Source: a virus. From it: a stretch of 63,203 nucleotides of DNA. The notes under the pieces are model-generated. The model was given only the letters and a program-made list of their open reading frames with translations. It searched no databases and was not told where the DNA came from. Shown in pieces: positions 1 to 63,203 of this stretch. The DNA is taken from positions 1 to 63,203 of the IMG/VR virus record IMGVR_UViG_3300005563_000005; one strand, written 5' to 3'. Numbering within the stretch: the first letter of the stretch is position 1; every line of letters starts with the position of its first letter. Both the position numbers and the translations under genes were made by a program.

Positions 1-70
1 TTGAAATCGCAGTCCGGACCATAACCGCCGCCGATCCACATTCCAGACGCGCGCATTTCAACCGTACCGC
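1..70. repeat. Terminal direct repeat, left copy
   Basis: These 70 bases are identical to 63134-63203. The repeat lies inside a coding sequence that stays in frame across the join. This is best explained as the overlap left when a circular or circularly permuted genome was assembled, rather than a true short terminal repeat. The unique genome is then 63133 bp. Confidence 0.95.
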
Positions 71-1622
71 CGGTCGTGTAGACCAGGATCCCGATACCGT
101 TGAACACGTATTGCAATCCGACCTGTGGGTTCGTTCCGACACGCGTCAGGTCGGAGATATGCAGCATCGCGTCAACCCATGCAGACTGACCAGTGCCTAG
201 TACTTGCGGCTGCGGAGGACTTGTTTCCGGGTTCTGCGGAGTCGGATAGTTCGGTTGCTCTGGTCCAGGTAAGACAGAATTAATCAACCCGTCCGCGACA
301 CCGTATTGAATCGCCGCGAGTTGCGCCTGAACCGTCGGAATCGTACCCGGATTCGCGCCGCCGAGCGTCGATTGCGCAAAGTCTGACTGTCGCAGGACAT
401 AGTAATAGAAATTGTCAGTAAACGCCGGTCCACCGAGGTCGACGTCAAGCATGATGTGGACTTCGGTAACGAACTCCGGATGGTCGAACCACAGTCCGAG
501 ATGTAGGTAATCCTGGTTCCCGATCGGACGATTCGCGATCTGTGTCATATCGACACCGAACGACGATCCGTAGAGCACTGCGGACATAGACCCGTTCGAA
601 GGCGACGGCGTCAAAGTCGCGCTAATCGCGTTGCCGCTAATCGCTGAATTGTCCGCATGATTGACATTCGTCCAGACACGAAAGTTCGGAGGCGAACTGA
701 TCGGCTGACCAGACGACACTGTCACGCTGCCTGTGTCGACACGAAAGCTGTACGTCCCGTCCGGCGCGGCGGTGACGCTGAGAACGCGGCAATAGACCGC
801 GCCGTTTAACAGGATCAACTGATTCCGACGCAGTCCAATGACCGCCGCCGTCGGGACGATCGTACAAAGTCCGGTTAGGGTATCGCTGTCATACTGAACC
901 GCGCTAATGAACGTATTGCCGATCGGCGGAAACGTCTCTTCGATAATGACCGCTTCCGTTCCGATTTTAATCGCCGCGCCGGACGTCATCCAGGAATAGT
1001 CGGTTGTGTTGACCGCGACGCACGCCATCCCGATGTTCGATGTGTCGTAAATGATCTTGAACCCGACCGCGCCGCCTGGAATTCGTCCGACAGTCGACGG
1101 AGGCGATATAGTCCCGCCAGACGCGTTGATTCCAGACCAGCCGCCCGTTACGTCGTCCTCGAAGTCGCCAATTAGTTTATAAAGCGGTTTCGATCGACTC
1201 ATCGCCGGTTCGGTATTCGGCGCGGCAATTCCAATCTGCTGTGCCGTCCCGTTGGTTTTATAACGACGCTGCTTTACCGAGTCGTATACATACAGCCACG
1301 GTTCGACCGACTGGTTCGGCCGGTACGGAACGAACGCCAACGGGTTGCCGCTGAACCCGTTATCGACTTGCGATAACGCGCTTCCGGAACCAAAGAACAG
1401 CTTTTGCGCGACGCCGGCGAACCGTGAAAACGGAGCGGAGGAACCGGGAATCGAGTCGTTGACCCGGACGAGCGAATGCACCGCCGCGTTCTCAGTCGTG
1501 GTCGCTAAGGTATCGATCGTAGGCCGTAGCGCCATCGCGCCGGTCTGCGTGTCTGGCTGAAGGTTGAATAACAGACTACATCGTCCGTCCGGCATTCGAT
1601 CCGGCGGATGGTGTACGTCCAT
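1..1622 (-). CDS. Large tail protein, N-terminal part (continues across the circular join at 59992-63203)
   Basis: The ATG is at 1622, 17 bases after the stop of the upstream gene. The frame is open to base 1 and continues from base 63133 to the stop at 59992, giving one protein of 1587 residues. This part holds about the first 540 residues, rich in beta-type sequence with no motif I recognise. Its place after the connector-like proteins and before the tailspike genes suggests a virion tail or nozzle protein. The frame match (1622 and 63189 minus 63133 share the same phase) shows directly that the two pieces are one gene. The function is inferred. Confidence 0.85.
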   Translation of the reverse strand, partial: MDVHHPPDRMPDGRCSLLFNLQPDTQTGAMALRPTIDTLATTTENAAVHSLVRVNDSIPGSSAPFSRFAGVAQKLFFGSGSALSQVDNGFSGNPLAFVPYRPNQSVEPWLYVYDSVKQRRYKTNGTAQQIGIAAPNTEPAMSRSKPLYKLIGDFEDDVTGGWSGINASGGTISPPSTVGRIPGGAVGFKIIYDTSNIGMACVAVNTTDYSWMTSGAAIKIGTEAVIIEETFPPIGNTFISAVQYDSDTLTGLCTIVPTAAVIGLRRNQLILLNGAVYCRVLSVTAAPDGTYSFRVDTGSVTVSSGQPISSPPNFRVWTNVNHADNSAISGNAISATLTPSPSNGSMSAVLYGSSFGVDMTQIANRPIGNQDYLHLGLWFDHPEFVTEVHIMLDVDLGGPAFTDNFYYYVLRQSDFAQSTLGGANPGTIPTVQAQLAAIQYGVADGLINSVLPGPEQPNYPTPQNPETSPPQPQVLGTGQSAWVDAMLHISDLTRVGTNPQVGLQYVFNGIGILVYTTGGTVEMRASGMWIGGGYGPDCDF

Positions 1623-1638
1623 GCCAGAATACGCGAAC

Positions 1639-3018
1639 TTACCTGGAATTCGCTGATACACCGTTCATCTCCATTCGCGGAACGTCCATTTCATCCTTAC
1701 GCGCCGGCTGTTCGAGTTGCGATCGGTAGAACGATATTGCGTTCAGTCTCGCGTTCTGCTTCTTCGCCGCTGTGATCAGGTTTTCAAACAGCCTTCCCGT
1801 CCCTTCGAACTCCGCGCCGCCCATTTTGAGACTCGCGACATGCTGTGCATAATCTAATACCGGGTCGATCTGATCCCGTCCGATCTGTAGATAGTCGTTA
1901 TCGAGACCGATGAACGCGTTCGCTACGGTAGTCGCGCCGATACTATAGTTCAACGCTGACGTCGGCGTATCTGGTGTAGGGCCTACACAAAGCATGTTCC
2001 GACCCGACATTCCAATGAACTGCGGCGCGCCGATTGTCTGCTGCCAGTCCGGAAGGTAGCTATCCAAATCGTTCACACTCCCGACCCCAATCGTGATATT
2101 ATCTACATCTGAGGTCAATAACGATGGATAGATCGTGGCTAGTTGCACAAATTCGAGATATCGCTGTTCACAATAGGATGCTCGCGCGTAGTCTCGCGAC
2201 GGTCCATCAGTGCCTAGCAGATCGGCAAGAACACCGTATTTTATCGCCGGCGTCAGGTCGTCGGGAATTGGAATCACGACAGAAGATGCGGGATTTAGAA
2301 ACGATTGGGGAACTCCTGTTACAAGCAGAAGGTCTAATGTTCCGGTCGCTAGTGGTGGCGGAACCAAACGAAGGCTTAGAGGCGCAACTGGAAATACTGA
2401 GTAACAAGTCGGAACTCCCGGATTTTGTGTCGCGTCCGGCATATACGCCGCTGCCGCCCAGTCATCGATCCGTCCCAGTGGGAACGCTGAATTTGCTGGC
2501 GGACTTGCTGGCGGTTGTGCAATCCACGACGCACGGCGTACATCAAGAACTGAATCAGGTAACGTTACTAGATCAACTGGAGGCGGCGAAGCTGGAACGA
2601 AGGATTGCGTTATGCGAACACCTGTGTCGCCAAGGAAACGATTTACTCGTTGCCATAGCGCAGACTGCATCTGTGCGAGAGAAAATTGACCAGATCCACT
2701 CCAGGAAGTTATTGGATTTGACAACGTCGGTTCGATCAGCGCAGCGAGTACCTGATTCACAATCTGTACGTCGGTAACGTTATAGCCACAGACAGCTTTC
2801 GGTCCGACGGTCGCGAGATCGTAATAGTTGACGTCCGGTTCGGTCGGGAATGCGATCTTTTGCTTGTACGAACCGGTCAGCGCGTTATGAAGCCTTAGCG
2901 CTTCCGCGATACAGTCGTCGAGTTCGCGGGGTTGCGACCAATAGACGAGCTTTGAATCCTGTAGTCGTTGCGACAAAATCGTGCGTGCGTTTGCGAACGT
3001 GAGGTATTGATAAGGCAT
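1639..3018 (-). CDS. Probable neck/tail connector protein
   Basis: A 459-residue protein just upstream of the large tail protein. The N-terminus (YLTFANARTILSQRL) recalls the start of the protein at 7848-8924 (LLTFTQLYKEL), and both look like helical adaptor starts followed by beta-rich domains. Such proteins often form the ring below the portal in short-tailed phages. This is inferred from position and composition; no diagnostic motif was seen. No strong ribosome binding site precedes the ATG. A copy of the dispersed palindrome lies inside at 1976-1986. Confidence 0.6.
   Translation of the reverse strand: MPYQYLTFANARTILSQRLQDSKLVYWSQPRELDDCIAEALRLHNALTGSYKQKIAFPTEPDVNYYDLATVGPKAVCGYNVTDVQIVNQVLAALIEPTLSNPITSWSGSGQFSLAQMQSALWQRVNRFLGDTGVRITQSFVPASPPPVDLVTLPDSVLDVRRASWIAQPPASPPANSAFPLGRIDDWAAAAYMPDATQNPGVPTCYSVFPVAPLSLRLVPPPLATGTLDLLLVTGVPQSFLNPASSVVIPIPDDLTPAIKYGVLADLLGTDGPSRDYARASYCEQRYLEFVQLATIYPSLLTSDVDNITIGVGSVNDLDSYLPDWQQTIGAPQFIGMSGRNMLCVGPTPDTPTSALNYSIGATTVANAFIGLDNDYLQIGRDQIDPVLDYAQHVASLKMGGAEFEGTGRLFENLITAAKKQNARLNAISFYRSQLEQPARKDEMDVPRMEMNGVSANSR
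1976..1986. repeat. Dispersed palindrome GTAG-N3-CTAC, copy 1
   Basis: GTAGGGCCTAC, extended to a 15-base palindrome at 1974-1988, inside the connector-like gene. Ten exact copies of GTAG-N3-CTAC occur in the genome. Partial copies starting GTAGAGTC lie at 14356, 16747, 35078, 53362 and 59320. Confidence 0.75.
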
Positions 3019-3034
3019 AACGCACGCACGTTCT

Positions 3035-3232
3035 TTAGTACTTTACCGTATGGCCGGCGTTTTGCGGCGAGCGGATCGGCGCGGAAGACTTGCTGATTCC
3101 CGGCCGGGTCGTATTCGCTGCGACTGACGGGTTCAGCTTCGACTTCCCGACGAGACCGTGACTTTTGGACGCCATCGGAGACCGTACGCCGCCGATCATA
3201 GCCGCGCCGCCTTTGGATGAGATTTTGGGCAT
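3035..3232 (-). CDS. Small basic protein of unknown function
   Basis: 65 residues, rich in Lys, Ser, Gly and Pro and strongly basic. An AAAGGAG ribosome binding site lies nine bases before the ATG at 3232, which supports this frame over the overlapping longer one that would need a TTG at 3236. It sits between the 1058-residue exported protein and the connector-like gene, so it belongs to the late operon. A small basic head or tail accessory protein is possible. I do not recognise a family. Confidence 0.6.
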   Translation of the reverse strand: MPKISSKGGAAMIGGVRSPMASKSHGLVGKSKLNPSVAANTTRPGISKSSAPIRSPQNAGHTVKY

Positions 3233-3285
3233 TCAATTTTACTCCTTTCGTAAGAATGATAACACCGTAAAGATCAGTACGAGAA

Positions 3286-6200
3286 TCAATGTGAGACTTT
3301 TCCCGTAGTAGAAGTTTTTCCAGAAATGAACGTCGATACCACAGATTGGATCGCTAGGTATCCAGGCCATGTGATCGCGCCTTCGGTAAACCCGGAAAGC
3401 TGACCGGCGTACTTAGCGGTGTTTGGCTCAAAAAAAGCTGTGCAGCCGACTGACAGCGCACAGACATACCCGCCGGCCGGCTGAATCGTGAGGTCGTACC
3501 CGTTCAGGTAGGCCCCCAACGTGTTCCGAGAGTCGCTAGGCGGCGCGTACAGTTGGGACATGAGAGTCGAAGCGGCTGCTTTTGCAGCGGCGGCATTAGT
3601 CCCGCCGACGGCGGCGGTATACACCAGCGCACGCATTCCTTCGTTGGCTAACTGTCGTTGCTGACCTGGATCGACGATCAACGGAATAAAGTTCCACCAA
3701 GTGGTGTCGGTAACTACGTTATTCGTGTTCGCGTTAGCCTTCGACTGGTATTGCAGACCGTCAGGTCCAATGACGTAAGCAGCGGCGGCATACGTAGTCG
3801 CTGAGTTCCACGCGCCGCCTTGATACTCATTCCCTGCACCGTAGCAATACGACTGCGTAAGCGTAGCCGTTTTGAGCATCGGCGGAATGCAACCAGGGTA
3901 GTACGCGCCGTTGTAGACTCCACCCTGGTCCGGGGTGATCGTTGCAATGAACTCTGCGGCGGCAAGGTCTCCGTAGGATAAGAAGAGTGCTTGCGACGGT
4001 GCGTCGTATCCGGACATTGACTGCGCGAGATGGTAGAACGATTGCGAGGTAAGACCGGCCATATACGGCTGAAATCCGTAGCCTACCAGTCCAGAACTGC
4101 CGCCCCAGAGGAAGCCGCGATGACAAGTCCCGGTACAGGTCGAACCCTGGTACGCAGGATAGATCGTTATGTTTTGTCCCGCGACATCCACAGCGGTTAT
4201 GACGTAGCTGATCCCGTCACCGCCGACGACATTCCCGGTCGTTGGACAGGTTCCGCAGTAAACCGGTTCACTCTTGCCTGGACCGGGATACGTCCACGCG
4301 GAGTAGGTTTTCTCCGATCCATCAAATATCGTGTTGACGCCGTGAATCGTGGTAGACCCGTTCGTCACTTCGACCCAACATTCAACCGAGCAACCCGGTG
4401 TCGACGTATTGCTGTAATTCAGAATATTCCAGCCGTTCAACGTCCCGGTTCTCTTACCGGCTGTCACCGCCGGTAGAAGATTGTTCTTTATCGTGCTCTG
4501 CCATGTAGCCTTTATCGTCGGGTCGGTTTGGATGAGGACAGGAAGCGACGCGCCACTCATCGCATAAGCGTTTTCACGTTCTGCGATCCCGCCGTTCTTT
4601 GCGACCGCCGCCGGTATCAATGTGCCGATGTAGTTCTGGTAATAATTGGTTGCGTGGTTTATCGCAGAGGCTAAAAGATCGCTGTTTGCGCCGCCATGCA
4701 TCTGTTGCCAGAGGATGATTCCGGTCAGAGAAATCGATCGATTCGGAAGGCAGCGCGTGTTTCCTGGAGAGAAGTTATTCGTCGTCTCGCAATTCGTGTA
4801 GTAATCGTTGATCGGATTTTCTAACCAGTAAGGCGCGGCGATTTTCGCGCCAGAGTAAAAGAGATCGCTTCCGGACCGCCAGTAGTTTACAAGAAAGAAT
4901 TCAGGAACGTCGTAATACATTGCCGGACTTTGAAAATACGTCCAGTTCGTGAAAACTTGACTATTATTCGCAATCGCGCCGTAGCCAAGTCCGGAACAGG
5001 GAGTCGTACAATCCGGCCACGGTGCTGTGGGAGAGGACGGATACGTGAATGATGTACTGCCGTTCCCGAACGGATCAGCGATGTTCATATGCGTATCGTC
5101 CGGACAGCCATTGGTGGAAGTCGGGATGAACTGGTTGTAGTGAGTGAAGCCGTCGGTTCCGGTGTACCGCCAGATAAGAATTGTGATTCCATCCCAACCC
5201 GTACCGCCGCCGCAATAGGTCGATTTAAACGCGGTTCCCGACCCGACGATTTGCGGCGATCCGCCGGTAATCGTGATCGTTCCGGATTGCAGCGTTTTCC
5301 AATAAGGCGAATAGATCCCGCCGGACTGTAGAGCCGCTAGATTGAGATTCAGTTCGTTTATGACCGCCTGATCCGCGTACGGCCATTGGTTATGCCCAAA
5401 GGCTATCTGCGGTCCGACGATGAATTGCTGAACAGAAGACAAACCTTCAGCCGACAAGTCGACCGACCAGGACGTAGTACTTGCGACGACAATTCCCCCG
5501 TGCAGAGTGCAAGATGTAGTGTGGCTACCGCTATCGGTAACCGCCAGAGTGGAATTGAAGCTTCCGAAGTTGACCATTCCGGTCACCGTCGTCGTCGCGG
5601 CTGTCGGTGTTGCATAAGTAGCTGTCTGAGAGACGCCGTCGCTACCAGCGCCGGCGTTCGACCATAGATAAGTCAGAGTCGAATTTCCGTTGAGCGAATA
5701 AGAATTCGTTCCGTCGAGACTCATCGTCTGACCGGCCGCGACAGTCTGCGGCGGCGCGCCGGTGACGTACTGCACTGGTCCAGGTTGACAGACGGGAGTC
5801 GTGATTACCGGAATCGCTGCAAACGATAGGCCGCTAAAGTTCTGATCGAACCCGGATGTATCGGTATTTACCGTCGGACTCGTCGCGAATTCGTAGTCAG
5901 CCCATGACGCCGTACTAGAAGTGAATGGATGCGGAATCGTAGTCGGAGAAGACGTACCGGGAGACCACCGGATGAAGTCGACGTTTCCAGTCGCGCCGGT
6001 ATTTCCGACATATATCTGATTCGCGACAATAGTCGATCCCGCAGCCTGCGCAGTGATCGTATAGGTACACTGACCAATGATAGTTCCCTTCAACGTGTCA
6101 AAGACCATGCCACGGACAAAGCCAAGCGGATAAAGCGTACTCACAGTGAGATCGCGCGTGATATCCACCAAGACGTCTGTCGCCGTTCCCATAAGCGGCG

Positions 6201-6462
6201 TGCAGTTTCCGACTGTCGGCGTCACCGTATCCGCAACGTCGAATGCAAATGCTCCAGTGCCGGCGTCCAGTCCATAACCGCCGACTCCGAACGTATGGAT
6301 TGAGGTTGAATTAAACCCGCGAATTCGCGCCTGGATATGAAAGCTTCCAGCCGCGTCAATCGTAGCCGCCGGTACGAGAATTGGTGTCGTAACTTGCGAA
6401 GTCGGCGTGTTTATCGATGCCAATACGACAAACGGCATCGCCAACAGGACTAAGAACTTCAC
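3286..6462 (-). CDS. Large Sec-exported, cysteine-rich surface protein with PKD-like domain
   Basis: 1058 residues from a GTG at 6462, directly after the stop of the upstream gene. The N-terminus is a classic signal peptide (short basic start, hydrophobic core MKFLVLLAMPFVVLA, likely cut near residue 15). Residues about 225-325 look like a PKD/Ig-like module (VAAGQTMSLDGTNSYS). The remainder has many aromatic residues and at least a dozen closely paired cysteines (for example CSVEC, CGTC, CTGTC), which suggests disulfides formed outside the cytoplasm. The second half might be an alpha/alpha-toroid polysaccharide-active domain, but I see no catalytic signature. The architecture resembles secreted bacterial proteins more than ordinary virion proteins. 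Confidence 0.75.
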   Translation of the reverse strand: MKFLVLLAMPFVVLASINTPTSQVTTPILVPAATIDAAGSFHIQARIRGFNSTSIHTFGVGGYGLDAGTGAFAFDVADTVTPTVGNCTPLMGTATDVLVDITRDLTVSTLYPLGFVRGMVFDTLKGTIIGQCTYTITAQAAGSTIVANQIYVGNTGATGNVDFIRWSPGTSSPTTIPHPFTSSTASWADYEFATSPTVNTDTSGFDQNFSGLSFAAIPVITTPVCQPGPVQYVTGAPPQTVAAGQTMSLDGTNSYSLNGNSTLTYLWSNAGAGSDGVSQTATYATPTAATTTVTGMVNFGSFNSTLAVTDSGSHTTSCTLHGGIVVASTTSWSVDLSAEGLSSVQQFIVGPQIAFGHNQWPYADQAVINELNLNLAALQSGGIYSPYWKTLQSGTITITGGSPQIVGSGTAFKSTYCGGGTGWDGITILIWRYTGTDGFTHYNQFIPTSTNGCPDDTHMNIADPFGNGSTSFTYPSSPTAPWPDCTTPCSGLGYGAIANNSQVFTNWTYFQSPAMYYDVPEFFLVNYWRSGSDLFYSGAKIAAPYWLENPINDYYTNCETTNNFSPGNTRCLPNRSISLTGIILWQQMHGGANSDLLASAINHATNYYQNYIGTLIPAAVAKNGGIAERENAYAMSGASLPVLIQTDPTIKATWQSTIKNNLLPAVTAGKRTGTLNGWNILNYSNTSTPGCSVECWVEVTNGSTTIHGVNTIFDGSEKTYSAWTYPGPGKSEPVYCGTCPTTGNVVGGDGISYVITAVDVAGQNITIYPAYQGSTCTGTCHRGFLWGGSSGLVGYGFQPYMAGLTSQSFYHLAQSMSGYDAPSQALFLSYGDLAAAEFIATITPDQGGVYNGAYYPGCIPPMLKTATLTQSYCYGAGNEYQGGAWNSATTYAAAAYVIGPDGLQYQSKANANTNNVVTDTTWWNFIPLIVDPGQQRQLANEGMRALVYTAAVGGTNAAAAKAAASTLMSQLYAPPSDSRNTLGAYLNGYDLTIQPAGGYVCALSVGCTAFFEPNTAKYAGQLSGFTEGAITWPGYLAIQSVVSTFISGKTSTTGKVSH

Positions 6463-7491
6463 TTAGTTTCCCCCAAGGTAAACGATCGGGAAAGACGTGG
6501 CTTGTGCGTTACTCCCTTGCAAGGTCGTAAACGTGCCAGTAAACGGGTTATTCCAGGTCAAGCTGCCGCCAGCGCCAGAAGACATAGCTGGATACGATCC
6601 AGCATAAGCAGCGTTCAGCGCGCCCATCATTTGAGTACTTGTTCCGTCGCCTGCCGCTGTAGTTCGAATTACGCTACTGTCAGAAGACCACGTGAAAAAG
6701 TAATCCTGATTCAGCGTGATATTAGTGCAACCAGTTATTGGAATCGTAATCGTTGTCGTCGCCGTTGTATCAGTCGTGACAGCCGAACAAACTAAAGTAG
6801 TTGGTATTAACGGACTGCCTCCAGGAACCCAGATTCCAACAATGATCCCTGTGCCGGCTGCACCAGCGCCTTTTATCGTCAACACGATGTTGTTGATAAC
6901 TGTAGACTTGGCAGAAAATAAAAACGACTGTCCGATATTCGCGCCGCAACCAGAGTCCGCACACGCAGGACCAGCCGTACCCGCCGCGTAGGTCGGGAAT
7001 CCGCCGCCGAGAAAGTTCGATGACCGCGCAGAACTCCCGCCAGCGGTTACCCAAGTTGCCGCGCAGATTCCGCTGCTTGGTGCCGCGAACTGAAGAACTT
7101 GGTTTGCCGGATCTCCCGCCGGCATCACGAGCTTACATCCCGACCCGGTAATCGTCGTCGGAGAGAACCAAGCGTAATTCTTGATTCCGGCGGTATCATA
7201 AAACGCATAACCGCCAGCGAGACCGGAACCGGCACCTGACGAGATCGTTCCGGTTACCGCTAGATTCCCGCTACTATCGACCGTCGGCGCGTTCGACGGC
7301 GTCTTGATATCCGCGCCGTTGTTCCCGATTACGACCACAGACGCCGCAAGCGCACCGGCCGTATGGGTGACCGTACCGCTTCCCCCACCGCCACTTGGCG
7401 GATTGACCGGCGGCGCGGGTTGCCCGAATCCACAGAACGAGAGGATCAGGAGTAACGCTGTAGACTCTACAATGTTTTTCATGTTCTTCAT
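6463..7491 (-). CDS. Sec-exported fibre-like protein
   Basis: 342 residues. The signal peptide ends GFG|Q (residues 21-24), followed by a proline/glycine linker (PPVNPPSGGGGSG) and a fibre-like segment of the type VTHTAGALAASVVVIGN seen in phage tail fibres. Cysteines come in pairs (PACADSGCG). AGGA lies nine bases before the ATG, which follows the upstream stop without a gap. It shares its signal-peptide style with the tailspike at 50586-53765. Role inferred: surface or tail fibre component. The palindrome copy at 7460-7470 encodes residues of the signal peptide. Confidence 0.75.
   Translation of the reverse strand: MKNMKNIVESTALLLILSFCGFGQPAPPVNPPSGGGGSGTVTHTAGALAASVVVIGNNGADIKTPSNAPTVDSSGNLAVTGTISSGAGSGLAGGYAFYDTAGIKNYAWFSPTTITGSGCKLVMPAGDPANQVLQFAAPSSGICAATWVTAGGSSARSSNFLGGGFPTYAAGTAGPACADSGCGANIGQSFLFSAKSTVINNIVLTIKGAGAAGTGIIVGIWVPGGSPLIPTTLVCSAVTTDTTATTTITIPITGCTNITLNQDYFFTWSSDSSVIRTTAAGDGTSTQMMGALNAAYAGSYPAMSSGAGGSLTWNNPFTGTFTTLQGSNAQATSFPIVYLGGN
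7460..7470. repeat. Dispersed palindrome GTAG-N3-CTAC, copy 2
   Basis: GTAGACTCTAC (13-base palindrome with flanks, 7459-7471), inside the signal-peptide codons of the fibre-like protein. Confidence 0.75.
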
Positions 7492-7842
7492 TTACGCAAT
7501 TCCTTTCACGAGCATCCGGACATGCTCTCCGGACAGGTCCGTACCATTCGTGACCTGCGAACCGTCCGACGCGTTGTACCAAGCGATCTTGACGGACGCG
7601 ACATTCAGAAACAGCCCTACGCCATAGAGCACGACCACGGTGTAGTTTCCAGACATGCTATACTGCGCGGTCTCCACCCATTCAAGCGACGACATGCCGA
7701 CGTCGTTCGCCGGAATGGTCTCGCCGCCGGTCGGATACGACTTCGGTCCCATGTGGTCGAATACCGATTCCATGCGGGTCGCTACGCTGATCGGATAGCC
7801 TGTTAGCGGGTTATTCACTTTATTTCCATTTCCTTTCTTCAT
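7492..7842 (-). CDS. Small virion accessory protein, paralogue of the 8942-9310 product
   Basis: 116 residues from the ATG at 7842. The first codons contain AAAGGAAATGGAAATAAA followed by a GTG at 7818, so translation may begin there instead (108 residues). The C-terminal pattern W-N-A-x-D-G-x-x-V-T-N-G-T-D-L-S-x-E-x-V-R-M matches W-F-V-L-A-T-G-A-E-V ... N-L-S-T-E-T-V-R-L in the 122-residue protein upstream, so the two look like a diverged duplication. A capsid or connector decoration role is inferred from position. Confidence 0.65.
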   Translation of the reverse strand: MKKGNGNKVNNPLTGYPISVATRMESVFDHMGPKSYPTGGETIPANDVGMSSLEWVETAQYSMSGNYTVVVLYGVGLFLNVASVKIAWYNASDGSQVTNGTDLSGEHVRMLVKGIA

Positions 7843-7847
7843 ACTCG

Positions 7848-8924
7848 TTACATCGGCGGGAGAATCGAACTTATGTCATGCGATTGCAGGAATTCGCCGC
7901 CGAGAGGAAACGAGAACCCGCCGTTAAATACGAATGGTTTAGGAGACGGCATGATCTCGTCGTCTTCCTTAACGCACAGAATCATGGATTGACGCCATTC
8001 GCGCTGCATTTGATCGCAGTACCAGACCCAGTTTGTAGATCCGAGGACGTCCCGGAACCGTCCGACGTTCGCGCCGGCCCACTGACCCGCGAACTGCTTT
8101 GCGAGGAAGCTAACCGCGTCGTCGAGCGCGTAGGAGACTTGCGGGAGCTGTGTCTGCATCGTCAGAAGCGGACCTTTAGAGACCATGTTCGCCTGATAGG
8201 TCGTCGGGTTGACCGGGTTCGGATACATCTCGTAGACTGGCTGACCGAGTTCGTTCCGCTGGTAGTACGCCATGATATACGCGTCGCCTTGGCCGCCACG
8301 TTGCGGGTCGATCCGGTTCAGTTCTTCCTGACTGAAGTAGAGAGACCGGCCGGTAATAGCGTACCCGTCGAGAAGGTTCGTAATCGAGAGGTAGCGTGCG
8401 AACTGCGCGTCCGCGCCGGTCGACGTGACTGGTAGGAACGGCGCGGCGTAGTAGCATTTCAGGACTTGATAGTTCAGACCGATACCGTCAGACTCACCGT
8501 ACGGCCGGTCGATCGTCAGGTTACCTGCACCGTCCCAAGCGACGATCGTATAGTTCGGTCCGATTGGAGCGTTGATAGACTGTGGTCCGGAACCGAGTCG
8601 GATCTGATAGCCGACACCGAGAATCGGACTTGCGAGCGGAGGATTACCGAAAGCGATGGAGTTTAGCGCGGCGGTCGCGGACGCATCCATCGTAACGGTC
8701 GTGCTGTTAAAAGTGACTGTCGCTGATCCTACGGAAACGACGGCGGGAACGAATATCTGTGCGTTCGAGATAATCTGCCACGACCACATCCGGTAGTCAT
8801 TAATCCGTTTCCAGGCGCGATTGATGATCCGCTGCGCCTGGAGGTCGGGCAGTGAGGGAATCTCACCGGTCAGTTCTTTATATAACTGAGTGAAGGTGAG
8901 AAGCGGGTATGGATTCGTAGGCAC
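7848..8924 (-). CDS. Probable head-to-tail connector protein
   Basis: 358 residues from a GTG at 8924. The N-terminal 60 residues are helical and resemble head-completion proteins (TFTQLYKELTGEIPSLPDL, then RIINRAWKRINDYRMWSWQ), followed by beta-rich sequence. It lies three genes after the capsid protein, the usual place for connector genes in short-tailed phages. The function is inferred from gene order and this N-terminal pattern. No family is certain. Confidence 0.6.
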   Translation of the reverse strand: MPTNPYPLLTFTQLYKELTGEIPSLPDLQAQRIINRAWKRINDYRMWSWQIISNAQIFVPAVVSVGSATVTFNSTTVTMDASATAALNSIAFGNPPLASPILGVGYQIRLGSGPQSINAPIGPNYTIVAWDGAGNLTIDRPYGESDGIGLNYQVLKCYYAAPFLPVTSTGADAQFARYLSITNLLDGYAITGRSLYFSQEELNRIDPQRGGQGDAYIMAYYQRNELGQPVYEMYPNPVNPTTYQANMVSKGPLLTMQTQLPQVSYALDDAVSFLAKQFAGQWAGANVGRFRDVLGSTNWVWYCDQMQREWRQSMILCVKEDDEIMPSPKPFVFNGGFSFPLGGEFLQSHDISSILPPM

Positions 8925-8941
8925 ACCCGTATTCTACCGTC

Positions 8942-9310
8942 CTAGTACGGTCCGAACGCGATTAAGCGAACGGTTTCTGTTGACAGATTCGTCGCGCCGG
9001 CCACTTCCGCGCCGGTCGCAAGAACGAACCACTGGATAATCCAGGTCGTGTTATTGCTTCCCTGGTTGTACGCCGTCGCCTGGATCGCGCGGACGCCGTA
9101 TGTACCGGTCTTACTCGCGCCGACCATGAAGATGCCTTCGAGACCAGCGACGAGACCGAAGGACGCAGGAGTGACCGCCTGACCACCAGTCGGAGGCGAA
9201 CCGGCCGTCACAGCCGTGTAGCTGGCTGGACCGGCGAGGTCGATAATTGCGTATGGCCGATCTCCCCACGCACCGTTACGTGGGGAGTCGGCGAAAGGAG
9301 TAACCGACAT
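8942..9310 (-). CDS. Small virion accessory protein
   Basis: 122 residues, predicted all-beta. An AAGGAAG ribosome binding site precedes the ATG at 9310. Related in its C-terminal half to the 7492-7842 product. The gene follows the 218-residue capsid-associated protein in the head module. A head decoration or head-completion role is likely but inferred. Confidence 0.65.
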   Translation of the reverse strand: MSVTPFADSPRNGAWGDRPYAIIDLAGPASYTAVTAGSPPTGGQAVTPASFGLVAGLEGIFMVGASKTGTYGVRAIQATAYNQGSNNTTWIIQWFVLATGAEVAGATNLSTETVRLIAFGPY

Positions 9311-9338
9311 ATCTGTTCTGTTCTTCCTTTCTTAGCGC

Positions 9339-9995
9339 TTACGCGCCGGGATAGTACTTCGGATTCGCGCCGAGCATAACCGGCGAAATCGTTGCAGACG
9401 TCGGCGCGGTTCCCCAGGCGTTACCAAGGAAGTAGCGCGTCGTCGCCCAAGTGACCGCCGTTGCGTCGGCGAGGACGTCCGCGAGGTTCGAAGGCGTCAA
9501 GTCGACGATGACCGTGTCACCAATCGCCGGCGTCGTCTTGGTAGGCGTCGTCTTGAACTTGACCTGTGCGATGCCGCGCGTCTGAATCCACCAGTAGTTG
9601 CCCTTACCGGTGTTGCAAAGCGCGATACCCGCGACGAGACCAGCGTCAGTCGCAGCGGCGTCTGGAGTAACAATCCAGTTGCCGTTACCGACGTTCTGCC
9701 AGAACACGACACAGCCTTGCGCGGCCGTCGCGGACGACGACGCGTAGAACTGCACGTACTGATAGTCGCCGGCGTACAACTGCTGACCATTGGTCAGATC
9801 GCTGTAATAGTTCGCGCCGGCTTCGCCGAGGGTCAGAATTCCGCCGACCATCCCGCCGTACTGCTGGACGATCGAACCGGAAACGTTCGCGGTCGAAACG
9901 AGTACACCCGCACCCGGATCGCCAGTATACGACGCCGTGTTCAGATACCGCTGCGTAATGAGCGGCGATTGATTGGAACCAGTGATTCCTGCCAT
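9339..9995 (-). CDS. Capsid-associated (decoration-like) protein
   Basis: 218 residues, rich in Gly, Ala, Thr and aromatic residues, without charged helices; a beta-rich fold is likely. It follows the major capsid gene after 30 bases with a clear AGGAG ribosome binding site. Genes in this position often encode decoration or head-stabilising proteins. This is an inference from position and composition; no motif was recognised. Confidence 0.6.
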   Translation of the reverse strand: MAGITGSNQSPLITQRYLNTASYTGDPGAGVLVSTANVSGSIVQQYGGMVGGILTLGEAGANYYSDLTNGQQLYAGDYQYVQFYASSSATAAQGCVVFWQNVGNGNWIVTPDAAATDAGLVAGIALCNTGKGNYWWIQTRGIAQVKFKTTPTKTTPAIGDTVIVDLTPSNLADVLADATAVTWATTRYFLGNAWGTAPTSATISPVMLGANPKYYPGA

Positions 9996-10025
9996 TGTAG
10001 TTTCTCCTGTTTCTCCTGGTTTCCC

Positions 10026-11153
10026 TTAGCTCGTCCAGCCGAAACCCTGGACGCCGGACCACGGTGCGACGTTTTCGACGTTGACCGCAGCTTTCAGTTG
10101 CGATGCGACGCGCGTGTTGTCGGGAGCGCGAATGAAATCCGTCGGCATGAAGCCGAATTCGCTGCTGGCGCTGAGGCGGAACGCGATCCGCGACATATTG
10201 AACATGCAAGCGACTTCTCCGACCGTCAGCGAAGTCGACGTCGGGAAGTTCGAAAGGGTTGTCGAAGCGGAAGTGAACGTACCGGTCAGATTCGATCCGC
10301 CGGGATTGTTCGTCTTGCCGAAAGCGCTGAAGGACGACGGGAAGTAGTCGTCGACCATGACGATCAGGTTCTTGAAGCGGAAGCCCATCGCGCCGAAGAA
10401 CGGATCGCGAACACTTGCGCCTTCCTGTCCGAAACGTTGCTGTTGCTGGATCCGGTTTTCGACGAAGTTGTTCAGCGGTTTGTTCATGACGAACAGATCC
10501 GGTTCGTCCATACCGCGTTTGGCGGTAATATACATCGCGTTGATCTGTGCGTACTGAATGGTGCCGGCCGCGCCGGATGCCTGACCGCCCCAGTAGACGT
10601 TGCCGTTCAGCGCCGATCCGATCGCGCCGTTACGCGCGGCCGTGCCGTAGGTCGTATACGCGTTGCCGTCATACGACTTGTCGACGCCGTTGTTCAGGAA
10701 TTCGACCCAACCGTTCATGTTGATGGTTCGAGGTGCAACCTGACCGTTCTGCTGAAGGTCCAGCGCCATGATCGTTGACATGGTCAGATAGGCATTCGCC
10801 ATGTCGGTTTCGAGCAGCGAGAAGACCGCGAGGTCGCCGGTGTTCAGGACGGAAATGTCCTCCAGATATTCGATAATCATGACCACGTAATATCGCGGGT
10901 CGAAGACGTTCGAAGAAATGGTCAGCGGCTTCGTCAGATTGAATCCGCCGATGCCTTTCGCGTAAGCGCCGCCGATCAGCGGTGCGTAAAGTTGAAGGTT
11001 GCGCATAAACGCGCCGCCTTCAAACGGGACGAGACACTTCGACCGAAGATGCGCCTGGAACACTGAGGAAAGGAAAAACTCGTCCTCGATCGCGTCCTGG
11101 TTAATCTCCGGAAGGGTTGTCTCGTTTATTGGGTCGAGAAGTGGGTCTGCCAC
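10026..11153 (-). CDS. Major capsid protein
   Basis: 375 residues from a GTG at 11153, with AGGAG nine bases upstream. Gene order (portal, scaffold-like coiled-coil protein, this gene, decoration-like protein) and the composition (acidic N-terminus, long mixed alpha/beta body, segments such as RYYVVMIIEYLEDISVLN and KRGMDEPDLFVMNKP) fit an HK97-fold capsid subunit of normal length. The call rests on order and general character. A long open frame on the opposite strand is a codon-bias shadow. Confidence 0.8.
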   Translation of the reverse strand: MADPLLDPINETTLPEINQDAIEDEFFLSSVFQAHLRSKCLVPFEGGAFMRNLQLYAPLIGGAYAKGIGGFNLTKPLTISSNVFDPRYYVVMIIEYLEDISVLNTGDLAVFSLLETDMANAYLTMSTIMALDLQQNGQVAPRTINMNGWVEFLNNGVDKSYDGNAYTTYGTAARNGAIGSALNGNVYWGGQASGAAGTIQYAQINAMYITAKRGMDEPDLFVMNKPLNNFVENRIQQQQRFGQEGASVRDPFFGAMGFRFKNLIVMVDDYFPSSFSAFGKTNNPGGSNLTGTFTSASTTLSNFPTSTSLTVGEVACMFNMSRIAFRLSASSEFGFMPTDFIRAPDNTRVASQLKAAVNVENVAPWSGVQGFGWTS

Positions 11154-11159
11154 AGATTA

Positions 11160-11354
11160 TTACTCCTTTTCAGTTTGTTCGCTTCGGACTTGCTCGTCGG
11201 TCTGACCCGCCGCCTTTTCCGCCGCGTCCTGCTTTTTGTCATCGTGGTGTGCTCGGATCTCCGTCAGGAGACTTTCCGCTTCTTCCCTGGACGGATGCGC
11301 AACACCACAATGCGCTTCCAGGAGTAGTTCAATTGCTCTTTGGTACGGATTCAT
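11160..11354 (-). CDS. Small acidic/charged head-module protein
   Basis: 64 residues, helical and highly charged, with a C-terminal Lys/Glu/Gln-rich tail. Its stop overlaps the ribosome binding site of the capsid gene, which suggests translational coupling. It lies directly between the scaffold-like gene and the capsid gene. Possibly a scaffold or assembly cofactor. Family unknown. Confidence 0.6.
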   Translation of the reverse strand: MNPYQRAIELLLEAHCGVAHPSREEAESLLTEIRAHHDDKKQDAAEKAAGQTDEQVRSEQTEKE

Positions 11355-11359
11355 TGTCG

Positions 11360-12406
11360 TTACGACGCCTTACGGCCGTAGCCTCCGTTGTTCATCTTTT
11401 CCATGTACTTCTGTGCGGCACGCTGCGCGGCCGGCGGACGATTCGCACCGCCGGTCTGTCTGACATGCTGACCGGGTAATACCGTGACAGCCGGCGCATC
11501 CGATTTCGCGGCCGGCGGCTGCGTCGTTGTCGGCGCATTCGGGTCGCCGCGTTCCTGGAACTTCGTTTTGAAGACCGACGAGATTCCCGGACCAGCGCCG
11601 ATCTCATGTCCCGATGGCGTGACCTGTTCGAGCGCCTGTCGCGACATGCGTTCCGCCTGTTCCTTTTCCCACTGCGCGCGCTGTTCGGAGATAATCCGTT
11701 CGTCGCGCTTCTTCATCCGGATTCCGTCGTCGCCGCTGATACCGTACTTCTCTTCCCACACGGCGCGAATCGGTTTGTTGTCCTTGCGCGCGGACTCGAG
11801 GATTTCCTGCTGTTCGGCGTAAGATAACCGCTTGCCGGTCAGTTCCTCGTGCTCGCGGCTGACTTCGTTCCAGACAAGCGGAAGGTTCGCCAGCGCGCCG
11901 AGTTCGGGCATCAGCGAACCGACGAACTCTTTCCGCATGTCCGCCATAATTTCCGTCTTGAAGGCTTTCAGCCGGTCGTCCACAGACGGAGTCGAATCGA
12001 CGACAGTACCGGACTTGCGTGTCTCGATCAGATCGGACATACCGGGAAGGTCGTCGTCGCTCAGTTGATACTTGTCGCGAAGAAGAGTCATCAGTTCGCG
12101 CGCTTTAGCGGTCGAAACCCGAGAGTTGGCAAGATCGTTCAGGATCCTGTTCTTTTCGGATTCGACGCGTTCAAGCGCGGTCCGCATCGTCTCTAATTGC
12201 GAAGACTGTTGTTCGAACTGCGTCCGCTGCGAGGACAATTCCTGCGTTTTCTTCGTGTAGTCAGCGGTTCGCATGAACCCGCCGACGAACTTAGTCGCCG
12301 CTGCATCGTTTGCCGCGTAACGTTCGGTCAGGAACTTAACCATCTCCTGATCGCCGTCCGCAGCTTCGTTAATACACTGTTCGAGTAGTCGTTTATCAAC
12401 TGGCAT
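11360..12406 (-). CDS. Probable scaffolding protein
   Basis: 348 residues. An extended coiled coil at about residues 45-110 (QELSSQRTQFEQQSSQLETM and following) leads into a highly charged helical body and a Pro/Ala/Gln-rich C-terminus ending in a basic segment (QKYMEKMNNGGYGRKAS). Coiled coil plus basic C-terminus immediately upstream of the capsid gene is the usual picture of a tailed-phage scaffold. AAAGGAAAAG lies before the ATG. No protease signature is seen, so cleavage, if it occurs, is by another enzyme. Confidence 0.7.
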   Translation of the reverse strand: MPVDKRLLEQCINEAADGDQEMVKFLTERYAANDAAATKFVGGFMRTADYTKKTQELSSQRTQFEQQSSQLETMRTALERVESEKNRILNDLANSRVSTAKARELMTLLRDKYQLSDDDLPGMSDLIETRKSGTVVDSTPSVDDRLKAFKTEIMADMRKEFVGSLMPELGALANLPLVWNEVSREHEELTGKRLSYAEQQEILESARKDNKPIRAVWEEKYGISGDDGIRMKKRDERIISEQRAQWEKEQAERMSRQALEQVTPSGHEIGAGPGISSVFKTKFQERGDPNAPTTTQPPAAKSDAPAVTVLPGQHVRQTGGANRPPAAQRAAQKYMEKMNNGGYGRKAS

Positions 12407-12488
12407 TTGAACTTTTCCTTTCAGTCGTTCGTTTTAGAACGGTTGCTGAACCATTAACTAGCCACTTTTGACCACTGAGTTATCGCGG

Positions 12489-12845
12489 TTATGCCAAGGT
12501 ATTCGGCACTGGCGGTTCAGCGGTCGCAGGGTTAGCTACTATCTGCCTCTGCGCGGATCGAAGCGCGTCCGATGCGGTGCGAATCGCTTTCGTGGCGGTC
12601 GGGTACGACTGTGCCATTTCAAGTAATTGCGCTTCCATAGTCCGGAGTGCAGTCAAGTCCGTTTTCAGCTTCGCGTCCGCCGGACCGCCCGCAGGCGATT
12701 GTCCTGGTCCTTGCGCCTGATTCGGGGAACCACTGCCTGGAACGCGTCCTTGAGACGGGTCTTCACCGCCATCTGGCGGCGGCGGGTTCATGCCGGCAAG
12801 CATCGAAGGAGAAGCGGAGGCTGGTGAATTGACTTCGACTGGCAT
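12489..12845 (-). CDS. Proline/glycine-rich protein with C-terminal helix, unknown
   Basis: 118 residues. The first 55 are Pro/Gly/Ser-rich and likely disordered; residues 58-105 are a predicted amphipathic helix (KLKTDLTALRTMEAQLLEMA). It is the first sizeable gene after the regulatory gap at 12846-13408 and precedes the scaffold. No clear ribosome binding site. Possibly a scaffold accessory protein. Family not recognised. Confidence 0.55.
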   Translation of the reverse strand: MPVEVNSPASASPSMLAGMNPPPPDGGEDPSQGRVPGSGSPNQAQGPGQSPAGGPADAKLKTDLTALRTMEAQLLEMAQSYPTATKAIRTASDALRSAQRQIVANPATAEPPVPNTLA

Positions 12846-12987
12846 CAGATTCGATCGATTCCGTTATGCAAAGGGAAAGGGTCCAAGGTTACGGTTAAGC
12901 GAAACCGCCGCCGGACGACTCACCATTAGTCTCGCCGACGGCGGAATAGCTGAAACTCAAATACGCAGTTAACCTGCGTGGCCGCAA

Positions 12988-13056
12988 TTACCGCCTTTTA
13001 CCGCGATGCTTGCCGCGCTTTCCGCCACGACGGAACGCGATGTCCACAAAGTTCAT
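12988..13056 (-). CDS. 22-residue arginine/lysine-rich microprotein
   Basis: The ATG at 13056 is preceded by AAAGGA at a spacing of eight to nine bases. The product has 11 Arg/Lys plus one His in 22 residues (RRGGKRGKHRGKRR at the C-terminus). It lies in the leader of the capsid operon, after the hairpin terminator. A nucleic-acid-binding or leader peptide role is possible. The start site is good but the ORF is so short that chance cannot be excluded. Confidence 0.4.
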   Translation of the reverse strand: MNFVDIAFRRGGKRGKHRGKRR

Positions 13057-13156
13057 TTTGTGTATCCTTTCCCCGACAGGTAGAAATGGCGTCTGACCAA
13101 TCGGTACTCAAGATAGGAAGAACAGGAGAATGAATTAGCGACCTCCGGAAATACGA

Positions 13157-13197
13157 AAAGGGCGGACAGGGAACTCGCCATTCCCTACCCGCCCTTT
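13157..13197 (-). terminator. Strong rho-independent terminator in the capsid-operon leader
   Basis: AAAGGGCGG pairs with CCGCCCTTT (9 bp), then after a small internal loop six more pairs close a seven-base loop. On the minus strand the stem is followed by a short T run (CCGCCCTTTTCG). It lies about 100 bases downstream of the promoter at 13296-13325, so it either ends a short RNA or acts as an attenuator for the scaffold and capsid genes. The stem is nearly symmetrical and may also work on the plus strand. Confidence 0.65.
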
Positions 13198-13204
13198 CGC
13201 TCAC

Positions 13205-13234
13205 GAACCGAGAGAACCGGAACCGAAAGAACCG
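13205..13234. repeat. Four GAACCG hexamers, spacing 9-6-9
   Basis: GAACCG starts at 13205, 13214, 13220 and 13229. On the transcribed minus strand they read CGGTTC, near the 5' part of the candidate small RNA. Possible RNA-binding protein sites. Confidence 0.5.
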
Positions 13235-13295
13235 ATCCTACGATATCAGCGTCCGGAGAACGTTCACCACCGCTAGTGCTCGTCCTTCAGAACGT

Positions 13296-13325
13296 ACGAT
13301 ACAGGATCGGATCATACGTTGTCAA
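13296..13325 (-). promoter_or_regulatory. Sigma70-type promoter for capsid-operon leader
   Basis: Minus-strand TTGACA (13325-13320), 18-base spacer, TATCGT (13301-13296). The -35 is a perfect consensus; the -10 matches four of six bases. Placed upstream of the candidate small RNA and the scaffold/capsid genes. Confidence 0.5.
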
Positions 13326-13328
13326 GCA

Positions 13329-13352
13329 GACTAAATCTTGCACAATCTAGTC
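13329..13352. promoter_or_regulatory. Operator-like imperfect palindrome upstream of the -35
   Basis: 24 bases with outer arms GACTA/TAGTC; 18 of 24 positions are symmetric. It directly abuts the -35 of the promoter at 13296-13325, a position suited to an activator or repressor such as the phage LuxR-type protein. Binding is inferred. Confidence 0.4.
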
Positions 13353-13408
13353 CGCTCTGGAAATGACAACGTTTCGACTCTCATCGCTGGTGCTTCAACA
13401 CGAAACTA

Positions 13409-13648
13409 TTATACGCTATTCGGCGGTTTTACCGGAGACGTCGAACTCCATCGCAAACCCATCGCGCGGCCTTGCGAGAAGTCAACGGTAAGGTTCCCGG
13501 TCTGACCGAGACGATGGATAGTTTCGAGGACTTCCGCCATCGATCCGGCCGGGAGATCGACTCGGACGCTCTGTTGCGCGGTTATCTTCGCGCCGGCGAT
13601 ATGCGTCAGCGACGAACCGTTGAAGAGTTTGTTACCGTCGCCGGTCAT
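13409..13648 (-). CDS. Unknown 79-residue protein
   Basis: Starts at ATG 13648 with an AGGGA ribosome binding site and follows the portal stop by 13 bases, so it is the last gene of the portal module before the regulatory gap. Predicted beta-alpha-beta character (ITAQQSVRVDLPAGSMAEVL). No family recognised. Confidence 0.55.
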   Translation of the reverse strand: MTGDGNKLFNGSSLTHIAGAKITAQQSVRVDLPAGSMAEVLETIHRLGQTGNLTVDFSQGRAMGLRWSSTSPVKPPNSV

Positions 13649-13661
13649 AAATCACAAGTCC

Positions 13662-15845
13662 CTAATGCGCTGACGTTCTCACCGTCGACCGAGTTCCGGC
13701 CGCTCCGGATTTCTGTTCCATCGTCGGCGGTTGCTGGAACGATTCTGGACGGCCGCGCTGACCATGACCTTTCTTTCCGCCGCCGCCAGCGCCGCCACCA
13801 GACATAGCTTGCGCGATTCTCGCCTGGATCTCTAGCTGTACCATGTACCGCTCGATTTCGTTCTTCGCTTCGCGCGGCGTCCCGTCTTCGTCCTTCGTCA
13901 TGCACGGACCGAAGTTCTTGACGTCGAACAGTTCCGCTTGCGTCCACCAGGACAGCGGGAAACCGACCTTCATAAGCTGAAGCATGAACAGCTTTCGCGT
14001 CATGGAGTTCATCTCATGTAGGCTGTACGGCGTGACGTTAAAGGTGAAATTGTTCTTGTGCCAGCGCGCGCGTTCAAAAGACGGCACGGACATAGGCGGC
14101 ATCATGACGTCTGGCGCGGACGGATGGAACGACCAGCTACCGTTGCCTTCCTGCGACATAGGAATCAGTTTTCCCGGTTCGTAGTCGAAGTCTTCTTCAG
14201 TTACGCCGTCCGGACCGAGCAATTGCATGCGGCGTTTCGCAGTCGCGAACTGGAACCAGTCGGATTTCCACATCTCGCCAAGCGCGCGGATAGCTTGCTC
14301 CATGTTGCGAGATTGATCCTTAATCAGCGGTCCCATCGCTTCGAGAAGCTTTTCTGTAGAGTCTCCACTAGGAAGTTGGCGAGCGCGCGACATAGCGCTG
14401 ACGTCCGCCACGCCCATTTGCTCTTTCATGATTCCAGGGATGATTTTGGAAATCATTTCGAGGATCGACGCGTCGGTCTGATACCACGCGATCGGCAGAA
14501 CCGGTACGAACTGAGACGCCGCGCCGTTCAACTGCATGTCGAGCGGAACGCGAAGTCCAGGGATACGCGGGTTCATTGACTGGATCTGAGACGTCGCGGT
14601 CGTGTTCCGGTCATAAAACGCCGACGGGTTCAGGCGTAGATTCATCTGGTCATTCACGCCACGGATAAGTTCGATCCCGACTTTTTCGAGAGACTGACCG
14701 TAACGCGTGACCGGGAAACCGAGGAAATTCCATGCCCAATCATCGGCGCGGAACTGCGCGGCCGGAATCTTGCCGTCCCAACGGTAAGAAGACTGATGCG
14801 TCGGGTCCGGGTTCATTATCGCCGTGTCAGTGGCAATAATAAGCCGGCGGTTCGGGTAGAAGCAGCAATCGGCGCGTAGAGCTTTTCGAACTTCTGGACG
14901 GCCACCCGAAAGGACTCTCCCCGTTGGTATCTCCTGACCGACGAAAGGTACTTCGTAAGACCAAGACGTTCCGTATTGTCCGTCCGGTCCGCACATTTTA
15001 ATCGGATTGCCCGTTTCATTAACTGAGTCGTCATCGACATAAATGTAATAAACGTCCGTCGTGTCCCACGTCGAAGCTTCTTCCGGTTGTCTCGCGCCTT
15101 GCGAGAATCGCTTCAGGACCGCCGACGCGTATTTGACCGCTTGCGCGATCACCATTCCTTTACCAGATGTTGATACGCGATTCGACTTGATAATGTCGCG
15201 CATGATCGGGAACATCCGCCAGACCTGATGAATCGGCATTTTCTTGCGAAGCGCGCACGCGTACGAGGTCTGCAAGTCGAGACCCGGAGCGAGACCAAGC
15301 GGGATTACGTCGAGCGGTCCGTAGACGTCCCAGACCTGATCGCCTTTACCGCGATAGTAGAAATTCGGGTCGTAGCGCGGTCCGATGTAACCGGTTCCAG
15401 CGGCGGCAGCGTACTGCCATGCGCCACGGATGCGGCGGTCCGCGAACGTCATGTTCTGCCACGCCATGAAGCCTTTGTTTAGGATATGGTTCTGGTCTTC
15501 GTACTCTTCGTTTTCGGCCTTAAAAGACGGGATGATTCGTAGGTTCGTCTGCGCGGCGACGATTTCCTTCGTGTTGCGCGCGGTCAGTTCCGTCTTCGCG
15601 TTTGAAAGCGATTGAACGTCCGTGACCAGGAATTCGCCGTTGATAATGTCTAGACCGTCCGGGATGTACTTGTACGCAGGCTGAAGGCGCAAGTACGACC
15701 GGCCGTCCTGGAGCATCTGTTGCGACCATGCGAACAGTTCGTCCGACGAACACGCTTCCCAAGACTGCTGATGCTGGTTGAATTCGAACGGTTTCGGACA
15801 GAGGTACGCGGTATCGATCGGCGAATGTCCAGGATGACGGTTCAT
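13662..15845 (-). CDS. Portal protein
   Basis: 727 residues, typical of the long portals of short-tailed phages. Position between terminase/lysis genes and scaffold/capsid genes fits. The N-terminal part has the usual helix-rich wing sequence (GLDIINGEFLVTDVQSLSNA, then many Asn/Lys-rich helices), the middle has the stem and clip, and the C-terminus is Gly-rich with a charged tail (GGGAGGGGKKGHGQRGRPE). It would form the dodecameric DNA channel at one capsid vertex. The call rests on size, composition and order. A partial dispersed palindrome lies at 14356. Confidence 0.8.
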   Translation of the reverse strand: MNRHPGHSPIDTAYLCPKPFEFNQHQQSWEACSSDELFAWSQQMLQDGRSYLRLQPAYKYIPDGLDIINGEFLVTDVQSLSNAKTELTARNTKEIVAAQTNLRIIPSFKAENEEYEDQNHILNKGFMAWQNMTFADRRIRGAWQYAAAAGTGYIGPRYDPNFYYRGKGDQVWDVYGPLDVIPLGLAPGLDLQTSYACALRKKMPIHQVWRMFPIMRDIIKSNRVSTSGKGMVIAQAVKYASAVLKRFSQGARQPEEASTWDTTDVYYIYVDDDSVNETGNPIKMCGPDGQYGTSWSYEVPFVGQEIPTGRVLSGGRPEVRKALRADCCFYPNRRLIIATDTAIMNPDPTHQSSYRWDGKIPAAQFRADDWAWNFLGFPVTRYGQSLEKVGIELIRGVNDQMNLRLNPSAFYDRNTTATSQIQSMNPRIPGLRVPLDMQLNGAASQFVPVLPIAWYQTDASILEMISKIIPGIMKEQMGVADVSAMSRARQLPSGDSTEKLLEAMGPLIKDQSRNMEQAIRALGEMWKSDWFQFATAKRRMQLLGPDGVTEEDFDYEPGKLIPMSQEGNGSWSFHPSAPDVMMPPMSVPSFERARWHKNNFTFNVTPYSLHEMNSMTRKLFMLQLMKVGFPLSWWTQAELFDVKNFGPCMTKDEDGTPREAKNEIERYMVQLEIQARIAQAMSGGGAGGGGKKGHGQRGRPESFQQPPTMEQKSGAAGTRSTVRTSAH

Positions 15846-15855
15846 AGCCTTAACT

Positions 15856-16290
15856 TTAACTCAGTCGTCGGGATAACTGGATTAGAAAGTACTCACGATC
15901 GCGGCGCGTGACCAGACCGGGTTCGATATTGCCTTTCACGTCGTGGATATAATGCCGGACGTGTTCGACGCCGGCTTTCATGCAAGCGAGCATCGCGGCC
16001 GAGCCACAGTTGAAGCCGAACGAGACCCACGCGGCGGCTTCGAACGGAGGAAGCGGCGAGACGAGTTTGAATAGCGGTGCTTGGTCTTCCGCGAACCACT
16101 GGTCGACCTGTTCCTGTGTCGCCGGCGGCGTCATCGGACCGACGTCACGAGTATGACCTTTACCGATCGTCCAAACGCCGCCGCCGTCCTGATAGGGAAC
16201 ATAGAACCCGGATTCGTTACGCTTTCCGGTGCCTTCAGATAGCGCGATGATTTGAGACGCGAGTTCTTCGGTCGAGATGGTCATGTTCAT
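15856..16290 (-). CDS. Endolysin, GH24 (T4-type lysozyme/RrrD-like) muramidase
   Basis: 144 residues. The lysozyme signature is readable: Glu19 (ALSEG), Asp35 and Thr41 in YQDGGGVWTIGKGHT, the insertion TQEQVDQWFAEDQ, the helix AAWVSFGFNCGSAA, and the C-terminal RR-x-x-E-x-x-L motif (TRRDREYFLI). It would cleave the N-acetylmuramic acid to N-acetylglucosamine bond of peptidoglycan at lysis. No signal peptide, so it needs a holin; candidates lie at 45022-45398. The ATG overlaps the upstream stop (ATGA). The usual family length is 145-165, so it is complete. Confidence 0.85.
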   Translation of the reverse strand: MNMTISTEELASQIIALSEGTGKRNESGFYVPYQDGGGVWTIGKGHTRDVGPMTPPATQEQVDQWFAEDQAPLFKLVSPLPPFEAAAWVSFGFNCGSAAMLACMKAGVEHVRHYIHDVKGNIEPGLVTRRDREYFLIQLSRRLS

Positions 16291-17000
16291 TTTGCGCGAG
16301 TCGCTTTCCAGCCGGTATCGGCGTCGCAGTAGTCCTGAATCTTCCCTTGGTTGAATTCAAGCAGTTGCGCGTGAAAGTTCGGTTCAAGCGGTTTCCCGTA
16401 GCGCTTGTTCGTCTTCGTATCCGAACGCTTTCGGATCGTCCGAAGCAAGTCGACGATACGAGACATGCCAGACGAACCGACACGAGCGTTCACGTTGTCT
16501 CGCATCGCTCTACGTCGCGCGTCCCAGTAGGTCTTGTGCATCTCGCGATGGTCGGACATTTTCGAGCGCTCGATATTGTTGACTTGCTTAACGAGTTTGT
16601 TGTACTCGTGCATGTTCGTAATTTCGATGCGCTTATATCCCGGATCGGTCTTTTCGTAGTTACGTCCGGGGATACTGAACTTCGTCGGGTCAGTCGCGGA
16701 CTGGTAGACGACTAAGGGTTCGAATCCGCGCGCCGGCCGTGCCGTTGTAGAGTCTAACCAAGACTCGCGTTGTGTCATTATGCCGGTACACGCGGTCATC
16801 TCGGGTTCGAGTTCGACTTCGACGAGTTCGACGGTTTCGGTGCCGTCGGGGTTTACGATCTTCTGTTCGATCGTTTTCTTTTCGGGAGTTAAGAAATCAA
16901 CCGAGCGACAAGATAGAAATTCCGGCGCGTCAGACTGGCGGTGATAGTAATGTTCGTCGCCAGCGCCGCAGCACGGACAGACGTAGGAAATCATGGGCAT
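16287..17000 (-). CDS. Zinc-ribbon-containing protein, unknown
   Basis: 237 residues. An N-terminal CPCCG knuckle with later Cys residues (CRS, CTG) suggests one metal site. The rest is charged and helical, with a basic C-terminal half (RDNVNARVGSSGMSRIVDLL). GGAG lies ten bases before the ATG at 17000. It lies between the KTSC protein and the endolysin in the late operon. A partial dispersed palindrome sits at 16747. Function unknown. Confidence 0.6.
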   Translation of the reverse strand: MPMISYVCPCCGAGDEHYYHRQSDAPEFLSCRSVDFLTPEKKTIEQKIVNPDGTETVELVEVELEPEMTACTGIMTQRESWLDSTTARPARGFEPLVVYQSATDPTKFSIPGRNYEKTDPGYKRIEITNMHEYNKLVKQVNNIERSKMSDHREMHKTYWDARRRAMRDNVNARVGSSGMSRIVDLLRTIRKRSDTKTNKRYGKPLEPNFHAQLLEFNQGKIQDYCDADTGWKATRAK

Positions 17001-17003
17001 AGG

Positions 17004-17258
17004 TTAGAATCTCCGTCGCGAGGTCCGACCGGCGGGAGTCGTCCCGTCAACGATCTTGGCGTACTGATACCGGCCTTTAATCTTCGTGTTGAAGTATTCC
17101 TGCGAACTCGTCGACTGCATGAGCGAGTCCGCGACGTCCGGCGGTACGTTCCAGTATCGATAGATCGAACCGTTTACGAACCGGACCAGGAGCGTATGCG
17201 AATCCGCGTCGTACGTTCCGGCTTGTAAATGTCTCGATTGAAAAGTCGTCCATTCCAT
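17004..17258 (-). CDS. KTSC-domain protein
   Basis: 84 residues. It follows the KTSC-domain pattern: a start resembling FQSRHLQAGTYD, LLVRFVNGSIYRYWNVPPDV in the middle, then YFNTKIKGRYQYAKI. KTSC proteins are short, common in phages and bacteria, and of unproven function; the name comes from the conserved residues near the C-terminus. Here the final KTSC-like segment is replaced by a Gly/Arg-rich tail. The gene is in the late operon next to the terminase module. Confidence 0.75.
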   Translation of the reverse strand: MEWTTFQSRHLQAGTYDADSHTLLVRFVNGSIYRYWNVPPDVADSLMQSTSSQEYFNTKIKGRYQYAKIVDGTTPAGRTSRRRF

Positions 17259-17342
17259 AAGCTATAGATTCGAAATCCGGCGGACGTGGATACCACGGAG
17301 GAAATACCCACGTCGCGCCGGTTTATCGTCCCGTATGGGAAC

Positions 17343-17564
17343 TTATCCGTTGATCCGAGGACCGACGGGAGCAGACGACGGCGCGGTAGGAGTAACCGTC
17401 GACGCCGCCTGTTCGATTTTCTGCGCATTCAACTGATCGATAACGTTGAACACATTCTGCGCTTCGGCTGCAATCACGCCGACGATCTGCTGTTGCTTCG
17501 CGTCATGGAGGAAGATCGGGATAATCTGTCCGCCTAACGCTACGATGAGTCGCGCCCAATTCAT
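17343..17564 (-). CDS. Unknown 73-residue protein with hydrophobic N-terminus
   Basis: Residues 5-18 are hydrophobic (RLIVALGGQIIPIFL), followed by an amphipathic helix and a Pro/Ser-rich tail. A membrane-associated role is possible, but the hydrophobic stretch is too short to claim a transmembrane helix. Located between the 183-residue late protein and the KTSC gene. Family not recognised. Confidence 0.5.
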   Translation of the reverse strand: MNWARLIVALGGQIIPIFLHDAKQQQIVGVIAAEAQNVFNVIDQLNAQKIEQAASTVTPTAPSSAPVGPRING

Positions 17565-17602
17565 ATCAATGAGAACCCTTCCGTCAGAATCGATCGTCGC
17601 GA

Positions 17603-18154
17603 CTACGAAGCGGACGGAGTAGGGTTTGCGCTTGCCTGTTTCGCGCCGGCGGAACCGGAATTCGCGATGAACTGTGCGATGAGCGCGGCAAGCGCATTGA
17701 CCTGTACGGTCAGGTCGCTGATCTGCGCGGTGACGTTCCCCTGCACAGCTTCCGCGACGCCTGCGATGATTGCGCTGGTCGCAGCCGCGCCGCCGGTGTC
17801 GGTCTGGCGGTTCGGCGGATACGCCGCGCCCGGAGGCATCTGAACTTGCGAGTCGGCCGCGCCGGTGCGAATCGGGCTAACCGGCTGTTGGTTATCGGTG
17901 ACACCGGTCTGCTGTTGGGTGACGCCGGCCTGCGCGGACAGGAGCGAACCCATATTGACAGCGTGAGAGAAGGCGACGAGGTTCTGTTGCTGGAGAAGCG
18001 TAATCGATTCCCAGGCGCGCGCGCGAGCTTGAAGTTCGCGGCGCGAATCAAGTTCCTCATCGAAAAGCAACTTAACGTTTTCGGGTCCGCCGACGAGGGT
18101 GTAAGGCGGAATGTTAACGCAAGCTTGCGTAAAACCAGGAGCGTTTTCGGGCAT
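17603..18154 (-). CDS. Unknown late protein with low-complexity middle
   Basis: 183 residues from the ATG at 18154, preceded by AAAGGAAA at a somewhat long spacing; the upstream in-frame TTG at 18181 is less likely. It has an N-terminal helical part (DEELDSRRELQARARAWESI), a Gln/Thr-rich middle and a C-terminal Ala-rich helix (DLTVQVNALAALIAQF). The gene follows the LuxR-type regulator. No family recognised. Confidence 0.55.
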   Translation of the reverse strand: MPENAPGFTQACVNIPPYTLVGGPENVKLLFDEELDSRRELQARARAWESITLLQQQNLVAFSHAVNMGSLLSAQAGVTQQQTGVTDNQQPVSPIRTGAADSQVQMPPGAAYPPNRQTDTGGAAATSAIIAGVAEAVQGNVTAQISDLTVQVNALAALIAQFIANSGSAGAKQASANPTPSAS

Positions 18155-18233
18155 ACGGGACAAAGTTTCCTTTCGGGTCAATTATAACTATCTGACGTAG
18201 GAAACGCAACGAACAATACAGAATACAGAATTT

Positions 18234-18560
18234 TCAGGATTCGAGAATCGCGTCGATCACAAGATCCGACCGCCAGTTTCCCGATTGTTCGCATTCCCGC
18301 ACGATCAGAATACAGCGCAAACGTTCCGCCTGTAGCGCTTTGACTTCCTGACGCTCATGCATGAGCCGGACTAAATCAAGACGGTCGGTAACCTTCAACT
18401 TCGCGTACAAAATCGACGCATAGACTTTAATCGTGTTCTCGCTAACGCGTAGATCGATTGCGATCTGCTTGTTCCTTTTACCAGCCATTAGCGCATCGAT
18501 CAGCCTTAGCTCACGCGGCGCTAAATGCGGCAGTTCCGGCAGTTGTGACAACTGCGTCAT
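18234..18560 (-). CDS. LuxR/GerE-type helix-turn-helix DNA-binding protein
   Basis: 108 residues from the ATG at 18560. Residues about 14-62 are a full LuxR-type HTH: LAPRELRLIDALMAGKRNKQ, then an IA-x-x-L-x-V-S-x-x-T-I-K-V recognition helix and Y-x-K-L-K-V-T-D-R. No receiver or ligand-binding domain precedes it, so it is a stand-alone DNA-binding unit like some phage late regulators. The terminase stop (TAA) overlaps the AAGG before its start. A perfect 15-base palindrome lies within its first codons (18540-18554). It may regulate late transcription; that is an inference. Confidence 0.75.
   Translation of the reverse strand: MTQLSQLPELPHLAPRELRLIDALMAGKRNKQIAIDLRVSENTIKVYASILYAKLKVTDRLDLVRLMHERQEVKALQAERLRCILIVRECEQSGNWRSDLVIDAILES
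18540..18554. promoter_or_regulatory. 15-base perfect palindrome in the LuxR-type gene start
   Basis: CAGTTGTGACAACTG overlaps codons 3-7 of the HTH gene. Possible autoregulatory operator; the repeated QLSQL coding could also give it by chance. Confidence 0.35.
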
Positions 18561-18576
18561 GAGTTCAGTGTACGCC

Positions 18577-20883
18577 TTAGACCAACCCGGACGTGTTCGA
18601 CTGCGCGCTGAATGCCCACGGTGCAAAGGTCCGGTCGTTTTTGCGCGACGTCTGCGGGTTCGGAGCGCCGACACCGCCGGACAGGTAGGAATTGTCGTAG
18701 GTCTGTTGCAGCGACGCCGGGTTCTGACCGCTGTACGCCATGACTTTCGAAGCGCGCCAGTAGTTCGGATCCCATTTGTAGAAGGACGACAGGACGAAGC
18801 CTAAAGCCATAATGCGGTCGTCGTGACCGCCATATCCAGCGCGGAGTTCTTGCGCGAACTCGTCACCTTCGAGACTCTGCATTTCCTTGACGAAGAACGG
18901 CGAACAGATTTCGACTTCGCCGTCACGGAGAGACCGGACAATCATTTCGATCATGGCGCGGCGGAAGAAGAAGTTAGTAAATACTCCGATTTTGTTCGTT
19001 TTCGAGAGTTCGACTTTCTTGCTGTCGATCATGCGGTCGTTCCATTGGTGGAAGTTCGTCCAGCCCATGAGACGTAATACGTTCTGAACGAGGTCGCCGT
19101 GTCCTTTGCATTCGATCGCCATGCGCGGCTGCTTCAGGAATCCGGACCGATCAGCGGTCGTATACCACGTACCGATCGCGAGTAGAAACGGCCACGCGTC
19201 GAGCGCGTTCATGTGACCGGATGCGAATTCGAGGACTTGCTTTGTCGGACCGGCGAGAGAGTATTTCTTAACGCCTTCGATAACGGTTCGATCCTTGTCG
19301 ATACCGTCGCCGGTGTCGCATCCGAAGCCATATTCATGACCGGACAGCGGTGGTTCCCACACGTAGATTTTGTCGATCGAACCGCGAGTAGAATCTGATT
19401 CTAGAGACCAACCGGAGAACTTGAGCGGGACGAGTTCGAACGGGATGACGACACCGCCGCCTGCTTCAGCACGAATAGAGATAGGTGGTAAATCGTGGTT
19501 GACCAGAATATCTGAAGGTTGCAATCGAGGCGGTACAAACTCGGTCGGACCGCGCAATCCAAAGACGCCCCATAGCGGCTGAGAATGAGTGTTCGTCCGA
19601 TAGAAATTAAGAGTCTCAACGTCAAAGACGGTGATATTCGTAGATTGAAAAGCTTCGTCGTCATTTGCCGGCATCTCCTGTAGAAACGTATTAAGGCGAT
19701 TCTCTTTAACCGCGCTCGATCGTTCGCACTCGTAGTACCAGATTTGTTCGAGTGGCATCGTCCAGGACGAACCGAGACGTTTAGCCAGATAGTCCGTCTG
19801 GCGGACGTACTCTTCAGCCATGCGCGCGTGAGTCAGCGCCCACGGTGCCATCGTATTGACATAGTTCGCGGGTATCGGTCGCGCTTTTAGGTCGACTTCC
19901 TTCGGGTAGAGTCCACCGACGAACCAAGGGAGAAATAGGGGTCGCAGTCGTCCTTTACGTTGCGGCCATTCAGACTTAGCAGTTTCCCATTTCTGATGCC
20001 AAGGGTTGTTAATGCCTTCAGCGGTTCCTTCAAGAGCCAAAAAGGCACGAGGACTAGGGTGCATTCCGCGAAGCAAAGCGGAATCCACAAGTGAGGTAAG
20101 GTCATCAAACTCTGCCAGTTCTGATAAATGCACCACGTTGGGGGAATCGCCACGAGCCATACCGCTAGACTGCTGGCCGTGTTCCATCGTAATCGCTGAT
20201 CCATTGAAGAACTCCAGGAGTTTACCGGCCTGATCGACTTTCCCTCGTTTGCCGGGTTGCGCGCTGATCGGCTGCATCCAGTAGGGCATCCGATCCATGA
20301 CGAACGAGATCAGCTTAAAGAGTTTAAGCGTTTTCTTGTCCGTGGAACTCGCGAGGTACGCGTTTATGTTCGCGTCGAACACGACGCGATGAAGAAGGAT
20401 AAGCGTGATAACACGGCTGATCCCTAGCTGTCGCGCCTTTAGGATGATAAGGAAGATCGCGATTTCTTCGTCTTCCATCTCCGCAATTAGCTGTAGGAAT
20501 ATCTCCTGCGACTGCCAGAGTTCCATCCGGACCGTACGGTTGTCCGTGTCCTTGATCCAGACGGCGCGTTCGACCCAGTACCAGAAGTCGAAGGAACAGA
20601 GTAGACGTTGAACCTTTATCCAGTGGCGTTCTTCCTGTGTTAACGTCTCCTGCCATGACAGGACGGGCTGACCGTTCGCATTAAATACCTGTCGTCCGTC
20701 GGGACTAACGACGCGCGTCGGGATTAGCCGGCCGGACTCGTGGTCTTTCGTGACGAGCGAGTCCAGATGCGAGACCGCGCGGGCGAATTCGATCTTGGAC
20801 GCGGGTTCGAGAATGAGTCCGCGATTCGACTCGTGCGCTAAGAACTGGTCAACGTTGCGAGTTATGATCCGACGGCTATACAT
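18577..20883 (-). CDS. Terminase large subunit (TerL)
   Basis: 768 residues from the ATG at 20883, six bases after the upstream stop; an in-frame start 72 bases further up would overlap that gene and is less likely. ATPase part: adenine/Walker A-like KARQLGIS (about residues 149-156) after a hydrophobic strand, Walker B-like VVHLSELAEF (about 249-258). Nuclease part of RNase H fold: GCDTGDGIDKDRT (Asp522), MAIECKGHGD (about 575) and GHDDRIMALG (about 700) supply the acidic cluster. It pumps DNA into the prohead and cuts it. At 768 residues it is longer than usual for TerL, mainly from the N-terminal 100 residues. Confidence 0.92.
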   Translation of the reverse strand: MYSRRIITRNVDQFLAHESNRGLILEPASKIEFARAVSHLDSLVTKDHESGRLIPTRVVSPDGRQVFNANGQPVLSWQETLTQEERHWIKVQRLLCSFDFWYWVERAVWIKDTDNRTVRMELWQSQEIFLQLIAEMEDEEIAIFLIILKARQLGISRVITLILLHRVVFDANINAYLASSTDKKTLKLFKLISFVMDRMPYWMQPISAQPGKRGKVDQAGKLLEFFNGSAITMEHGQQSSGMARGDSPNVVHLSELAEFDDLTSLVDSALLRGMHPSPRAFLALEGTAEGINNPWHQKWETAKSEWPQRKGRLRPLFLPWFVGGLYPKEVDLKARPIPANYVNTMAPWALTHARMAEEYVRQTDYLAKRLGSSWTMPLEQIWYYECERSSAVKENRLNTFLQEMPANDDEAFQSTNITVFDVETLNFYRTNTHSQPLWGVFGLRGPTEFVPPRLQPSDILVNHDLPPISIRAEAGGGVVIPFELVPLKFSGWSLESDSTRGSIDKIYVWEPPLSGHEYGFGCDTGDGIDKDRTVIEGVKKYSLAGPTKQVLEFASGHMNALDAWPFLLAIGTWYTTADRSGFLKQPRMAIECKGHGDLVQNVLRLMGWTNFHQWNDRMIDSKKVELSKTNKIGVFTNFFFRRAMIEMIVRSLRDGEVEICSPFFVKEMQSLEGDEFAQELRAGYGGHDDRIMALGFVLSSFYKWDPNYWRASKVMAYSGQNPASLQQTYDNSYLSGGVGAPNPQTSRKNDRTFAPWAFSAQSNTSGLV

Positions 20884-20888
20884 ACGCG

Positions 20889-21104
20889 CTAAGAATACAT
20901 GAGATAGTGACGCGGACGGAGATCCGGCGGTATCTCGTCGAACGCTGACTGGCATTCGTCCAGGACCATCGGAATCGTCATGTACGCGGCGCGCTGGTCG
21001 TCAGTCAATTGCACGGCCGGGTCGCCGGCGGCGCGCATGAGCAGTTCGTTATAGACGTCCAGCCAAACGCGATGTGCTTCAATCTTCGGATTCGTCGTCG
21101 TCAT
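20889..21104 (-). CDS. Unknown 71-residue protein upstream of terminase
   Basis: Helical, slightly acidic (WLDVYNELLMRAAGDPAVQL). It overlaps the end of the preceding gene by 26 bases and ends six bases before TerL, so it is tightly coupled to the packaging genes. It could be a packaging accessory or a very small TerS-like protein. No helix-turn-helix is evident. Confidence 0.5.
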   Translation of the reverse strand: MTTTNPKIEAHRVWLDVYNELLMRAAGDPAVQLTDDQRAAYMTIPMVLDECQSAFDEIPPDLRPRHYLMYS

Positions 21105-22011
21105 CGTCTTCGTCCTCTTCGTCGTCGTCCTTATCTTCCGGACCTTCGTCTAAATCCTTTCGGTGCAGTTGCGCGTCGTTGAAGTCCGCCTGCATGATCT
21201 TCGCCATAGAGACGATCTCGTCGTCCATATCGAGCAGACCGGTTTTACTACTGACCGACGCGTCAGACTTCGCTACGGACGTCGCGTTTGCGTTCGCTGT
21301 AGGCGTATTAAAGATCGTGACGGGAGAACCGCCGCGTCCAGGCTGTGGCATCATACCCGCCGCTTTCATGAATAGTTCCGCGTGCTTATAGTTGTCTGGC
21401 GATTCAGTTGCGAACTGCGCGGTTTTGGCTAAGACTTTGTGTCGCTGGAACGACATGACCATTGACGCTTCTGCGCTTCCTTCCTGCCAGACTTGGCGAC
21501 TAACCCAAGAGATCAGGTCAGAAGGTTGGACAGAAGACAGTTCACAGAGTTGTTCTGGTGACGCGGACCGGCGTTCAGACGGCGGAAGGGACTTCCAGAC
21601 AGTAAGATAGCGCATCGCGTCTTTATTGCCCGTGCGCGCTTCGAGGTCGACGTACATGATGTAGTTCCTCCATGTAGGATCTACATAGCGAAACGCGACG
21701 GCAAGCGGCGTAGGTCCGAAAGCGAGAGGTTCAGAGGAACGGTCAGAAGCGAGGTCGACGTCGGTAACGACCGCTGGAGGTAATACTACCGCCGGTTCAG
21801 GCGGTCGCGGGTTCTGCGTAATCGGAATAACTGATTCGCTACTGCGCGACCGGGAACCGGACGGCTTTTTTGCATCGGCTGTTGATGTTACTGTTGCCGT
21901 ATTATCGCGCGTTCGCTTGCGCTTTGGCAAGCTGGAAAGCTTTGGCGACGACTTCGTCCGCTTCGTCTTCGCTGAGTCCCGCGAGACGTTCGACCGTTCC
22001 TGTTTCTTCAT
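21079..22011 (-). CDS. Candidate terminase small subunit
   Basis: 310 residues from the ATG at 22011, which overlaps the upstream gene by 110 bases; an in-frame ATG at 22101 also exists. The order is Ser/Lys-rich basic N-terminus, a helical core (QPSDLISWVSRQVWQEGS, HKVLAKTAQFATESPDNYKH, AELFMKAAGMMPQPGRGG) of the kind found in TerS-type proteins, and a very acidic C-terminus of Asp/Glu runs. Its position just before TerL supports a small-subunit role. The similarity is by eye only. Palindrome copy 21674-21684 lies inside. Confidence 0.45.
   Translation of the reverse strand: MKKQERSNVSRDSAKTKRTKSSPKLSSLPKRKRTRDNTATVTSTADAKKPSGSRSRSSESVIPITQNPRPPEPAVVLPPAVVTDVDLASDRSSEPLAFGPTPLAVAFRYVDPTWRNYIMYVDLEARTGNKDAMRYLTVWKSLPPSERRSASPEQLCELSSVQPSDLISWVSRQVWQEGSAEASMVMSFQRHKVLAKTAQFATESPDNYKHAELFMKAAGMMPQPGRGGSPVTIFNTPTANANATSVAKSDASVSSKTGLLDMDDEIVSMAKIMQADFNDAQLHRKDLDEGPEDKDDDEEDEDDDDDESED
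21674..21684. repeat. Dispersed palindrome GTAG-N3-CTAC, copy 3
   Basis: GTAGGATCTAC, arms extend to ATGTAG/CTACAT (21672-21686); inside the candidate small terminase gene. Confidence 0.7.
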
Positions 22012-22267
22012 TGAATTCCATTCGTGGCGACATGAGTTGAGATTTAAGGTCGCGAGTCGCGCGGCGGAATTCTGCGGACTCGCTATCGAACGATGAATCA
22101 AGCGAGACGGAATCCGCGACGGTCATGTCCGGCATCGGCGGGACTTCATCCGCGATATTCCAGTTCGGATCGGACGGTAGCGGATGCGCGCGGTCTAACG
22201 CGTTCGCGATCCGTTCGAGAGCGTTCGCGACGCGGTCGATATTGATGTTGAACTCGAAGAGTGTCAT
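21902..22267 (-). CDS. Unknown 121-residue helical protein
   Basis: A strong GGAGG lies 12 bases before the ATG at 22267. The first 30 residues form a hydrophobic heptad helix (NINIDRVANALERIANALDR), suggesting oligomerisation; the C-terminus is acidic and then Ala/Lys-rich. It overlaps the start of the following gene. Family not recognised. Confidence 0.55.
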   Translation of the reverse strand: MTLFEFNINIDRVANALERIANALDRAHPLPSDPNWNIADEVPPMPDMTVADSVSLDSSFDSESAEFRRATRDLKSQLMSPRMEFNEETGTVERLAGLSEDEADEVVAKAFQLAKAQANAR

Positions 22268-22269
22268 GG

Positions 22270-22902
22270 TTACGACTTACCTCCGTCCTTGCCTTTCGGA
22301 CTCAACGGCGGCGCGACGGGAGTCGGCGCGGTCGCAGTAGCTTTAGCCGCTTCCTTATCGAGTAGCGTGTCCGTGACGAGCGATTCCAGGTCTTTGATTC
22401 GCCGGTCCATCGTTTCGAGCGTGTCTGTCAGCGTCGTCAACGTCTCCCACTGATACTCAGACCGCGAGATCAGCTTCTGAATCTCGTTCGACAGATGGCG
22501 CTGGCGACTTAGCGCGAGGTTGAATTCGATCGGGTCGAACAGAACGGACTGGACGTTCTCCTGACTGACGTACATCTCGCGGGTCTGACCTTCGCCACGA
22601 GACGAGACCTCGCGGACGTTGTAGCTGGAGTCGAAGCAGACGCCAGAGGACGCGTCGAAAATTAATACTTCGACCTGACCGTCCGGTTCGAATTGCTGTA
22701 GGACGATCGCCGGCGCGAAGTATTCCTGTCCGGCAGTACGCGAATGACCGCGACGGCGGATCAGGATAATCGAGCCGGTAGGATAGTGCGGCGGCGGCGG
22801 AAGGACATACGCGGACCCGCTGGAAGCGACGCCGCTGACCGGTGTAGCACCGCCATTCATAATGTCTCGTAGTCTTTGTTCTTGTTCGTGATTCATTTTC
22901 AT
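22270..22902 (-). CDS. Unknown late protein with C-terminal coiled coil
   Basis: 210 residues; GGAG lies five bases before the ATG at 22902. Residues about 130-185 form a coiled coil (ETMDRRIKDLESLVTDTLLD), and the tail is Pro/Ala/Lys-rich. The N-terminal half is beta-rich (TGSIILIRRRGHSRT). Second gene of the late block. Function unknown. Confidence 0.6.
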   Translation of the reverse strand: MKMNHEQEQRLRDIMNGGATPVSGVASSGSAYVLPPPPHYPTGSIILIRRRGHSRTAGQEYFAPAIVLQQFEPDGQVEVLIFDASSGVCFDSSYNVREVSSRGEGQTREMYVSQENVQSVLFDPIEFNLALSRQRHLSNEIQKLISRSEYQWETLTTLTDTLETMDRRIKDLESLVTDTLLDKEAAKATATAPTPVAPPLSPKGKDGGKS

Positions 22903-22920
22903 CGTTTCTCCGTTCGTTAA

Positions 22921-23760
22921 TTAGCGGTTATTCCCAAAGCCTAGTTTCGTGCGCGAACCGCCGCCGTTCGTCGCGAGTCCAGCAGGACCGAGGTCGTACG
23001 TCGCGGCGACGGAACCGTACTTCTCGCCGGCGCGGTCGCCGAACTTCGACTTGCTGGCGGTATGCGTGCCGGCGGTAACAGTCATCCCGCCTTGCTTCAT
23101 GCGGCCTTGACCGGTCAGGTCAATGTCAATCGCGCCGTTGTCGACAGGGATTTCCTGTTCGACGGTCCCATTGACCGGCGGCGGACCAGCGAAGATGTAG
23201 CCTTCGGCGACACAGCCGCGACGACCGGACGAGTCAACAGTCAAAGCTGCGGTCGCGTCGTCTCCGTTCGCTGGCTGTGGGAGACGAACTCCCGCCGCTT
23301 CGCGCCGTCGGTTCGTCTCTTCGACAGTAGACTCTACAATGTCTACAATGTCCGCGACTTGGACATGACCGCCGATAGACCTATCGCCATATCCTGGACG
23401 CGCGATCGGAAGGTCATGCTGCGACCGGATCTGGTCTGGCGGCTGTCCGCCTGGAATCGGCGCGGCGTTTACGACCGCTGCGAGTTCGACGTGTGGCTGT
23501 TGCGCCGCGATCGCGTTCTGTACGGACACGTCGCCGAGAATCGACATGACCTCTGGCGGCGACGCGACCGGGACCGTGCCGCCATGAAACATCGCTACGT
23601 CAACCGTCACCTTCAGGTCGATCTTCGCCATTGGAAGCGTCAGGTGCTTCTGCATGACGGGTTGCGAAGAGAGTAGCTGGCGGAACCAGTCGACGAGAAT
23701 CTCGCGGACTTCCTCGCCGTTGAGGTCGTTGTAGGTGACTAGAGACGGTTGTCGTGCCAT
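22921..23760 (-). CDS. First gene of the late block, unknown 279-residue protein
   Basis: The ATG is at 23760 with no Shine-Dalgarno sequence; a TATAGT box lies 11 bases upstream, so the transcript may have almost no leader. The protein has an N-terminal helical part (EVREILVDWFRQLLSSQ) and a long Gly/Pro/Ala-rich remainder. Palindrome copy 23327-23337 lies inside and encodes part of a DIVDIVES repeat. Family not recognised. Confidence 0.6.
   Translation of the reverse strand: MARQPSLVTYNDLNGEEVREILVDWFRQLLSSQPVMQKHLTLPMAKIDLKVTVDVAMFHGGTVPVASPPEVMSILGDVSVQNAIAAQQPHVELAAVVNAAPIPGGQPPDQIRSQHDLPIARPGYGDRSIGGHVQVADIVDIVESTVEETNRRREAAGVRLPQPANGDDATAALTVDSSGRRGCVAEGYIFAGPPPVNGTVEQEIPVDNGAIDIDLTGQGRMKQGGMTVTAGTHTASKSKFGDRAGEKYGSVAATYDLGPAGLATNGGGSRTKLGFGNNR
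23327..23337. repeat. Dispersed palindrome GTAG-N3-CTAC, copy 4
   Basis: GTAGACTCTAC, followed by two direct copies of TCTACAATG (23333-23350), inside the first late gene. Confidence 0.75.
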
Positions 23761-23874
23761 ATGGACAATGTACTATAAAAGTCGAAAAACCAGCGGCGAA
23801 AGAGTTCTGATGGATCCTACACCACCTGAAGTCTACCGCCGCTGAAGGAGGATTTCAGATTTTCGCAAGTCGGT

Positions 23875-23903
23875 TTGTCAGGTTCCGCTTGCATGGATAG
23901 AAT
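23875..23903 (+). promoter_or_regulatory. Early promoter candidate 1
   Basis: TTGTCA (23875-23880), 17-base spacer, TAGAAT (23898-23903). Five of six matches in each box and ideal spacing; drives the plus-strand early genes. Confidence 0.55.
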
Positions 23904-23918
23904 GTCACGGTTTATAAT
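23889..23918 (+). promoter_or_regulatory. Early promoter candidate 2
   Basis: Perfect TATAAT (23913-23918) with a weak TTGCAT -35 at 18-base spacing. It overlaps candidate 1, so the two may be alternative or competing promoters. Confidence 0.45.
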
Positions 23919-23946
23919 CTGGTGTCAAGGAAAATAACTGACGGGT

Positions 23947-24351
23947 ATGACAGGAAAGAAGAACATGATACCAGCTACGTACAAACACCGTGAAGCGTTC
24001 TGTCTCATGCAATATAGAGACGAAGTGACCGGAGAAGTCGAAGTCTTATGGAACTCCAGGGACGGCGTTACACCATTCGGTATCACAAGCCGGTCTGGAA
24101 ATATGTCTCGGCATATCAACTTTAACCAAGATCGTTGCGTACCGAATTTTGTTCCCGAACCCGGTATGAGGATCTTCGTCGACGCGAGTCCGAAGCACGC
24201 GCATATACAGCAAGCAGCCAAAGACTACGTAGAACGTCACTGGTCCGTAGGTATGCAATCTGCATTCGACGGTCGCAGCAAGGAAGAAGTTATCGAGCAC
24301 TTTATTCAGGAGTGGACGCGGCCGGGAAGTCCAACGGTAGTGGAGGCGTAA
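23947..24351 (+). CDS. First early gene, unknown 134-residue protein
   Basis: The first gene of the plus-strand block, 30-45 bases after the early promoters. Two starts are possible: ATG 23947 (no good ribosome binding site at proper distance) and ATG 23965 (AGGAAAG nine bases upstream), the latter giving 128 residues. Mixed alpha/beta, with beta-type EVEVLWNSRDGVTPFGITS and a helical C-terminus. Early host-takeover proteins often sit here. No family recognised. Confidence 0.6.
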   Translation: MTGKKNMIPATYKHREAFCLMQYRDEVTGEVEVLWNSRDGVTPFGITSRSGNMSRHINFNQDRCVPNFVPEPGMRIFVDASPKHAHIQQAAKDYVERHWSVGMQSAFDGRSKEEVIEHFIQEWTRPGSPTVVEA

Positions 24352-24569
24352 TGAAGGTCAAACGTTCTGAAGGCGACTCCCGCTGCGGCTGTTGCGGACG
24401 GCCGTACGATTCGAAGTCGCGCGGTAGCGACGATTGCTTCTGCGCGCAGTGCAATGAAGACCATAGCGGCGGGAAGATGGCAACGCAGCCGATCCGCTGT
24501 AGGACGTACTACGCGCAGTGCGACGGCGCGCCGTGTCCGTTCAGAACGCAGGTCATGAAGGTGTTATGA
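24351..24569 (+). CDS. Small multi-cysteine zinc-finger protein
   Basis: 72 residues, ATG overlapping the previous stop. Cysteines fall in knuckles (CGCCGRPY, CFCAQC, then C-x7-C-x3-C) compatible with one or two zinc sites; the rest is basic and polar. It lies two genes before the Mom-like gene. In phage Mu a small zinc protein (Com) controls mom translation, but this protein shows no close match to Com, so any link is speculation. Confidence 0.6.
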   Translation: MKVKRSEGDSRCGCCGRPYDSKSRGSDDCFCAQCNEDHSGGKMATQPIRCRTYYAQCDGAPCPFRTQVMKVL

Positions 24570-25606
24570 ACCCGTACCCGGACAGACTGAACGACCTGCA
24601 TGCGTTCCTGGAGTCGACTTTCGGTCACAAGGACCGCCAGTCGACTGATGTGCTTCTAACCGCGCTACTGCCAGAGAGCGTAACTGGCTACCGTCGACCC
24701 TGGATAATCATTGAGACCGATTGGCCGTCGCGCGACTGTTCGTCTGCGTGGTTCAGCTTCGGGCTGACCGGAGACCATACGATCGATACGAACCATAACG
24801 GATTTATGGTCAGATCGTTATCCGTGCCACGCGTCCAGCGGTCGCAGCTATGCGAAGAAATCTTGCAGGACTGGCTATCGCTGCGACGTACCAGCGCTCC
24901 TGGACTGTTCGTTGACGCCGAGTGGCGGCGAATGCCGACGTCCGGCCGTGGCGCGGTGCTGCTAATGGCGACGCATTCGTACTGCGTACTGCTGACGCAA
25001 TGCATCAGACTGCGAATCGCGCATCCTCGCGGCGGGTTCGGGACGATGCCGCGAGACGAACAGACGAAGGCGACGACGGAACTCGCGAGACTCGCGCGAC
25101 GTGTCTTGGACTGTAGTCATCGTCCGCTGTCGCGTCCGCTGCCTGATCGCCGTCAACCAGCGAGTCTGTTTTACTGGTGCGAACTATTGCAGCGACTCGC
25201 GCCGTTGCAGACAGACTGGGAGACGTTGACCGGTTCGCTGACCGCGATCGCTACCGGTGTCGGCGCATTGTACGGCCGCGAGACTGTATCGTTCGACGGC
25301 GAGGTCGCGAGTCGCCTGATGCGAGACTGCGTGCCATACGCAACGCGATGGATACTCGAATCGTCAGGACTGGAGCGGTCGAAAGGCATAAAGGCGTTCC
25401 AGTTGTTTAAGCAGTCCGGACAGGTCGCTGACCGCGCGATCGTCGCGGAGATCAGACGGTTAGCGCGCGAAGGCGTGCTGGTCACGCGGCAGAATTACAA
25501 GGCGATGGCCGCGAACGACCCGTACGGGTATCACCCGTGGCGGTATCGGTTCGGAGACGAAGACTATCGCAAGCTGTTAGACCGGAGCGAAAGGATATTG
25601 ACGTGA
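24566..25606 (+). CDS. Unknown early protein, 346 residues
   Basis: The ATG at 24566 overlaps the zinc-finger gene stop (ATGA), indicating coupling. The protein is helical and rich in Arg and Trp. The C-terminal 70 residues (IVAEIRRLAREGVLVTRQNY and following) look like a winged-helix end. It immediately precedes the Mom-like gene, so it may act with it. I do not recognise the family. Confidence 0.6.
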   Translation: MNPYPDRLNDLHAFLESTFGHKDRQSTDVLLTALLPESVTGYRRPWIIIETDWPSRDCSSAWFSFGLTGDHTIDTNHNGFMVRSLSVPRVQRSQLCEEILQDWLSLRRTSAPGLFVDAEWRRMPTSGRGAVLLMATHSYCVLLTQCIRLRIAHPRGGFGTMPRDEQTKATTELARLARRVLDCSHRPLSRPLPDRRQPASLFYWCELLQRLAPLQTDWETLTGSLTAIATGVGALYGRETVSFDGEVASRLMRDCVPYATRWILESSGLERSKGIKAFQLFKQSGQVADRAIVAEIRRLAREGVLVTRQNYKAMAANDPYGYHPWRYRFGDEDYRKLLDRSERILT

Positions 25607-25632
25607 TCCTAGAAGTGTACGAACGTTAGCTT

Positions 25633-26217
25633 ATGCGCGATAGCCACTACCAAATCGAACTGACAGACCGCCGAACAGTTAACCATCTGATCGAAGCGCA
25701 TTACTTGCGCCGATGGCCTGGAGTCGTGGTTGCGATTCTGAGTCTGTTAGATGATGACGTACCGATCGGCTGCGTCGTGTTCGCGCTACCGCCGCGAGAG
25801 ACGAACAAACGCTACGGTGTCAACTGTGCTTGGGAACTAGCAAGGCTGTTCATCGCTGACGGCACGCCGAAGAACACGGAGACATGGTTTGTCGCGCGCG
25901 CGCTGCGATGGGTACGGAAGAACAGGCCGGACGTCAACCTGATTGTCTCGTACGCCGATCCTGCCGCCGGTCACGACGGCACGATCTACCGCGCTGGTAA
26001 CTGGATAGCCGATGGTATGACTGACCAGGAGCGACGCACGCCGCGATTCGACTATGCCGACGAGAATACAGGCAAGCTGTATTCACGTCGGTCTCATGTT
26101 CCGGACGAAACGTCGATAGTACGAGTGCCTCGCGTGTCGAAGTTCCGGTTTATCTACTGGATGAACCGCAGTCACGAAAAACTGAGACAGAAATCAATTG
26201 ACGAAAAAAGTCAATAA
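25633..26217 (+). CDS. Mom-like DNA adenine modification protein (GNAT fold)
   Basis: 194 residues. The signature of the Mom family is present: WELARLFIADGTPKNTETWF (residues 67-86), then SYADPAAGHDGTIYRAGNW (106-124), preceded by an HYLRRWPG segment and G-C-V-V-F-A-L-P-P. In phage Mu, Mom converts adenine to N6-methylcarbamoyl adenine and protects DNA from restriction. The same reaction here is an inference from family membership. ATG at 25633 without a strong ribosome binding site, 27 bases after the upstream gene, as in the tightly controlled Mu gene. The AT-rich, Lys/Ser-rich tail ends just before the non-coding region. Confidence 0.85.
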   Translation: MRDSHYQIELTDRRTVNHLIEAHYLRRWPGVVVAILSLLDDDVPIGCVVFALPPRETNKRYGVNCAWELARLFIADGTPKNTETWFVARALRWVRKNRPDVNLIVSYADPAAGHDGTIYRAGNWIADGMTDQERRTPRFDYADENTGKLYSRRSHVPDETSIVRVPRVSKFRFIYWMNRSHEKLRQKSIDEKSQ

Positions 26218-26332
26218 TAAAAAATCGTGATTCAAAATTTGCTGTCGGTGTAGCGCGAGTCAATGAGACAATGGCGTGTCCAACCCCCGGACAATTCGCC
26301 GTCGCAATCGCCTCTGCGCGTCGCGTGCGCGG

Positions 26333-26346
26333 TCTTTACGTAAAGA
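26333..26346. repeat. 14-base perfect palindrome
   Basis: TCTTTACGTAAAGA in the non-coding region; the core TTTACG...CGTAAA recurs in the hairpin at 31095-31116. Possible operator. Confidence 0.5.
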
Positions 26347-26419
26347 GATGCGACCTCGCGACGTGGTCATAGGCTGCTATCCTGCCTCTGGTATCGATAA
26401 CCAACATTATCGTGACTAG

Positions 26420-26453
26420 GTCAGTCGTCCGACACGAGGTCGTCCTGACTGAC
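26420..26453. repeat. Inverted repeat with 7-base arms
   Basis: GTCAGTC at 26420-26426 and GACTGAC at 26447-26453, with a smaller GAC/GTC pair between. Could form a cruciform or bind a dimer. Confidence 0.45.
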
Positions 26454-26669
26454 GTAAGCTACGCTATATCAACGCGTTGCGCGTAATTGCGTGCTGTCGT
26501 CCGCACTATCGCTGCGTGGCTTGCACCTGCGACGTCACTCATGTCATTCATACGAGACGCTGTAACGTACACACAACACAGCTAGTCAGGCATGGCGCGC
26601 CTTGCCGTTCGCAATGACTGCGGACGGATTAGCGACTGTATCGTATACAAGACATCGTAACGCATAGAC

Positions 26670-26713
26670 GACAGGTCGGATGGACAGGTTGCTAGATCGA
26701 CAGGTCGACAGGT
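26670..26713 (+). repeat. Four iteron-like GACAGGT direct repeats
   Basis: GACAGGT starts at 26670, 26683, 26699 and 26707, three of them followed by C. Spacing is irregular (13, 16 and 8 bases). Candidate binding sites for an initiator or ParB-type protein. Confidence 0.5.
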
Positions 26714-26745
26714 CTCGCTAGTGGTCTGTCGTCTGTCAGGCTATC

Positions 26746-26763
26746 GACAGCCTATCGGCTGTC
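26746..26763 (+). repeat. Perfect short hairpin in non-coding region
   Basis: GACAGCC, loop TATC, GGCTGTC. The same arms begin the larger hairpin at 28311-28356. Confidence 0.5.
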
Positions 26764-26855
26764 TCTGCCTTGCCATCCGAACAGACTATCAACGTAAACC
26801 ACTGATACATAGCTACTTATTCGTCGTCCGTCTACCTTCGCCTTTTGTTCCCTTT

Positions 26856-26884
26856 TTGTCAAGTCCTCTGCACGTATTTATATC
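26856..26884 (+). promoter_or_regulatory. Promoter candidate upstream of DUF932 gene
   Basis: TTGTCA (26856-26861), 17 bases, TATATC (26879-26884). Confidence 0.4.
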
Positions 26885-26948
26885 TATCCTGTTATGTTCC
26901 TAGTAGCGATATCATCAGGTTTATTTCATGCGCTGTACGTCAAGATAG

Positions 26949-26957
26949 TGATATGAT
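26949..26957 (+). promoter_or_regulatory. Extended -10 promoter for DUF932 gene
   Basis: TG-A-TATGAT at 26949-26957, an extended -10 about 75 bases before the ATG at 27032; no clear -35. Confidence 0.4.
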
Positions 26958-27031
26958 CGTACTGACCGCACGACACACCGCACGACGTCGTCGGATCAAT
27001 CCACTAGAAAGGGATTAAACGGATAAACGCT

Positions 27032-28111
27032 ATGGCACACAACATTAACACCTACATCGGACGTCAAGCCGCATGGCACGCGCTCGGAACAGTGACAGGG
27101 AAGTACATGACCTGGAGCGAGATTCTCGCTCATGGCGGACTCGACTTCGACGTATTCAAGTCGCAGCTTCACGACGGACGCGGAAAACCTGTCAACGCAT
27201 GGGGAACATTCCGTTGGAATCAGTCAGACAAAGCTGTCCGCGACGCGTCCAAAGCTGTATTCCTTGGCGTCGTCGGACAGGACTACAAGGTTCTCAATCA
27301 TGCTTCTGGGTTCGAACTGATTGACGCAATGATGGCAGACAACGCACCGAACGGCGCACACTACGAGACCGCTGGCGTACTCGGTGAAGGTGAAGTCGTT
27401 TGGGGTCTAGCTGATCTCGGTCTGTCCGTTCGCGTGGGAGATGACAAGTCGTCCGCGTATCTTCTGTTCTGCACGTCTCACGACGGATCGTACAGCTATC
27501 AGTTGCGCGGCTGTATGGAACGAGTCGTCTGTAACAATACGCTGGATATCGCGTTGTCTGAAAAGACTAAGAACGTCTTCCGAATCCGCCACACGAAGAA
27601 CGCAGCAACGAAGGTAGCGGACGCACACCGCGCGCTGGAATCCGTCGCTGGAGACGTCAAGACCGTGGAACAGAAGCTACAGTTTCTCGCGGGACGCAAG
27701 GTTACCCGCGAGTCATTCTCAAAGCTCATGGACAAGCTGTTCCCGTTGAAAGCGAAGGACGACGGCGCGCCGGCTGAGAGTTCAACGCGTCGCGATAACG
27801 TTCTGGCGGAGATCCTCAGTCTGTACGAGGCAAATGACGGTAACGCGTTTCCAGAGCAACGCGGGACAGCGTATAACCTTCTGAACTCGGTTACCGCGTA
27901 CACGGATCATTGCCGAACGTCCAAAGGCGATATGCGCGCGCAGTCCGCGTTATTCGGATCTGGTAAGCAGTTGAAGGATTCCGCGTTGAATCTCATCCTC
28001 GCGGAAGCGGAGGATATGCCGCCAATGAACCCGCGACAGTTCGGAACGGCCGTAAACGTCGATTGGGATACGCTCGGACTCGCGATCCCGACCGCGTCTA
28101 CAGTTGCGTAA
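27032..28111 (+). CDS. DUF932 phage/plasmid protein
   Basis: 359 residues following the DUF932 (phage/plasmid-like TIGR03299) pattern: MAHNINTYIGRQAAWHALGT at the start, FLGVVGQDYKVLNHASGFEL, YLLFCTSHDGSYSYQLRGCM and RVVCNNTLDIAL. This family is frequent on phages and plasmids, and its biochemical function is not established. Highly expressed members are common, which fits the two promoters and long upstream region. It heads the second part of the early block. Confidence 0.85.
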   Translation: MAHNINTYIGRQAAWHALGTVTGKYMTWSEILAHGGLDFDVFKSQLHDGRGKPVNAWGTFRWNQSDKAVRDASKAVFLGVVGQDYKVLNHASGFELIDAMMADNAPNGAHYETAGVLGEGEVVWGLADLGLSVRVGDDKSSAYLLFCTSHDGSYSYQLRGCMERVVCNNTLDIALSEKTKNVFRIRHTKNAATKVADAHRALESVAGDVKTVEQKLQFLAGRKVTRESFSKLMDKLFPLKAKDDGAPAESSTRRDNVLAEILSLYEANDGNAFPEQRGTAYNLLNSVTAYTDHCRTSKGDMRAQSALFGSGKQLKDSALNLILAEAEDMPPMNPRQFGTAVNVDWDTLGLAIPTASTVA

Positions 28112-28123
28112 AGGATAACGACC

Positions 28124-28291
28124 ATGAAAACCATTTACATTCTCACCAATACGCGAGAACGTCAGACCGTAACATCGTTTAGCGTTCGTCAGTCCGACGC
28201 GCTGCGAATTAAGAACGAGATTAACGCGGGTCTCGCATCGTCAGGCGCCGATATGTTCGCGACGCTTGAACTCCCCGACGCGATTATGTAG
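28124..28291 (+). CDS. Small protein, 55 residues
   Basis: The ATG at 28124 has AAGGA eight bases upstream and follows the DUF932 stop by 12 bases. Product starts MKTIYILTNTRERQTVTSFS. A mixed alpha/beta small protein of a type common in phage early regions. Family unknown. Confidence 0.6.
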   Translation: MKTIYILTNTRERQTVTSFSVRQSDALRIKNEINAGLASSGADMFATLELPDAIM

Positions 28292-28310
28292 CGTTCCTGC
28301 CTTGCCGCCA

Positions 28311-28356
28311 GACAGCCGAAACGAACCCTTACGGACCTCGCGACGTTTCGGCTGTC
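28311..28356 (+). promoter_or_regulatory. Perfect 13-bp inverted repeat between small early genes
   Basis: GACAGCCGAAACG (28311-28323) and CGTTTCGGCTGTC (28344-28356) with a 20-base loop. No T run follows and the next gene has its ribosome binding site only five bases later, so an attenuator, RNA processing site or protein operator is more likely than a terminator. Shares arms with the hairpin at 26746-26763. Confidence 0.6.
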
Positions 28357-28370
28357 CGCGAAAGGTAGGA

Positions 28371-28619
28371 ATGAACGAACCAATGCCCACCGCTATGAAG
28401 ACAACAATGTACGGTACAAGCTATTTCGTCAGCCGATTCCATGCGATTCAGTATTACCGCAAACAGAACGAGACCGCGCGCGACGTTGACCGCAAACTGT
28501 CAGAAGGTCTGATCCATATCGGATTGCCGCCGACGCGCGACGGTCAACGCGTCGTTCTGATTGATGACTATACGCGTTACGCGATTGTTGAAGAAACGAA
28601 GGAGGTAACGACCAAATGA
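28371..28619 (+). CDS. Conserved-type small phage protein, 82 residues
   Basis: The ATG at 28371 has AAAGG close upstream; in-frame ATGs at 28395 and 28407 are alternatives. The body (MYGTSYFVSRFHAIQYYRKQ, then EGLIHIGLPP) follows a pattern I associate with small conserved phage proteins of unknown role. Its stop overlaps the next ATG (ATGA). Confidence 0.6.
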   Translation: MNEPMPTAMKTTMYGTSYFVSRFHAIQYYRKQNETARDVDRKLSEGLIHIGLPPTRDGQRVVLIDDYTRYAIVEETKEVTTK

Positions 28620-29005
28620 ACCGATACGTAATTACCGACGCTGCAACGCGATACACGCGGATCAGCAAACGTGAGGCGCGCCAGATGTTCGAATCAGATC
28701 AGCCGTTCTACATCATTGCGCATAAAATGCGTCCTGGTTTCCCATTCTCGGTCGGGATGATGATCGACCCAAAGCACGTAAAGACCGAACGGAGTCTCAC
28801 GCCTACATATCCGACGGTTGAAAGTCTATTCGATGCGACAGTGACGAGCTTCTGCTGGTACAACGCGAACTGTCACGAGACCGGCACGTACGCTGCGTTC
28901 TACCGTATGGAAGAACGGAAGGACGCACGCTATCGATCAGCGGTACTTCCGCGACTAGCTAACGCAGAACAGACAGCGCAATATAACCCTGACGACCATG
29001 TCTAA
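28616..29005 (+). CDS. Conserved-type early protein, 129 residues
   Basis: Overlaps its neighbours on both sides (ATGA upstream, eight bases with the recombinase gene downstream), so the four genes from here form one translational unit. Shows ISKREARQMFESDQPFYI and HKMRPGFPFSVGMMI segments plus an aromatic C-terminal half. Function unknown. Confidence 0.6.
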   Translation: MNRYVITDAATRYTRISKREARQMFESDQPFYIIAHKMRPGFPFSVGMMIDPKHVKTERSLTPTYPTVESLFDATVTSFCWYNANCHETGTYAAFYRMEERKDARYRSAVLPRLANAEQTAQYNPDDHV

Positions 29006-29654
29006 CGAACTGATCCCGACCGCGACCTGTCCGCCGGACCTCATGACCGGCGGACAGGATCTTTTCGCGCGCGTCGTATCCGCAGCGTTTTCTAGCCTGT
29101 CCGATAACTCTCGTAGAGTCTACACGAGTCGTCTGTCAGCGTTTCGCGCGTCTCCGTTCGGAGGTCGACTAGACCGCGAATCCGTCGCAGCGTACGTCCG
29201 TTCATTGTCGACCTCTGGCGCATCATCTCAAGTCATAAATCAGACGATTAGCGCGATTAAGCGCTTCGCGTACGAGGCGTCAGAACTCGGATGGATAGAT
29301 GAGCGGTCGTCCGCTGCGATCAGCCGCATAAAGACAAAGCGCACAAAGGGAATAAGGACAGGTAGATGGCTGACTGTCGACCAAGTCCGCGCACTAATCG
29401 CGAGTATCGACAGGTCGACGCCTATCGGCCGTCGCGACGCGGCACTAATGGCACTACTGATCGGTTGCGGTCTGAGACGTTTTGAAGCAGTGGACCTCGT
29501 GACCGCACAATTCGAAGCTAGTACAGCGGACAGACCGGCACTATTGCGGAACATCGCAGGGAAAGGGAACAGGACCAGGACGGTCGCGGTTCCACGTTGG
29601 GCGGAAAAACTAATCTCAGATTGGATAGGAGAAAAGGAAAATGATCGTACTTAA
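28998..29654 (+). CDS. Tyrosine recombinase, N-terminal fragment of a split enzyme
   Basis: 218 residues containing the SAM-like core-binding domain (about 20-105) and the first half of the catalytic domain. Arg160 in GCGLRRFEAVDL is the first catalytic arginine; Lys189 in AGKGNRTRTVAVP is the beta-hairpin lysine. The chain ends right after WAEKLISDWIGEKEN. The HxxR, second His and tyrosine are missing here but are present at 29874-30158, in the same reading phase 219 bases further on. With that fragment the total is 312 residues, the normal length of an integrase. Palindrome copy at 29113. Confidence 0.85.
   Translation: MSNELIPTATCPPDLMTGGQDLFARVVSAAFSSLSDNSRRVYTSRLSAFRASPFGGRLDRESVAAYVRSLSTSGASSQVINQTISAIKRFAYEASELGWIDERSSAAISRIKTKRTKGIRTGRWLTVDQVRALIASIDRSTPIGRRDAALMALLIGCGLRRFEAVDLVTAQFEASTADRPALLRNIAGKGNRTRTVAVPRWAEKLISDWIGEKENDRT
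29113..29123. repeat. Dispersed palindrome GTAG-N3-CTAC, copy 5
   Basis: GTAGAGTCTAC, inside the recombinase N-terminal gene. Confidence 0.75.
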
Positions 29655-29889
29655 CATGGATTGGAAGCAAACAAAAGTAGGTTGCTATTGGACGTCAGGA
29701 GACTATACGATTTCTACGTTCTATGAAGTATGCGGCGGAAAGGTAACACGTTCCGGTTACCGACTTTTCTATCGGCGTGTCGCGCTAGATGACTTCTCTT
29801 ACCTCGAATACGCACAAGCCGCAGCGCATGACCACCAGGAAGAACAAAACAGGCAGAAACGAGGTCGCGCACAATGCGTCAAGGTCTGA
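29641..29889 (+). CDS. Small phage protein inserted within the tyrosine recombinase gene
   Basis: 82 residues. Its ATG overlaps the end of the N-terminal recombinase fragment by 14 bases, with its own AGGAAA ribosome binding site, and its end overlaps the C-terminal fragment by 16 bases. The product (WTSGDYTISTFYEVCGGK, GYRLFYRRVALDDFSYLEYA, then a charged tail) resembles small conserved phage proteins of unknown function. It is in a different phase from both halves. It appears to be a mobile cargo ORF that split the recombinase. Confidence 0.7.
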   Translation: MIVLNMDWKQTKVGCYWTSGDYTISTFYEVCGGKVTRSGYRLFYRRVALDDFSYLEYAQAAAHDHQEEQNRQKRGRAQCVKV

Positions 29890-30158
29890 TCCTTCGTTCC
29901 GTCCGTGCTGACCGCACAATTACCGACTCTCTGTCTCCGTCCGCAGTGCGTAAGATCGTCCGTCGCTACGGCGCACTAATCGGTATTCCAGACCTCAACC
30001 CGCACGACCTACGGCGGACGTACGCGAAGTTATCCCGCACTGGCGGCGCGCCAATCGAAGTCGTTCAGAAGTCGCTAGGTCACTCGTCCGTCCGCACAAC
30101 AGAGCTTTACCTTCAGACCGGAGAAGAGTGTAACGCAGGAGACTATATACAGCTATGA
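29874..30158 (+). CDS. Tyrosine recombinase, C-terminal catalytic fragment
   Basis: 94 residues with the rest of the active site: His44 and Arg47 in NPHDLRRTYAKLS, His70 in KSLGHSSVRTT, and nucleophile Tyr79 in TTELYLQT. GAGG lies nine to ten bases before the ATG. The N-terminal segment (GLILRSVRADRTITDSLSPS) is the strand that normally follows directly after the end of the N-terminal fragment. So the enzyme is cut in a surface loop, and the halves could work together if both are made and associate. Confidence 0.8.
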   Translation: MRQGLILRSVRADRTITDSLSPSAVRKIVRRYGALIGIPDLNPHDLRRTYAKLSRTGGAPIEVVQKSLGHSSVRTTELYLQTGEECNAGDYIQL

Positions 30159-30307
30159 GACCTACAATCGACCCGTATGACCGCACAAAGCACAAAGTCG
30201 ACGTCCTTCCGCCGGCCGCGCATTCATGGCAGTTCCGCGCCTGGATCGCACTAAGCGCGACCGCGTCGCGATTCTTTGACTGGTTCTTTGGCGTTCGGAC
30301 AAGCTGA
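30155..30307 (+). CDS. Small protein, 50 residues, coupled to the recombinase
   Basis: The ATG overlaps the recombinase stop (ATGA). Product begins MRPTIDPYDRTKHKVDVLPP and ends in an aromatic segment (FFDWFFGVRTS). It overlaps the 3' end of the opposite-strand gene by 57 bases. Plausible from the coupling; family unknown. Confidence 0.45.
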   Translation: MRPTIDPYDRTKHKVDVLPPAAHSWQFRAWIALSATASRFFDWFFGVRTS

Positions 30308-30928
30308 CCGAGCGGCGCGAATCAGCTTCGCATTGATCGTTCCTAGTCCGCCACGAGCGAGACTGGACGTCTCACCGCAGCAATCGCACAAATACGTCCA
30401 GTCTCCGGTATCTGTCCGACCGAGAATAAGCAACGTGCGGCCTTTCCTAGTCACAAAATGACCAGTCCAGTCCTTATCGGTTTTCTTCGCGCGACGCTTG
30501 CAGCCGCAGCTATAAGGCGGACAACGGTATGCGCTCGCGTATGGCACTAGGACGTCCTCACGACCGCACACACAGCGACATTTGACGTCCTGCCATGTCC
30601 AGCGACCGTAACGGTTAAAGAACCCTGGACCGATGATTGTCAGAAGCGAATTCCGAAGTGGTTCTCCAGGATGAAAGAAGAACGATTCCTGAGACATTTC
30701 GTGCTCGTACGCGTCGCGATGATACCGCCGCATGTAGCGTCGGCCGCGTGGCGACATACGGTTCGCTTCCATTTCTTCGTCTGTATACCCGTTCGGATGC
30801 CGGACAGGTTCGGTCTGGTTATTCTGTATGGTAGTTGATCGTTTTTTGAATCGTTCGACTAGTTCTTCGTCGATCTGATAGTCAGCTTCACTGAAATCGA
30901 GTTCACCGGGTAGGAGATGTTCATTCAT
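30251..30928 (-). CDS. Opposite-strand protein with two CxC/CxCG zinc knuckles, possible DNA-binding regulator
   Basis: 225 residues from the ATG at 30928. Two similar units, NRYGRWTWQDVKCRCVCGRE ... SCGCKRR and RTDTGDWTYLCDCCGETSSL, match the zinc-binding DNA-recognition module often found before HNH or AP2 domains in homing endonucleases. No HNH is present, so a regulator is more likely. It is the only minus-strand gene within the early block. A TACGAT box seven bases before the ATG suggests a leaderless transcript. Confidence 0.6.
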   Translation of the reverse strand: MNEHLLPGELDFSEADYQIDEELVERFKKRSTTIQNNQTEPVRHPNGYTDEEMEANRMSPRGRRYMRRYHRDAYEHEMSQESFFFHPGEPLRNSLLTIIGPGFFNRYGRWTWQDVKCRCVCGREDVLVPYASAYRCPPYSCGCKRRAKKTDKDWTGHFVTRKGRTLLILGRTDTGDWTYLCDCCGETSSLARGGLGTINAKLIRAARSACPNAKEPVKESRRGRA

Positions 30929-30935
30929 GGAATAG

Positions 30936-30941
30936 ATCGTA
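30936..30941 (-). promoter_or_regulatory. Extended -10 box for the opposite-strand zinc protein
   Basis: Minus-strand TG-A-TACGAT, ending seven bases before the ATG at 30928, placing the transcript start at or next to the start codon. No clear -35. Confidence 0.35.
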
Positions 30942-31094
30942 TCACGAAAAACTATCACTCTCCATGTACGCTAAAGCTATAGATTGAGGGTAGGCGAATG
31001 AAAGTAGAAAGTAGCGAGTCGGTTCGCTTGGTCGTTCAGTCTCTCTACTTAGCATAAATGCTTGGTGTTTGTTTTTTCTTCTCTTATACTACAG

Positions 31095-31116
31095 TTTACG
31101 CGCGCGTTCGCGTAAA
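31095..31116. promoter_or_regulatory. Hairpin/operator upstream of membrane protein gene
   Basis: TTTACGCG, loop CGCGTT, CGCGTAAA. Lies in the 245-base gap 30929-31173 between divergent genes, which otherwise holds AT-rich stretches and no ORF I support. Possible operator for the divergent pair. Confidence 0.45.
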
Positions 31117-31160
31117 TGAAGGGTGGTTGTTTTTCGACCGCACAATAGAACGTTAGAAAG

Positions 31161-31171
31161 GTAGAGTCTAC
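31161..31171. repeat. Dispersed palindrome GTAG-N3-CTAC, copy 6, over a ribosome binding site
   Basis: GTAGAGTCTAC lies between the AAAGG ribosome binding site and the ATG at 31174. It is the only copy outside coding sequence and is the best candidate for a true regulatory site. Confidence 0.8.
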
Positions 31172-31173
31172 AG

Positions 31174-31545
31174 ATGGACGAACAGAAGAAACCGAATAAG
31201 CTAGACGAATGGATAGATCGAAATTTCTGGATGCTGATCCTGATGCTGGTTCTATTCACGCTTTGCATGGCGCGCACCGATCTGTTAACGTCGCGTGTTG
31301 GTTCACTCGAACGATTCCTACAGATCTCACAGACCGGCGACGTCGTCTCGAAAACAGAACAGTCAAAGCCGAAGTTCCCGGAAGCCGACGCGTGGATCCA
31401 AGGGCACTATAGGTGCGAACCGGATACAGCTACGTCGGCGGACCTCGTCGAACAGCGCAGTTGTCCAGACGGTGGATCGCTCGTCGTGCAAACAGATTGT
31501 GTCAACGGACGGTTTGTAAACCATACAGCCTGCCGGCCAAAGTAA
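31174..31545 (+). CDS. Single-span membrane protein with extracytoplasmic cysteines
   Basis: 123 residues. The charged N-terminus (MDEQKKPNKLDEWIDRNF) is followed by one transmembrane helix (about residues 18-33, WMLILMLVLFTLCMA) and a periplasmic part with four cysteines (CEPD, CPDG, DCVNG, ACRPK). Orientation N-in, C-out is expected. AAAGG overlaps a dispersed palindrome just upstream. Candidates: superinfection-exclusion or envelope protein expressed with the XRE/ParB genes. Function not known. Confidence 0.6.
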   Translation: MDEQKKPNKLDEWIDRNFWMLILMLVLFTLCMARTDLLTSRVGSLERFLQISQTGDVVSKTEQSKPKFPEADAWIQGHYRCEPDTATSADLVEQRSCPDGGSLVVQTDCVNGRFVNHTACRPK

Positions 31546-31561
31546 AACGCGCTCGAACGTC

Positions 31562-31591
31562 TTGACAAGCACAATTCGAATCCGTTATGCT
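31562..31591 (+). promoter_or_regulatory. Strong promoter for the XRE-like/ParB genes
   Basis: TTGACA (31562-31567), 18 bases, TATGCT (31586-31591). The ATG at 31604 is only 12 bases after the -10, so the mRNA leader is about five bases or none. Confidence 0.6.
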
Positions 31592-31603
31592 ATTCTGCGA
31601 TGT

Positions 31604-32077
31604 ATGGCAATAAAGAGACAGCGTAAGCCAGACGGTACGGTCACGGCACAAATCGACCTCCCGCCGATTAACCCGATCGTGCCGCGACGCGCGCCTGGAG
31701 TCATGGGACGGCGTCCGTACGCGTTCGGAGACCTGAACTATCAAGTCCTCGCGCCGGCCGTCGGAGTCTCGCCTACGCATCTCGGAAGAATCCTGAACGG
31801 GATTAACCGCCCGTCCATGACCGTCGCGTCCAAACTCGCCGCGATGTTCGGCTGGACGCTTGATCAGGTCAACCAGATTTACGAACGAAAGAATTCTGCG
31901 AACTCTACGAATTCGACTACCGCCACGTCGACCGCCACGACAACGAATCCGAACACGAAATCAGCGAAAGGATCAGATAACCGCAATGCCACGAGTAGAA
32001 ACCGTGCTACAAACACAAAACGAAACGCCAATCCCGTTCCCGCCGCCGCCGGAACCGGTCGCGGTTCCCGCCGGTAA
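31604..32077 (+). CDS. XRE-like helix-turn-helix DNA-binding protein
   Basis: 157 residues from ATG 31604. Residues about 42-90 form a helix-turn-helix of repressor type (LNYQVLAPAVGVSPTHLGRI, then LNGINRPSMTVASKLAAMFG). The C-terminal 60 residues are low-complexity Asn/Thr/Ser/Arg. The last 92 bases overlap the ParB gene in another frame. Nearly leaderless transcript from a strong promoter, as is usual for repressor genes. The best candidate for the lysogeny or copy-control repressor and for the protein that reads the dispersed palindrome; both are inference. Confidence 0.7.
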   Translation: MAIKRQRKPDGTVTAQIDLPPINPIVPRRAPGVMGRRPYAFGDLNYQVLAPAVGVSPTHLGRILNGINRPSMTVASKLAAMFGWTLDQVNQIYERKNSANSTNSTTATSTATTTNPNTKSAKGSDNRNATSRNRATNTKRNANPVPAAAGTGRGSRR

Positions 32078-33239
32078 ATCCGTCTTCACAATCCCGGCGA
32101 ATGAAATCGTAATCCCGGCTGAACACCGTCTGTCCCGTCCCGGTCCGCTACCACCGAACGAACAGAAGAAAATCGACGCGTTTGCGCAGTCGATTCGCGA
32201 AGTCGGACAGATCGAACCGATTAAAGTCCGTTGGGACGCAGGCGGCGAACTCTGGCATCTCGTCGCTGGTGGCCGTCGCGTGCTCGCCATGCGTTCAATT
32301 CGTCCGGACTACCCCGTAGAGGCGATTGAAGACTTCGGAGACGTTCCAGCGCGCCGTATCGCGATTCACGAGAACATCCACCGGCGCAACTATACGCCGC
32401 TTCAGTTCGCGACGCTCTGCCGCGACTTGCAACTCGAAAACGGCTGGACAGGCACAAAAGAACTGTCTGAATACATCGGCGTCAGTCGCGCGCAGATCAG
32501 CCAGCATCTCAAACTGCTAACGAAACCGGTCGATATGCCGCAAGAGACGTACGAAGACCTGCTCGCGCGGCTAAATTCCGGCGTCATCGGTGCGGACACG
32601 GCTTTCTTCGCGTTGACGCAGATCAAAGAAAAGGAATTGCCGGCGGTCGTTCAGCGCGCGACAGAAAACGCGATCGCGGAAGCGCTGGCGGAACCAGCGA
32701 CAGAATCGGAACCGCCGCCGACAGGACTAGCGCCGACAAATCAGACGCAGAAACTAAGTCCGGCGGTCGGTAAGGGTTCGAAGTCAGGAGAAAAGAAACC
32801 GGCCGTCAAGCGTGACGCAAAGTCGACTACCGCGAACGTTCCCGAACCCGAATGGATGCGGAAGCAACGCGAAGCGTCGAAACAACGCAAGCTCGAAAAG
32901 GTCAAGGCTGGCAGTCTGACCGTCGCGCAGTTGAAAGCCGCCGCGAAAGAACTGGACGCGATTAAGACTCCCGCCGCGCGTTCGCTGTCCGACCTGTCGA
33001 CTCTCGTCTCAAAGAAACTCGCGACGCCGGCGTATCCCGATCCGATGCGGAACTTTCTAACCTTCCTGGTCGCTGAATGGCTTCCCGGCGAAGCGGACGA
33101 CGACGCAGTCGTACAGCGCTGGAAAGAGATCGCGATCATGGTCGAAGACTCCACGAGGCGCAATGCCAAGATCGCGCCGCATAAGCCGGCCGCGACTAAA
33201 GCGACCAAAACGACCACGAAGAAAAAGTCACGTAAGTAG
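31986..33239 (+). CDS. ParB/Spo0J-type partition protein
   Basis: 417 residues from ATG 31986. ParB N-terminal domain about residues 30-130: EIVIPAEHRLSRPGPL, IREVGQIEPIKVR, LVAGGRRVLAMRSI and the signature HENIHRRNYTPLQFATL. Helix-turn-helix at about 155-180 (LSEYIGVSRAQISQHLKLL). The C-terminus is basic (ATKTTTKKKSRK). ParB proteins bind palindromic parS sites, and the N-terminal domain binds CTP. No ParA gene was found, so it is an orphan ParB, as in many phages and phage-plasmids. It may segregate an episome or regulate genes. Confidence 0.85.
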   Translation: MPRVETVLQTQNETPIPFPPPPEPVAVPAGKSVFTIPANEIVIPAEHRLSRPGPLPPNEQKKIDAFAQSIREVGQIEPIKVRWDAGGELWHLVAGGRRVLAMRSIRPDYPVEAIEDFGDVPARRIAIHENIHRRNYTPLQFATLCRDLQLENGWTGTKELSEYIGVSRAQISQHLKLLTKPVDMPQETYEDLLARLNSGVIGADTAFFALTQIKEKELPAVVQRATENAIAEALAEPATESEPPPTGLAPTNQTQKLSPAVGKGSKSGEKKPAVKRDAKSTTANVPEPEWMRKQREASKQRKLEKVKAGSLTVAQLKAAAKELDAIKTPAARSLSDLSTLVSKKLATPAYPDPMRNFLTFLVAEWLPGEADDDAVVQRWKEIAIMVEDSTRRNAKIAPHKPAATKATKTTTKKKSRK

Positions 33240-33372
33240 CCACTGTAGTAGCTGTTGTAGTAGACGCTGTCCGTTTCCTGACATACAATAAATTCCGTTG
33301 GTTAATTTACACTTCAACGATTTAGATTCACTCTCGCTTTCGATTTAGTTACGTGAATGGAGCGCGCCGCCA

Positions 33373-34716
33373 TTGCGTCGACAAACCGCAGTCAGCTACG
33401 ACCAATTAGAGACCACTACGGCCAAAGAACCGGACGACACAGATAATGTGAAATCAGAAGCAAAATCGAAACCGCGTCGTCCGTTCCTTGTTTCGTCAAC
33501 GAAATCACCGCTCGCTAGTCCGGAGACGCCAGTTCACCGGTTAGCGGCAGAACTACAATCGATTCTGTACTTTCCTGATCCAGGACCGTTGTACGCAGTC
33601 GTTGGAACCCTTGCCGCGAATACGATGCTGGGCTATCCGGTCTGGTTAATGCTGATCGGTCCGCCGGAAAGCGGAAAGACAGAACTATTAAAACCGTTGC
33701 TCGGTATCGCCGGCGTGCGTGAGTGCGGAGACTTGTCCGGTAAGGCCGCGCTACTGTCCGCCACGAGAGCGAAAGACAGAACAGCGGACAGCACCGGCGG
33801 ACTGCTAAAAGACATGCCGAAAGGTTCAGACGGCATTTATCGCGGCGCATTAGTCATGCTGGACTTCGCGCGGACAGTCCTCGCGTCCGATCCGATGACT
33901 ATGCGGTCGACACTAGGCAGTCTTGGAATGCTTCACGACCAGCACTGGCAACGCGAGGTCGGAACCGACGGCGGACAGACGATCAGCTTCTACGGCCGCA
34001 TCGGTTTCCTCGCCGCTTGTACGGACGTCATAGACCATCCGGACCATGTCCAAGCGAACGCGGAAATGGGTGAACGCTGTATCTACTACCGCTACCCGGA
34101 ATCAGATGGCTATCACGAGATAAACTCCGCGCTTGCGAATCCGGACGGAGGCGGGAAATCGAAATCGATTAAAGACCTGTTCCTGACGTTCGCGGAGGAA
34201 TGTCAGCTTGACTGGGAAGACAAAACGCCGCCAAGACTACTATCTGAACAGGAACGGAATCAGATCGGCGCACTGGCGCAATTCTGCGCAAGAGGACGAT
34301 CCGGAGTTCAGCGAGATCGATTCAATAAGAACGAGATTATCGGCGTTAGCCGTAGTGCGCTCGGTCCGCGACTCGCTAATTCATTCGCGCAACTGTCGCG
34401 TGGCTGCGAACGGATAGGCTGTACGCCGACTGAGACGATGCGCGTCCTTCAGAATTGCGCGCTGGACAGTATCCCGGCCGTCCGCGCGGCGGTCATAAAC
34501 CTGTTGCGCTACAACACGAAGCGCACGATTAGCGATATCGCACGGGAGATTCGAATCAGCGTCAGTACAGCAAAAAGGACGTTAGAAGACCTGTCAGTTC
34601 ACGATCTAGTAGTCAACGAGCAATCCGACAATAACGGCCGCTGGTCGCTATCCGCGCGCTGCGGTCGGATGCTGGCGATCGGCTGGAACGACCAGAACGA
34701 AAAGAGCGAAAAATAA
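33373..34716 (+). CDS. AAA-type P-loop ATPase with C-terminal winged helix; candidate replication helicase
   Basis: 447 residues from a TTG at 33373, supported by GGAG ten bases upstream; no ATG or GTG fits before the P-loop except a GTG at 33448. Walker A GPPESGKT (about 96-103), Walker B ALVMLDFA (about 159-166), then a sensor-like region (GRIGFLAACTD). The C-terminal HTH is TISDIAREIRISVSTAKRTL. Resembles the ATPase part of phage/plasmid replication proteins. With no DnaB-type gene in the genome it is a candidate replicative helicase or loader. Confidence 0.6.
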   Translation: MRRQTAVSYDQLETTTAKEPDDTDNVKSEAKSKPRRPFLVSSTKSPLASPETPVHRLAAELQSILYFPDPGPLYAVVGTLAANTMLGYPVWLMLIGPPESGKTELLKPLLGIAGVRECGDLSGKAALLSATRAKDRTADSTGGLLKDMPKGSDGIYRGALVMLDFARTVLASDPMTMRSTLGSLGMLHDQHWQREVGTDGGQTISFYGRIGFLAACTDVIDHPDHVQANAEMGERCIYYRYPESDGYHEINSALANPDGGGKSKSIKDLFLTFAEECQLDWEDKTPPRLLSEQERNQIGALAQFCARGRSGVQRDRFNKNEIIGVSRSALGPRLANSFAQLSRGCERIGCTPTETMRVLQNCALDSIPAVRAAVINLLRYNTKRTISDIAREIRISVSTAKRTLEDLSVHDLVVNEQSDNNGRWSLSARCGRMLAIGWNDQNEKSEK

Positions 34717-34776
34717 CTGTTGCGAATTATTGACCTGTGATGTACGATAGCGTTCAGTAGATTTCAGACACCGCAA

Positions 34777-36327
34777 ATGCCAGTCGATCCCAATTCCGCG
34801 TTCGCCATGCTATCTCCGTCTGACTTGGGGATGAACTTCGAAAAGTTCCGCCCGGTCCAGGTCGAAGGGTTCGAATGGTTCATGTCTTCCGCGTCGAACG
34901 TCAATCCGGTCCTCATGCAGACCGGTAGCGGAAAGACGAGATTCGCATTAGCCCTTTCACGGCTGTTAGGCGTCAAGACTGCGTACCTCGTCGTAACAAA
35001 AGCGCTCGAACAGCAAGTCATGAAAGACGCGCGCGAACTCGGCGTCGCGAACGTTCACGGCCGCGCGAACTACCGTTGTAGAGTCTATTCGAACTGCGAC
35101 TACGGCCACGAGCACGACTGTTCGAACTCGGGAAGTACGAACTGTCCGTACACTGAGGCGGTCGAAGCCGCGCGCGATTCTGACCTGATCGTGACGAACT
35201 ATTCGTATTGGCTAAACGCGCGGCGCAATCAGGCGGCGCTCGAACACGACGGACGGCCAATCGAATTCCTGATCTGCGACGAAGCGCATTCGATAGAGTC
35301 GCAGTTAACGTCTTTCGCGTCGGTCGTCCTCTACCCGTCCGAACATCGTATGAAACGCGAGATGTTCGAGTATCAGTCCGGACTGATGAACGACGACGCA
35401 GCTACCGGCTTCGTCGCGCTGGCGAAAGAGACGATTAACGAACTCAAAGACTCGAAGCTGGACGACGACAAAGACCTCGTCGACCGCTGCCGGCGGATCG
35501 CGCGCATGTCCGGAAGTACGAATTTCGTCTGGCAGTTTACCGACCGCGCGAACCTGACATTCGAACCGGTCAGATTGAATTCTTACGCCAGACAGTTGTT
35601 CTCTGGCGTGTCTCGCGTTCTTCTCATGTCCGCGTCGCTCGATCGGTTTAGCCTAAACCTGATCCTGCCATCGGATATCGAATACGACTACCGCGCGTTT
35701 CCGTCGCAATTCCCGCCGCATAACGCGCCGGTCTACTACCACCCGGTAAGAAAGCTTTCATGGAAAAGTCCAGATGAAGACTACCGCGCAATCTTCGAAG
35801 TCGCCGATAACATTATCGATCGACGGCTTGACCGAAAAGGCATCATTCACACAGTCAGTTACGCTCGCACTAGGCGAATTCTGTCGCATAGCCGTCACGC
35901 TAACCGATTCATATGGAATGAAGACGGAGCATCGCTTGGGAGTTCGCTGGAAAGGTTCCGAACCGCCGGTCCTGGTAGTGTCTTCGTGTCTCCCTCAGTC
36001 GAAGAAGCGTTCGACTTCCCGGCGGACCAGTGCGAGTACCAAATCCTAATCAAATTCCCGTTCCCGAACGAAACGCAACGCGTTATTCGCGAACGCTGTA
36101 AAATCCCTGGTTATCGTCTCCATTACGCCGCGCAGAAGGTCGTCCAGATCAAAGGCCGGCCGATTCGTAGCGAAACCGATCGCGCGGAACTGTTCATTCT
36201 AGACAAATCCGCCGCACAGTTGAATAGTCGGGAAGCGAAGGCATTCCTTCCGCCCGGTTTCAGAATGTTCACGGTCGCGACAATTCCACCGCCGCCGCCG
36301 CGATTTAAAAACTCAAACGCAGCTTAA
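34777..36327 (+). CDS. XPD/DinG-type superfamily 2 helicase with Fe-S cluster cysteines
   Basis: 516 residues. Walker A QTGSGKT (48-54), four cysteines at 101, 107, 115 and 123 between motif I and motif II as in Fe-S helicases, DEAH box at 168-171 (LICDEAHSIE), then motif III (LLMSASL) and C-terminal motifs near QIKGRPIRSETDRAE (the usual QxxGRxIR). Expected 5'-to-3' DNA unwinding in repair or replication. The gene follows the AAA ATPase. A partial dispersed palindrome lies at 35078 within the cluster region. Confidence 0.85.
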   Translation: MPVDPNSAFAMLSPSDLGMNFEKFRPVQVEGFEWFMSSASNVNPVLMQTGSGKTRFALALSRLLGVKTAYLVVTKALEQQVMKDARELGVANVHGRANYRCRVYSNCDYGHEHDCSNSGSTNCPYTEAVEAARDSDLIVTNYSYWLNARRNQAALEHDGRPIEFLICDEAHSIESQLTSFASVVLYPSEHRMKREMFEYQSGLMNDDAATGFVALAKETINELKDSKLDDDKDLVDRCRRIARMSGSTNFVWQFTDRANLTFEPVRLNSYARQLFSGVSRVLLMSASLDRFSLNLILPSDIEYDYRAFPSQFPPHNAPVYYHPVRKLSWKSPDEDYRAIFEVADNIIDRRLDRKGIIHTVSYARTRRILSHSRHANRFIWNEDGASLGSSLERFRTAGPGSVFVSPSVEEAFDFPADQCEYQILIKFPFPNETQRVIRERCKIPGYRLHYAAQKVVQIKGRPIRSETDRAELFILDKSAAQLNSREAKAFLPPGFRMFTVATIPPPPPRFKNSNAA

Positions 36328-36347
36328 GGAAAGAGAGAACTAAACGT

Positions 36348-37358
36348 ATGGCCGGACGAGTATCATCTGCAAAAGAAGACGCGTTTCACATGAAGTCAAG
36401 CTTCGCCGACGGTTGGGGCGAAGTGGTAGGCGCGAGATCGCTTATGTTTCAATTCCCGCCGAACAAGGAAACCGGTAAGCAGGATCCGCCGCAACTGATG
36501 TGTCAATTGGAGATTCAGCGCTACCGCGACGGCGACTTCAAGGACAAGGAAGGATCGGAACCTGAAGAAGTCCTGCTGAAGATCGCCGGTCCGTCGAAGG
36601 ACACCGGCCGCGTCGAGGATATCCACGTCGGCAACTGTCCCGACGACAATGTCGAGAACGAACCCGTCGACGTCGGGAACGAACTCGGCATGGAAGGGAA
36701 CACGCTCTACGCGGTCAAAGACGGGTATCAACTGAACGACAAAGGCAAGTACATGCAGTTCTGTATCAGCCTCGAAGAGAAGGGTTTCAAACCCGCGATT
36801 CTCAAACGTACGTTCTTCCCGGACTTCATCGGTCTGCGCGCGTACTTCAAGACGATCACGCTGAAGAAGTTCCGCGATGACATGACGAACGATCCGACCG
36901 CGTTTGTCGTAACGGAGATCAAACAGTATCCGTACGAAGCGAAGGCGGGAAAAGCGACGGGGGCGACGGGAAAAAAGTCTGGGGCGGCGTCGACCCAAAA
37001 GGCGACTTCTACGGCGTCCGCGCCGAAGTCGTCCAAGGAAGCTTCCGCTGCGCCGCCAGCAGCCGAAGATTCCGCCGATGGTAACGCAGGTAACGCAGTG
37101 CTTTCGGCCGAAGATATCGCGACTGCGATTCTGACGACCACGTTCAAGAACGCGAAAGCCGGCGCGACTCTCGCGGACGTCAAGCGGCTGAAGGTCGAAG
37201 TTCTCATGGCGATGCCAAAGCATAAGCCTGCGGTTCCGGCGGACATGAAGAAAGACGTCATGTCGCAGTTGGGCGACGAGGACTGGCTGATCGCGATGGG
37301 TTCGGCGAACGAAGTGTTCGAAGTCCAGGACGATGGGAAGATTGTCGTCGCGAAGTAA
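36348..37358 (+). CDS. Probable DNA-binding/replication accessory protein (SSB-like candidate)
   Basis: 336 residues. The N-terminal about 195 are beta-rich (LMCQLEIQRYRDGDFKDKEG, KRTFFPDFIGLRAYFK), then a Lys/Ala/Ser/Thr-rich linker and a C-terminal small helical domain (about 255-336) ending VQDDGKIVVAK. An OB-like N-domain with a flexible linker is the layout of single-strand binding proteins, and the gene sits in the replication cluster. This is inferred. A long minus-strand open frame here is a shadow. Confidence 0.5.
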   Translation: MAGRVSSAKEDAFHMKSSFADGWGEVVGARSLMFQFPPNKETGKQDPPQLMCQLEIQRYRDGDFKDKEGSEPEEVLLKIAGPSKDTGRVEDIHVGNCPDDNVENEPVDVGNELGMEGNTLYAVKDGYQLNDKGKYMQFCISLEEKGFKPAILKRTFFPDFIGLRAYFKTITLKKFRDDMTNDPTAFVVTEIKQYPYEAKAGKATGATGKKSGAASTQKATSTASAPKSSKEASAAPPAAEDSADGNAGNAVLSAEDIATAILTTTFKNAKAGATLADVKRLKVEVLMAMPKHKPAVPADMKKDVMSQLGDEDWLIAMGSANEVFEVQDDGKIVVAK

Positions 37359-37418
37359 CAAGAGATCCCGCTGATAGACGTCGTGTGACGCAGACCGACG
37401 TTGAAAGGGATAGCAGTG

Positions 37419-37446
37419 CTCTACGGCGACTCAGTAAGACGTAGAG
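37419..37446 (+). terminator. Hairpin with short T run between replication genes
   Basis: CTCTACG (37419-37425), 14-base loop, CGTAGAG (37440-37446), then ATTTTC. A modest intrinsic terminator or attenuator in the 120-base gap before the nuclease gene. The arms contain the CTAC/GTAG half-sites of the dispersed palindrome. Confidence 0.4.
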
Positions 37447-37478
37447 ATTTTCATTAAACGGCTAAAACCGCATAGCCT

Positions 37479-38108
37479 ATGCCGATACTCATCTCAGAAA
37501 CCGAAGTCAAGCTCGAACGCGCTGACCTGGACCGCCGGATCGTCCTAGCGCGCGATGTAGACCCTACAACCGGGCTGATCGTCCCGCCGGCGCGTCGACC
37601 CGGTCTTCATCTGTCCGGACTGCTGAAGTACATCGCAGAAGTCTCTAAAGTGACCGCGCGACTACAAGAGATCGCGGACGAAGAATATCCTCTTCGCTGG
37701 CTGATGGGGCACGCGGTAGAAGAGTTCCTCGCGTCGCTCTACCCGCTGATGGTCTGGCAACCGGGAGAAGTCGTTGACCCGGTTATTATGAACCCGGACG
37801 GCGTCAGCTTCGAAGAGTTAGACGGTCCGAATGAACAGGTCATAGAGGAATTCAAACACAACCGGTCGAAGCGTTACGACGGCCGCGAATTCCTGACTAA
37901 GAAATGGCTGTTCAAGCATCAAGGCATGGGTTACTGTCTCGGTTACGGCGCGCGGTTCGTCCGCTGGCACGTCCTCTACTCGATGGAATGGCCGGACCCG
38001 GTTTACGTCAAGTATCTGTACCAGTTCACGGACGAAGATTTAGCAGGGATGAGACGAATCGTCGACAGTAATCGCGACGCCGCGATTCGAAGGGGATACG
38101 CAGAATGA
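37479..38108 (+). CDS. PD-(D/E)XK nuclease (RecB/Cas4-like exonuclease)
   Basis: 209 residues. Recognisable features: WLMGHAVEEFLASLYP (conserved helix with Glu), a metal-binding Asp region near GEVVDPVIMNPDG, EEFKHNRSK as the E-x-K motif, and KHQGMGYCLGYG as the Q-x-x-x-Y helix. No cysteine cluster as in Cas4. It probably works with the Sak4-like ATPase two genes downstream in recombination. Palindrome copy at 37557. Confidence 0.7.
   Translation: MPILISETEVKLERADLDRRIVLARDVDPTTGLIVPPARRPGLHLSGLLKYIAEVSKVTARLQEIADEEYPLRWLMGHAVEEFLASLYPLMVWQPGEVVDPVIMNPDGVSFEELDGPNEQVIEEFKHNRSKRYDGREFLTKKWLFKHQGMGYCLGYGARFVRWHVLYSMEWPDPVYVKYLYQFTDEDLAGMRRIVDSNRDAAIRRGYAE
37557..37567. repeat. Dispersed palindrome GTAG-N3-CTAC, copy 7
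   Basis: GTAGACCCTAC with matching T/A flanks, inside the nuclease gene. Confidence 0.7.
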
Positions 38109-38320
38109 ACGATCCAACATTTGAACTTCCGACTGCTCTCGAACTGACGGAAGTCCTCGAAAGCAGACCGAATCAAAAGACGCCTAAGGAATTTCCGGAG
38201 GTATACGCCGTAGCCAAACGGCATTTCAAAGATATCTCTTTCCGGGAAATGATTCACTTGCAGATCGGAATGGAACTTGGTCTTCATATCGCTGAGAACA
38301 GGCGGAAGAAAGAGCAATGA
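38105..38320 (+). CDS. Small helical protein, 71 residues
   Basis: Overlaps both neighbours by four bases (ATGA), so it is translationally coupled to the nuclease and the ATPase. Helical and charged, ending GLHIAENRRKKEQ. Likely an accessory of the recombination genes. Family unknown. Confidence 0.6.
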   Translation: MNDPTFELPTALELTEVLESRPNQKTPKEFPEVYAVAKRHFKDISFREMIHLQIGMELGLHIAENRRKKEQ

Positions 38321-39123
38321 AAGAAACAGTCAACGCAGCGAACCAGAACGTCGCAGTCGAATTCGAAGAGTTGACGTTAGGCTACCGCGACAATCTCTTC
38401 CTTGGCGTCTTCGGTCGTCCGGGAACGGGTAAAACGCGCCTCATGGCTACCGCTCCTGGTCTCGCGGTCATCCCGTTGCAACGGAAGACCCGTCCGACGG
38501 TCGAACAAGTCCTAAAAGAACTCTATCCGAAGCGAACCGTCCTGTGGCCGAAGAACCACGACGAGTTCTACCGTTACGGCCGGCCGCTCGAAATGTCCAT
38601 GATGAAGGTCGACGAATCAAAAGCGTTCTACCGCTCGCTGGTCGACAAGATCAAAGCGTCCTGCTGGCGTCTGCTGGACGACAAGCGCTGCCGGACGATC
38701 GGTATCGACTCCGGAAAGACGCTGTATGACATGATCGTGTCCGCGCATTACGGCCGGTCGACTCGATTCTCCGCTGAAAAGACCGCATGGGAACCGCCGA
38801 ACACAGAGATGCGAACGTTCCTGGAGTCACTTCAGCCGAAGCACGTTATCTTCACGACCGAGTCGAAGGAAGCGTATCTGAAAAAAGAATCGCTTGGATA
38901 CGACGAACCGGCGGGATATAAACCGATCGGCTACGAAGCGAACGTTCTCGTCGAGACAAAGTACAGTATCGAAGAAGGCTTCTGGATCGACGTCCGGATG
39001 TGTCAGGACCGCGCCGCGCTGCAAGGCGAAGAAGGTCAGAAGATCCTCATGGGCGATATGTGCGAGTTCAAGTATCTGGCGGCACAGCTAAGGACGGATA
39101 CGAGTTATGAAGACTGGGAATAA
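38317..39123 (+). CDS. Sak4-like RecA-fold ATPase (AAA_24 type)
   Basis: 268 residues. Walker A GRPGTGKT (33-40) after a short N-domain, Walker B-like region CRTIGIDSGKTLYD (about 126-139), and a conserved HVIFTTESKEAYLKK strand. Length and order of motifs fit the Sak4/AAA_24 single-strand annealing and recombination ATPases of phages. Lies between a RecB-like nuclease and replication genes, as expected for a phage recombination module. Confidence 0.75.
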   Translation: MKETVNAANQNVAVEFEELTLGYRDNLFLGVFGRPGTGKTRLMATAPGLAVIPLQRKTRPTVEQVLKELYPKRTVLWPKNHDEFYRYGRPLEMSMMKVDESKAFYRSLVDKIKASCWRLLDDKRCRTIGIDSGKTLYDMIVSAHYGRSTRFSAEKTAWEPPNTEMRTFLESLQPKHVIFTTESKEAYLKKESLGYDEPAGYKPIGYEANVLVETKYSIEEGFWIDVRMCQDRAALQGEEGQKILMGDMCEFKYLAAQLRTDTSYEDWE

Positions 39124-39367
39124 GACTCCAGGTCCAAAACCGTTGAAGGAAGCGTTCATTAGGCTAAAGCCTGGAACGGTCGTACGTCGAGACCGCATCG
39201 CATCCTTACAAGAACTGACTACGCCATTTCCAGATCATCGCGGCGGCGACGAGATCACACATGTCGTTCGATTGGAACCGGCGACGATTTCGGACGATGC
39301 AAAGTTCAACAACGTTTGGGTTAGCCGTACGCAAGCTGAAGCTATCGAACGAGAGTTAATACCGTGA
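39107..39367 (+). CDS. Unknown 86-residue protein
   Basis: Overlaps the ATPase end by 17 bases. Mixed small protein with a basic N-terminus (MKTGNKTPGPKPLKEAF) and VVRLEPATISDDAKFNNVWVS near the end. No family recognised. The following 91 bases hold no gene I support. Confidence 0.5.
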   Translation: MKTGNKTPGPKPLKEAFIRLKPGTVVRRDRIASLQELTTPFPDHRGGDEITHVVRLEPATISDDAKFNNVWVSRTQAEAIERELIP

Positions 39368-39458
39368 AGCTGTATAACCGTTCCTTTGATTTCCAGGCTG
39401 ACCGCGCATTACCAAACAGCCGGTTACAGAACATGAAATTGTTGATTGGAGTCCCGAA

Positions 39459-39776
39459 ATGCGACGAAAACCGAGACCGAAAAACCGAAAAATTACCGCC
39501 GCCGAATACGATGAAGCGGTCGTTTCCGAGATCAAACATATTCGCGGCAATCTCAACGTTCCTAAGAACGCGATCAGTCAAGTCTTCACGTTCGCGAACA
39601 TACTGGGCAACCGCATGTACGGCGTACGGAATCAAGACGAACGGACGGCGGAATTTAACGAACTGTTCAAGCTCGTTATCACCGAAGCGGTAGAAGAACG
39701 TAAAGCGCAAGACAGCCAGTCGGTCGCGTCGGCTTCGAATCTGCGTCGGACTCCCGGCGGAATCATTTTGCCATAG
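39459..39776 (+). CDS. Unknown 105-residue basic helical protein
   Basis: The ATG at 39459 has GGAG seven bases upstream, which decides this frame over an overlapping one. Very basic start (MRRKPRPKNRKITAAEYDEA), then a helical body (NELFKLVITEAVEERKAQ). Perhaps DNA-binding. Family unknown. Confidence 0.6.
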   Translation: MRRKPRPKNRKITAAEYDEAVVSEIKHIRGNLNVPKNAISQVFTFANILGNRMYGVRNQDERTAEFNELFKLVITEAVEERKAQDSQSVASASNLRRTPGGIILP

Positions 39777-39796
39777 CCTTAGAACCCGCTACAGCC

Positions 39797-40561
39797 ATGT
39801 CAATTCTAATTGACGACCGAGAAGACGGACAGCTAATCTCCTACCTCGGACGTTTTGGTCTCCCGCTGTCCGTCTGTCGTCTCGATTACGGCGACGCGGC
39901 GATTCAGTCCGTCGACGGGCATCTCATCGGATACGAACGAAAGCGGCTACCAGACCTCATCGCTTCGATGCAGGACCGGCGTCTGACCGGTCGTCAGTTA
40001 TGTGGTATGCGGCGGACGTACGATCGCGTCGAACTCGTTATCGAGGGTCTCTGGCGTCCGAATGAGAACGACGCGATCGAAGTCTTGTCATCCGGCCGCT
40101 GGACGCCATTGTTTCATCGCGGAAGTGGAATCAGCTACCGCCAAGTCGACAGTTATCTCCAGTCACAATGCGAACTCGGCGGTGTCGCGATCTGGCGGAC
40201 CGGGTCAACTAGTGAGACGGCGCACCTTTACGTTTCTCGATATCATTGGTGGCAGAAACCGTACGAACTGCATAAGAGCCATGACACGATTTACTCGAAC
40301 GACCCGACGGCGCAGCGTCGCGGCGCTGTCACGGTTTTTAACGGCGCGCCGACGCCTGTCGTGCTCATGGCCGCGCAGATCCCTGGTATCGACGCGAAAG
40401 CGTGGGACGTCGCAAAGCATTTTAGTTCGCCGGCGGACATGGTCCTCGCGGACGTCGCTGAATGGCGGCGCGTTGCCTGGACGGATCGCGGCGGCAAAAC
40501 TAAACATTTCGGAAAGGACACGGCGAAAGCCATAGTCGGATGGTTGCGAGGACAGAGTTAA
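39797..40561 (+). CDS. ERCC4-domain (XPF/MUS81-type) nuclease with C-terminal helix-hairpin-helix
   Basis: 254 residues. N-terminal ILIDDREDGQLI and LDYGDAAI, followed by ERKRLPD (Glu47, Lys49, Asp53), give the ERCC4 signature GD...ERK...D. The C-terminal part (MAAQIPGIDAKAWDVAKHF, then KTKHFGKDTAKAIVGWL) is a tandem helix-hairpin-helix. This is the layout of structure-specific endonucleases that cut branched DNA. Overlaps the HNH gene by 22 bases. Could resolve replication intermediates before packaging. Confidence 0.8.
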   Translation: MSILIDDREDGQLISYLGRFGLPLSVCRLDYGDAAIQSVDGHLIGYERKRLPDLIASMQDRRLTGRQLCGMRRTYDRVELVIEGLWRPNENDAIEVLSSGRWTPLFHRGSGISYRQVDSYLQSQCELGGVAIWRTGSTSETAHLYVSRYHWWQKPYELHKSHDTIYSNDPTAQRRGAVTVFNGAPTPVVLMAAQIPGIDAKAWDVAKHFSSPADMVLADVAEWRRVAWTDRGGKTKHFGKDTAKAIVGWLRGQS

Positions 40562-40953
40562 GAGACAATGCCGGTCGATTCGCTCGTTTTAAAGATCAGA
40601 CGTTCAATGACAAAGGTTACATCCGGATCTGGTATGGCAAGAATAGACGAAAGTACGCGCATCGAGTTGTTATGGCGAATGTCCTTCGCTACCGTCGCAT
40701 CTGCCTTCCGCATGTCTTTCCGAAGCTGGAGTCCGACGGACTCCCGGCCGGATTTCATGTCAACCATTTCGATTGGGATAAGACACACAACTGCGCGGCT
40801 AACCTACAGCTACTACAAGACTGTATTCATGACGCGATAACGCAGTCGAGTCGGAAGTACATCCGAGACCATATAGACGAATTCATAGAGCATGAAATGA
40901 AAAAGGTCGAACGAGAAAACATGCCGGATTGGGTTCTGGAGGACGTAGTCTAA
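40540..40953 (+). CDS. HNH endonuclease
   Basis: 137 residues. An AP2-like N-terminus (NDKGYIRIWYGKNRRKYAHR) precedes an HNH core, GFHVNHFDWDKTHNCAANLQ, typical of phage homing-type HNH proteins. The reading frame is coupled to both neighbours: it overlaps the ERCC4 gene by 22 bases and shares one base with the next gene. The embedded position suggests a domesticated or recently inserted homing gene. Confidence 0.75.
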   Translation: MVARTELRDNAGRFARFKDQTFNDKGYIRIWYGKNRRKYAHRVVMANVLRYRRICLPHVFPKLESDGLPAGFHVNHFDWDKTHNCAANLQLLQDCIHDAITQSSRKYIRDHIDEFIEHEMKKVERENMPDWVLEDVV

Positions 40954-41582
40954 TGCCGATGGAAAACCTAGTTAACTGGTGGAATACGTCGAGCCAGATG
41001 GACCGGGACTACGGAAAGACCGCGTATCACGGCTACAAGTTCGACATTATGAAGATCCTTCCGACTCGAAGTATGGACGTCGGCTGTGCGGTCTTTGCGC
41101 TACTCTCGCCGAACAACGACTATAACGGAAACGTCGATTCGATGCGGAAGGTCGTAGCAGCACACAGACGAGGTATTCCAGCTAGAGAAATCGAAGGGCT
41201 GACGTGTTACCGCGCCTGTGCTGAACGCGCGTATCGCGTCCTCGATTGTGAACCGATTGATAACGTATTTGGTAAGAATGCGAACAAGACATACAACTTC
41301 TACCGAAACATTCTGGACCCGGAAGACCCGCGCTTTGTCACGATCGACGGGCATATGTATAACCTCTGGCGCGGCGAAATCACAACGCTAAAAGAAGTCG
41401 CCGTCCATTTCAAGCCAAAACAGTACAAAGTCATCGCGGACGATTTCAAAGCGTTTGCGCGCGCGCTCGATATCCCGCCAAGTCAGCTACAGGCTACGCT
41501 CTGGTGGATCTGGAAGCGCGTCAACCGGATTCGCTTCGATTACCAGATCGACTTGCCGCTCGAACTTGCAGAGGTCGTCTAA
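40953..41582 (+). CDS. Conserved phage protein, possible DNA glycosylase-like helical protein
   Basis: 209 residues from the ATG at 40953 (TAATG overlap). The pattern CAVFALLSPNNDYNGNVDSM, then VFGKNANKTYNFYRNI and FVTIDGHMYNLWRG, resembles a helical phage protein family whose members recall helix-hairpin-helix glycosylases (a KT-x-x-FY helix and an Asp after VTID). It sits directly before the uracil-DNA-glycosylase fusion. The enzymatic role is a guess. Confidence 0.5.
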   Translation: MPMENLVNWWNTSSQMDRDYGKTAYHGYKFDIMKILPTRSMDVGCAVFALLSPNNDYNGNVDSMRKVVAAHRRGIPAREIEGLTCYRACAERAYRVLDCEPIDNVFGKNANKTYNFYRNILDPEDPRFVTIDGHMYNLWRGEITTLKEVAVHFKPKQYKVIADDFKAFARALDIPPSQLQATLWWIWKRVNRIRFDYQIDLPLELAEVV

Positions 41583-42979
41583 TGTCCTTCTGCCGCAACT
41601 GGGTTGACCCTTGTCCGAACTGTCCGCGCCACTTCCGCGCGATCGGCGGCGACGGTCCGCGTCCGGCTCGTATCCTCTGTATCGCGGAACGTCCCGGTCG
41701 CATGGAGAACAACTTCGGCCGCGTCCTTTGTGGCGACACTGGCGACGAATATGACGGGTTGTACCTTACGCTTGCCGGATTAGACCGGTCGCAAGTCCGC
41801 GCCTGTAATACCGTGCTCTGTTGGGCGGTCGATAATCGTACGCCGAAAGACCACGAGATTCGCCACTGCGCGCAACATCACATACCAGAAGAACTGGCGA
41901 TGACGAACCCGGAGATAGTAATCCTCATGGGCGCGTCCGCGTGCTCTCTGGTCCCTGGAATTCGTTTAGAGATGATGCACGGGATACCACAGCATACGCG
42001 TAAGGTCGGCGACCTGTTCGGCTGGAACGGCTGGCTTATCCCGATGTACCACCCGAGTCTAGGAATGCACGAATCCCGTTGGATGAAAATCCTAATGGAC
42101 GACTGGGAAGCGCTCGGACCGATCCTTCGCAATGGTTGCGAGTTCGACCCGCCGCCGCACCCAAAAGTTTATAAATGGTGTCGTACTCGCGAATCTGTAG
42201 ACGGTTATTTCGTCCAGCACGCCTTAACCGGGTTCGAAACCGGCGTCGATACCGAGTCACACGGTGGGCGTCTCTGGAGCGTACAGGCATCCTGCGCGCC
42301 TCATACGGGTATTCTGGTCCGTACGACCGATCCGGACGCGGTAGACGCGCTACGGTTCTGGATTGACGGCTGCTGGATGCATAACGCGGCGTACGACCAG
42401 GAAGAACTTCGCAAGATCGGGTTAAGAACCAGGATCGCTGGTGATACGATGCAGCGGTCCTTTCATCTAGGGGATAAGCCGCAAGGACTAAAGGCGCTCG
42501 TCTACCGGCTGTTCCGGCACACCATGACATCGTATGAAGAGACGGTACGACCCGCTTCTATTCGCGCGCTTCAGGACTGGTTCTGTGAAGCGATCCAGGT
42601 AGCTGTTTCCGATTTGTCATTCGTCGAGACGGTCAAGATGAAGACGAAGACGAAGACGGTCGTCCACAAGGGAGAGTTCGAATCCCTGCTAACCCGGCTG
42701 ATGCGTCATACCGACATTAACGCGGACTACGACCCGTGGGAACGGCTAGACGCGTTCTACAAAGACGAGCTAAACCATTGGATGATTCCAGTCATAGAGT
42801 CCCGCGTCGGACCGTACCCGATTCTCGGAATCGACAATTGCGATATGGCGACTGCGATCGACTACGCCGTCGGTGACGCGGACTGGACGGGACAAACCGC
42901 AACTGAACTAGCAATTAGACGAAAGGACGCGTTTAGAATTCATGAGTCAGACAGGGATGACTGGCGGTTTGCAGCATAA
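41582..42979 (+). CDS. Uracil-DNA glycosylase-like domain fused to DnaQ-type 3'-5' exonuclease
   Basis: 465 residues from ATG 41582 (TAATG overlap). UDG part about 1-185: Cys4, Cys11 and Cys14 and later cysteines suggest an Fe-S site; ILCIAERPGRMENNFGRVLC is the GE-P-G motif, and MYHPSLGMH the catalytic HPS motif. Exonuclease part: VDTESHGGRLW (Asp223, Glu225), WMHNAAYDQEEL (Exo II) and DYAVGDADWT (Exo III). In SPO1-type phage polymerases UDG, exonuclease and polymerase are one chain; here the polymerase is a separate gene downstream. Confidence 0.8.
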   Translation: MSFCRNWVDPCPNCPRHFRAIGGDGPRPARILCIAERPGRMENNFGRVLCGDTGDEYDGLYLTLAGLDRSQVRACNTVLCWAVDNRTPKDHEIRHCAQHHIPEELAMTNPEIVILMGASACSLVPGIRLEMMHGIPQHTRKVGDLFGWNGWLIPMYHPSLGMHESRWMKILMDDWEALGPILRNGCEFDPPPHPKVYKWCRTRESVDGYFVQHALTGFETGVDTESHGGRLWSVQASCAPHTGILVRTTDPDAVDALRFWIDGCWMHNAAYDQEELRKIGLRTRIAGDTMQRSFHLGDKPQGLKALVYRLFRHTMTSYEETVRPASIRALQDWFCEAIQVAVSDLSFVETVKMKTKTKTVVHKGEFESLLTRLMRHTDINADYDPWERLDAFYKDELNHWMIPVIESRVGPYPILGIDNCDMATAIDYAVGDADWTGQTATELAIRRKDAFRIHESDRDDWRFAA

Positions 42980-43142
42980 GACGCCACGACGACGACTACG
43001 GTTCTGTGAGAACTGCAAAGGAGACGGAGAGTTATGCCGGCGTTGCGGACGGAACTTTGAAGAAGCGACGTCGACCTGTAACGGCGGACGACCGCATGAA
43101 TTCGTAGACTGTCCGGAGTGTCGCGGCGAAGGCGGCAAATAG
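42942..43142 (+). CDS. Small DnaJ-type zinc-finger protein between exonuclease and polymerase genes
   Basis: 66 residues. CENCKGDGELCRRCGR and CPECRGEGGK follow the CxxCxGxG pattern of DnaJ zinc centres. It overlaps the exonuclease gene by 38 bases and ends three bases before the polymerase start. May serve as a small accessory or tether between the two polymerase parts. Role inferred from location only. Confidence 0.6.
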   Translation: MSQTGMTGGLQHKTPRRRLRFCENCKGDGELCRRCGRNFEEATSTCNGGRPHEFVDCPECRGEGGK

Positions 43143-43145
43143 CCT

Positions 43146-44618
43146 GTGAGTCTCTTCGGCGGCATAACTCTACCCGGTCAGCCAGACCTCGATAATATCG
43201 CGCGCCTGGATCTAATGATCCTACCTCATCTGAACAAGATGACACGCTACGGCATCGCGTTCGACCCGGAATACCTTCAGGAGTTAGACGTCGAGTTCAG
43301 CCGCGAACGTGATGAACTCGCGAAGCAGATCAGTAGCTACGTTCCTCGCGAAGCGCTAGATAGCTTCGCGAATCAGTCGACGCTACGTGACGATAACGGT
43401 AGCGAGGACGAACCAGCGGACGTCTCGTTTAACCCTGCGAGCGCAGATCAGACGCGAAAGCTCGTATTCGAACTTCTGTCCGTCGGCCGCGACAAGAAAC
43501 TAAAGCGGACCGGCGCGGGCGAGATTTCAACCGGCCGCAAGAACCTGGACCTGTGTCGTCAGGACCATCCGGTAATCCCGTTGATTATTCAGTACCGCGA
43601 GTACTCTAAACTGATCTCCGGGTTTATCCGCGCGCTACCGAAACTCGGTAAGCTCCATCCTCGCGGTCCGTCTTGTCCGATCTGCGAACTGTACCATGTA
43701 GACCCTACATGGCGGCTGCATACGACGTTCACGACGACTTCCGCCATTACCGGGCGTCTCTCATCCCGCCGGCCGAACCTGCAACAGATTCCGATCCGGT
43801 CGAAACTCGGGTCTCGTATCCGCGCCGCGTTCTTAGCCTCTAAAGGCTGTAAGCTTGTCTCCGTCGACTTCTCCCAGATGGAAATCCGCGACCTTGCGCA
43901 TCTGGCGGACGCGACGTCCATGCTGCGAATCTACGAAGCGGACGGCGATATTCATCTGAACACCGCAATGAAGTCGTTCGGGATATCCGATCCGGCGAAA
44001 GTCGACAAATATCTTCATCGTCTGCCTAGCAAACGTGTTAACTTCGGAATTCAGAACGGAACGCAGGGAAAAGGACTACACGCACAGCTAGTGTCGGACT
44101 ATTGGGCGGCTGGCATGATTCCGCCTCCGTTCCTGACGATCGAATGGTGTAACAAATTCATTGAGGACTGGCATGGTAATTATCTGGAAGTACAGCCATA
44201 TTTCGATACTCAATATTATCGAGCGCGTAGATATGGCTTCGTTTGGAACCCTTGGGGTCGTACGCGTTACATCCCACAGGTCAAGTCCACACTTGAATAC
44301 AAACAGTTCGAAGGTCTGCGCGAAGGACAGAACTTCCCGGTCACGAGTTCAAACGCTGAACAGACAAAACTCGCAATGGCTGAACTTGAAGTCGAATTTG
44401 ATCGCCTTCGTTCGTCCGGCGTCTGGTGTTGGCCGCTGCTATCGATTCATGACCAGGAGATCGCGGAAGTAGAGGAAGACTACGCGGAACCTATCGGCGG
44501 ACTCATGACGTCCGTGTTCGAACACGTTATGGATGACCGTCAGACCGGCGAACGTCTCTGGCGTTGTCCAATCAAATCCGATTGCGAGATATTAGACCGT
44601 TGGAAAGCGAAAGACTAG
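43146..44618 (+). CDS. DNA polymerase, family A, polymerase domain only
   Basis: 490 residues from a GTG at 43146. Thumb/palm entry TGRLSSRRPNLQQIP (202-216); motif A SVDFSQMEIRD with Asp241 and Glu246; motif B RLPSKRVNFGIQNG with Arg292, Lys296 and Phe300, but Asn304 where Tyr is usual; motif C SIHDQEIAEV with His435 and Asp436, but Gln437 in place of Glu. No exonuclease domain of its own; that function is the upstream gene. This is the phage replicase. Palindrome copy at 43698. Confidence 0.9.
   Translation: MSLFGGITLPGQPDLDNIARLDLMILPHLNKMTRYGIAFDPEYLQELDVEFSRERDELAKQISSYVPREALDSFANQSTLRDDNGSEDEPADVSFNPASADQTRKLVFELLSVGRDKKLKRTGAGEISTGRKNLDLCRQDHPVIPLIIQYREYSKLISGFIRALPKLGKLHPRGPSCPICELYHVDPTWRLHTTFTTTSAITGRLSSRRPNLQQIPIRSKLGSRIRAAFLASKGCKLVSVDFSQMEIRDLAHLADATSMLRIYEADGDIHLNTAMKSFGISDPAKVDKYLHRLPSKRVNFGIQNGTQGKGLHAQLVSDYWAAGMIPPPFLTIEWCNKFIEDWHGNYLEVQPYFDTQYYRARRYGFVWNPWGRTRYIPQVKSTLEYKQFEGLREGQNFPVTSSNAEQTKLAMAELEVEFDRLRSSGVWCWPLLSIHDQEIAEVEEDYAEPIGGLMTSVFEHVMDDRQTGERLWRCPIKSDCEILDRWKAKD
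43698..43708. repeat. Dispersed palindrome GTAG-N3-CTAC, copy 8
   Basis: GTAGACCCTAC; arms extend to CCATGTAG/CTACATGG (43694-43712), the longest copy. Inside the polymerase gene. Confidence 0.75.
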
Positions 44619-44634
44619 AGAGGAAAAACCGAAA

Positions 44635-45012
44635 ATGAGTGAAGAACGAATCCGCCGCGCCGCAAACAGCAAGTTCAAATCCGTAACTGAAGCGTTTGAA
44701 GATAACCCGGAAATGACCGTCCGGTCGATCGACTTGCTAAAGTCGGTCACACAGAAAAAAATCGAAGTATCCCGACTTGGAGAAGAGATCGACGAGGCAA
44801 CCGCCGAACTCGCCGCGATCTGCGAAGCCTACAGCCTGGACGGTCTCCGTTATGGCCTGAACTGCTTTGAATACTACGGCTGGAAAACTCGAAAAACGCT
44901 GTCGAAAGAACGACTGCTAGAACTCGGCGTGCCGGCAGAGACGATCGAAGCCGCGTACGCGGAATCCAAACCATTCCTGTCAACGAAGGTCAATCCGTTC
45001 GACGCACTCTAA
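44635..45012 (+). CDS. Conserved-type protein, 125 residues, last gene of early block
   Basis: GAGG precedes the ATG. Coiled-coil middle (KKIEVSRLGEEIDEATAELA) and C-terminal YGWKTRKTLSKERLLELG followed by GVPAETIEAAYAESKPF, a pattern met in small phage proteins next to polymerases. It ends nine bases from the stop of the convergent lysis-type gene; I see no good terminator between them. Function unknown. Confidence 0.6.
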   Translation: MSEERIRRAANSKFKSVTEAFEDNPEMTVRSIDLLKSVTQKKIEVSRLGEEIDEATAELAAICEAYSLDGLRYGLNCFEYYGWKTRKTLSKERLLELGVPAETIEAAYAESKPFLSTKVNPFDAL

Positions 45013-45021
45013 CGCGCTAAC

Positions 45022-45174
45022 TTAAAACAGGTGTGCGCCGGCCGCGCCAGTCAGGATTTCCGCCAGTACCCAACAGGCAAGGCCGGCGCTGATGAGGTTA
45101 ATTCTCGTCGGTACGACCCACGCACCGAGACAGAACAGGACGAACGCGAACACGAGCAGTATCAGATGTAGCAT
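45022..45174 (-). CDS. Two-span small membrane protein, holin candidate
   Basis: 50 residues from ATG 45174 (AAAAGGAAAAG upstream). Two hydrophobic helices, LHLILLVFAFVLFCLGAWVV and a second one about 28-45 (AGLACWVLAEILTGAAG), with a short charged turn. Size and topology fit a small holin, but such proteins are easily over-called. Last gene of the late block. Confidence 0.5.
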   Translation of the reverse strand: MLHLILLVFAFVLFCLGAWVVPTRINLISAGLACWVLAEILTGAAGAHLF

Positions 45175-45194
45175 CGTCTTTTCCTTTTCCCTTT

Positions 45195-45398
45195 TTAGTC
45201 GCCGAATCCCTGCATACGACCAGACCACCAGTTATAAATCATGTTCAGCTTGGTCTTAATTTCGGTCATCTCCATGTTTATCCGGTCGTTCTGGTCCTGC
45301 ATTCGCTGAACATTCGACCGATGGAACTTTATAAATGTGAACAGGAGAACGCCTAACTCAATGACATTACTCCAGTTGAAAGCGAAGTCGAAGCGCAT
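45195..45398 (-). CDS. Small membrane protein with C-terminal coiled coil, lysis accessory candidate
   Basis: 67 residues. One hydrophobic segment (about residues 10-24) is followed by a coiled coil (QRMQDQNDRINMEMTEIKTK). Tandem ribosome-binding-like sites lie upstream (45408-45440). Could be a holin, antiholin or inner-membrane spanin-like protein; no diagnostic motif. Confidence 0.5.
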   Translation of the reverse strand: MRFDFAFNWSNVIELGVLLFTFIKFHRSNVQRMQDQNDRINMEMTEIKTKLNMIYNWWSGRMQGFGD

Positions 45399-45407
45399 AC
45401 CGTTGTA

Positions 45408-45440
45408 TCCTTGTCCGTCCTTGTCGTCCTTGTCGTCCTT
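45408..45440 (-). repeat. Four tandem Shine-Dalgarno-like units
   Basis: AAGGA (minus strand) occurs four times, at 45408-45412, 45418-45422, 45427-45431 and 45436-45440, within a GGACGACAA tandem. Only the nearest has proper spacing to the ATG at 45398. Others may load ribosomes or arise by slippage. Confidence 0.55.
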
Positions 45441-46877
45441 TTACTTTACGTCCGTCTGACCTGTCTGATCCGTCTGACCTTCCTTCTTTTCGCGGTTGTA
45501 TTCTACAATACCAGACCCGGACTTAAGAACGTTTTTCGGTATTTGCCGTGTAGCGGTTTTGACTATAGATAATGACTTCGATTTACTGGCTGCGTCTAAA
45601 GCAATTGCGAGTCGTGATTTGATCGCGGGGTTTTCAAGCATCCGGCGGACAATCAATCCCGCCATGACTCCAGGTCCGCCGCCGCCTGGAACAGTATGTT
45701 CGCCGATCGCGTAACCTCCAGCGCCAAATAGCGTCATAGAGGTAACCTGCCTATTCATCTCCCTCTTAGCGAATCGCTGCAATTGATCTTCCAAACCAAT
45801 CAACGCGCCTTCGCGTGCGTTCAGAGATTTGATCTGTGGGTAGACGTTCTCTAACTCTTCCTTGAGCGCCTTCGATATTTCCTTCTGAACTCTTATATTC
45901 AGTCCCGGATGTTGGCCTGGATCCCAAGCAGTTGACCGCGCGGTCCGAATCGTCTCGTACGCCTGCTTTTTAATCGCTTGCGCGTCGCCGGTCGAGATCG
46001 GATCGACGGCTAGTCGCAATTCGCGCAAGGTCATATCCTCTGGATGGATTACGACCATGCCCTTTTGCGTACGTTGCAGCATCGCTTTTGGGTTGCCATG
46101 CTGTAATAGGAACTGACGTTCCATCTCGTCGATTTGCGCCACGAATTCACGGCCGTGCGTCGGATCTTGCTGCCAGCGCGAACGCAGCACGTTTAGCTTC
46201 TGTTCGACATTATTAACATACTGTCTCGGACTGATGTTCGCCGGCGAGTTCTGAATCGTGCGTTCAACCGTATCGTTCAACTGATTGATTCGGCCGCGAA
46301 CAACATCCGCCGCTTTCTCACCTAGCGGGATTTTCTCTTTGATACCGATTCGAACCGTCCCTAGCGCCTTCGCTTCGTTCGTCCCGGTCGGTTTCAACGC
46401 GCTTTGGTAGAGTCTACTACTGGTCTCGGGACTGAATAGTTTCCCTAAAACCTTCGACAGCGCGCCGGATACGACTCTGCCGCCTGCCTCCGCGCCGCCT
46501 TGTTCCGCGCCGGCTATACCGATCCGCTTCGCAGCGTCCGTGCTCGTCTGTGGCGCGTCTGACTCGCCGCGTACGCGTTCTGTAATCTGTTCCGTCGCTT
46601 CGCCGGCCGCGCCGCCTAGCGCCGCCATGCCGACCGCTGGCAGGAATCCCATGCCGCCGGTCGCGAGACCGAAGCCTACGCCGCCGGCGACAGGTAACGC
46701 CGCTTTACGCAGTGCTTTATAGTCGATCGGTTCGCCTTGCGCTTTGTACGGTTTCTCGTCGCTTTTCGTCGGTTCCGGACCGGTTAGTCGGTCGAAGATA
46801 TCGCCAGTCGGTGTCGCGCGGCCGGAACCTTTCGAAGGCGACGACGTCGAATCGATCTTGTCAAAGATATCCGGCAC
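45441..46877 (-). CDS. Internal virion/ejection protein candidate
   Basis: 478 residues from a GTG at 46877. It starts with two DIFD-type motifs (PDIFDKID, GDIFDRLTG) found in phage structural proteins, then a Gly/Ala-rich hydrophobic stretch (about 55-95), long helices, and a Gly-rich membrane-like segment near residue 395. The C-terminus has a GQTDQTGQTD repeat. Such large amphipathic proteins are ejected with DNA in short-tailed phages. Inferred. Palindrome copy at 46407. Confidence 0.6.
   Translation of the reverse strand: MPDIFDKIDSTSSPSKGSGRATPTGDIFDRLTGPEPTKSDEKPYKAQGEPIDYKALRKAALPVAGGVGFGLATGGMGFLPAVGMAALGGAAGEATEQITERVRGESDAPQTSTDAAKRIGIAGAEQGGAEAGGRVVSGALSKVLGKLFSPETSSRLYQSALKPTGTNEAKALGTVRIGIKEKIPLGEKAADVVRGRINQLNDTVERTIQNSPANISPRQYVNNVEQKLNVLRSRWQQDPTHGREFVAQIDEMERQFLLQHGNPKAMLQRTQKGMVVIHPEDMTLRELRLAVDPISTGDAQAIKKQAYETIRTARSTAWDPGQHPGLNIRVQKEISKALKEELENVYPQIKSLNAREGALIGLEDQLQRFAKREMNRQVTSMTLFGAGGYAIGEHTVPGGGGPGVMAGLIVRRMLENPAIKSRLAIALDAASKSKSLSIVKTATRQIPKNVLKSGSGIVEYNREKKEGQTDQTGQTDVK
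46407..46417. repeat. Dispersed palindrome GTAG-N3-CTAC, copy 9
   Basis: GTAGAGTCTAC, inside the 478-residue ejection-like protein gene. Confidence 0.75.
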
Positions 46878-46883
46878 GGCTGG

Positions 46884-48833
46884 TTATTGTAACCTCCAGC
46901 CTTTTTCCTTCGCTAGTTGTCGCGCCTTGTCCTTATCGCCGCCGGCCGCGTCCAGGAACTTCCTAGCCATATTCGCGTCCAGAAGCTTACCGCTACCAGC
47001 CGGAAGTTCTGTCTGCGGTTTGACTGTATCCGCGTTCGAGCCGCTTGTCAGATCAGTCAGGATATCCCGTTCCGCAGCTTTGAACGCGTTCTGTTCTCGT
47101 TTCCCTTCAACCTTGACCTGTTCAACAGTCTCGATGACTTCCTTCAGCGTTGCGTTCGGGTCGATAATCTTGTCGACCTTTTCGCCGACTGAGACCGGTA
47201 GCATTGCGCGCGACAACGCGCCGCCGGACGTCAGGGTACTATACTGTCTCGCGAACCCGTTCAGCGCGATCAGGAACCGCCGCAGTTCCGGCGAACCGAC
47301 GGACTTCGCTTCAATCGATCTGATCGGTTTGTTTAGCAACGGGCTACCCGTCTGGATAACTCCCTGCGCGCGTTTGACCAGTTCGTCGCCGAACTCGTTC
47401 AGCGTTTCGTTCACCCGCTGTACTGCGCGTTCGCGCTGGACCGTTTCGCCTAACGCCTTCGCCTGATTCTTATTGAGCGACGCCATCGCGGACATTTGCA
47501 GCGGATTCAGACCTAGCTGTTTCGCAAGGATCTCTTTCCCCTTTTGGACGCCGATCTTCCCCGCGCCGCTGTTCGCGTTCGTATTCCCGTACAGACTATC
47601 TAAGTACATGGAGACAAACCGGTCTTCGCCGGTCCATTGTGAGCCTAACTGTTGCGCACGCGCCGACGGGACGTATCCTGCTTCTCCAGGTCGCGGCGCG
47701 ACGAATGACCCGCCTGGACCGGATGGCGTCGCTGACGGGCCTGTAGGCGCGGCGGGACTGATAGCTGACGGTCGCGGAGACGCCGGTGCTGTCGTTCGCG
47801 GCGCTGGTGCTGTCGTTCCAGACGTTCCCGCCGGCTGCGACGTCTCCGTATTCCGTGGAATGGACGGAAGTCCCTGACCGAGTCCGATTCCCGATTGTGC
47901 CGCGTCGATCGCGCCAAGTTGTTGCGTACGGCCTAAGCTCGTCGCAAGGTCAGTCTGCAACAACCGACCCATGTAGTAGTCGTATTGCGGACTTCCCTTT
48001 TTATACCCTTGCGCTTCGACGTACTTCGAAATTTCGAGCGTCCGCCCGTACAGCCTTTGGTCCGCTTGTGGCGCGGTCGTCAGTTCGACCTGTTCTTTGC
48101 TGTACTGGTTCCCGTCCGCGTCAATGAATCCATCCGGGTTGCGCGGATTGACGAACAACGCCTGCGTCCCGTCGGTCCCTTTGACCTTGCCGTAGACCAT
48201 TCGCGGCGTACCGACCGCGCCTTGCGCCGGTAGCTTCTGACCTTTCGTCGCCGCGTACTCCGCGAGATCACGTCCCGTCAGTCCTTGCGCCTTGCCGCGA
48301 TCCGCCCAACGCTCGTAGTCCTGCTGTTCGTACTCCAGTTGCCGTTGTCGTTCAATCTTCGCCTGAATCTGATCGAACTGTAGCTGTCTCTGTTGCTTCT
48401 CTTCTTCCTTGCGCTTCTCTTCCGCTTGCTTGAGGTCGGTAACTTCCTCCGCGCTACGAATCGGACCTTTCCGAATCGGGTCGATCTCCGGGTTCTGCGG
48501 AATGCCCGACGGATAGACCTTGTTCATGATCTGTCCGACTAGCTGTTGCGCGTGCGTGATCGGGTTTTGTGCGTGTTCCTTTCCGCCTTTGCCCTTGACC
48601 TTTTCGCCGTGACCTGTGTAATCCGAAATAATCTGAAATGACGCGTTCTGCAAGTCCTGAAGCGCTGTCGGGTCTCCTGCAAAGTTCGGGTTATTCGCTA
48701 ACTGCGCGATTGAGCTTAACGCGCCTTTGAATGCGATATCCTTCATCTCGCGTTGGCGAGACGCACGTTCAGCGAGACCTTGACCGATCCCGTTCATGAT
48801 GCCGCCGAAGAGATTTCCGAGTCCAGCGCCCAT
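46884..48833 (-). CDS. Internal virion/ejection protein candidate, 649 residues
   Basis: A glycine-rich N-terminus (MGAGLGNLFGGIMNGIGQGL) with a membrane-active look is followed by a Gln/Glu/Arg-rich coiled coil (KQAEEKRKEEEKQQRQLQFD) and a helical C-terminal domain. This is the layout of large internal virion proteins of short-tailed phages. It lies between the 210-residue Gly-rich protein and the 478-residue protein, all three probably forming the ejectosome. Confidence 0.6.
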   Translation of the reverse strand: MGAGLGNLFGGIMNGIGQGLAERASRQREMKDIAFKGALSSIAQLANNPNFAGDPTALQDLQNASFQIISDYTGHGEKVKGKGGKEHAQNPITHAQQLVGQIMNKVYPSGIPQNPEIDPIRKGPIRSAEEVTDLKQAEEKRKEEEKQQRQLQFDQIQAKIERQRQLEYEQQDYERWADRGKAQGLTGRDLAEYAATKGQKLPAQGAVGTPRMVYGKVKGTDGTQALFVNPRNPDGFIDADGNQYSKEQVELTTAPQADQRLYGRTLEISKYVEAQGYKKGSPQYDYYMGRLLQTDLATSLGRTQQLGAIDAAQSGIGLGQGLPSIPRNTETSQPAGTSGTTAPAPRTTAPASPRPSAISPAAPTGPSATPSGPGGSFVAPRPGEAGYVPSARAQQLGSQWTGEDRFVSMYLDSLYGNTNANSGAGKIGVQKGKEILAKQLGLNPLQMSAMASLNKNQAKALGETVQRERAVQRVNETLNEFGDELVKRAQGVIQTGSPLLNKPIRSIEAKSVGSPELRRFLIALNGFARQYSTLTSGGALSRAMLPVSVGEKVDKIIDPNATLKEVIETVEQVKVEGKREQNAFKAAERDILTDLTSGSNADTVKPQTELPAGSGKLLDANMARKFLDAAGGDKDKARQLAKEKGWRLQ

Positions 48834-48836
48834 AAA

Positions 48837-49469
48837 CTAACTCCCACTCTTGGCGATAAGACCGCCGACGATCGAACCGATACCTTGACCTAGAGAACCA
48901 AACATACCCATGAGGTTTCCGGTCTCCTGGATGTTCATCTGCGCTTTGTTCATCGCGATATTACTCGCCTGCTGTTCGAGTCCCGCGCCGAGTCCCGCCT
49001 CAGAAATCCCAAGTCCGGCTAACGTCGTAGCGAGTCCGCCTAACGCGCCGGCCGCGTTACTTCGCATCTGTCCTTCCGTCCGCTGAATAGCTCCTGACTT
49101 CTGGAACGGTGCTTCCGCCAGTGCGCTCGTCTTCCCGCCGCCGCGCGGCTGCAACGAAATCATATTCCGGATCTGGTCGAACTGCTGCGTGATATTGTCA
49201 ATTTCCGGTTGCGCCGCCTGCGTGACTTCGCCTTGATCGCCATTGACAAGCTTGGTCAAAAACTGTAGCGCCGGTGCCGCCGCGCCGACTCCCTGTTGCG
49301 TCTGATTCGCTCCCGCGCCTAAGATCCCCTGTCCTTGCGCCGCTGACAGTCCTTCGATTGACCGGATGAATTTCGTCAGGTCGTTGTCGCCGACACTGAC
49401 CGGCTGCAACGCCAGTCCGGTTCCCTGCGGACTCCCTAACCCGCTGATCGGCGTACCGAAGGTTCCCAT
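48837..49469 (-). CDS. Glycine-rich internal virion protein candidate
   Basis: 210 residues; GGAG lies nine bases before the ATG. Gly/Ala/Gln-rich with a terminal amphipathic glycine-zipper-like segment (MGMFGSLGQGIGSIVGGLIA). Such segments insert in membranes. It precedes the two larger ejection-type genes. Confidence 0.55.
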   Translation of the reverse strand: MGTFGTPISGLGSPQGTGLALQPVSVGDNDLTKFIRSIEGLSAAQGQGILGAGANQTQQGVGAAAPALQFLTKLVNGDQGEVTQAAQPEIDNITQQFDQIRNMISLQPRGGGKTSALAEAPFQKSGAIQRTEGQMRSNAAGALGGLATTLAGLGISEAGLGAGLEQQASNIAMNKAQMNIQETGNLMGMFGSLGQGIGSIVGGLIAKSGS

Positions 49470-49481
49470 CGTCGCGATCTC

Positions 49482-49868
49482 CTATCCGAACAGTTCGACG
49501 TGCAGTTTTGTGTTGTCCGCGCTGCCGAGAATCCAGATATCGCCAAGCGGACAGTGCGAACCAGGGAAAGACGACCGGTAAACCTTCGTGCTTGGGACTA
49601 GCGGCGGTCCGGCCGCTGCGATCGGGAGAACGTACCCGTAGTTCGTCGTACTGAGTACGCCGACGAGGTTCTTCGCTGACCCGATGTACACACTCCCTGT
49701 CGCGTCGGACTGAAGCTGCAATTCGTACGCCGCTCCGTTTGCGTTCGCGTCGATCTGCGCTTGAATCAGCGCAAGCAGGTTATACGCGACCGTATGGTCC
49801 GCGAGATTGACGACTCCCGCGACATAACCTCGCGCATTTAACGGACCGCCAGTTGCGTATGCTCCCAT
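49482..49868 (-). CDS. Small virion protein, unknown
   Basis: 128 residues, beta-rich, with AAAGGACGAG upstream. Resembles minor virion proteins in composition. It follows the opposite-strand gene and precedes the ejection-type genes. Family not recognised. Confidence 0.55.
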   Translation of the reverse strand: MGAYATGGPLNARGYVAGVVNLADHTVAYNLLALIQAQIDANANGAAYELQLQSDATGSVYIGSAKNLVGVLSTTNYGYVLPIAAAGPPLVPSTKVYRSSFPGSHCPLGDIWILGSADNTKLHVELFG

Positions 49869-49907
49869 AAATGTGCTATCTCGTCCTTTCAGTGATAGTA
49901 TACATCT

Positions 49908-50123
49908 ATGGACGGGCTATTAGGCGTGTTCGGACTGACTGACCGCCAGATGTTGGTTGCGTATCTGCTTGTCTGGTCGCTATCGACACTCGCGCGAGTG
50001 CTTCCGGACGTCAAGCCTGGAGACCGTCTGCCTTACCGCTGGTTCAGCGCGATCGTGCATGGCATTAACGCGAACTGGGACCAAGTCAGTAAGGCAATAT
50101 GGCCTAGACGATTTACTTTTTAG
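49908..50123 (+). CDS. Small plus-strand membrane protein within the late block
   Basis: 71 residues. A hydrophobic helix (about 13-32, RQMLVAYLLVWSLSTLARVL) is followed by YRWFSAIVHGINANWDQ, a pattern I associate with small phage membrane proteins. It fills a gap between minus-strand genes almost exactly and overlaps the next gene tail to tail by 11 bases. No ribosome binding site; TATACA four bases before the ATG region suggests a leaderless message. It may be a holin expressed separately. Confidence 0.45.
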   Translation: MDGLLGVFGLTDRQMLVAYLLVWSLSTLARVLPDVKPGDRLPYRWFSAIVHGINANWDQVSKAIWPRRFTF

Positions 50124-50535
50124 CGGTCGGAGTCGTTGCCGTCGGTGTAGGTGCAGCCTTCGGATTTTGTGCCGGCGGCGTCGGCGGTCTGGTCGCTTCT
50201 GTCTGCGGGTTACCTGCTACAGTCGCCGGCGGACAGCCTGGATTTCCATCTGGTCTGAAAATCCCTTCACCCTTGCAGAACTGCCGGATTTCGACGACGA
50301 CTTCATCCCAACGCTTTTTAGCAGTCGTGTAGTTCGGGTCTGACATGCGGCAGTTGTTCTCTGCGGCGGACAATTCGGACTTCGCGCGCCAGAAGTTCGC
50401 GACGATCTTGTCCGGAATCTCGGTCGCAATCGCCTGTGGTGTCCCGTTTTCCGCTGGCGGTTTCTGCGCGACCAGGATCGCGACCAGCGGAATCATAATA
50501 ACCAGATAGACGATGTATCGATTTAACATTTGCAT
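50113..50535 (-). CDS. Small exported or membrane-anchored protein with proline-rich tail
   Basis: 140 residues. N-terminal signal anchor (MLNRYIVYLVIMIPLVAILV) then a helical cysteine-containing domain (CRMSDPN, FCKGEG, GCPPA) and a long Pro/Ala/Thr/Lys tail. Orientation N-in, C-out. Spanin-like or envelope protein; cannot be decided. An ATG six bases later is an alternative start. Confidence 0.5.
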   Translation of the reverse strand: MQMLNRYIVYLVIMIPLVAILVAQKPPAENGTPQAIATEIPDKIVANFWRAKSELSAAENNCRMSDPNYTTAKKRWDEVVVEIRQFCKGEGIFRPDGNPGCPPATVAGNPQTEATRPPTPPAQNPKAAPTPTATTPTAKK

Positions 50536-50585
50536 GATTCGAATCGTACCATTCGTTACTACTCACGTCAATTGACTAATACGGT

Positions 50586-53500
50586 CTAAAAATACCCAAC
50601 AACGATTCCGCAACGGAACGTCAGGTTCCCATACGTCACGCCGCCGATGATGAACGTACCGCCAACGGTCTGCGAAATGCCAGTCAGTCCGGCGGCGTGA
50701 AAGCAACCGGCTGAATCGATGACCGGCGTCGCCGCGACGTTATATCCCGTGCTCGTGTTCACGACGCCGCTGACGCCGAGAGTGCCAGTGATCGAACTAT
50801 TTCCTGTGATCGTCGCGCCGCCGCTATCGATCGTCATGCCGGTCACATGAACAATCTGCCTTGAGTTGTTGATGACGTCCGTCCCAAGAATCTGATACTT
50901 CGCGCCATTGAAGTTCTTAAAAGTGTCGACGACCGTGAACCCGTTGATCGCGAGACTGTTGAATCCGATCGCGTCGCGCGTACTGCTGACCAGCATAATG
51001 TTGTCTGACGCGTTCGTGTAGCTGTTCAAATAACCGTCGCGATTATTGGTAAGCGCGAGACTGCCGTTTATGGTCATGGAATTCCCGTAGAAATTCCTTA
51101 GCGTGTCCATCGCTTGCGACCCGCCTACCCAGAGCGAACCTGTCGCCGTCGTCGGATTCGTGATCGGGTTCTGACCATTGCCGAGATAGTGTCCGCCGTT
51201 CGTCGACAGCGCGCTAATCAACGCGCCGGACGGACTGTACCAGCGATAGAGGAAATCCGATCCGTTCTGTTCCACTTGCGTGTAGATAGAATTGATCGAC
51301 GACGTACCATAGCTACTCGTGCTCGTCGCGTATCTGGCGGTCGTGATACACGCGCTCGAACCGCTGCATGTGCCTGTCGTCAGGACTTCGCTACCGTAGT
51401 AAATACTGCTGCTATTCGCGTTCTTTAGAAACTGGTCAAGATTCCCGGTGACGATGTTGTCGTGAACCCGATTGACGCATCCAGACGAAAACGCAGCATA
51501 TTGGCTGTCCTCAAACACCGCATGTACGCCTGCCGAACCGGTATACGTGATCCTGTTTCCGCTCGCTTCATTCCCGCACGCCGTACCGTTCGCGACTGCC
51601 CTTGGTCCGAAGGTAATCGGGTTATAGTAGACAACCGATGGAGACGTAATAACGTTATCCCGGACGATGACGTTTTTCGCCGCGTACCCTCTGACCGCGC
51701 CGCCGCCTTGACCATAGAACGTGTTCCCAACAATCGAAATGTTCGACGCTGCGATCGTCTGTCCGTTGCTATTCCCGGTATTGACGCCGTACATATAGTT
51801 CTGACCCGGCGTGCTGATTCCCGGTCCGACGGCCGGACCCCAAGTCGAAGGTGACGAGTTCGCGTACTGCGGGTCTCCCGGCTGCGGAATCGAACAGGTA
51901 TTGCCGGTCACCGTACCAGTTCCCGCGCCGTCGATATCGATACATCCGCCGTTGTGCATGACGACGGAATTACCGGTAATCGACCAGTCGAGAACGTACC
52001 CGGTCGAATCGATTGCGAGTGGCGGAATCGACGTCGGAACACCACTGACTAACGCATTAAACCACTTCGGACTGCCTTCCGCTCCGTCGGATAGAGATAC
52101 GTACCCGTTGCGAAGAAATCCGTTCGCCGCAATGACCGCGCCGTCGACCGGTCCGAGTTGAATCCCGTCGAGACCGATATCCTGAAACTGGTTATCGGTA
52201 ACCTTGACGACCTTGTTCAGAAGCGATAGCGCGCCGGCGTTCCCCCAGATTGCGTTACCGCTAATCCGCTGGAACCAGTTGTTGTAAATCTGTAAGTCCT
52301 GGATGTTCGTTGACGTACCGTTTGACCGCCAGAGGATACCACCCGGCCATGCGCCATAGGTCAGATCCGATCCGGTGCCGAAGGTAAACGGTCTGTTGTC
52401 CTGAAACGTCGAATTCTGAATCTTGACGTTGCTGATCGACGCTGACGTCGCGTCCAGGATGACCGCGTAACCGCCGGTATGCTGAACGAGCAAATGGTCG
52501 AATAGGATATTCGATCCGCCATGAACCCAGAACGTAGAATTCTGGCTCAGATTCGTCTGTAACGGATCGGTGACTGTGACGTAATCGACTCCGGTCGGAC
52601 TTGTGACGCCGCCGTCCAGCATGAAGTTCGACAAGACGACGTTACTTGCTCCGTTTAGGTCGAACCAGCCATTCCCGGCCGCGATCGTTCCGGCGCGATT
52701 AATCCTGGACGCGACTCCCCAACCGATTAGCGACGTGCCGGTCGGGACGGTAATCTTCGTCGTAGTCTTATACGTGCCTTTAGGCAATACGACAACAGAC
52801 CCGGTGTTCGCAGTCAGCGCGGTCTGAATGCAAACCGTGTCGTCTGTAATGTTATCGCCGACGCAACCGTATTGCTTTACCGTCGGCAGTGTATCGATCG
52901 CCTTCATGTACCCGGCGAGAATCATATTTCCGCCGGAATCTAGCGTCGACCCGCTACTCGGTGTCTGAATCCCGGTCGGACCAGACCCGGTTACGATCGC
53001 GCTTGTGTTCAGACTGGTCGCGGTTACGTTCCCGCCACCGGCACCGCCGCCGCCAGTAAACGTAATCGTCCCGCTACCGTTGTCCGCGATTGCCATCCCG
53101 GAACCGGCGACGAGATTTAGTACAGTTTGACTGCCGTTATTGACGCCGTTCGTTTGTAGCGTGACCTGCTTCGGGACAGTGAACGTAACCGTCCCGGCGG
53201 ACTCACTGACCGTAATGTTCGTACCCTGCGCGAGGTTCAGCGCCGCCTGCGTACTGTTCGGCGTCCCGTTCGTTGACAAGGACACGCCGCCCACAGCTAG
53301 GCTGACATTTGTAGCAGATGTGATCGTACCGTCTAATCCGACGCTGAACGCCGCGACGTGTGTAGAGTCTCCATAGGAACCGGCGGTCACTCCCGAATTT
53401 GCCAGCGTCGGACTCGGATACGTCCCGCTAAGACGTCCGCCGGCCGGTCCGGTCGGACTTCCGCCGCCGCCGCCGCCGCCGGTATTCAGCGGAACCCAAG

Positions 53501-53765
53501 ACGTACAAGGCGCGACGCCGGCAAAACACTGATAGCTGAAATTGTTCGTCTGATCGACGTACATATCACCTGGAACCGATAACGCGATCGTACCCGGCGC
53601 ACCGGAACCGAGGAAGACATTGACGGAACCGAGATTATAAATCGTCGACCCGACCTGAAACGTCGGTTTTGTCGGACCCTGCACCGAAACGAACGGAGCT
53701 TGACCGAACGAATTAAATGCACTAAAGCAAAAGCAAAGGAAGAGAGAAAGGATTAGTTTTTTCAT
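50586..53765 (-). CDS. Sec-exported beta-helix tailspike-like protein
   Basis: 1059 residues from ATG 53765 (AGGA six bases upstream); an ATG 18 bases earlier is less likely. The signal peptide ends SFG|Q at residues 19-22. Then a fibre-type linker with a Gly/Ser run and [19 protein letters not shown], and from about residue 305 a pectate-lyase-type right-handed beta-helix beginning [20 protein letters not shown]. Many paired cysteines. The C-terminus is again fibre-like. Likely binds or degrades host surface polysaccharide. Why a tail protein has a signal peptide is unexplained. Confidence 0.8.
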
Positions 53766-53773
53766 TGTTCGTC

Positions 53774-56700
53774 CTACGGACATACGCTCAATACCCCGCT
53801 GTTATTCCAGAGCACGCCGGCACCGCTCAATTGACCGGAACAGCTTGTCGGTAGATTCGGTAGTCGCACCGCGTCTTGACCACCGAAAGCCCCGGCGGAA
53901 TCAATCTGCATCATGAGTTTCTGACCAGTGCTCGAATGGTTGTAGACCTGGAATGTGCCGCTTGCGAGACTCGAAAATCCTTGCGGAGTGTTGTAACCGA
54001 CGATGATTTGACCGCCCGATATATTTCGATCGAGGAACGAGTTCGTATCTATGTTCGCGCCAAGATAGATAATGCTTCCCGCCGTAGCGCCGGTAATACC
54101 CTGAATCCCATATAGTTTTGTCTGTCCGTCCTGGTTTACGTCGAAACGTGTTTGCAGGTTGTAATCCGCGTGGATATACGATCCGGTGAAAGTACCGCTA
54201 CCGGAAGCGAAGTCGAAGTTAATGCCGGCCGCGCTGCTTGTCCAGTTCGTCGTTGAATGATAAAACGACATATACGTTCCCGACGTTCGGTGTGTTGTCT
54301 CAGACCGGAAGCCGAATCCGCTGGTCGCGCCTGGATCGTCGACCATGTAATAGCCCATGCCGTTGCCTTGACGCTCTGCGTAAAAGATATCGCCAAGAAC
54401 TTCAGAACCACGAAAAGCGACGCATCCAGGGTCGTTACATCCAGCGAAAAACGTGTCACCACCGAAGCCGCCGGCCTGTAGCGCGTTGAAGTCTCCAGGT
54501 CCGCGTGTCGCCATAGATAGGAATTGATATCCGTCGCCGCCAAGCGGCCGATACTGGTCGAAGAAGTAAGGCACGGTGCCGAATCCAGCCGATGAACTGA
54601 CAGTTAAGCATGTCGCGCCGAATGCGGTTCCTGAACAACCGCCGCCAGACTGACTAACTGACGTAACGGTATAGTACGATCCGTTGATATTGATCTCCGG
54701 TGTCGGGTTCGTCAGGCTGTTTGCCGTCCAGGAACTTTGTCCGGTCGGGTCGTAAAGAAACTGGTCTCCAGACGAATACGTCACATTCGTACCAGAGACG
54801 CTGACTGTTCCCGAGTAGCGCCGCGACCCGTTCATGTAATAGACCATCGGGCAGACGTCGCCATGCACGTACGTGCCTGTCCAGTACTGCTGGACATTAC
54901 AGGCGAAATTCCGAACGTTGATCTTTTCTAGAATCGTCTGCGGACCGATATACATCGTTTGCGCGCTAGGCGTCGCGGTTTGAATTGTTGACGTGACCCA
55001 GTTCTCACCAACGATCGTTAAGTTACCAGGAACGCTATCGTCCGGAACGGTAATCGTCCCGGTGCCTGGGTTGTAAGACCAATGACCGCCGAAACTGCCA
55101 TGCGGCAACGTCCAATTGCAGCCCGCCGGAATGAACATCGAAGTCAGTCCGGCGTTTAATAACGCCAGAACCGCCGTGTGCTGATTTGTCCCATTACAGA
55201 CCGCGTTGAATGGCGAGCGCCGAATGTCATTGAACGCGTACAGTCCCGATGACGTACCAGTGACCGCCGGACCAGAGAACGTCGTCGAAGTCGTTAAGCA
55301 GGTCGCGCAAGAAATCGCAGGCGTCGTGCCGCCGCTACTGACAATCGGAGACGTACCACTAACCGACGTGACGCCGCCGCCGCTACCGCCAGTGTTCGTA
55401 ATCGTCTGGTTCGGCCATGAGCCGGTAACAGAGATTCCCGTACCAGCGATAATACCCGGCGTCGCTGTCCCGGTCCCGCCTTGCGCGATCGGGAGCGCAG
55501 CCACCAAATGCGTGGCGATGACTTGCGAAGACGTGTTGATATCGCCGCCGGTCAGCGCGATCGTATTATTTACATAGGCTGACGTGACCGTATTACAGGT
55601 CACGACGACAGACGAACTTATCGCAGTCACGACCTGATTCGTGCAGGTGCCGCCGGTAATCGTCGGGATCGATGGCTTGTTCAAGATCGATGCGCCGCCG
55701 CTGACCGCATTCCAGTCTATATACGCGCCGGTTAACGCCGCCGCGAGTGAAGCTGTACCTGTGATGTTGTTACTCAGATTCCCGAGTGTAGCCACGTCTG
55801 CGGCGACCGCGCTACGGAATCCGCCGGCGCTATTTGAAGCGAGCAATACGCTTCCTGTCGTCGCCGGTGCGTAATCCGTCCCGGACGCAGCTACGGTAAT
55901 CGCTCCGGTTCCCGTCGTGACTTTTAACAGACCTGTCGAAAGTCCGGACAGAAGCGTGCCGTTAATCCGGTTGATATCCGCGCATGTCAGGTTGCCACTC
56001 GTCGCTATTCCCGTCGCCCATTGGTTTGTGCATCCAGTCGGCGTGTGGTCGAACGCCGTAGCCGTCGCCGCGTTGCCTAACGTGTTGTTCGTCAGAACGC
56101 CGAGCACATTGGCAGTCAATATCAGACCGTTAGCTGGTCCGGTCAGTGTTCCCGCGCCTGGAGTAAACCCGGTCACGCTCGTCGCCGCGATCGTGCCGCT
56201 GCCCGTCGTACTCAGTGACGCGCCGGTTCCGATGACTCCGGACATGGTCGTGTTCGTGCCACTGGTCAACGCGCTGAACGCGGTTCCGCCGCCGCCACTG
56301 CCGCAAGCGCTACCGGTCGTTCCGAGCTTAGTAATACCGCCAGCGACGACCCAGTTGACACAGTCACCGTTTGCTGGCGTGGCTGTAAACTGCGCGATGA
56401 ACGCGTCGCCGCCATTTAGCGCGGCGTGAATCATGTTCGCGGTCGAGTCGTAGCCGATCGCGCCGTTCGCTGTCGTAGTCAGTCCGGCCGCGACTGGAAC
56501 ACGTAGTGCGTTCGCGACCGTCGAAGGTGACAGGTCTAATGTCATCGCAGCCGTACCGGTATTGACGCCGTTGTTATAGACGACGTTCGCCGGCAGTACG
56601 GTCAGGTTCGCGCCACTGACCGCCGGAAGACGGCCGGACCCGTCTAGCTGGACGAGGTTATTCGCGGCCGTGCCAACCGTATAGCTCGTTCCCCAAGCGC

Positions 56701-59389
56701 TACCGGTCGACAGCGGAACTCCCGCCGGCGGATAGACCATGCCACCCCCGCCGCCGCCACTACTCGCCAGTGATCCAAGAATCTGAATCGTCTGAACGCT
56801 CGTCCCGCCCCATGAGAACGTGAAGTTCCCGGCGGCATCTTTACTCTGGACGCAACCAGGAACGAGGTATCCGGTAGTCGACGGTCCAGTACCCGGCGGT
56901 CCGGACCAGCAATACGCTACCGCGTTCGCGCCTTGCCCGTGCGTCGACTGGTTAATCGTCACTGGACTCGTCGTCGCCGCGATAATATAACCGCCCGTCC
57001 CGCCCGCGCCGCCGGCGACGCAGCCGCCGGTGTAACTTAGCAACGGCGCGCCAGCACCGCAACCAGTGAACACAGACGCTAACTGCGCGCCAGTCGCGAC
57101 GGCTGTCGTATTCAGCGCAGTCCTATATACCGGTCCGTTTGCGCCTGGATCAGCGAGTCCGCCGGTGCCGCTGCCACCGCAACCGCCGATGTAAACCCCG
57201 GTTCCTTGGATACAAAGCGGAGTTCCGCCACTGCCTGGAGTCAGACCAGTGAAGAAGACACCACCGGTTACGCTCAAACCCGGCATGACGACTGGTTGCT
57301 GAAATGTGCAGCCGAACGGGATATTGCACGTCCAGATCAGCGTGCCTGTACCGCCGATGTTCGCGTACAGACTCGAAGCCCATGACGTCGCATTCGTACC
57401 TTCGATCTGCAAATTCCCTTCGACGATACAATTCGTTGGGTTCGACCCTGGATCGGCGCAAGCTTGCGGAGTGACAGACGAAAGTCTTAACGGTCCGGTC
57501 GTGGTTCCCGTCACCGGACTTTTCTGAATTTCGTAGCACGCCGCGCCGGAATTGCCAAGACAGATGTTGTTCCGGACGATGTTCTTGTCGCTCGTCGAAA
57601 AGTTCGCGTACGTATTGTCTTCCGAGACGATCGCGCCGGTTACAGGAGACCAATAGGCTGTGTTGTTGCTAATCTCACTGTTCGTCGCATGAAACGTCGT
57701 CCCGCCAATCGTGAACGGTCCATAGGCGATCGGCGTAAAGATCGCGTCGTTCGGATGATAGATTACTGCGTTCGAAACACGGCAACTGCTACAGCCGTAC
57801 GTTTTGATCGCGCCGCCGCCAAATCCGTTGTATGTACCGCCGAGAATGTTAACGAAAACGTCGCTATTCGCGTTCCCGTTGCTGTTTCCCATGTTGACGC
57901 CGTACGCATAATTAACGCCGCTTCCGCCTGGACCACAAAGCGATTTCTGTGCGTGCGGGTCAGACGAGTTCCAGCACGACGTTCCGACTCCGGGTAGGAT
58001 CTGACCATGTCCGAACCCGTCTGCATCGTGCCAGCCGCCGTTGATACTGTCCGCCGAGTTATCGATATAGTCGACGTTAGTAACGATTCCCGACGTGTCG
58101 ATCATGACCGCCGGAATACTGAACGGCGTCGTCGGAATCCAGGCCGGCGTACCGAATGTCTGGTCTTGCTTAGGATCGGATGAGTTATAAGCCACGTAGC
58201 CGATTCGCCGGCCGTAGTTATGCGCGACCATGCCGCCGTTTAGATTCTGGACCTGGATACAGTCGAGACCGGAATCCTCGCAATAGTTGTTCGTGAACCG
58301 GATATCAGTGTTCTGCGTCGTGATCGCGCTTGAATGACCCCAGATCGCGTTGCCAGTCACCTGCAACATCCGGTTGTTGTCGAATTCTAGGTCGTTTACC
58401 GTATACGCGACACCGTCATTCGCGTACATGAAACCACCGGTCCAGCCGCCGAATGAGAAACCGAGCGCTGTCGTGCCGAAGATCGTTGATCGAGACTGGC
58501 TAACCGTGTTGTTTCGAAACGCGATATGCGAGACGTTGCCGGCGCGCGCATCGATAAATCCCGCGTAACCGCCAGTATGGTAGATCGTCAATCCGTCGAC
58601 TGTGCCGTAGCTTGAATTGCTATGAATCCAGATCGACGTGTTCAACGTCTGGTTGTTGTCAAACGGAGTCGGAGAACTAGAGTAATTAATCTGCGCCGGC
58701 GTCGTCGTCTGACCGTCGATCGTGAATCCGCTGAAAGTCCAGTGCGAACCGGTAACGTCCAGGATCCCCGTCCCGGTCGCGAGGTTATTGCAACGCTTAA
58801 ACGCGCCTGGACCAGAGAGGTAAAGCGGACCGTTGATTGTCAGCGTCCCAACGCAGAACGTCTTTCCGCCATTGACTGTCAACTGTACGCCGGCCGCTTC
58901 CGCGCTATTAATTGCCGACTGTACGCATCCGGTATCGTTCGTCGTCCCGTCGCCGACGCATCCGAAGTCGATCAGCGTCGGATTCGTGGTGATCGATGAA
59001 TTCAGTAGAATGTCGCCGATCGTCCAGGACGCGGGTAGTCCCGCGTTGCTTAACGTCGCGTCGTAACGGCCGTCGTCCGCATAGAAATAGAAGAACCCGT
59101 TCGAGTTCGCGACGAACGGATTAGCCATTGCTGTTCCGCTGTTGTCGCTATAGAGCGTCGCGAGGGTATTCGTGCCGGTTAGCGTGACGCGCACCGTACA
59201 GCCTGGATAGGACCGCTGAACTGGCGTCGCGGTGCTAGAGGTATAGCCGAGCACCTTAACCGTCTGGTTACCCTGTTGACAGAACGACCAGAATCGCTCA
59301 CGTGCAAACGCGTTCGATTGTAGAGTCCACAAAAGGAACAGGAAGAACAACAGATTGAAAGAACGAATCCGGTTAGCCATCGGATTCAT
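53774..59389 (-). CDS. Very large Sec-exported protein with two beta-helix regions
   Basis: 1871 residues. Signal peptide with AFA|R cleavage at residues 27-30. A head-binding-like start ([20 protein letters not shown]), then a pectate-lyase-type beta-helix from about 140 ([20 protein letters not shown]) to 640, a long fibre-like middle with repeats such as [13 protein letters not shown], and a second beta-helix-like domain from about 1440 ([19 protein letters not shown]) to the end. Cysteines are frequent and paired. Reads as a fusion of two tailspikes. Ends nine bases before the next tailspike. Start may be the ATG three codons later. Confidence 0.8.
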
Positions 59390-59431
59390 TCTATCGCGGA
59401 AATGGTCGTTATCTAACTGTTCGCTTGACTT

Positions 59432-59926
59432 TTAGGTTGCCGGTGTGATTGCTGTAACGCGACCTTGACTATCGACCGCGATCTGACCGTTCGTGCCGCC
59501 ACCGGTTAGTTTTGCTCCGACAGTATACGTTCCGACTCCCGGACCGGTGTTCGGGAGTTTAATTTCGATCTTCTGATTTCCGGGAGTCCCGGTTATGTCA
59601 ACGACCATTCCCGCGCCGGCGACGATAACGATCTCGCCTTTTAGACCATTGACCGAGATGACCGCGCCGGACGGACTACCGACCAGACCGGTCAGGTTAA
59701 TCGGCGCGACGCCGCCGGCCTGGACTTGCTGAGAGACGAATTTCGATACGTCCAGCAAGTCCTTTTGGTCTTTACTGACCTTGCCGGCGAGTCCGGTTAG
59801 CGCTTCGTCTGCACGCTGTTGTGCTCCGAACGCGGCATCGGAGACTTTGCGGAGTTCACGCGCTACCGGGATAGGGATATTCGGGTTGTTGCCTACAGAC
59901 GGTCGGGTTGTTCGTTCACGAGGCAT
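59432..59926 (-). CDS. Small tail-fibre-type protein
   Basis: 164 residues. N-terminal helix (ELRKVSDAAFGAQQRADEAL) then a fibre-like beta part, SVNGLKGEIVIVAGAGMVVD, ending GVGTYTVGAKLTGGGTNGQ, typical of phage tail-fibre tips. Preceded by an AT-rich gap (59927-59991) with a TATATA at 59956-59961 that may be a weak promoter. It links the tail protein to the tailspikes. Confidence 0.65.
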   Translation of the reverse strand: MPRERTTRPSVGNNPNIPIPVARELRKVSDAAFGAQQRADEALTGLAGKVSKDQKDLLDVSKFVSQQVQAGGVAPINLTGLVGSPSGAVISVNGLKGEIVIVAGAGMVVDITGTPGNQKIEIKLPNTGPGVGTYTVGAKLTGGGTNGQIAVDSQGRVTAITPAT

Positions 59927-59991
59927 ATAGTCGTACAGTTACTTGTTTATTTGTTTATATACGAAATTCCAAGTCTATTGTAATCAATGAT

Positions 59992-62900
59992 TTAAATCCT
60001 AGCGCCAGATGCGCCGCCGCCGCCAGAGACGTCGCCGAACGGCCGGACGCGCTGATACGGTCCGTTTGAACCCCACGATTTAACCAGGAATTCGATATCG
60101 CGTTCGTACAGTTGCAATCCGGTGCCGCTGACGGTCAACTGCCAGTACCGACCTTTAAGCGGCGGACAGACGAAATATGTCTTCTGCGGACTGTTCGCCG
60201 CGCCTAGCGTAGCGATCGTGACCGGCGGTTGTCCGTCGACAATGACCGAGACGACGCCACCGGCCATCGCAGCCGCGAACGCTAGCCATAACTCGCGACT
60301 GTGTAAATACCCGTTCTGTCCAAGCGCGGTCGGTTGACTAACCCAGTAGTTCGCGATCTCCGGTTCGAGTTCGAAGACCCATTCGCTATCTTGCCAGTAG
60401 CGCCAAGGTACGCCGTCTAACGGGACGATCTTCATCAGATGCGCTTTGAACGGCGTCGGCCACGAGTAAGGTAACGTTTCCTCACCGTTATGTTTGATCG
60501 TAAGGATAGGACCGGCAATCCCGCCTTCATAGAGAATCTGAATCTGTTTCGTCGCGCCGAACGTGTCCGCGTGCAAACGGATGCCCTGAACGAATTTATA
60601 GTGCGTAGTTCCACCATTCACCCAATTAACCGCGAGCGCGCCGCCATACTCCGGTTCGTTATTGTAGAGATATTGCGTGTCCGGCCAATACCGCCACTTC
60701 ACATCCACGTCCAACGGAACAATTCTCATCTGGTGAGAATAGACCGGCGTAAAGTAGTACGGTAAGGTCTCTTCTCCGTTGTGGTTAATGGTTATCGTCG
60801 TCGGACTCGCGCCGCCATCGAACTGAATCTGGACTCGCTTCGCCTGTCCGAACGTATCCGCGTGCAACAGAATCCCGTTGACCCATTTATAACCCGGATG
60901 ACCGCCGTCTACCCAGTTGACCGCGAGTTCGCCGCCATACTCGGGTTCATTATTCCCTAGCCATTCGGTATCCGGCCAAAACCGCCAAGGAACCGCATCA
61001 AGCGGGATAATGCGGATCTGGTGTCCGTAGAACGGTTGCCAGTAGTACGGTAGCGTCTCTTCTCCGTTATGGTTGATCGTGATCGTCGCGCCGAGTTGAC
61101 CGCCGTCGAATTCGATCCGGATCTGTTTGTCCTGTCCGAAGGTGTCCGCATGGAGCTTGAACCCGTTTAACCATTTGAATTGAACCGCGCCGCCGTTGAC
61201 CCAGTTGACAGCCATTGCGCCGCCGTACTCGGGTTCGTCGTTCCCGATCCATTCCTCATCCATCCAGTCGTGCCAAGGAACGTTATCAAGCGGAACTAGC
61301 CGTATTTCGTGACAGTAGATCGGCGGGAAGTAGTACGGTAGCCGCTGTTCGCCGTCGCAGTTGACCGTTAGCGTCGTGCTCGTCTGCCCGTTGTCATATT
61401 CGAGCTTGAACGTTTTGTCCTGTCCGTACGTGTCCGCGTGAATGACGACGCCGTTGACCCACTTGAACTTTTTCGTCCCGCCGATCTGCCAGTCTGACGG
61501 CCGTGCGGTCGTGTCCGTAGGCAACGGTAGATACGACGGTTGCCATTCGTAGAGATAAACCGGTCCCTGACCGGTTATCATCGCCGTGAAGTTCTTATGA
61601 ATAATCGGAAGGTCTTCGTACTGCGGAGGATCGATCAGGTCGAAGATCGTCTGCCGGCGCGCGGACGCAAGCGGCACGATTTTTAGAATTCCCGCGACGA
61701 GCAGATTATCGAAGAACGTCAGGATATTCGGCTGCGACAGGTTCGAGTCCGTACCGTAGTCCAGCATGACGTCGCCCCATTGTTTTAGTGCGCGGCTGTC
61801 GCCTCCGTCAACAACTGGCGGTAGAATCGTCCAGCCGACAGGTCCGCCGTAGTCGCTATTCCCGTTTGTCAGTTGGTAGACGTTCCCGTCTTCGCCGCCG
61901 ACCATCGTCTTTGGGTTTGCGATGCCTTGCTCCAGTACGAATATCGACGCTTGCGGCGTGTACTGGTCTTTCCGCCAGCCTTTCGAAATGACCGAGTAGA
62001 CTAGCGCTTCGACAACACCTGAAGTGTTAAGATACGTCGCGTAGACAAATGACTCCGAATAGCCAATCCGAAGAACCGACGCAGCAGAGTAGTTCGGAGG
62101 ATAAATCGTTTGCCCTGCGATGGAGACAGGAACTCCAGGAATCCCTTGCTGTCCTTGTATCCCTGCATGAGGAAATAACGGGTATAGGCTGTCTGCCGTC
62201 AGGTTTTCCGCCGTCGCGCCAAACCCGTACACATATATCCCGTCCGGACCCCACCAAAACAACATCTTCCGTTTTGCATCAAACGCCCACGGACCGGCGA
62301 GTCCCTCGACTCCCGCCAGACGATACGCCGCGTACGGATTAATTCCGCCCGGTGTAGACTCTACGCGGTACAGACTCGTCGACGTAAAGACATAGTTACT
62401 GCCTTCCGCGTAGAACCCGTTCAGCGCTGGTTCAGACGGACTCGTAATCTCGATATATCCGCTATCCGACGCGCCGTCCGGGTTGTCGACATTGCTGAAG
62501 TACATCAGTCCAGGATTCAGCGGGTCTCCGACCGCGCAGATACGGTTATTCTGGCTATCGAGCCACGCGCCGTAGATCGGCTGACCTTCGATCGTCGCTT
62601 CAGGGATTACGAAGTCGTACGTACCGGACGAAGGCAATGGTACGGACTGTTCAAGCGTCAGATCCGTGTCCGACTGTGGCGGCGCGAACAGGCTATACGT
62701 GTTCCCGCCGAGAATGATCGACGTCCCACGCAGCCAGCGCGTATTGAATCTATCTCCGCTTGCCCAACCGACAGACGTACCGACGACGACCGCAGTCCCG
62801 CGTTTCGGCGTATCCGTGACCGGCCACGGCTGGTAACAGGTAACTTCTAGCGCGTCCGCGATCTGCGCGGCCGCTTCAGTCGTCGTATCGACAAACGCCG

Positions 62901-63203
62901 CCCCCGGAGCAACCGACCCTACGTAGTGCCAGTCCGGATTACTACCTCCGCGTCGTTCCCAGTCGACGATATCGACCTGCGTGTCCGAACTCACCGGACA
63001 GGTCAGCGAGACTGCCTGACGACGCAATATCTCGCCGTTCCGCGTCTCCGGACTTACCGTTGACTTCGCGCCGGTTTGCGTGTTGCGGTAGCGATACCGC
63101 CATTGAATCGGCGGCATGGTCGCGCCGTTTGTATTGAAATCGCAGTCCGGACCATAACCGCCGCCGATCCACATTCCAGACGCGCGCATTTCAACCGTAC
63201 CGC
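59992..63203 (-). CDS. Large tail protein, C-terminal part (starts at 1622 across the join)
   Basis: About residues 518-1587 of the 1587-residue protein; bases 63134-63203 are the duplicated overlap. Residues about 730-900 look like a beta-propeller nozzle protein (NRICAVGDPLNPGLMYFSNV, then FWWGPDGIYVYG). Residues about 1088-1465 are four tandem repeats of 96-97 residues, each with HADTFGQ, NHNGEETLPYY and NEPEYGG. The tail ends with a Gly-rich GGGGASGARI. Likely the tail nozzle/hub that carries fibres; inferred. Palindrome copy 62354. Confidence 0.85.
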   Translation of the reverse strand, partial: GTVEMRASGMWIGGGYGPDCDFNTNGATMPPIQWRYRYRNTQTGAKSTVSPETRNGEILRRQAVSLTCPVSSDTQVDIVDWERRGGSNPDWHYVGSVAPGAAFVDTTTEAAAQIADALEVTCYQPWPVTDTPKRGTAVVVGTSVGWASGDRFNTRWLRGTSIILGGNTYSLFAPPQSDTDLTLEQSVPLPSSGTYDFVIPEATIEGQPIYGAWLDSQNNRICAVGDPLNPGLMYFSNVDNPDGASDSGYIEITSPSEPALNGFYAEGSNYVFTSTSLYRVESTPGGINPYAAYRLAGVEGLAGPWAFDAKRKMLFWWGPDGIYVYGFGATAENLTADSLYPLFPHAGIQGQQGIPGVPVSIAGQTIYPPNYSAASVLRIGYSESFVYATYLNTSGVVEALVYSVISKGWRKDQYTPQASIFVLEQGIANPKTMVGGEDGNVYQLTNGNSDYGGPVGWTILPPVVDGGDSRALKQWGDVMLDYGTDSNLSQPNILTFFDNLLVAGILKIVPLASARRQTIFDLIDPPQYEDLPIIHKNFTAMITGQGPVYLYEWQPSYLPLPTDTTARPSDWQIGGTKKFKWVNGVVIHADTYGQDKTFKLEYDNGQTSTTLTVNCDGEQRLPYYFPPIYCHEIRLVPLDNVPWHDWMDEEWIGNDEPEYGGAMAVNWVNGGAVQFKWLNGFKLHADTFGQDKQIRIEFDGGQLGATITINHNGEETLPYYWQPFYGHQIRIIPLDAVPWRFWPDTEWLGNNEPEYGGELAVNWVDGGHPGYKWVNGILLHADTFGQAKRVQIQFDGGASPTTITINHNGEETLPYYFTPVYSHQMRIVPLDVDVKWRYWPDTQYLYNNEPEYGGALAVNWVNGGTTHYKFVQGIRLHADTFGATKQIQILYEGGIAGPILTIKHNGEETLPYSWPTPFKAHLMKIVPLDGVPWRYWQDSEWVFELEPEIANYWVSQPTALGQNGYLHSRELWLAFAAAMAGGVVSVIVDGQPPVTIATLGAANSPQKTYFVCPPLKGRYWQLTVSGTGLQLYERDIEFLVKSWGSNGPYQRVRPFGDVSGGGGASGARI
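60360..61490 (-). repeat. Four tandem protein repeats of 288-291 bases
   Basis: The HADTFGQ codons recur at about 60561, 60852, 61140 and 61428: spacing 291, 288, 288 bases. Repeats remain alike along their whole length, indicating recent or constrained duplication inside the tail protein. Confidence 0.85.
62354..62364. repeat. Dispersed palindrome GTAG-N3-CTAC, copy 10
   Basis: GTAGACTCTAC, inside the large tail protein gene. Confidence 0.75.
63134..63203. repeat. Terminal direct repeat, right copy
   Basis: Identical to bases 1-70; see the left copy. Confidence 0.95.

Follow-up and report, generated by a model that had tools for sequence, protein, structure and literature searches.

The phage studied here, which we call W, is of soil origin and is recorded as IMGVR_UViG_3300005563_000005; its whole 63,203-nt stretch is referred to below as the window. 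An exact repeat of 70 bp is found at both ends (1-70 and 63134-63203), which suggests that the genome is complete and either circular or circularly permuted. Among its early genes W encodes an XRE/Cro-type helix-turn-helix (HTH) protein followed by an orphan ParB-family protein, an order kept in 10/10 ParB-bearing phages, and a gene on the other strand diverges from this operon (Table 1). A sigma-70-like sequence, TTGACA-18-TATGCT, lies directly upstream of the XRE gene (31560-31604), and TTGACT is present at a comparable place in the relatives G002, G004, G020 and G021. The tyrosine integrase (28998-30158) is split into N-part and C-part ORFs, which an 82-aa ORF separates; G005, G016, G020, G021 and G026 show the same interruption with other cargo (28 nt to ~1.1 kb), and the integrase is one ORF in G002, G022, G011, G017 and G019. 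The window also encodes a Mom-like DNA modification protein (25633-26217; PF25680, 6.7e-27) for which the relatives have no homologue. Rfam searches gave no hits.

Table 1. Palindromic sites and associated genes in the window (W).
Feature	Position	Strand	Remarks
Site TGTAGGGCCTACA	1975..1987	.	within gene 1639-3018(-)
Site TGTAGACTCTACA	7459..7471	.	perfect 13-mer; codon 7 of gene 6463-7491(-)
One-mismatch copy GTAGAGTCTCC	14356..14366	.	further ones at 3913, 16747, 19906, 35078, 53362, 59320
Site TGTAGGATCTACA	21673..21685	.	within gene 21079-22011(-); position common to W and eight other phages
Site AGTAGACTCTACA	23326..23338	.	within gene 22921-23760(-)
Site CGTAGAGTCTACA	29112..29124	.	within integrase N-part gene 28998-29654(+); G022 site in same column
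Divergent gene	30251..30958	-	opposite XRE-ParB operon; homologues in G002, G004, G005, G020, G021
Site GGTAGAGTCTACA	31160..31172	.	sole intergenic exact copy; start of XRE and ParB operon, facing divergent gene 30251-30958(-)
XRE/Cro-type HTH protein	31604..32077	+	Pfam HTH_3 3.8e-7; directly upstream of ParB, overlapping
Orphan ParB-family protein	31986..33239	+	proposed site binder; ParB_N with G-x-R-R motif, HTH, linker, C-terminal domain
ParB Arg168 codon	32487..32489	+	recognition helix (SRAQISQH); proposed base-reading residue
Site TGTAGACCCTACA	37556..37568	.	within gene 37479-38108(+)
Site TGTAGACCCTACA	43697..43709	.	within DNA polymerase A gene; position also occupied in G002, G005, G020, G021, G022
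Site GGTAGAGTCTACT	46406..46418	.	within gene 45441-46877(-)
Site TGTAGACTCTACG	62353..62365	.	within gene 59992-63189(-); position common to G001, G002, G008, G022

An earlier note, made from the sequence alone, had listed ten exact copies of a dispersed palindrome, GTAGN3CTAC, and all ten are found at the starts that it gave. This count exceeds chance, as the note had claimed: dinucleotide shuffles predict 0.44 copies (maximum 3 in 100), and genome-wide permutation of synonymous codons, with proteins and codon usage preserved and intergenic copies held fixed, gave a mean of 1.46 and never more than 4 in 300 shuffles, the very comparison that the note had recommended. The repeats in W are thereby confirmed. 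The extended 13-mer TGTAGN3CTACA occurs 5 times against 0.03 expected from codon shuffles, copies with one mismatch are likewise enriched (10 versus 2.1), and GTAGAGTC, counted on both strands, is present 12 times versus 2.8 expected, in line with the earlier figure of at least 11 against about two for the core 8-mer. Most copies of the 11-mer in W are flanked by T..A, and the full unit is the 13-bp palindrome TGTAGASTCTACA, whose central base is S (G or C) in nearly all aligned copies. Intervals of 2-7 kb had been reported, but the exact copies are in fact spaced by 1.7-15.9 kb; the two largest gaps (7.5-21.7 and 46.4-62.4 kb) hold five one-mismatch copies.

Nine of the ten exact copies lie inside genes, and both the minus-strand structural arm and the plus-strand early arm contain such copies. 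The note had placed them in different reading frames, which is only partly the case: two phases are used, but 7/9 in-gene copies share one, reading V-[E/D/G]-[S/P]-T, and 2/9 have the other. The prevalence of V-[DE]-[SP]-T is explained by the third phase, which would create a TAG stop. The proteins concerned are unrelated and orthologues rarely keep the peptide, so that the constraint acts on DNA, as had been claimed. When orthologous columns are compared, most sites are private to one phage, and its neighbours encode different residues there. Three coding positions are shared between phages, in DNA polymerase A (six phages, W included), in gene 21079-22011 (nine) and in gene 59992-63189 (five). 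At two shared positions both outer bases have changed in G008, from T..A to C..G, and the polymerase position of G021 has an inner variant of its own. These alignments show site turnover with selection for the DNA sequence, and copy number and spread are conserved more than position; the positional conservation that the note had wished to see examined holds at three coding positions, but most sites move between phages. Finally, the copy at 31161-31171 does cover a ribosome-binding region, but that of a 123-aa ORF (31174-31545), the XRE start lying ~430 bp downstream, and not one just before the XRE and ParB genes. A site is found within 300 bp (<=300 bp) upstream of the XRE-ParB operon in 5/10 phages, against 0.6 expected (P = 0.0002).

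About forty related contigs, to which the G numbers refer, emerged when viral contigs were scanned for terminase, ParB and capsid. Between 5 and 24 palindrome copies per phage are spread along the whole genomes of W and its relatives; exact TGTAN5TACA copies number up to 22, in G022. In a de novo palindrome scan, TGTAG-N3 or TGTA-N5 ranked first or near first in W, G001, G002, G004, G005, G009, G020, G021, G022, G026 and G033. The last of these contigs (L127-L128) carries another dispersed palindrome in addition to the TGTAG one: its 28.9 kb contain 10 copies of TAACNNGTTA, versus 0.1 expected. Even spacing of sites was significant in G005 alone. The near-complete ParB-less relatives G011, G017, G019, G027, G030 and G034 have no TGTAN5TACA at all, and no excess of GTAN5TAC was found in G028, also near-complete and without ParB. 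Thus relatives do keep the sites, as the note had asked, in most carriers of the XRE-ParB module, and the sites are absent from these seven module-less phages. ParB-less near-complete relatives have the same virion genes as the motif-bearing ones, and a motif of the host was rejected because same-family phages without the module have no motif. Motif and ParB presence are associated (Fisher P = 0.0014) in a set of phages too small and too related for tree-corrected tests. Moreover, the early module of about a dozen genes co-occurs with the motif as a whole, so that presence and absence alone cannot identify the binder. Outside this group, W had no DNA match to cultured phages, tblastn of two ParBs gave weak hits only, on unannotated records, and capsid scans for an integrated prophage in host genomes gave remote hits only, in one Acidobacteria MAG. 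No dispersed palindrome was found in 61 other phage ParB loci of ~20 kb each, a length at which power is low.

What points to one of the candidate binders is the change of the motif itself. In G032, CGTAG-N3-CTACG ranks first (10 copies versus 0.07 expected), the motif of this phage being CGTAGASTCTACG; CGTA-N5-TACG is suspected in G016, more weakly (3 copies versus 0.66, P = 0.03), and the inner bases differ in G004 and G021. The specificity drifts symmetrically between relatives. Among the 26 ParB columns that are invariant in eight T..A phages, only R168 is substituted in both of the two C..G phages compared, G032 and G016 (V, T), two further changed columns being alignment gaps. No XRE column tracks the switch from T..A to C..G, and four columns of the wHTH-ATPase do so, none of them in its wHTH region. 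Arg168 aligns with R173 of Caulobacter ParB and Q158 of Noc, which read base 1 of parS and of NBS, respectively (Jalal et al., PMC7383237). In the ParB of G021 a Ser/Thr of that recognition helix is replaced by Lys. Across five phages with an identical motif the mean identity of the recognition helix is 0.68 for ParB and 0.33 for XRE; Mantel tests of helix similarity against motif distance were not significant (ParB, P = 0.13; XRE, P = 0.33). Because a recognition-helix residue covaries with the outer base pair, ParB is singled out as the candidate binder, and we infer with good confidence from this covariation that it binds the sites. The two C..G phages suggest the more specific link of Arg168 to the outer base. 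Among the proteins that the note had put forward, ParB is thus favoured and the LuxR-type protein ruled out, since W alone has such a protein and motif-bearing relatives have no homologue.

The third of them, XRE, is a possible binder or partner. Phage XRE proteins are classic repressors, and a Cro/CI-like repressor binding here would make the sites the operators and stoperators of immunity, with another role for ParB. Its encoding together with ParB in all ten ParB-bearing phages, and a motif drift like that of stoperators in cluster A mycobacteriophages (PMC6550527), would fit; the divergence of its helices among the five same-motif phages and the failure of any of its columns to follow the switch make it an unlikely binder in our view.

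Turning back to ParB as the binder, in the W protein (AF2 mean pLDDT 73.5) ParB_N is followed by an HTH domain and, after a disordered linker, by a C-terminal domain; the N-terminus is predicted to be disordered. It shares with KorB-type proteins a ParB-fold N-terminal domain and a central HTH domain. By sequence its nearest matches are Spo0J/Noc and not KorB (profile matches of 1e-20 and 1.4e-9, respectively). In Foldseek searches with the AF2 model, the best TM-score among ParB-family matches was that of KorB, 8qa9_B (TMt 0.72, rmsd 2.9), from the structure of the KorB-KorA-DNA complex. Of the CTP-site residues, the G-x-R-R and E/A-N motifs are present. The phosphate motif of the phage ParBs is G-x-R-R without Glu, and most members also miss the third Arg of GERRxR; the KorB motif, GARRYR, is likewise without Glu and KorB still hydrolyses CTP (PMC11790492). 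Neither element of a canonical ParABS system was found, the parA gene being sought in W by a deviant Walker motif search and Pfam scans of selected window proteins, and the ParA-binding motif (LG-R/K-GL) in eight ParBs.

In temperate phage genomes, ParB-type sites are dispersed in the sop system of N15, and N15 and P1 are partitioned as plasmids. A dispersed centromere, through which ParB would partition or condense an extrachromosomal prophage with the help of a host ParA, would account for a ParB-family protein with dispersed palindromic sites. We consider this improbable, somewhat more so than binding by XRE, given the negative searches for ParA and its binding motif and a tyrosine integrase in most of these phages, which suggests integration. 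N15 itself has SopA and only four sites, whereas the W lineage has 5-24 sites, an integrase and no ParA that we could find.

The closest match for ParB and its sites is KorB-KorA of plasmid RK2, in which KorB-CTP clamps slide from the operator OB to promoters and are held there by KorA (PMC11790492). The KorB operator TTTAGCCGCTAAA has 13 bp with an S centre (PMC2680271), and the phage sites are, like OB (TTTAGCSGCTAAA), 13-bp palindromes with an S centre, in several dispersed copies both near and distant from promoters. Both systems pair a ParB fold lacking the phosphate-motif Glu with a small HTH protein alongside, and it is on KorB (8qa9) that the model of W ParB superposes best. There are also differences: the present system belongs to phages, no ParA (IncC) gene was found in it, the outer bases of the site differ, the phage ParB is closer to Spo0J/Noc in sequence, and XRE is a putative counterpart of KorA. 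Noc/NBS and chromosomal ParB/parS share with the phage the ParB fold, the same specificity residue and, for Noc, dispersed palindromes, and the parS half-site TGTTTCAC begins with TGT as the phage half-site does. Unlike Noc/NBS, the phage system is phage-encoded and has sites of 13 bp and not 16 bp, and it may lack the membrane-binding role of Noc. The closest phage precedent is the stoperators of cluster A phages (L5, Bxb1), with many 13-bp sites genome-wide and a consensus that drifts between relatives. A stoperator is an asymmetric site that is oriented with transcription, and its repressor binds as a monomer (PMC9283540, PMC6550527), whereas the W site is a palindrome and its proposed binder is ParB, the cluster A repressor being of another family. 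The earlier comparison with stoperators or parS-like sites was apt as to dispersed protein-binding sites, for which the relatives give good support; the palindromic W site does not have the asymmetry that marks classical stoperators, and parS-like sites are the best fit, because helix covariation singles out ParB and the length and symmetry match the KorB operator.

Overall, we find it reasonably probable that the palindromes are dispersed binding and loading sites for the phage's own ParA-less, KorB-like ParB. A 13-bp S-centred palindrome in many dispersed copies, a site near the operon in five of ten phages, a small HTH neighbour and a divergent gene together make up a KorA-KorB-like anatomy, and on these grounds we propose silencing by a clamp. 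In this scheme a ParB dimer would recognise TGTAGASTCTACA via its HTH domain, and its Arg168 would read the outer end of each half-site, as the covariation suggests. By analogy with KorB, ParB would then bind CTP, close into a clamp and slide off the site; XRE would act as a KorA-like roadblock and partner, and the two would silence promoters genome-wide, including that of their own operon, probably in lysogeny. We hold this clamp and silencing hypothesis, for instance in lysogeny, with slightly more doubt than belief. ParB could instead organise DNA in the lytic phase, as a replication focus or in compaction or packaging. Its sites occur in structural as well as replication genes and its gene lies in the early block near an ATPase, a helicase and DNA polymerase; the over-representation of sites beside the XRE-ParB operon, and a KorB that does not condense DNA in vitro (PMC11790492), make this the least probable of the roles considered for protein-bound sites. 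A restriction/modification site was rejected, the Mom-like gene not being common to the relatives. That chance, codon use or a conserved VEST/VDST peptide makes the repeats can be practically dismissed despite the prevailing V-[DE]-[SP]-T reading and the few positions common to orthologues, as codon shuffles fall short of the observed count, orthologues that keep the peptide often encode it differently (GTC GAG TCC ACT in G005), intergenic copies are common and module-less phages have no motif.

In conclusion, our results put forward, as a tentative proposal held more loosely than clamp silencing as such, a phage lineage that may run lysogeny and immunity by a ParA-less, CTP-dependent ParB clamp with many genome-wide sites, the help of XRE and a divergence of specificity through changes in a few recognition-helix residues. 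A 2025 survey reported many ParA-less ParBs on phages and other mobile elements, and for most of these orphan ParBs the DNA site and role are not known (PMC12704722). The lineage of W offers candidate sites, at least three natural specificities and a residue predicted to read bases, and the role of a phage orphan ParB therefore becomes directly testable. If the silencing hypothesis is true, long-range repression by a sliding clamp in the style of KorB would enter phage biology as a mechanism different from both CI-type operators and stoperators.
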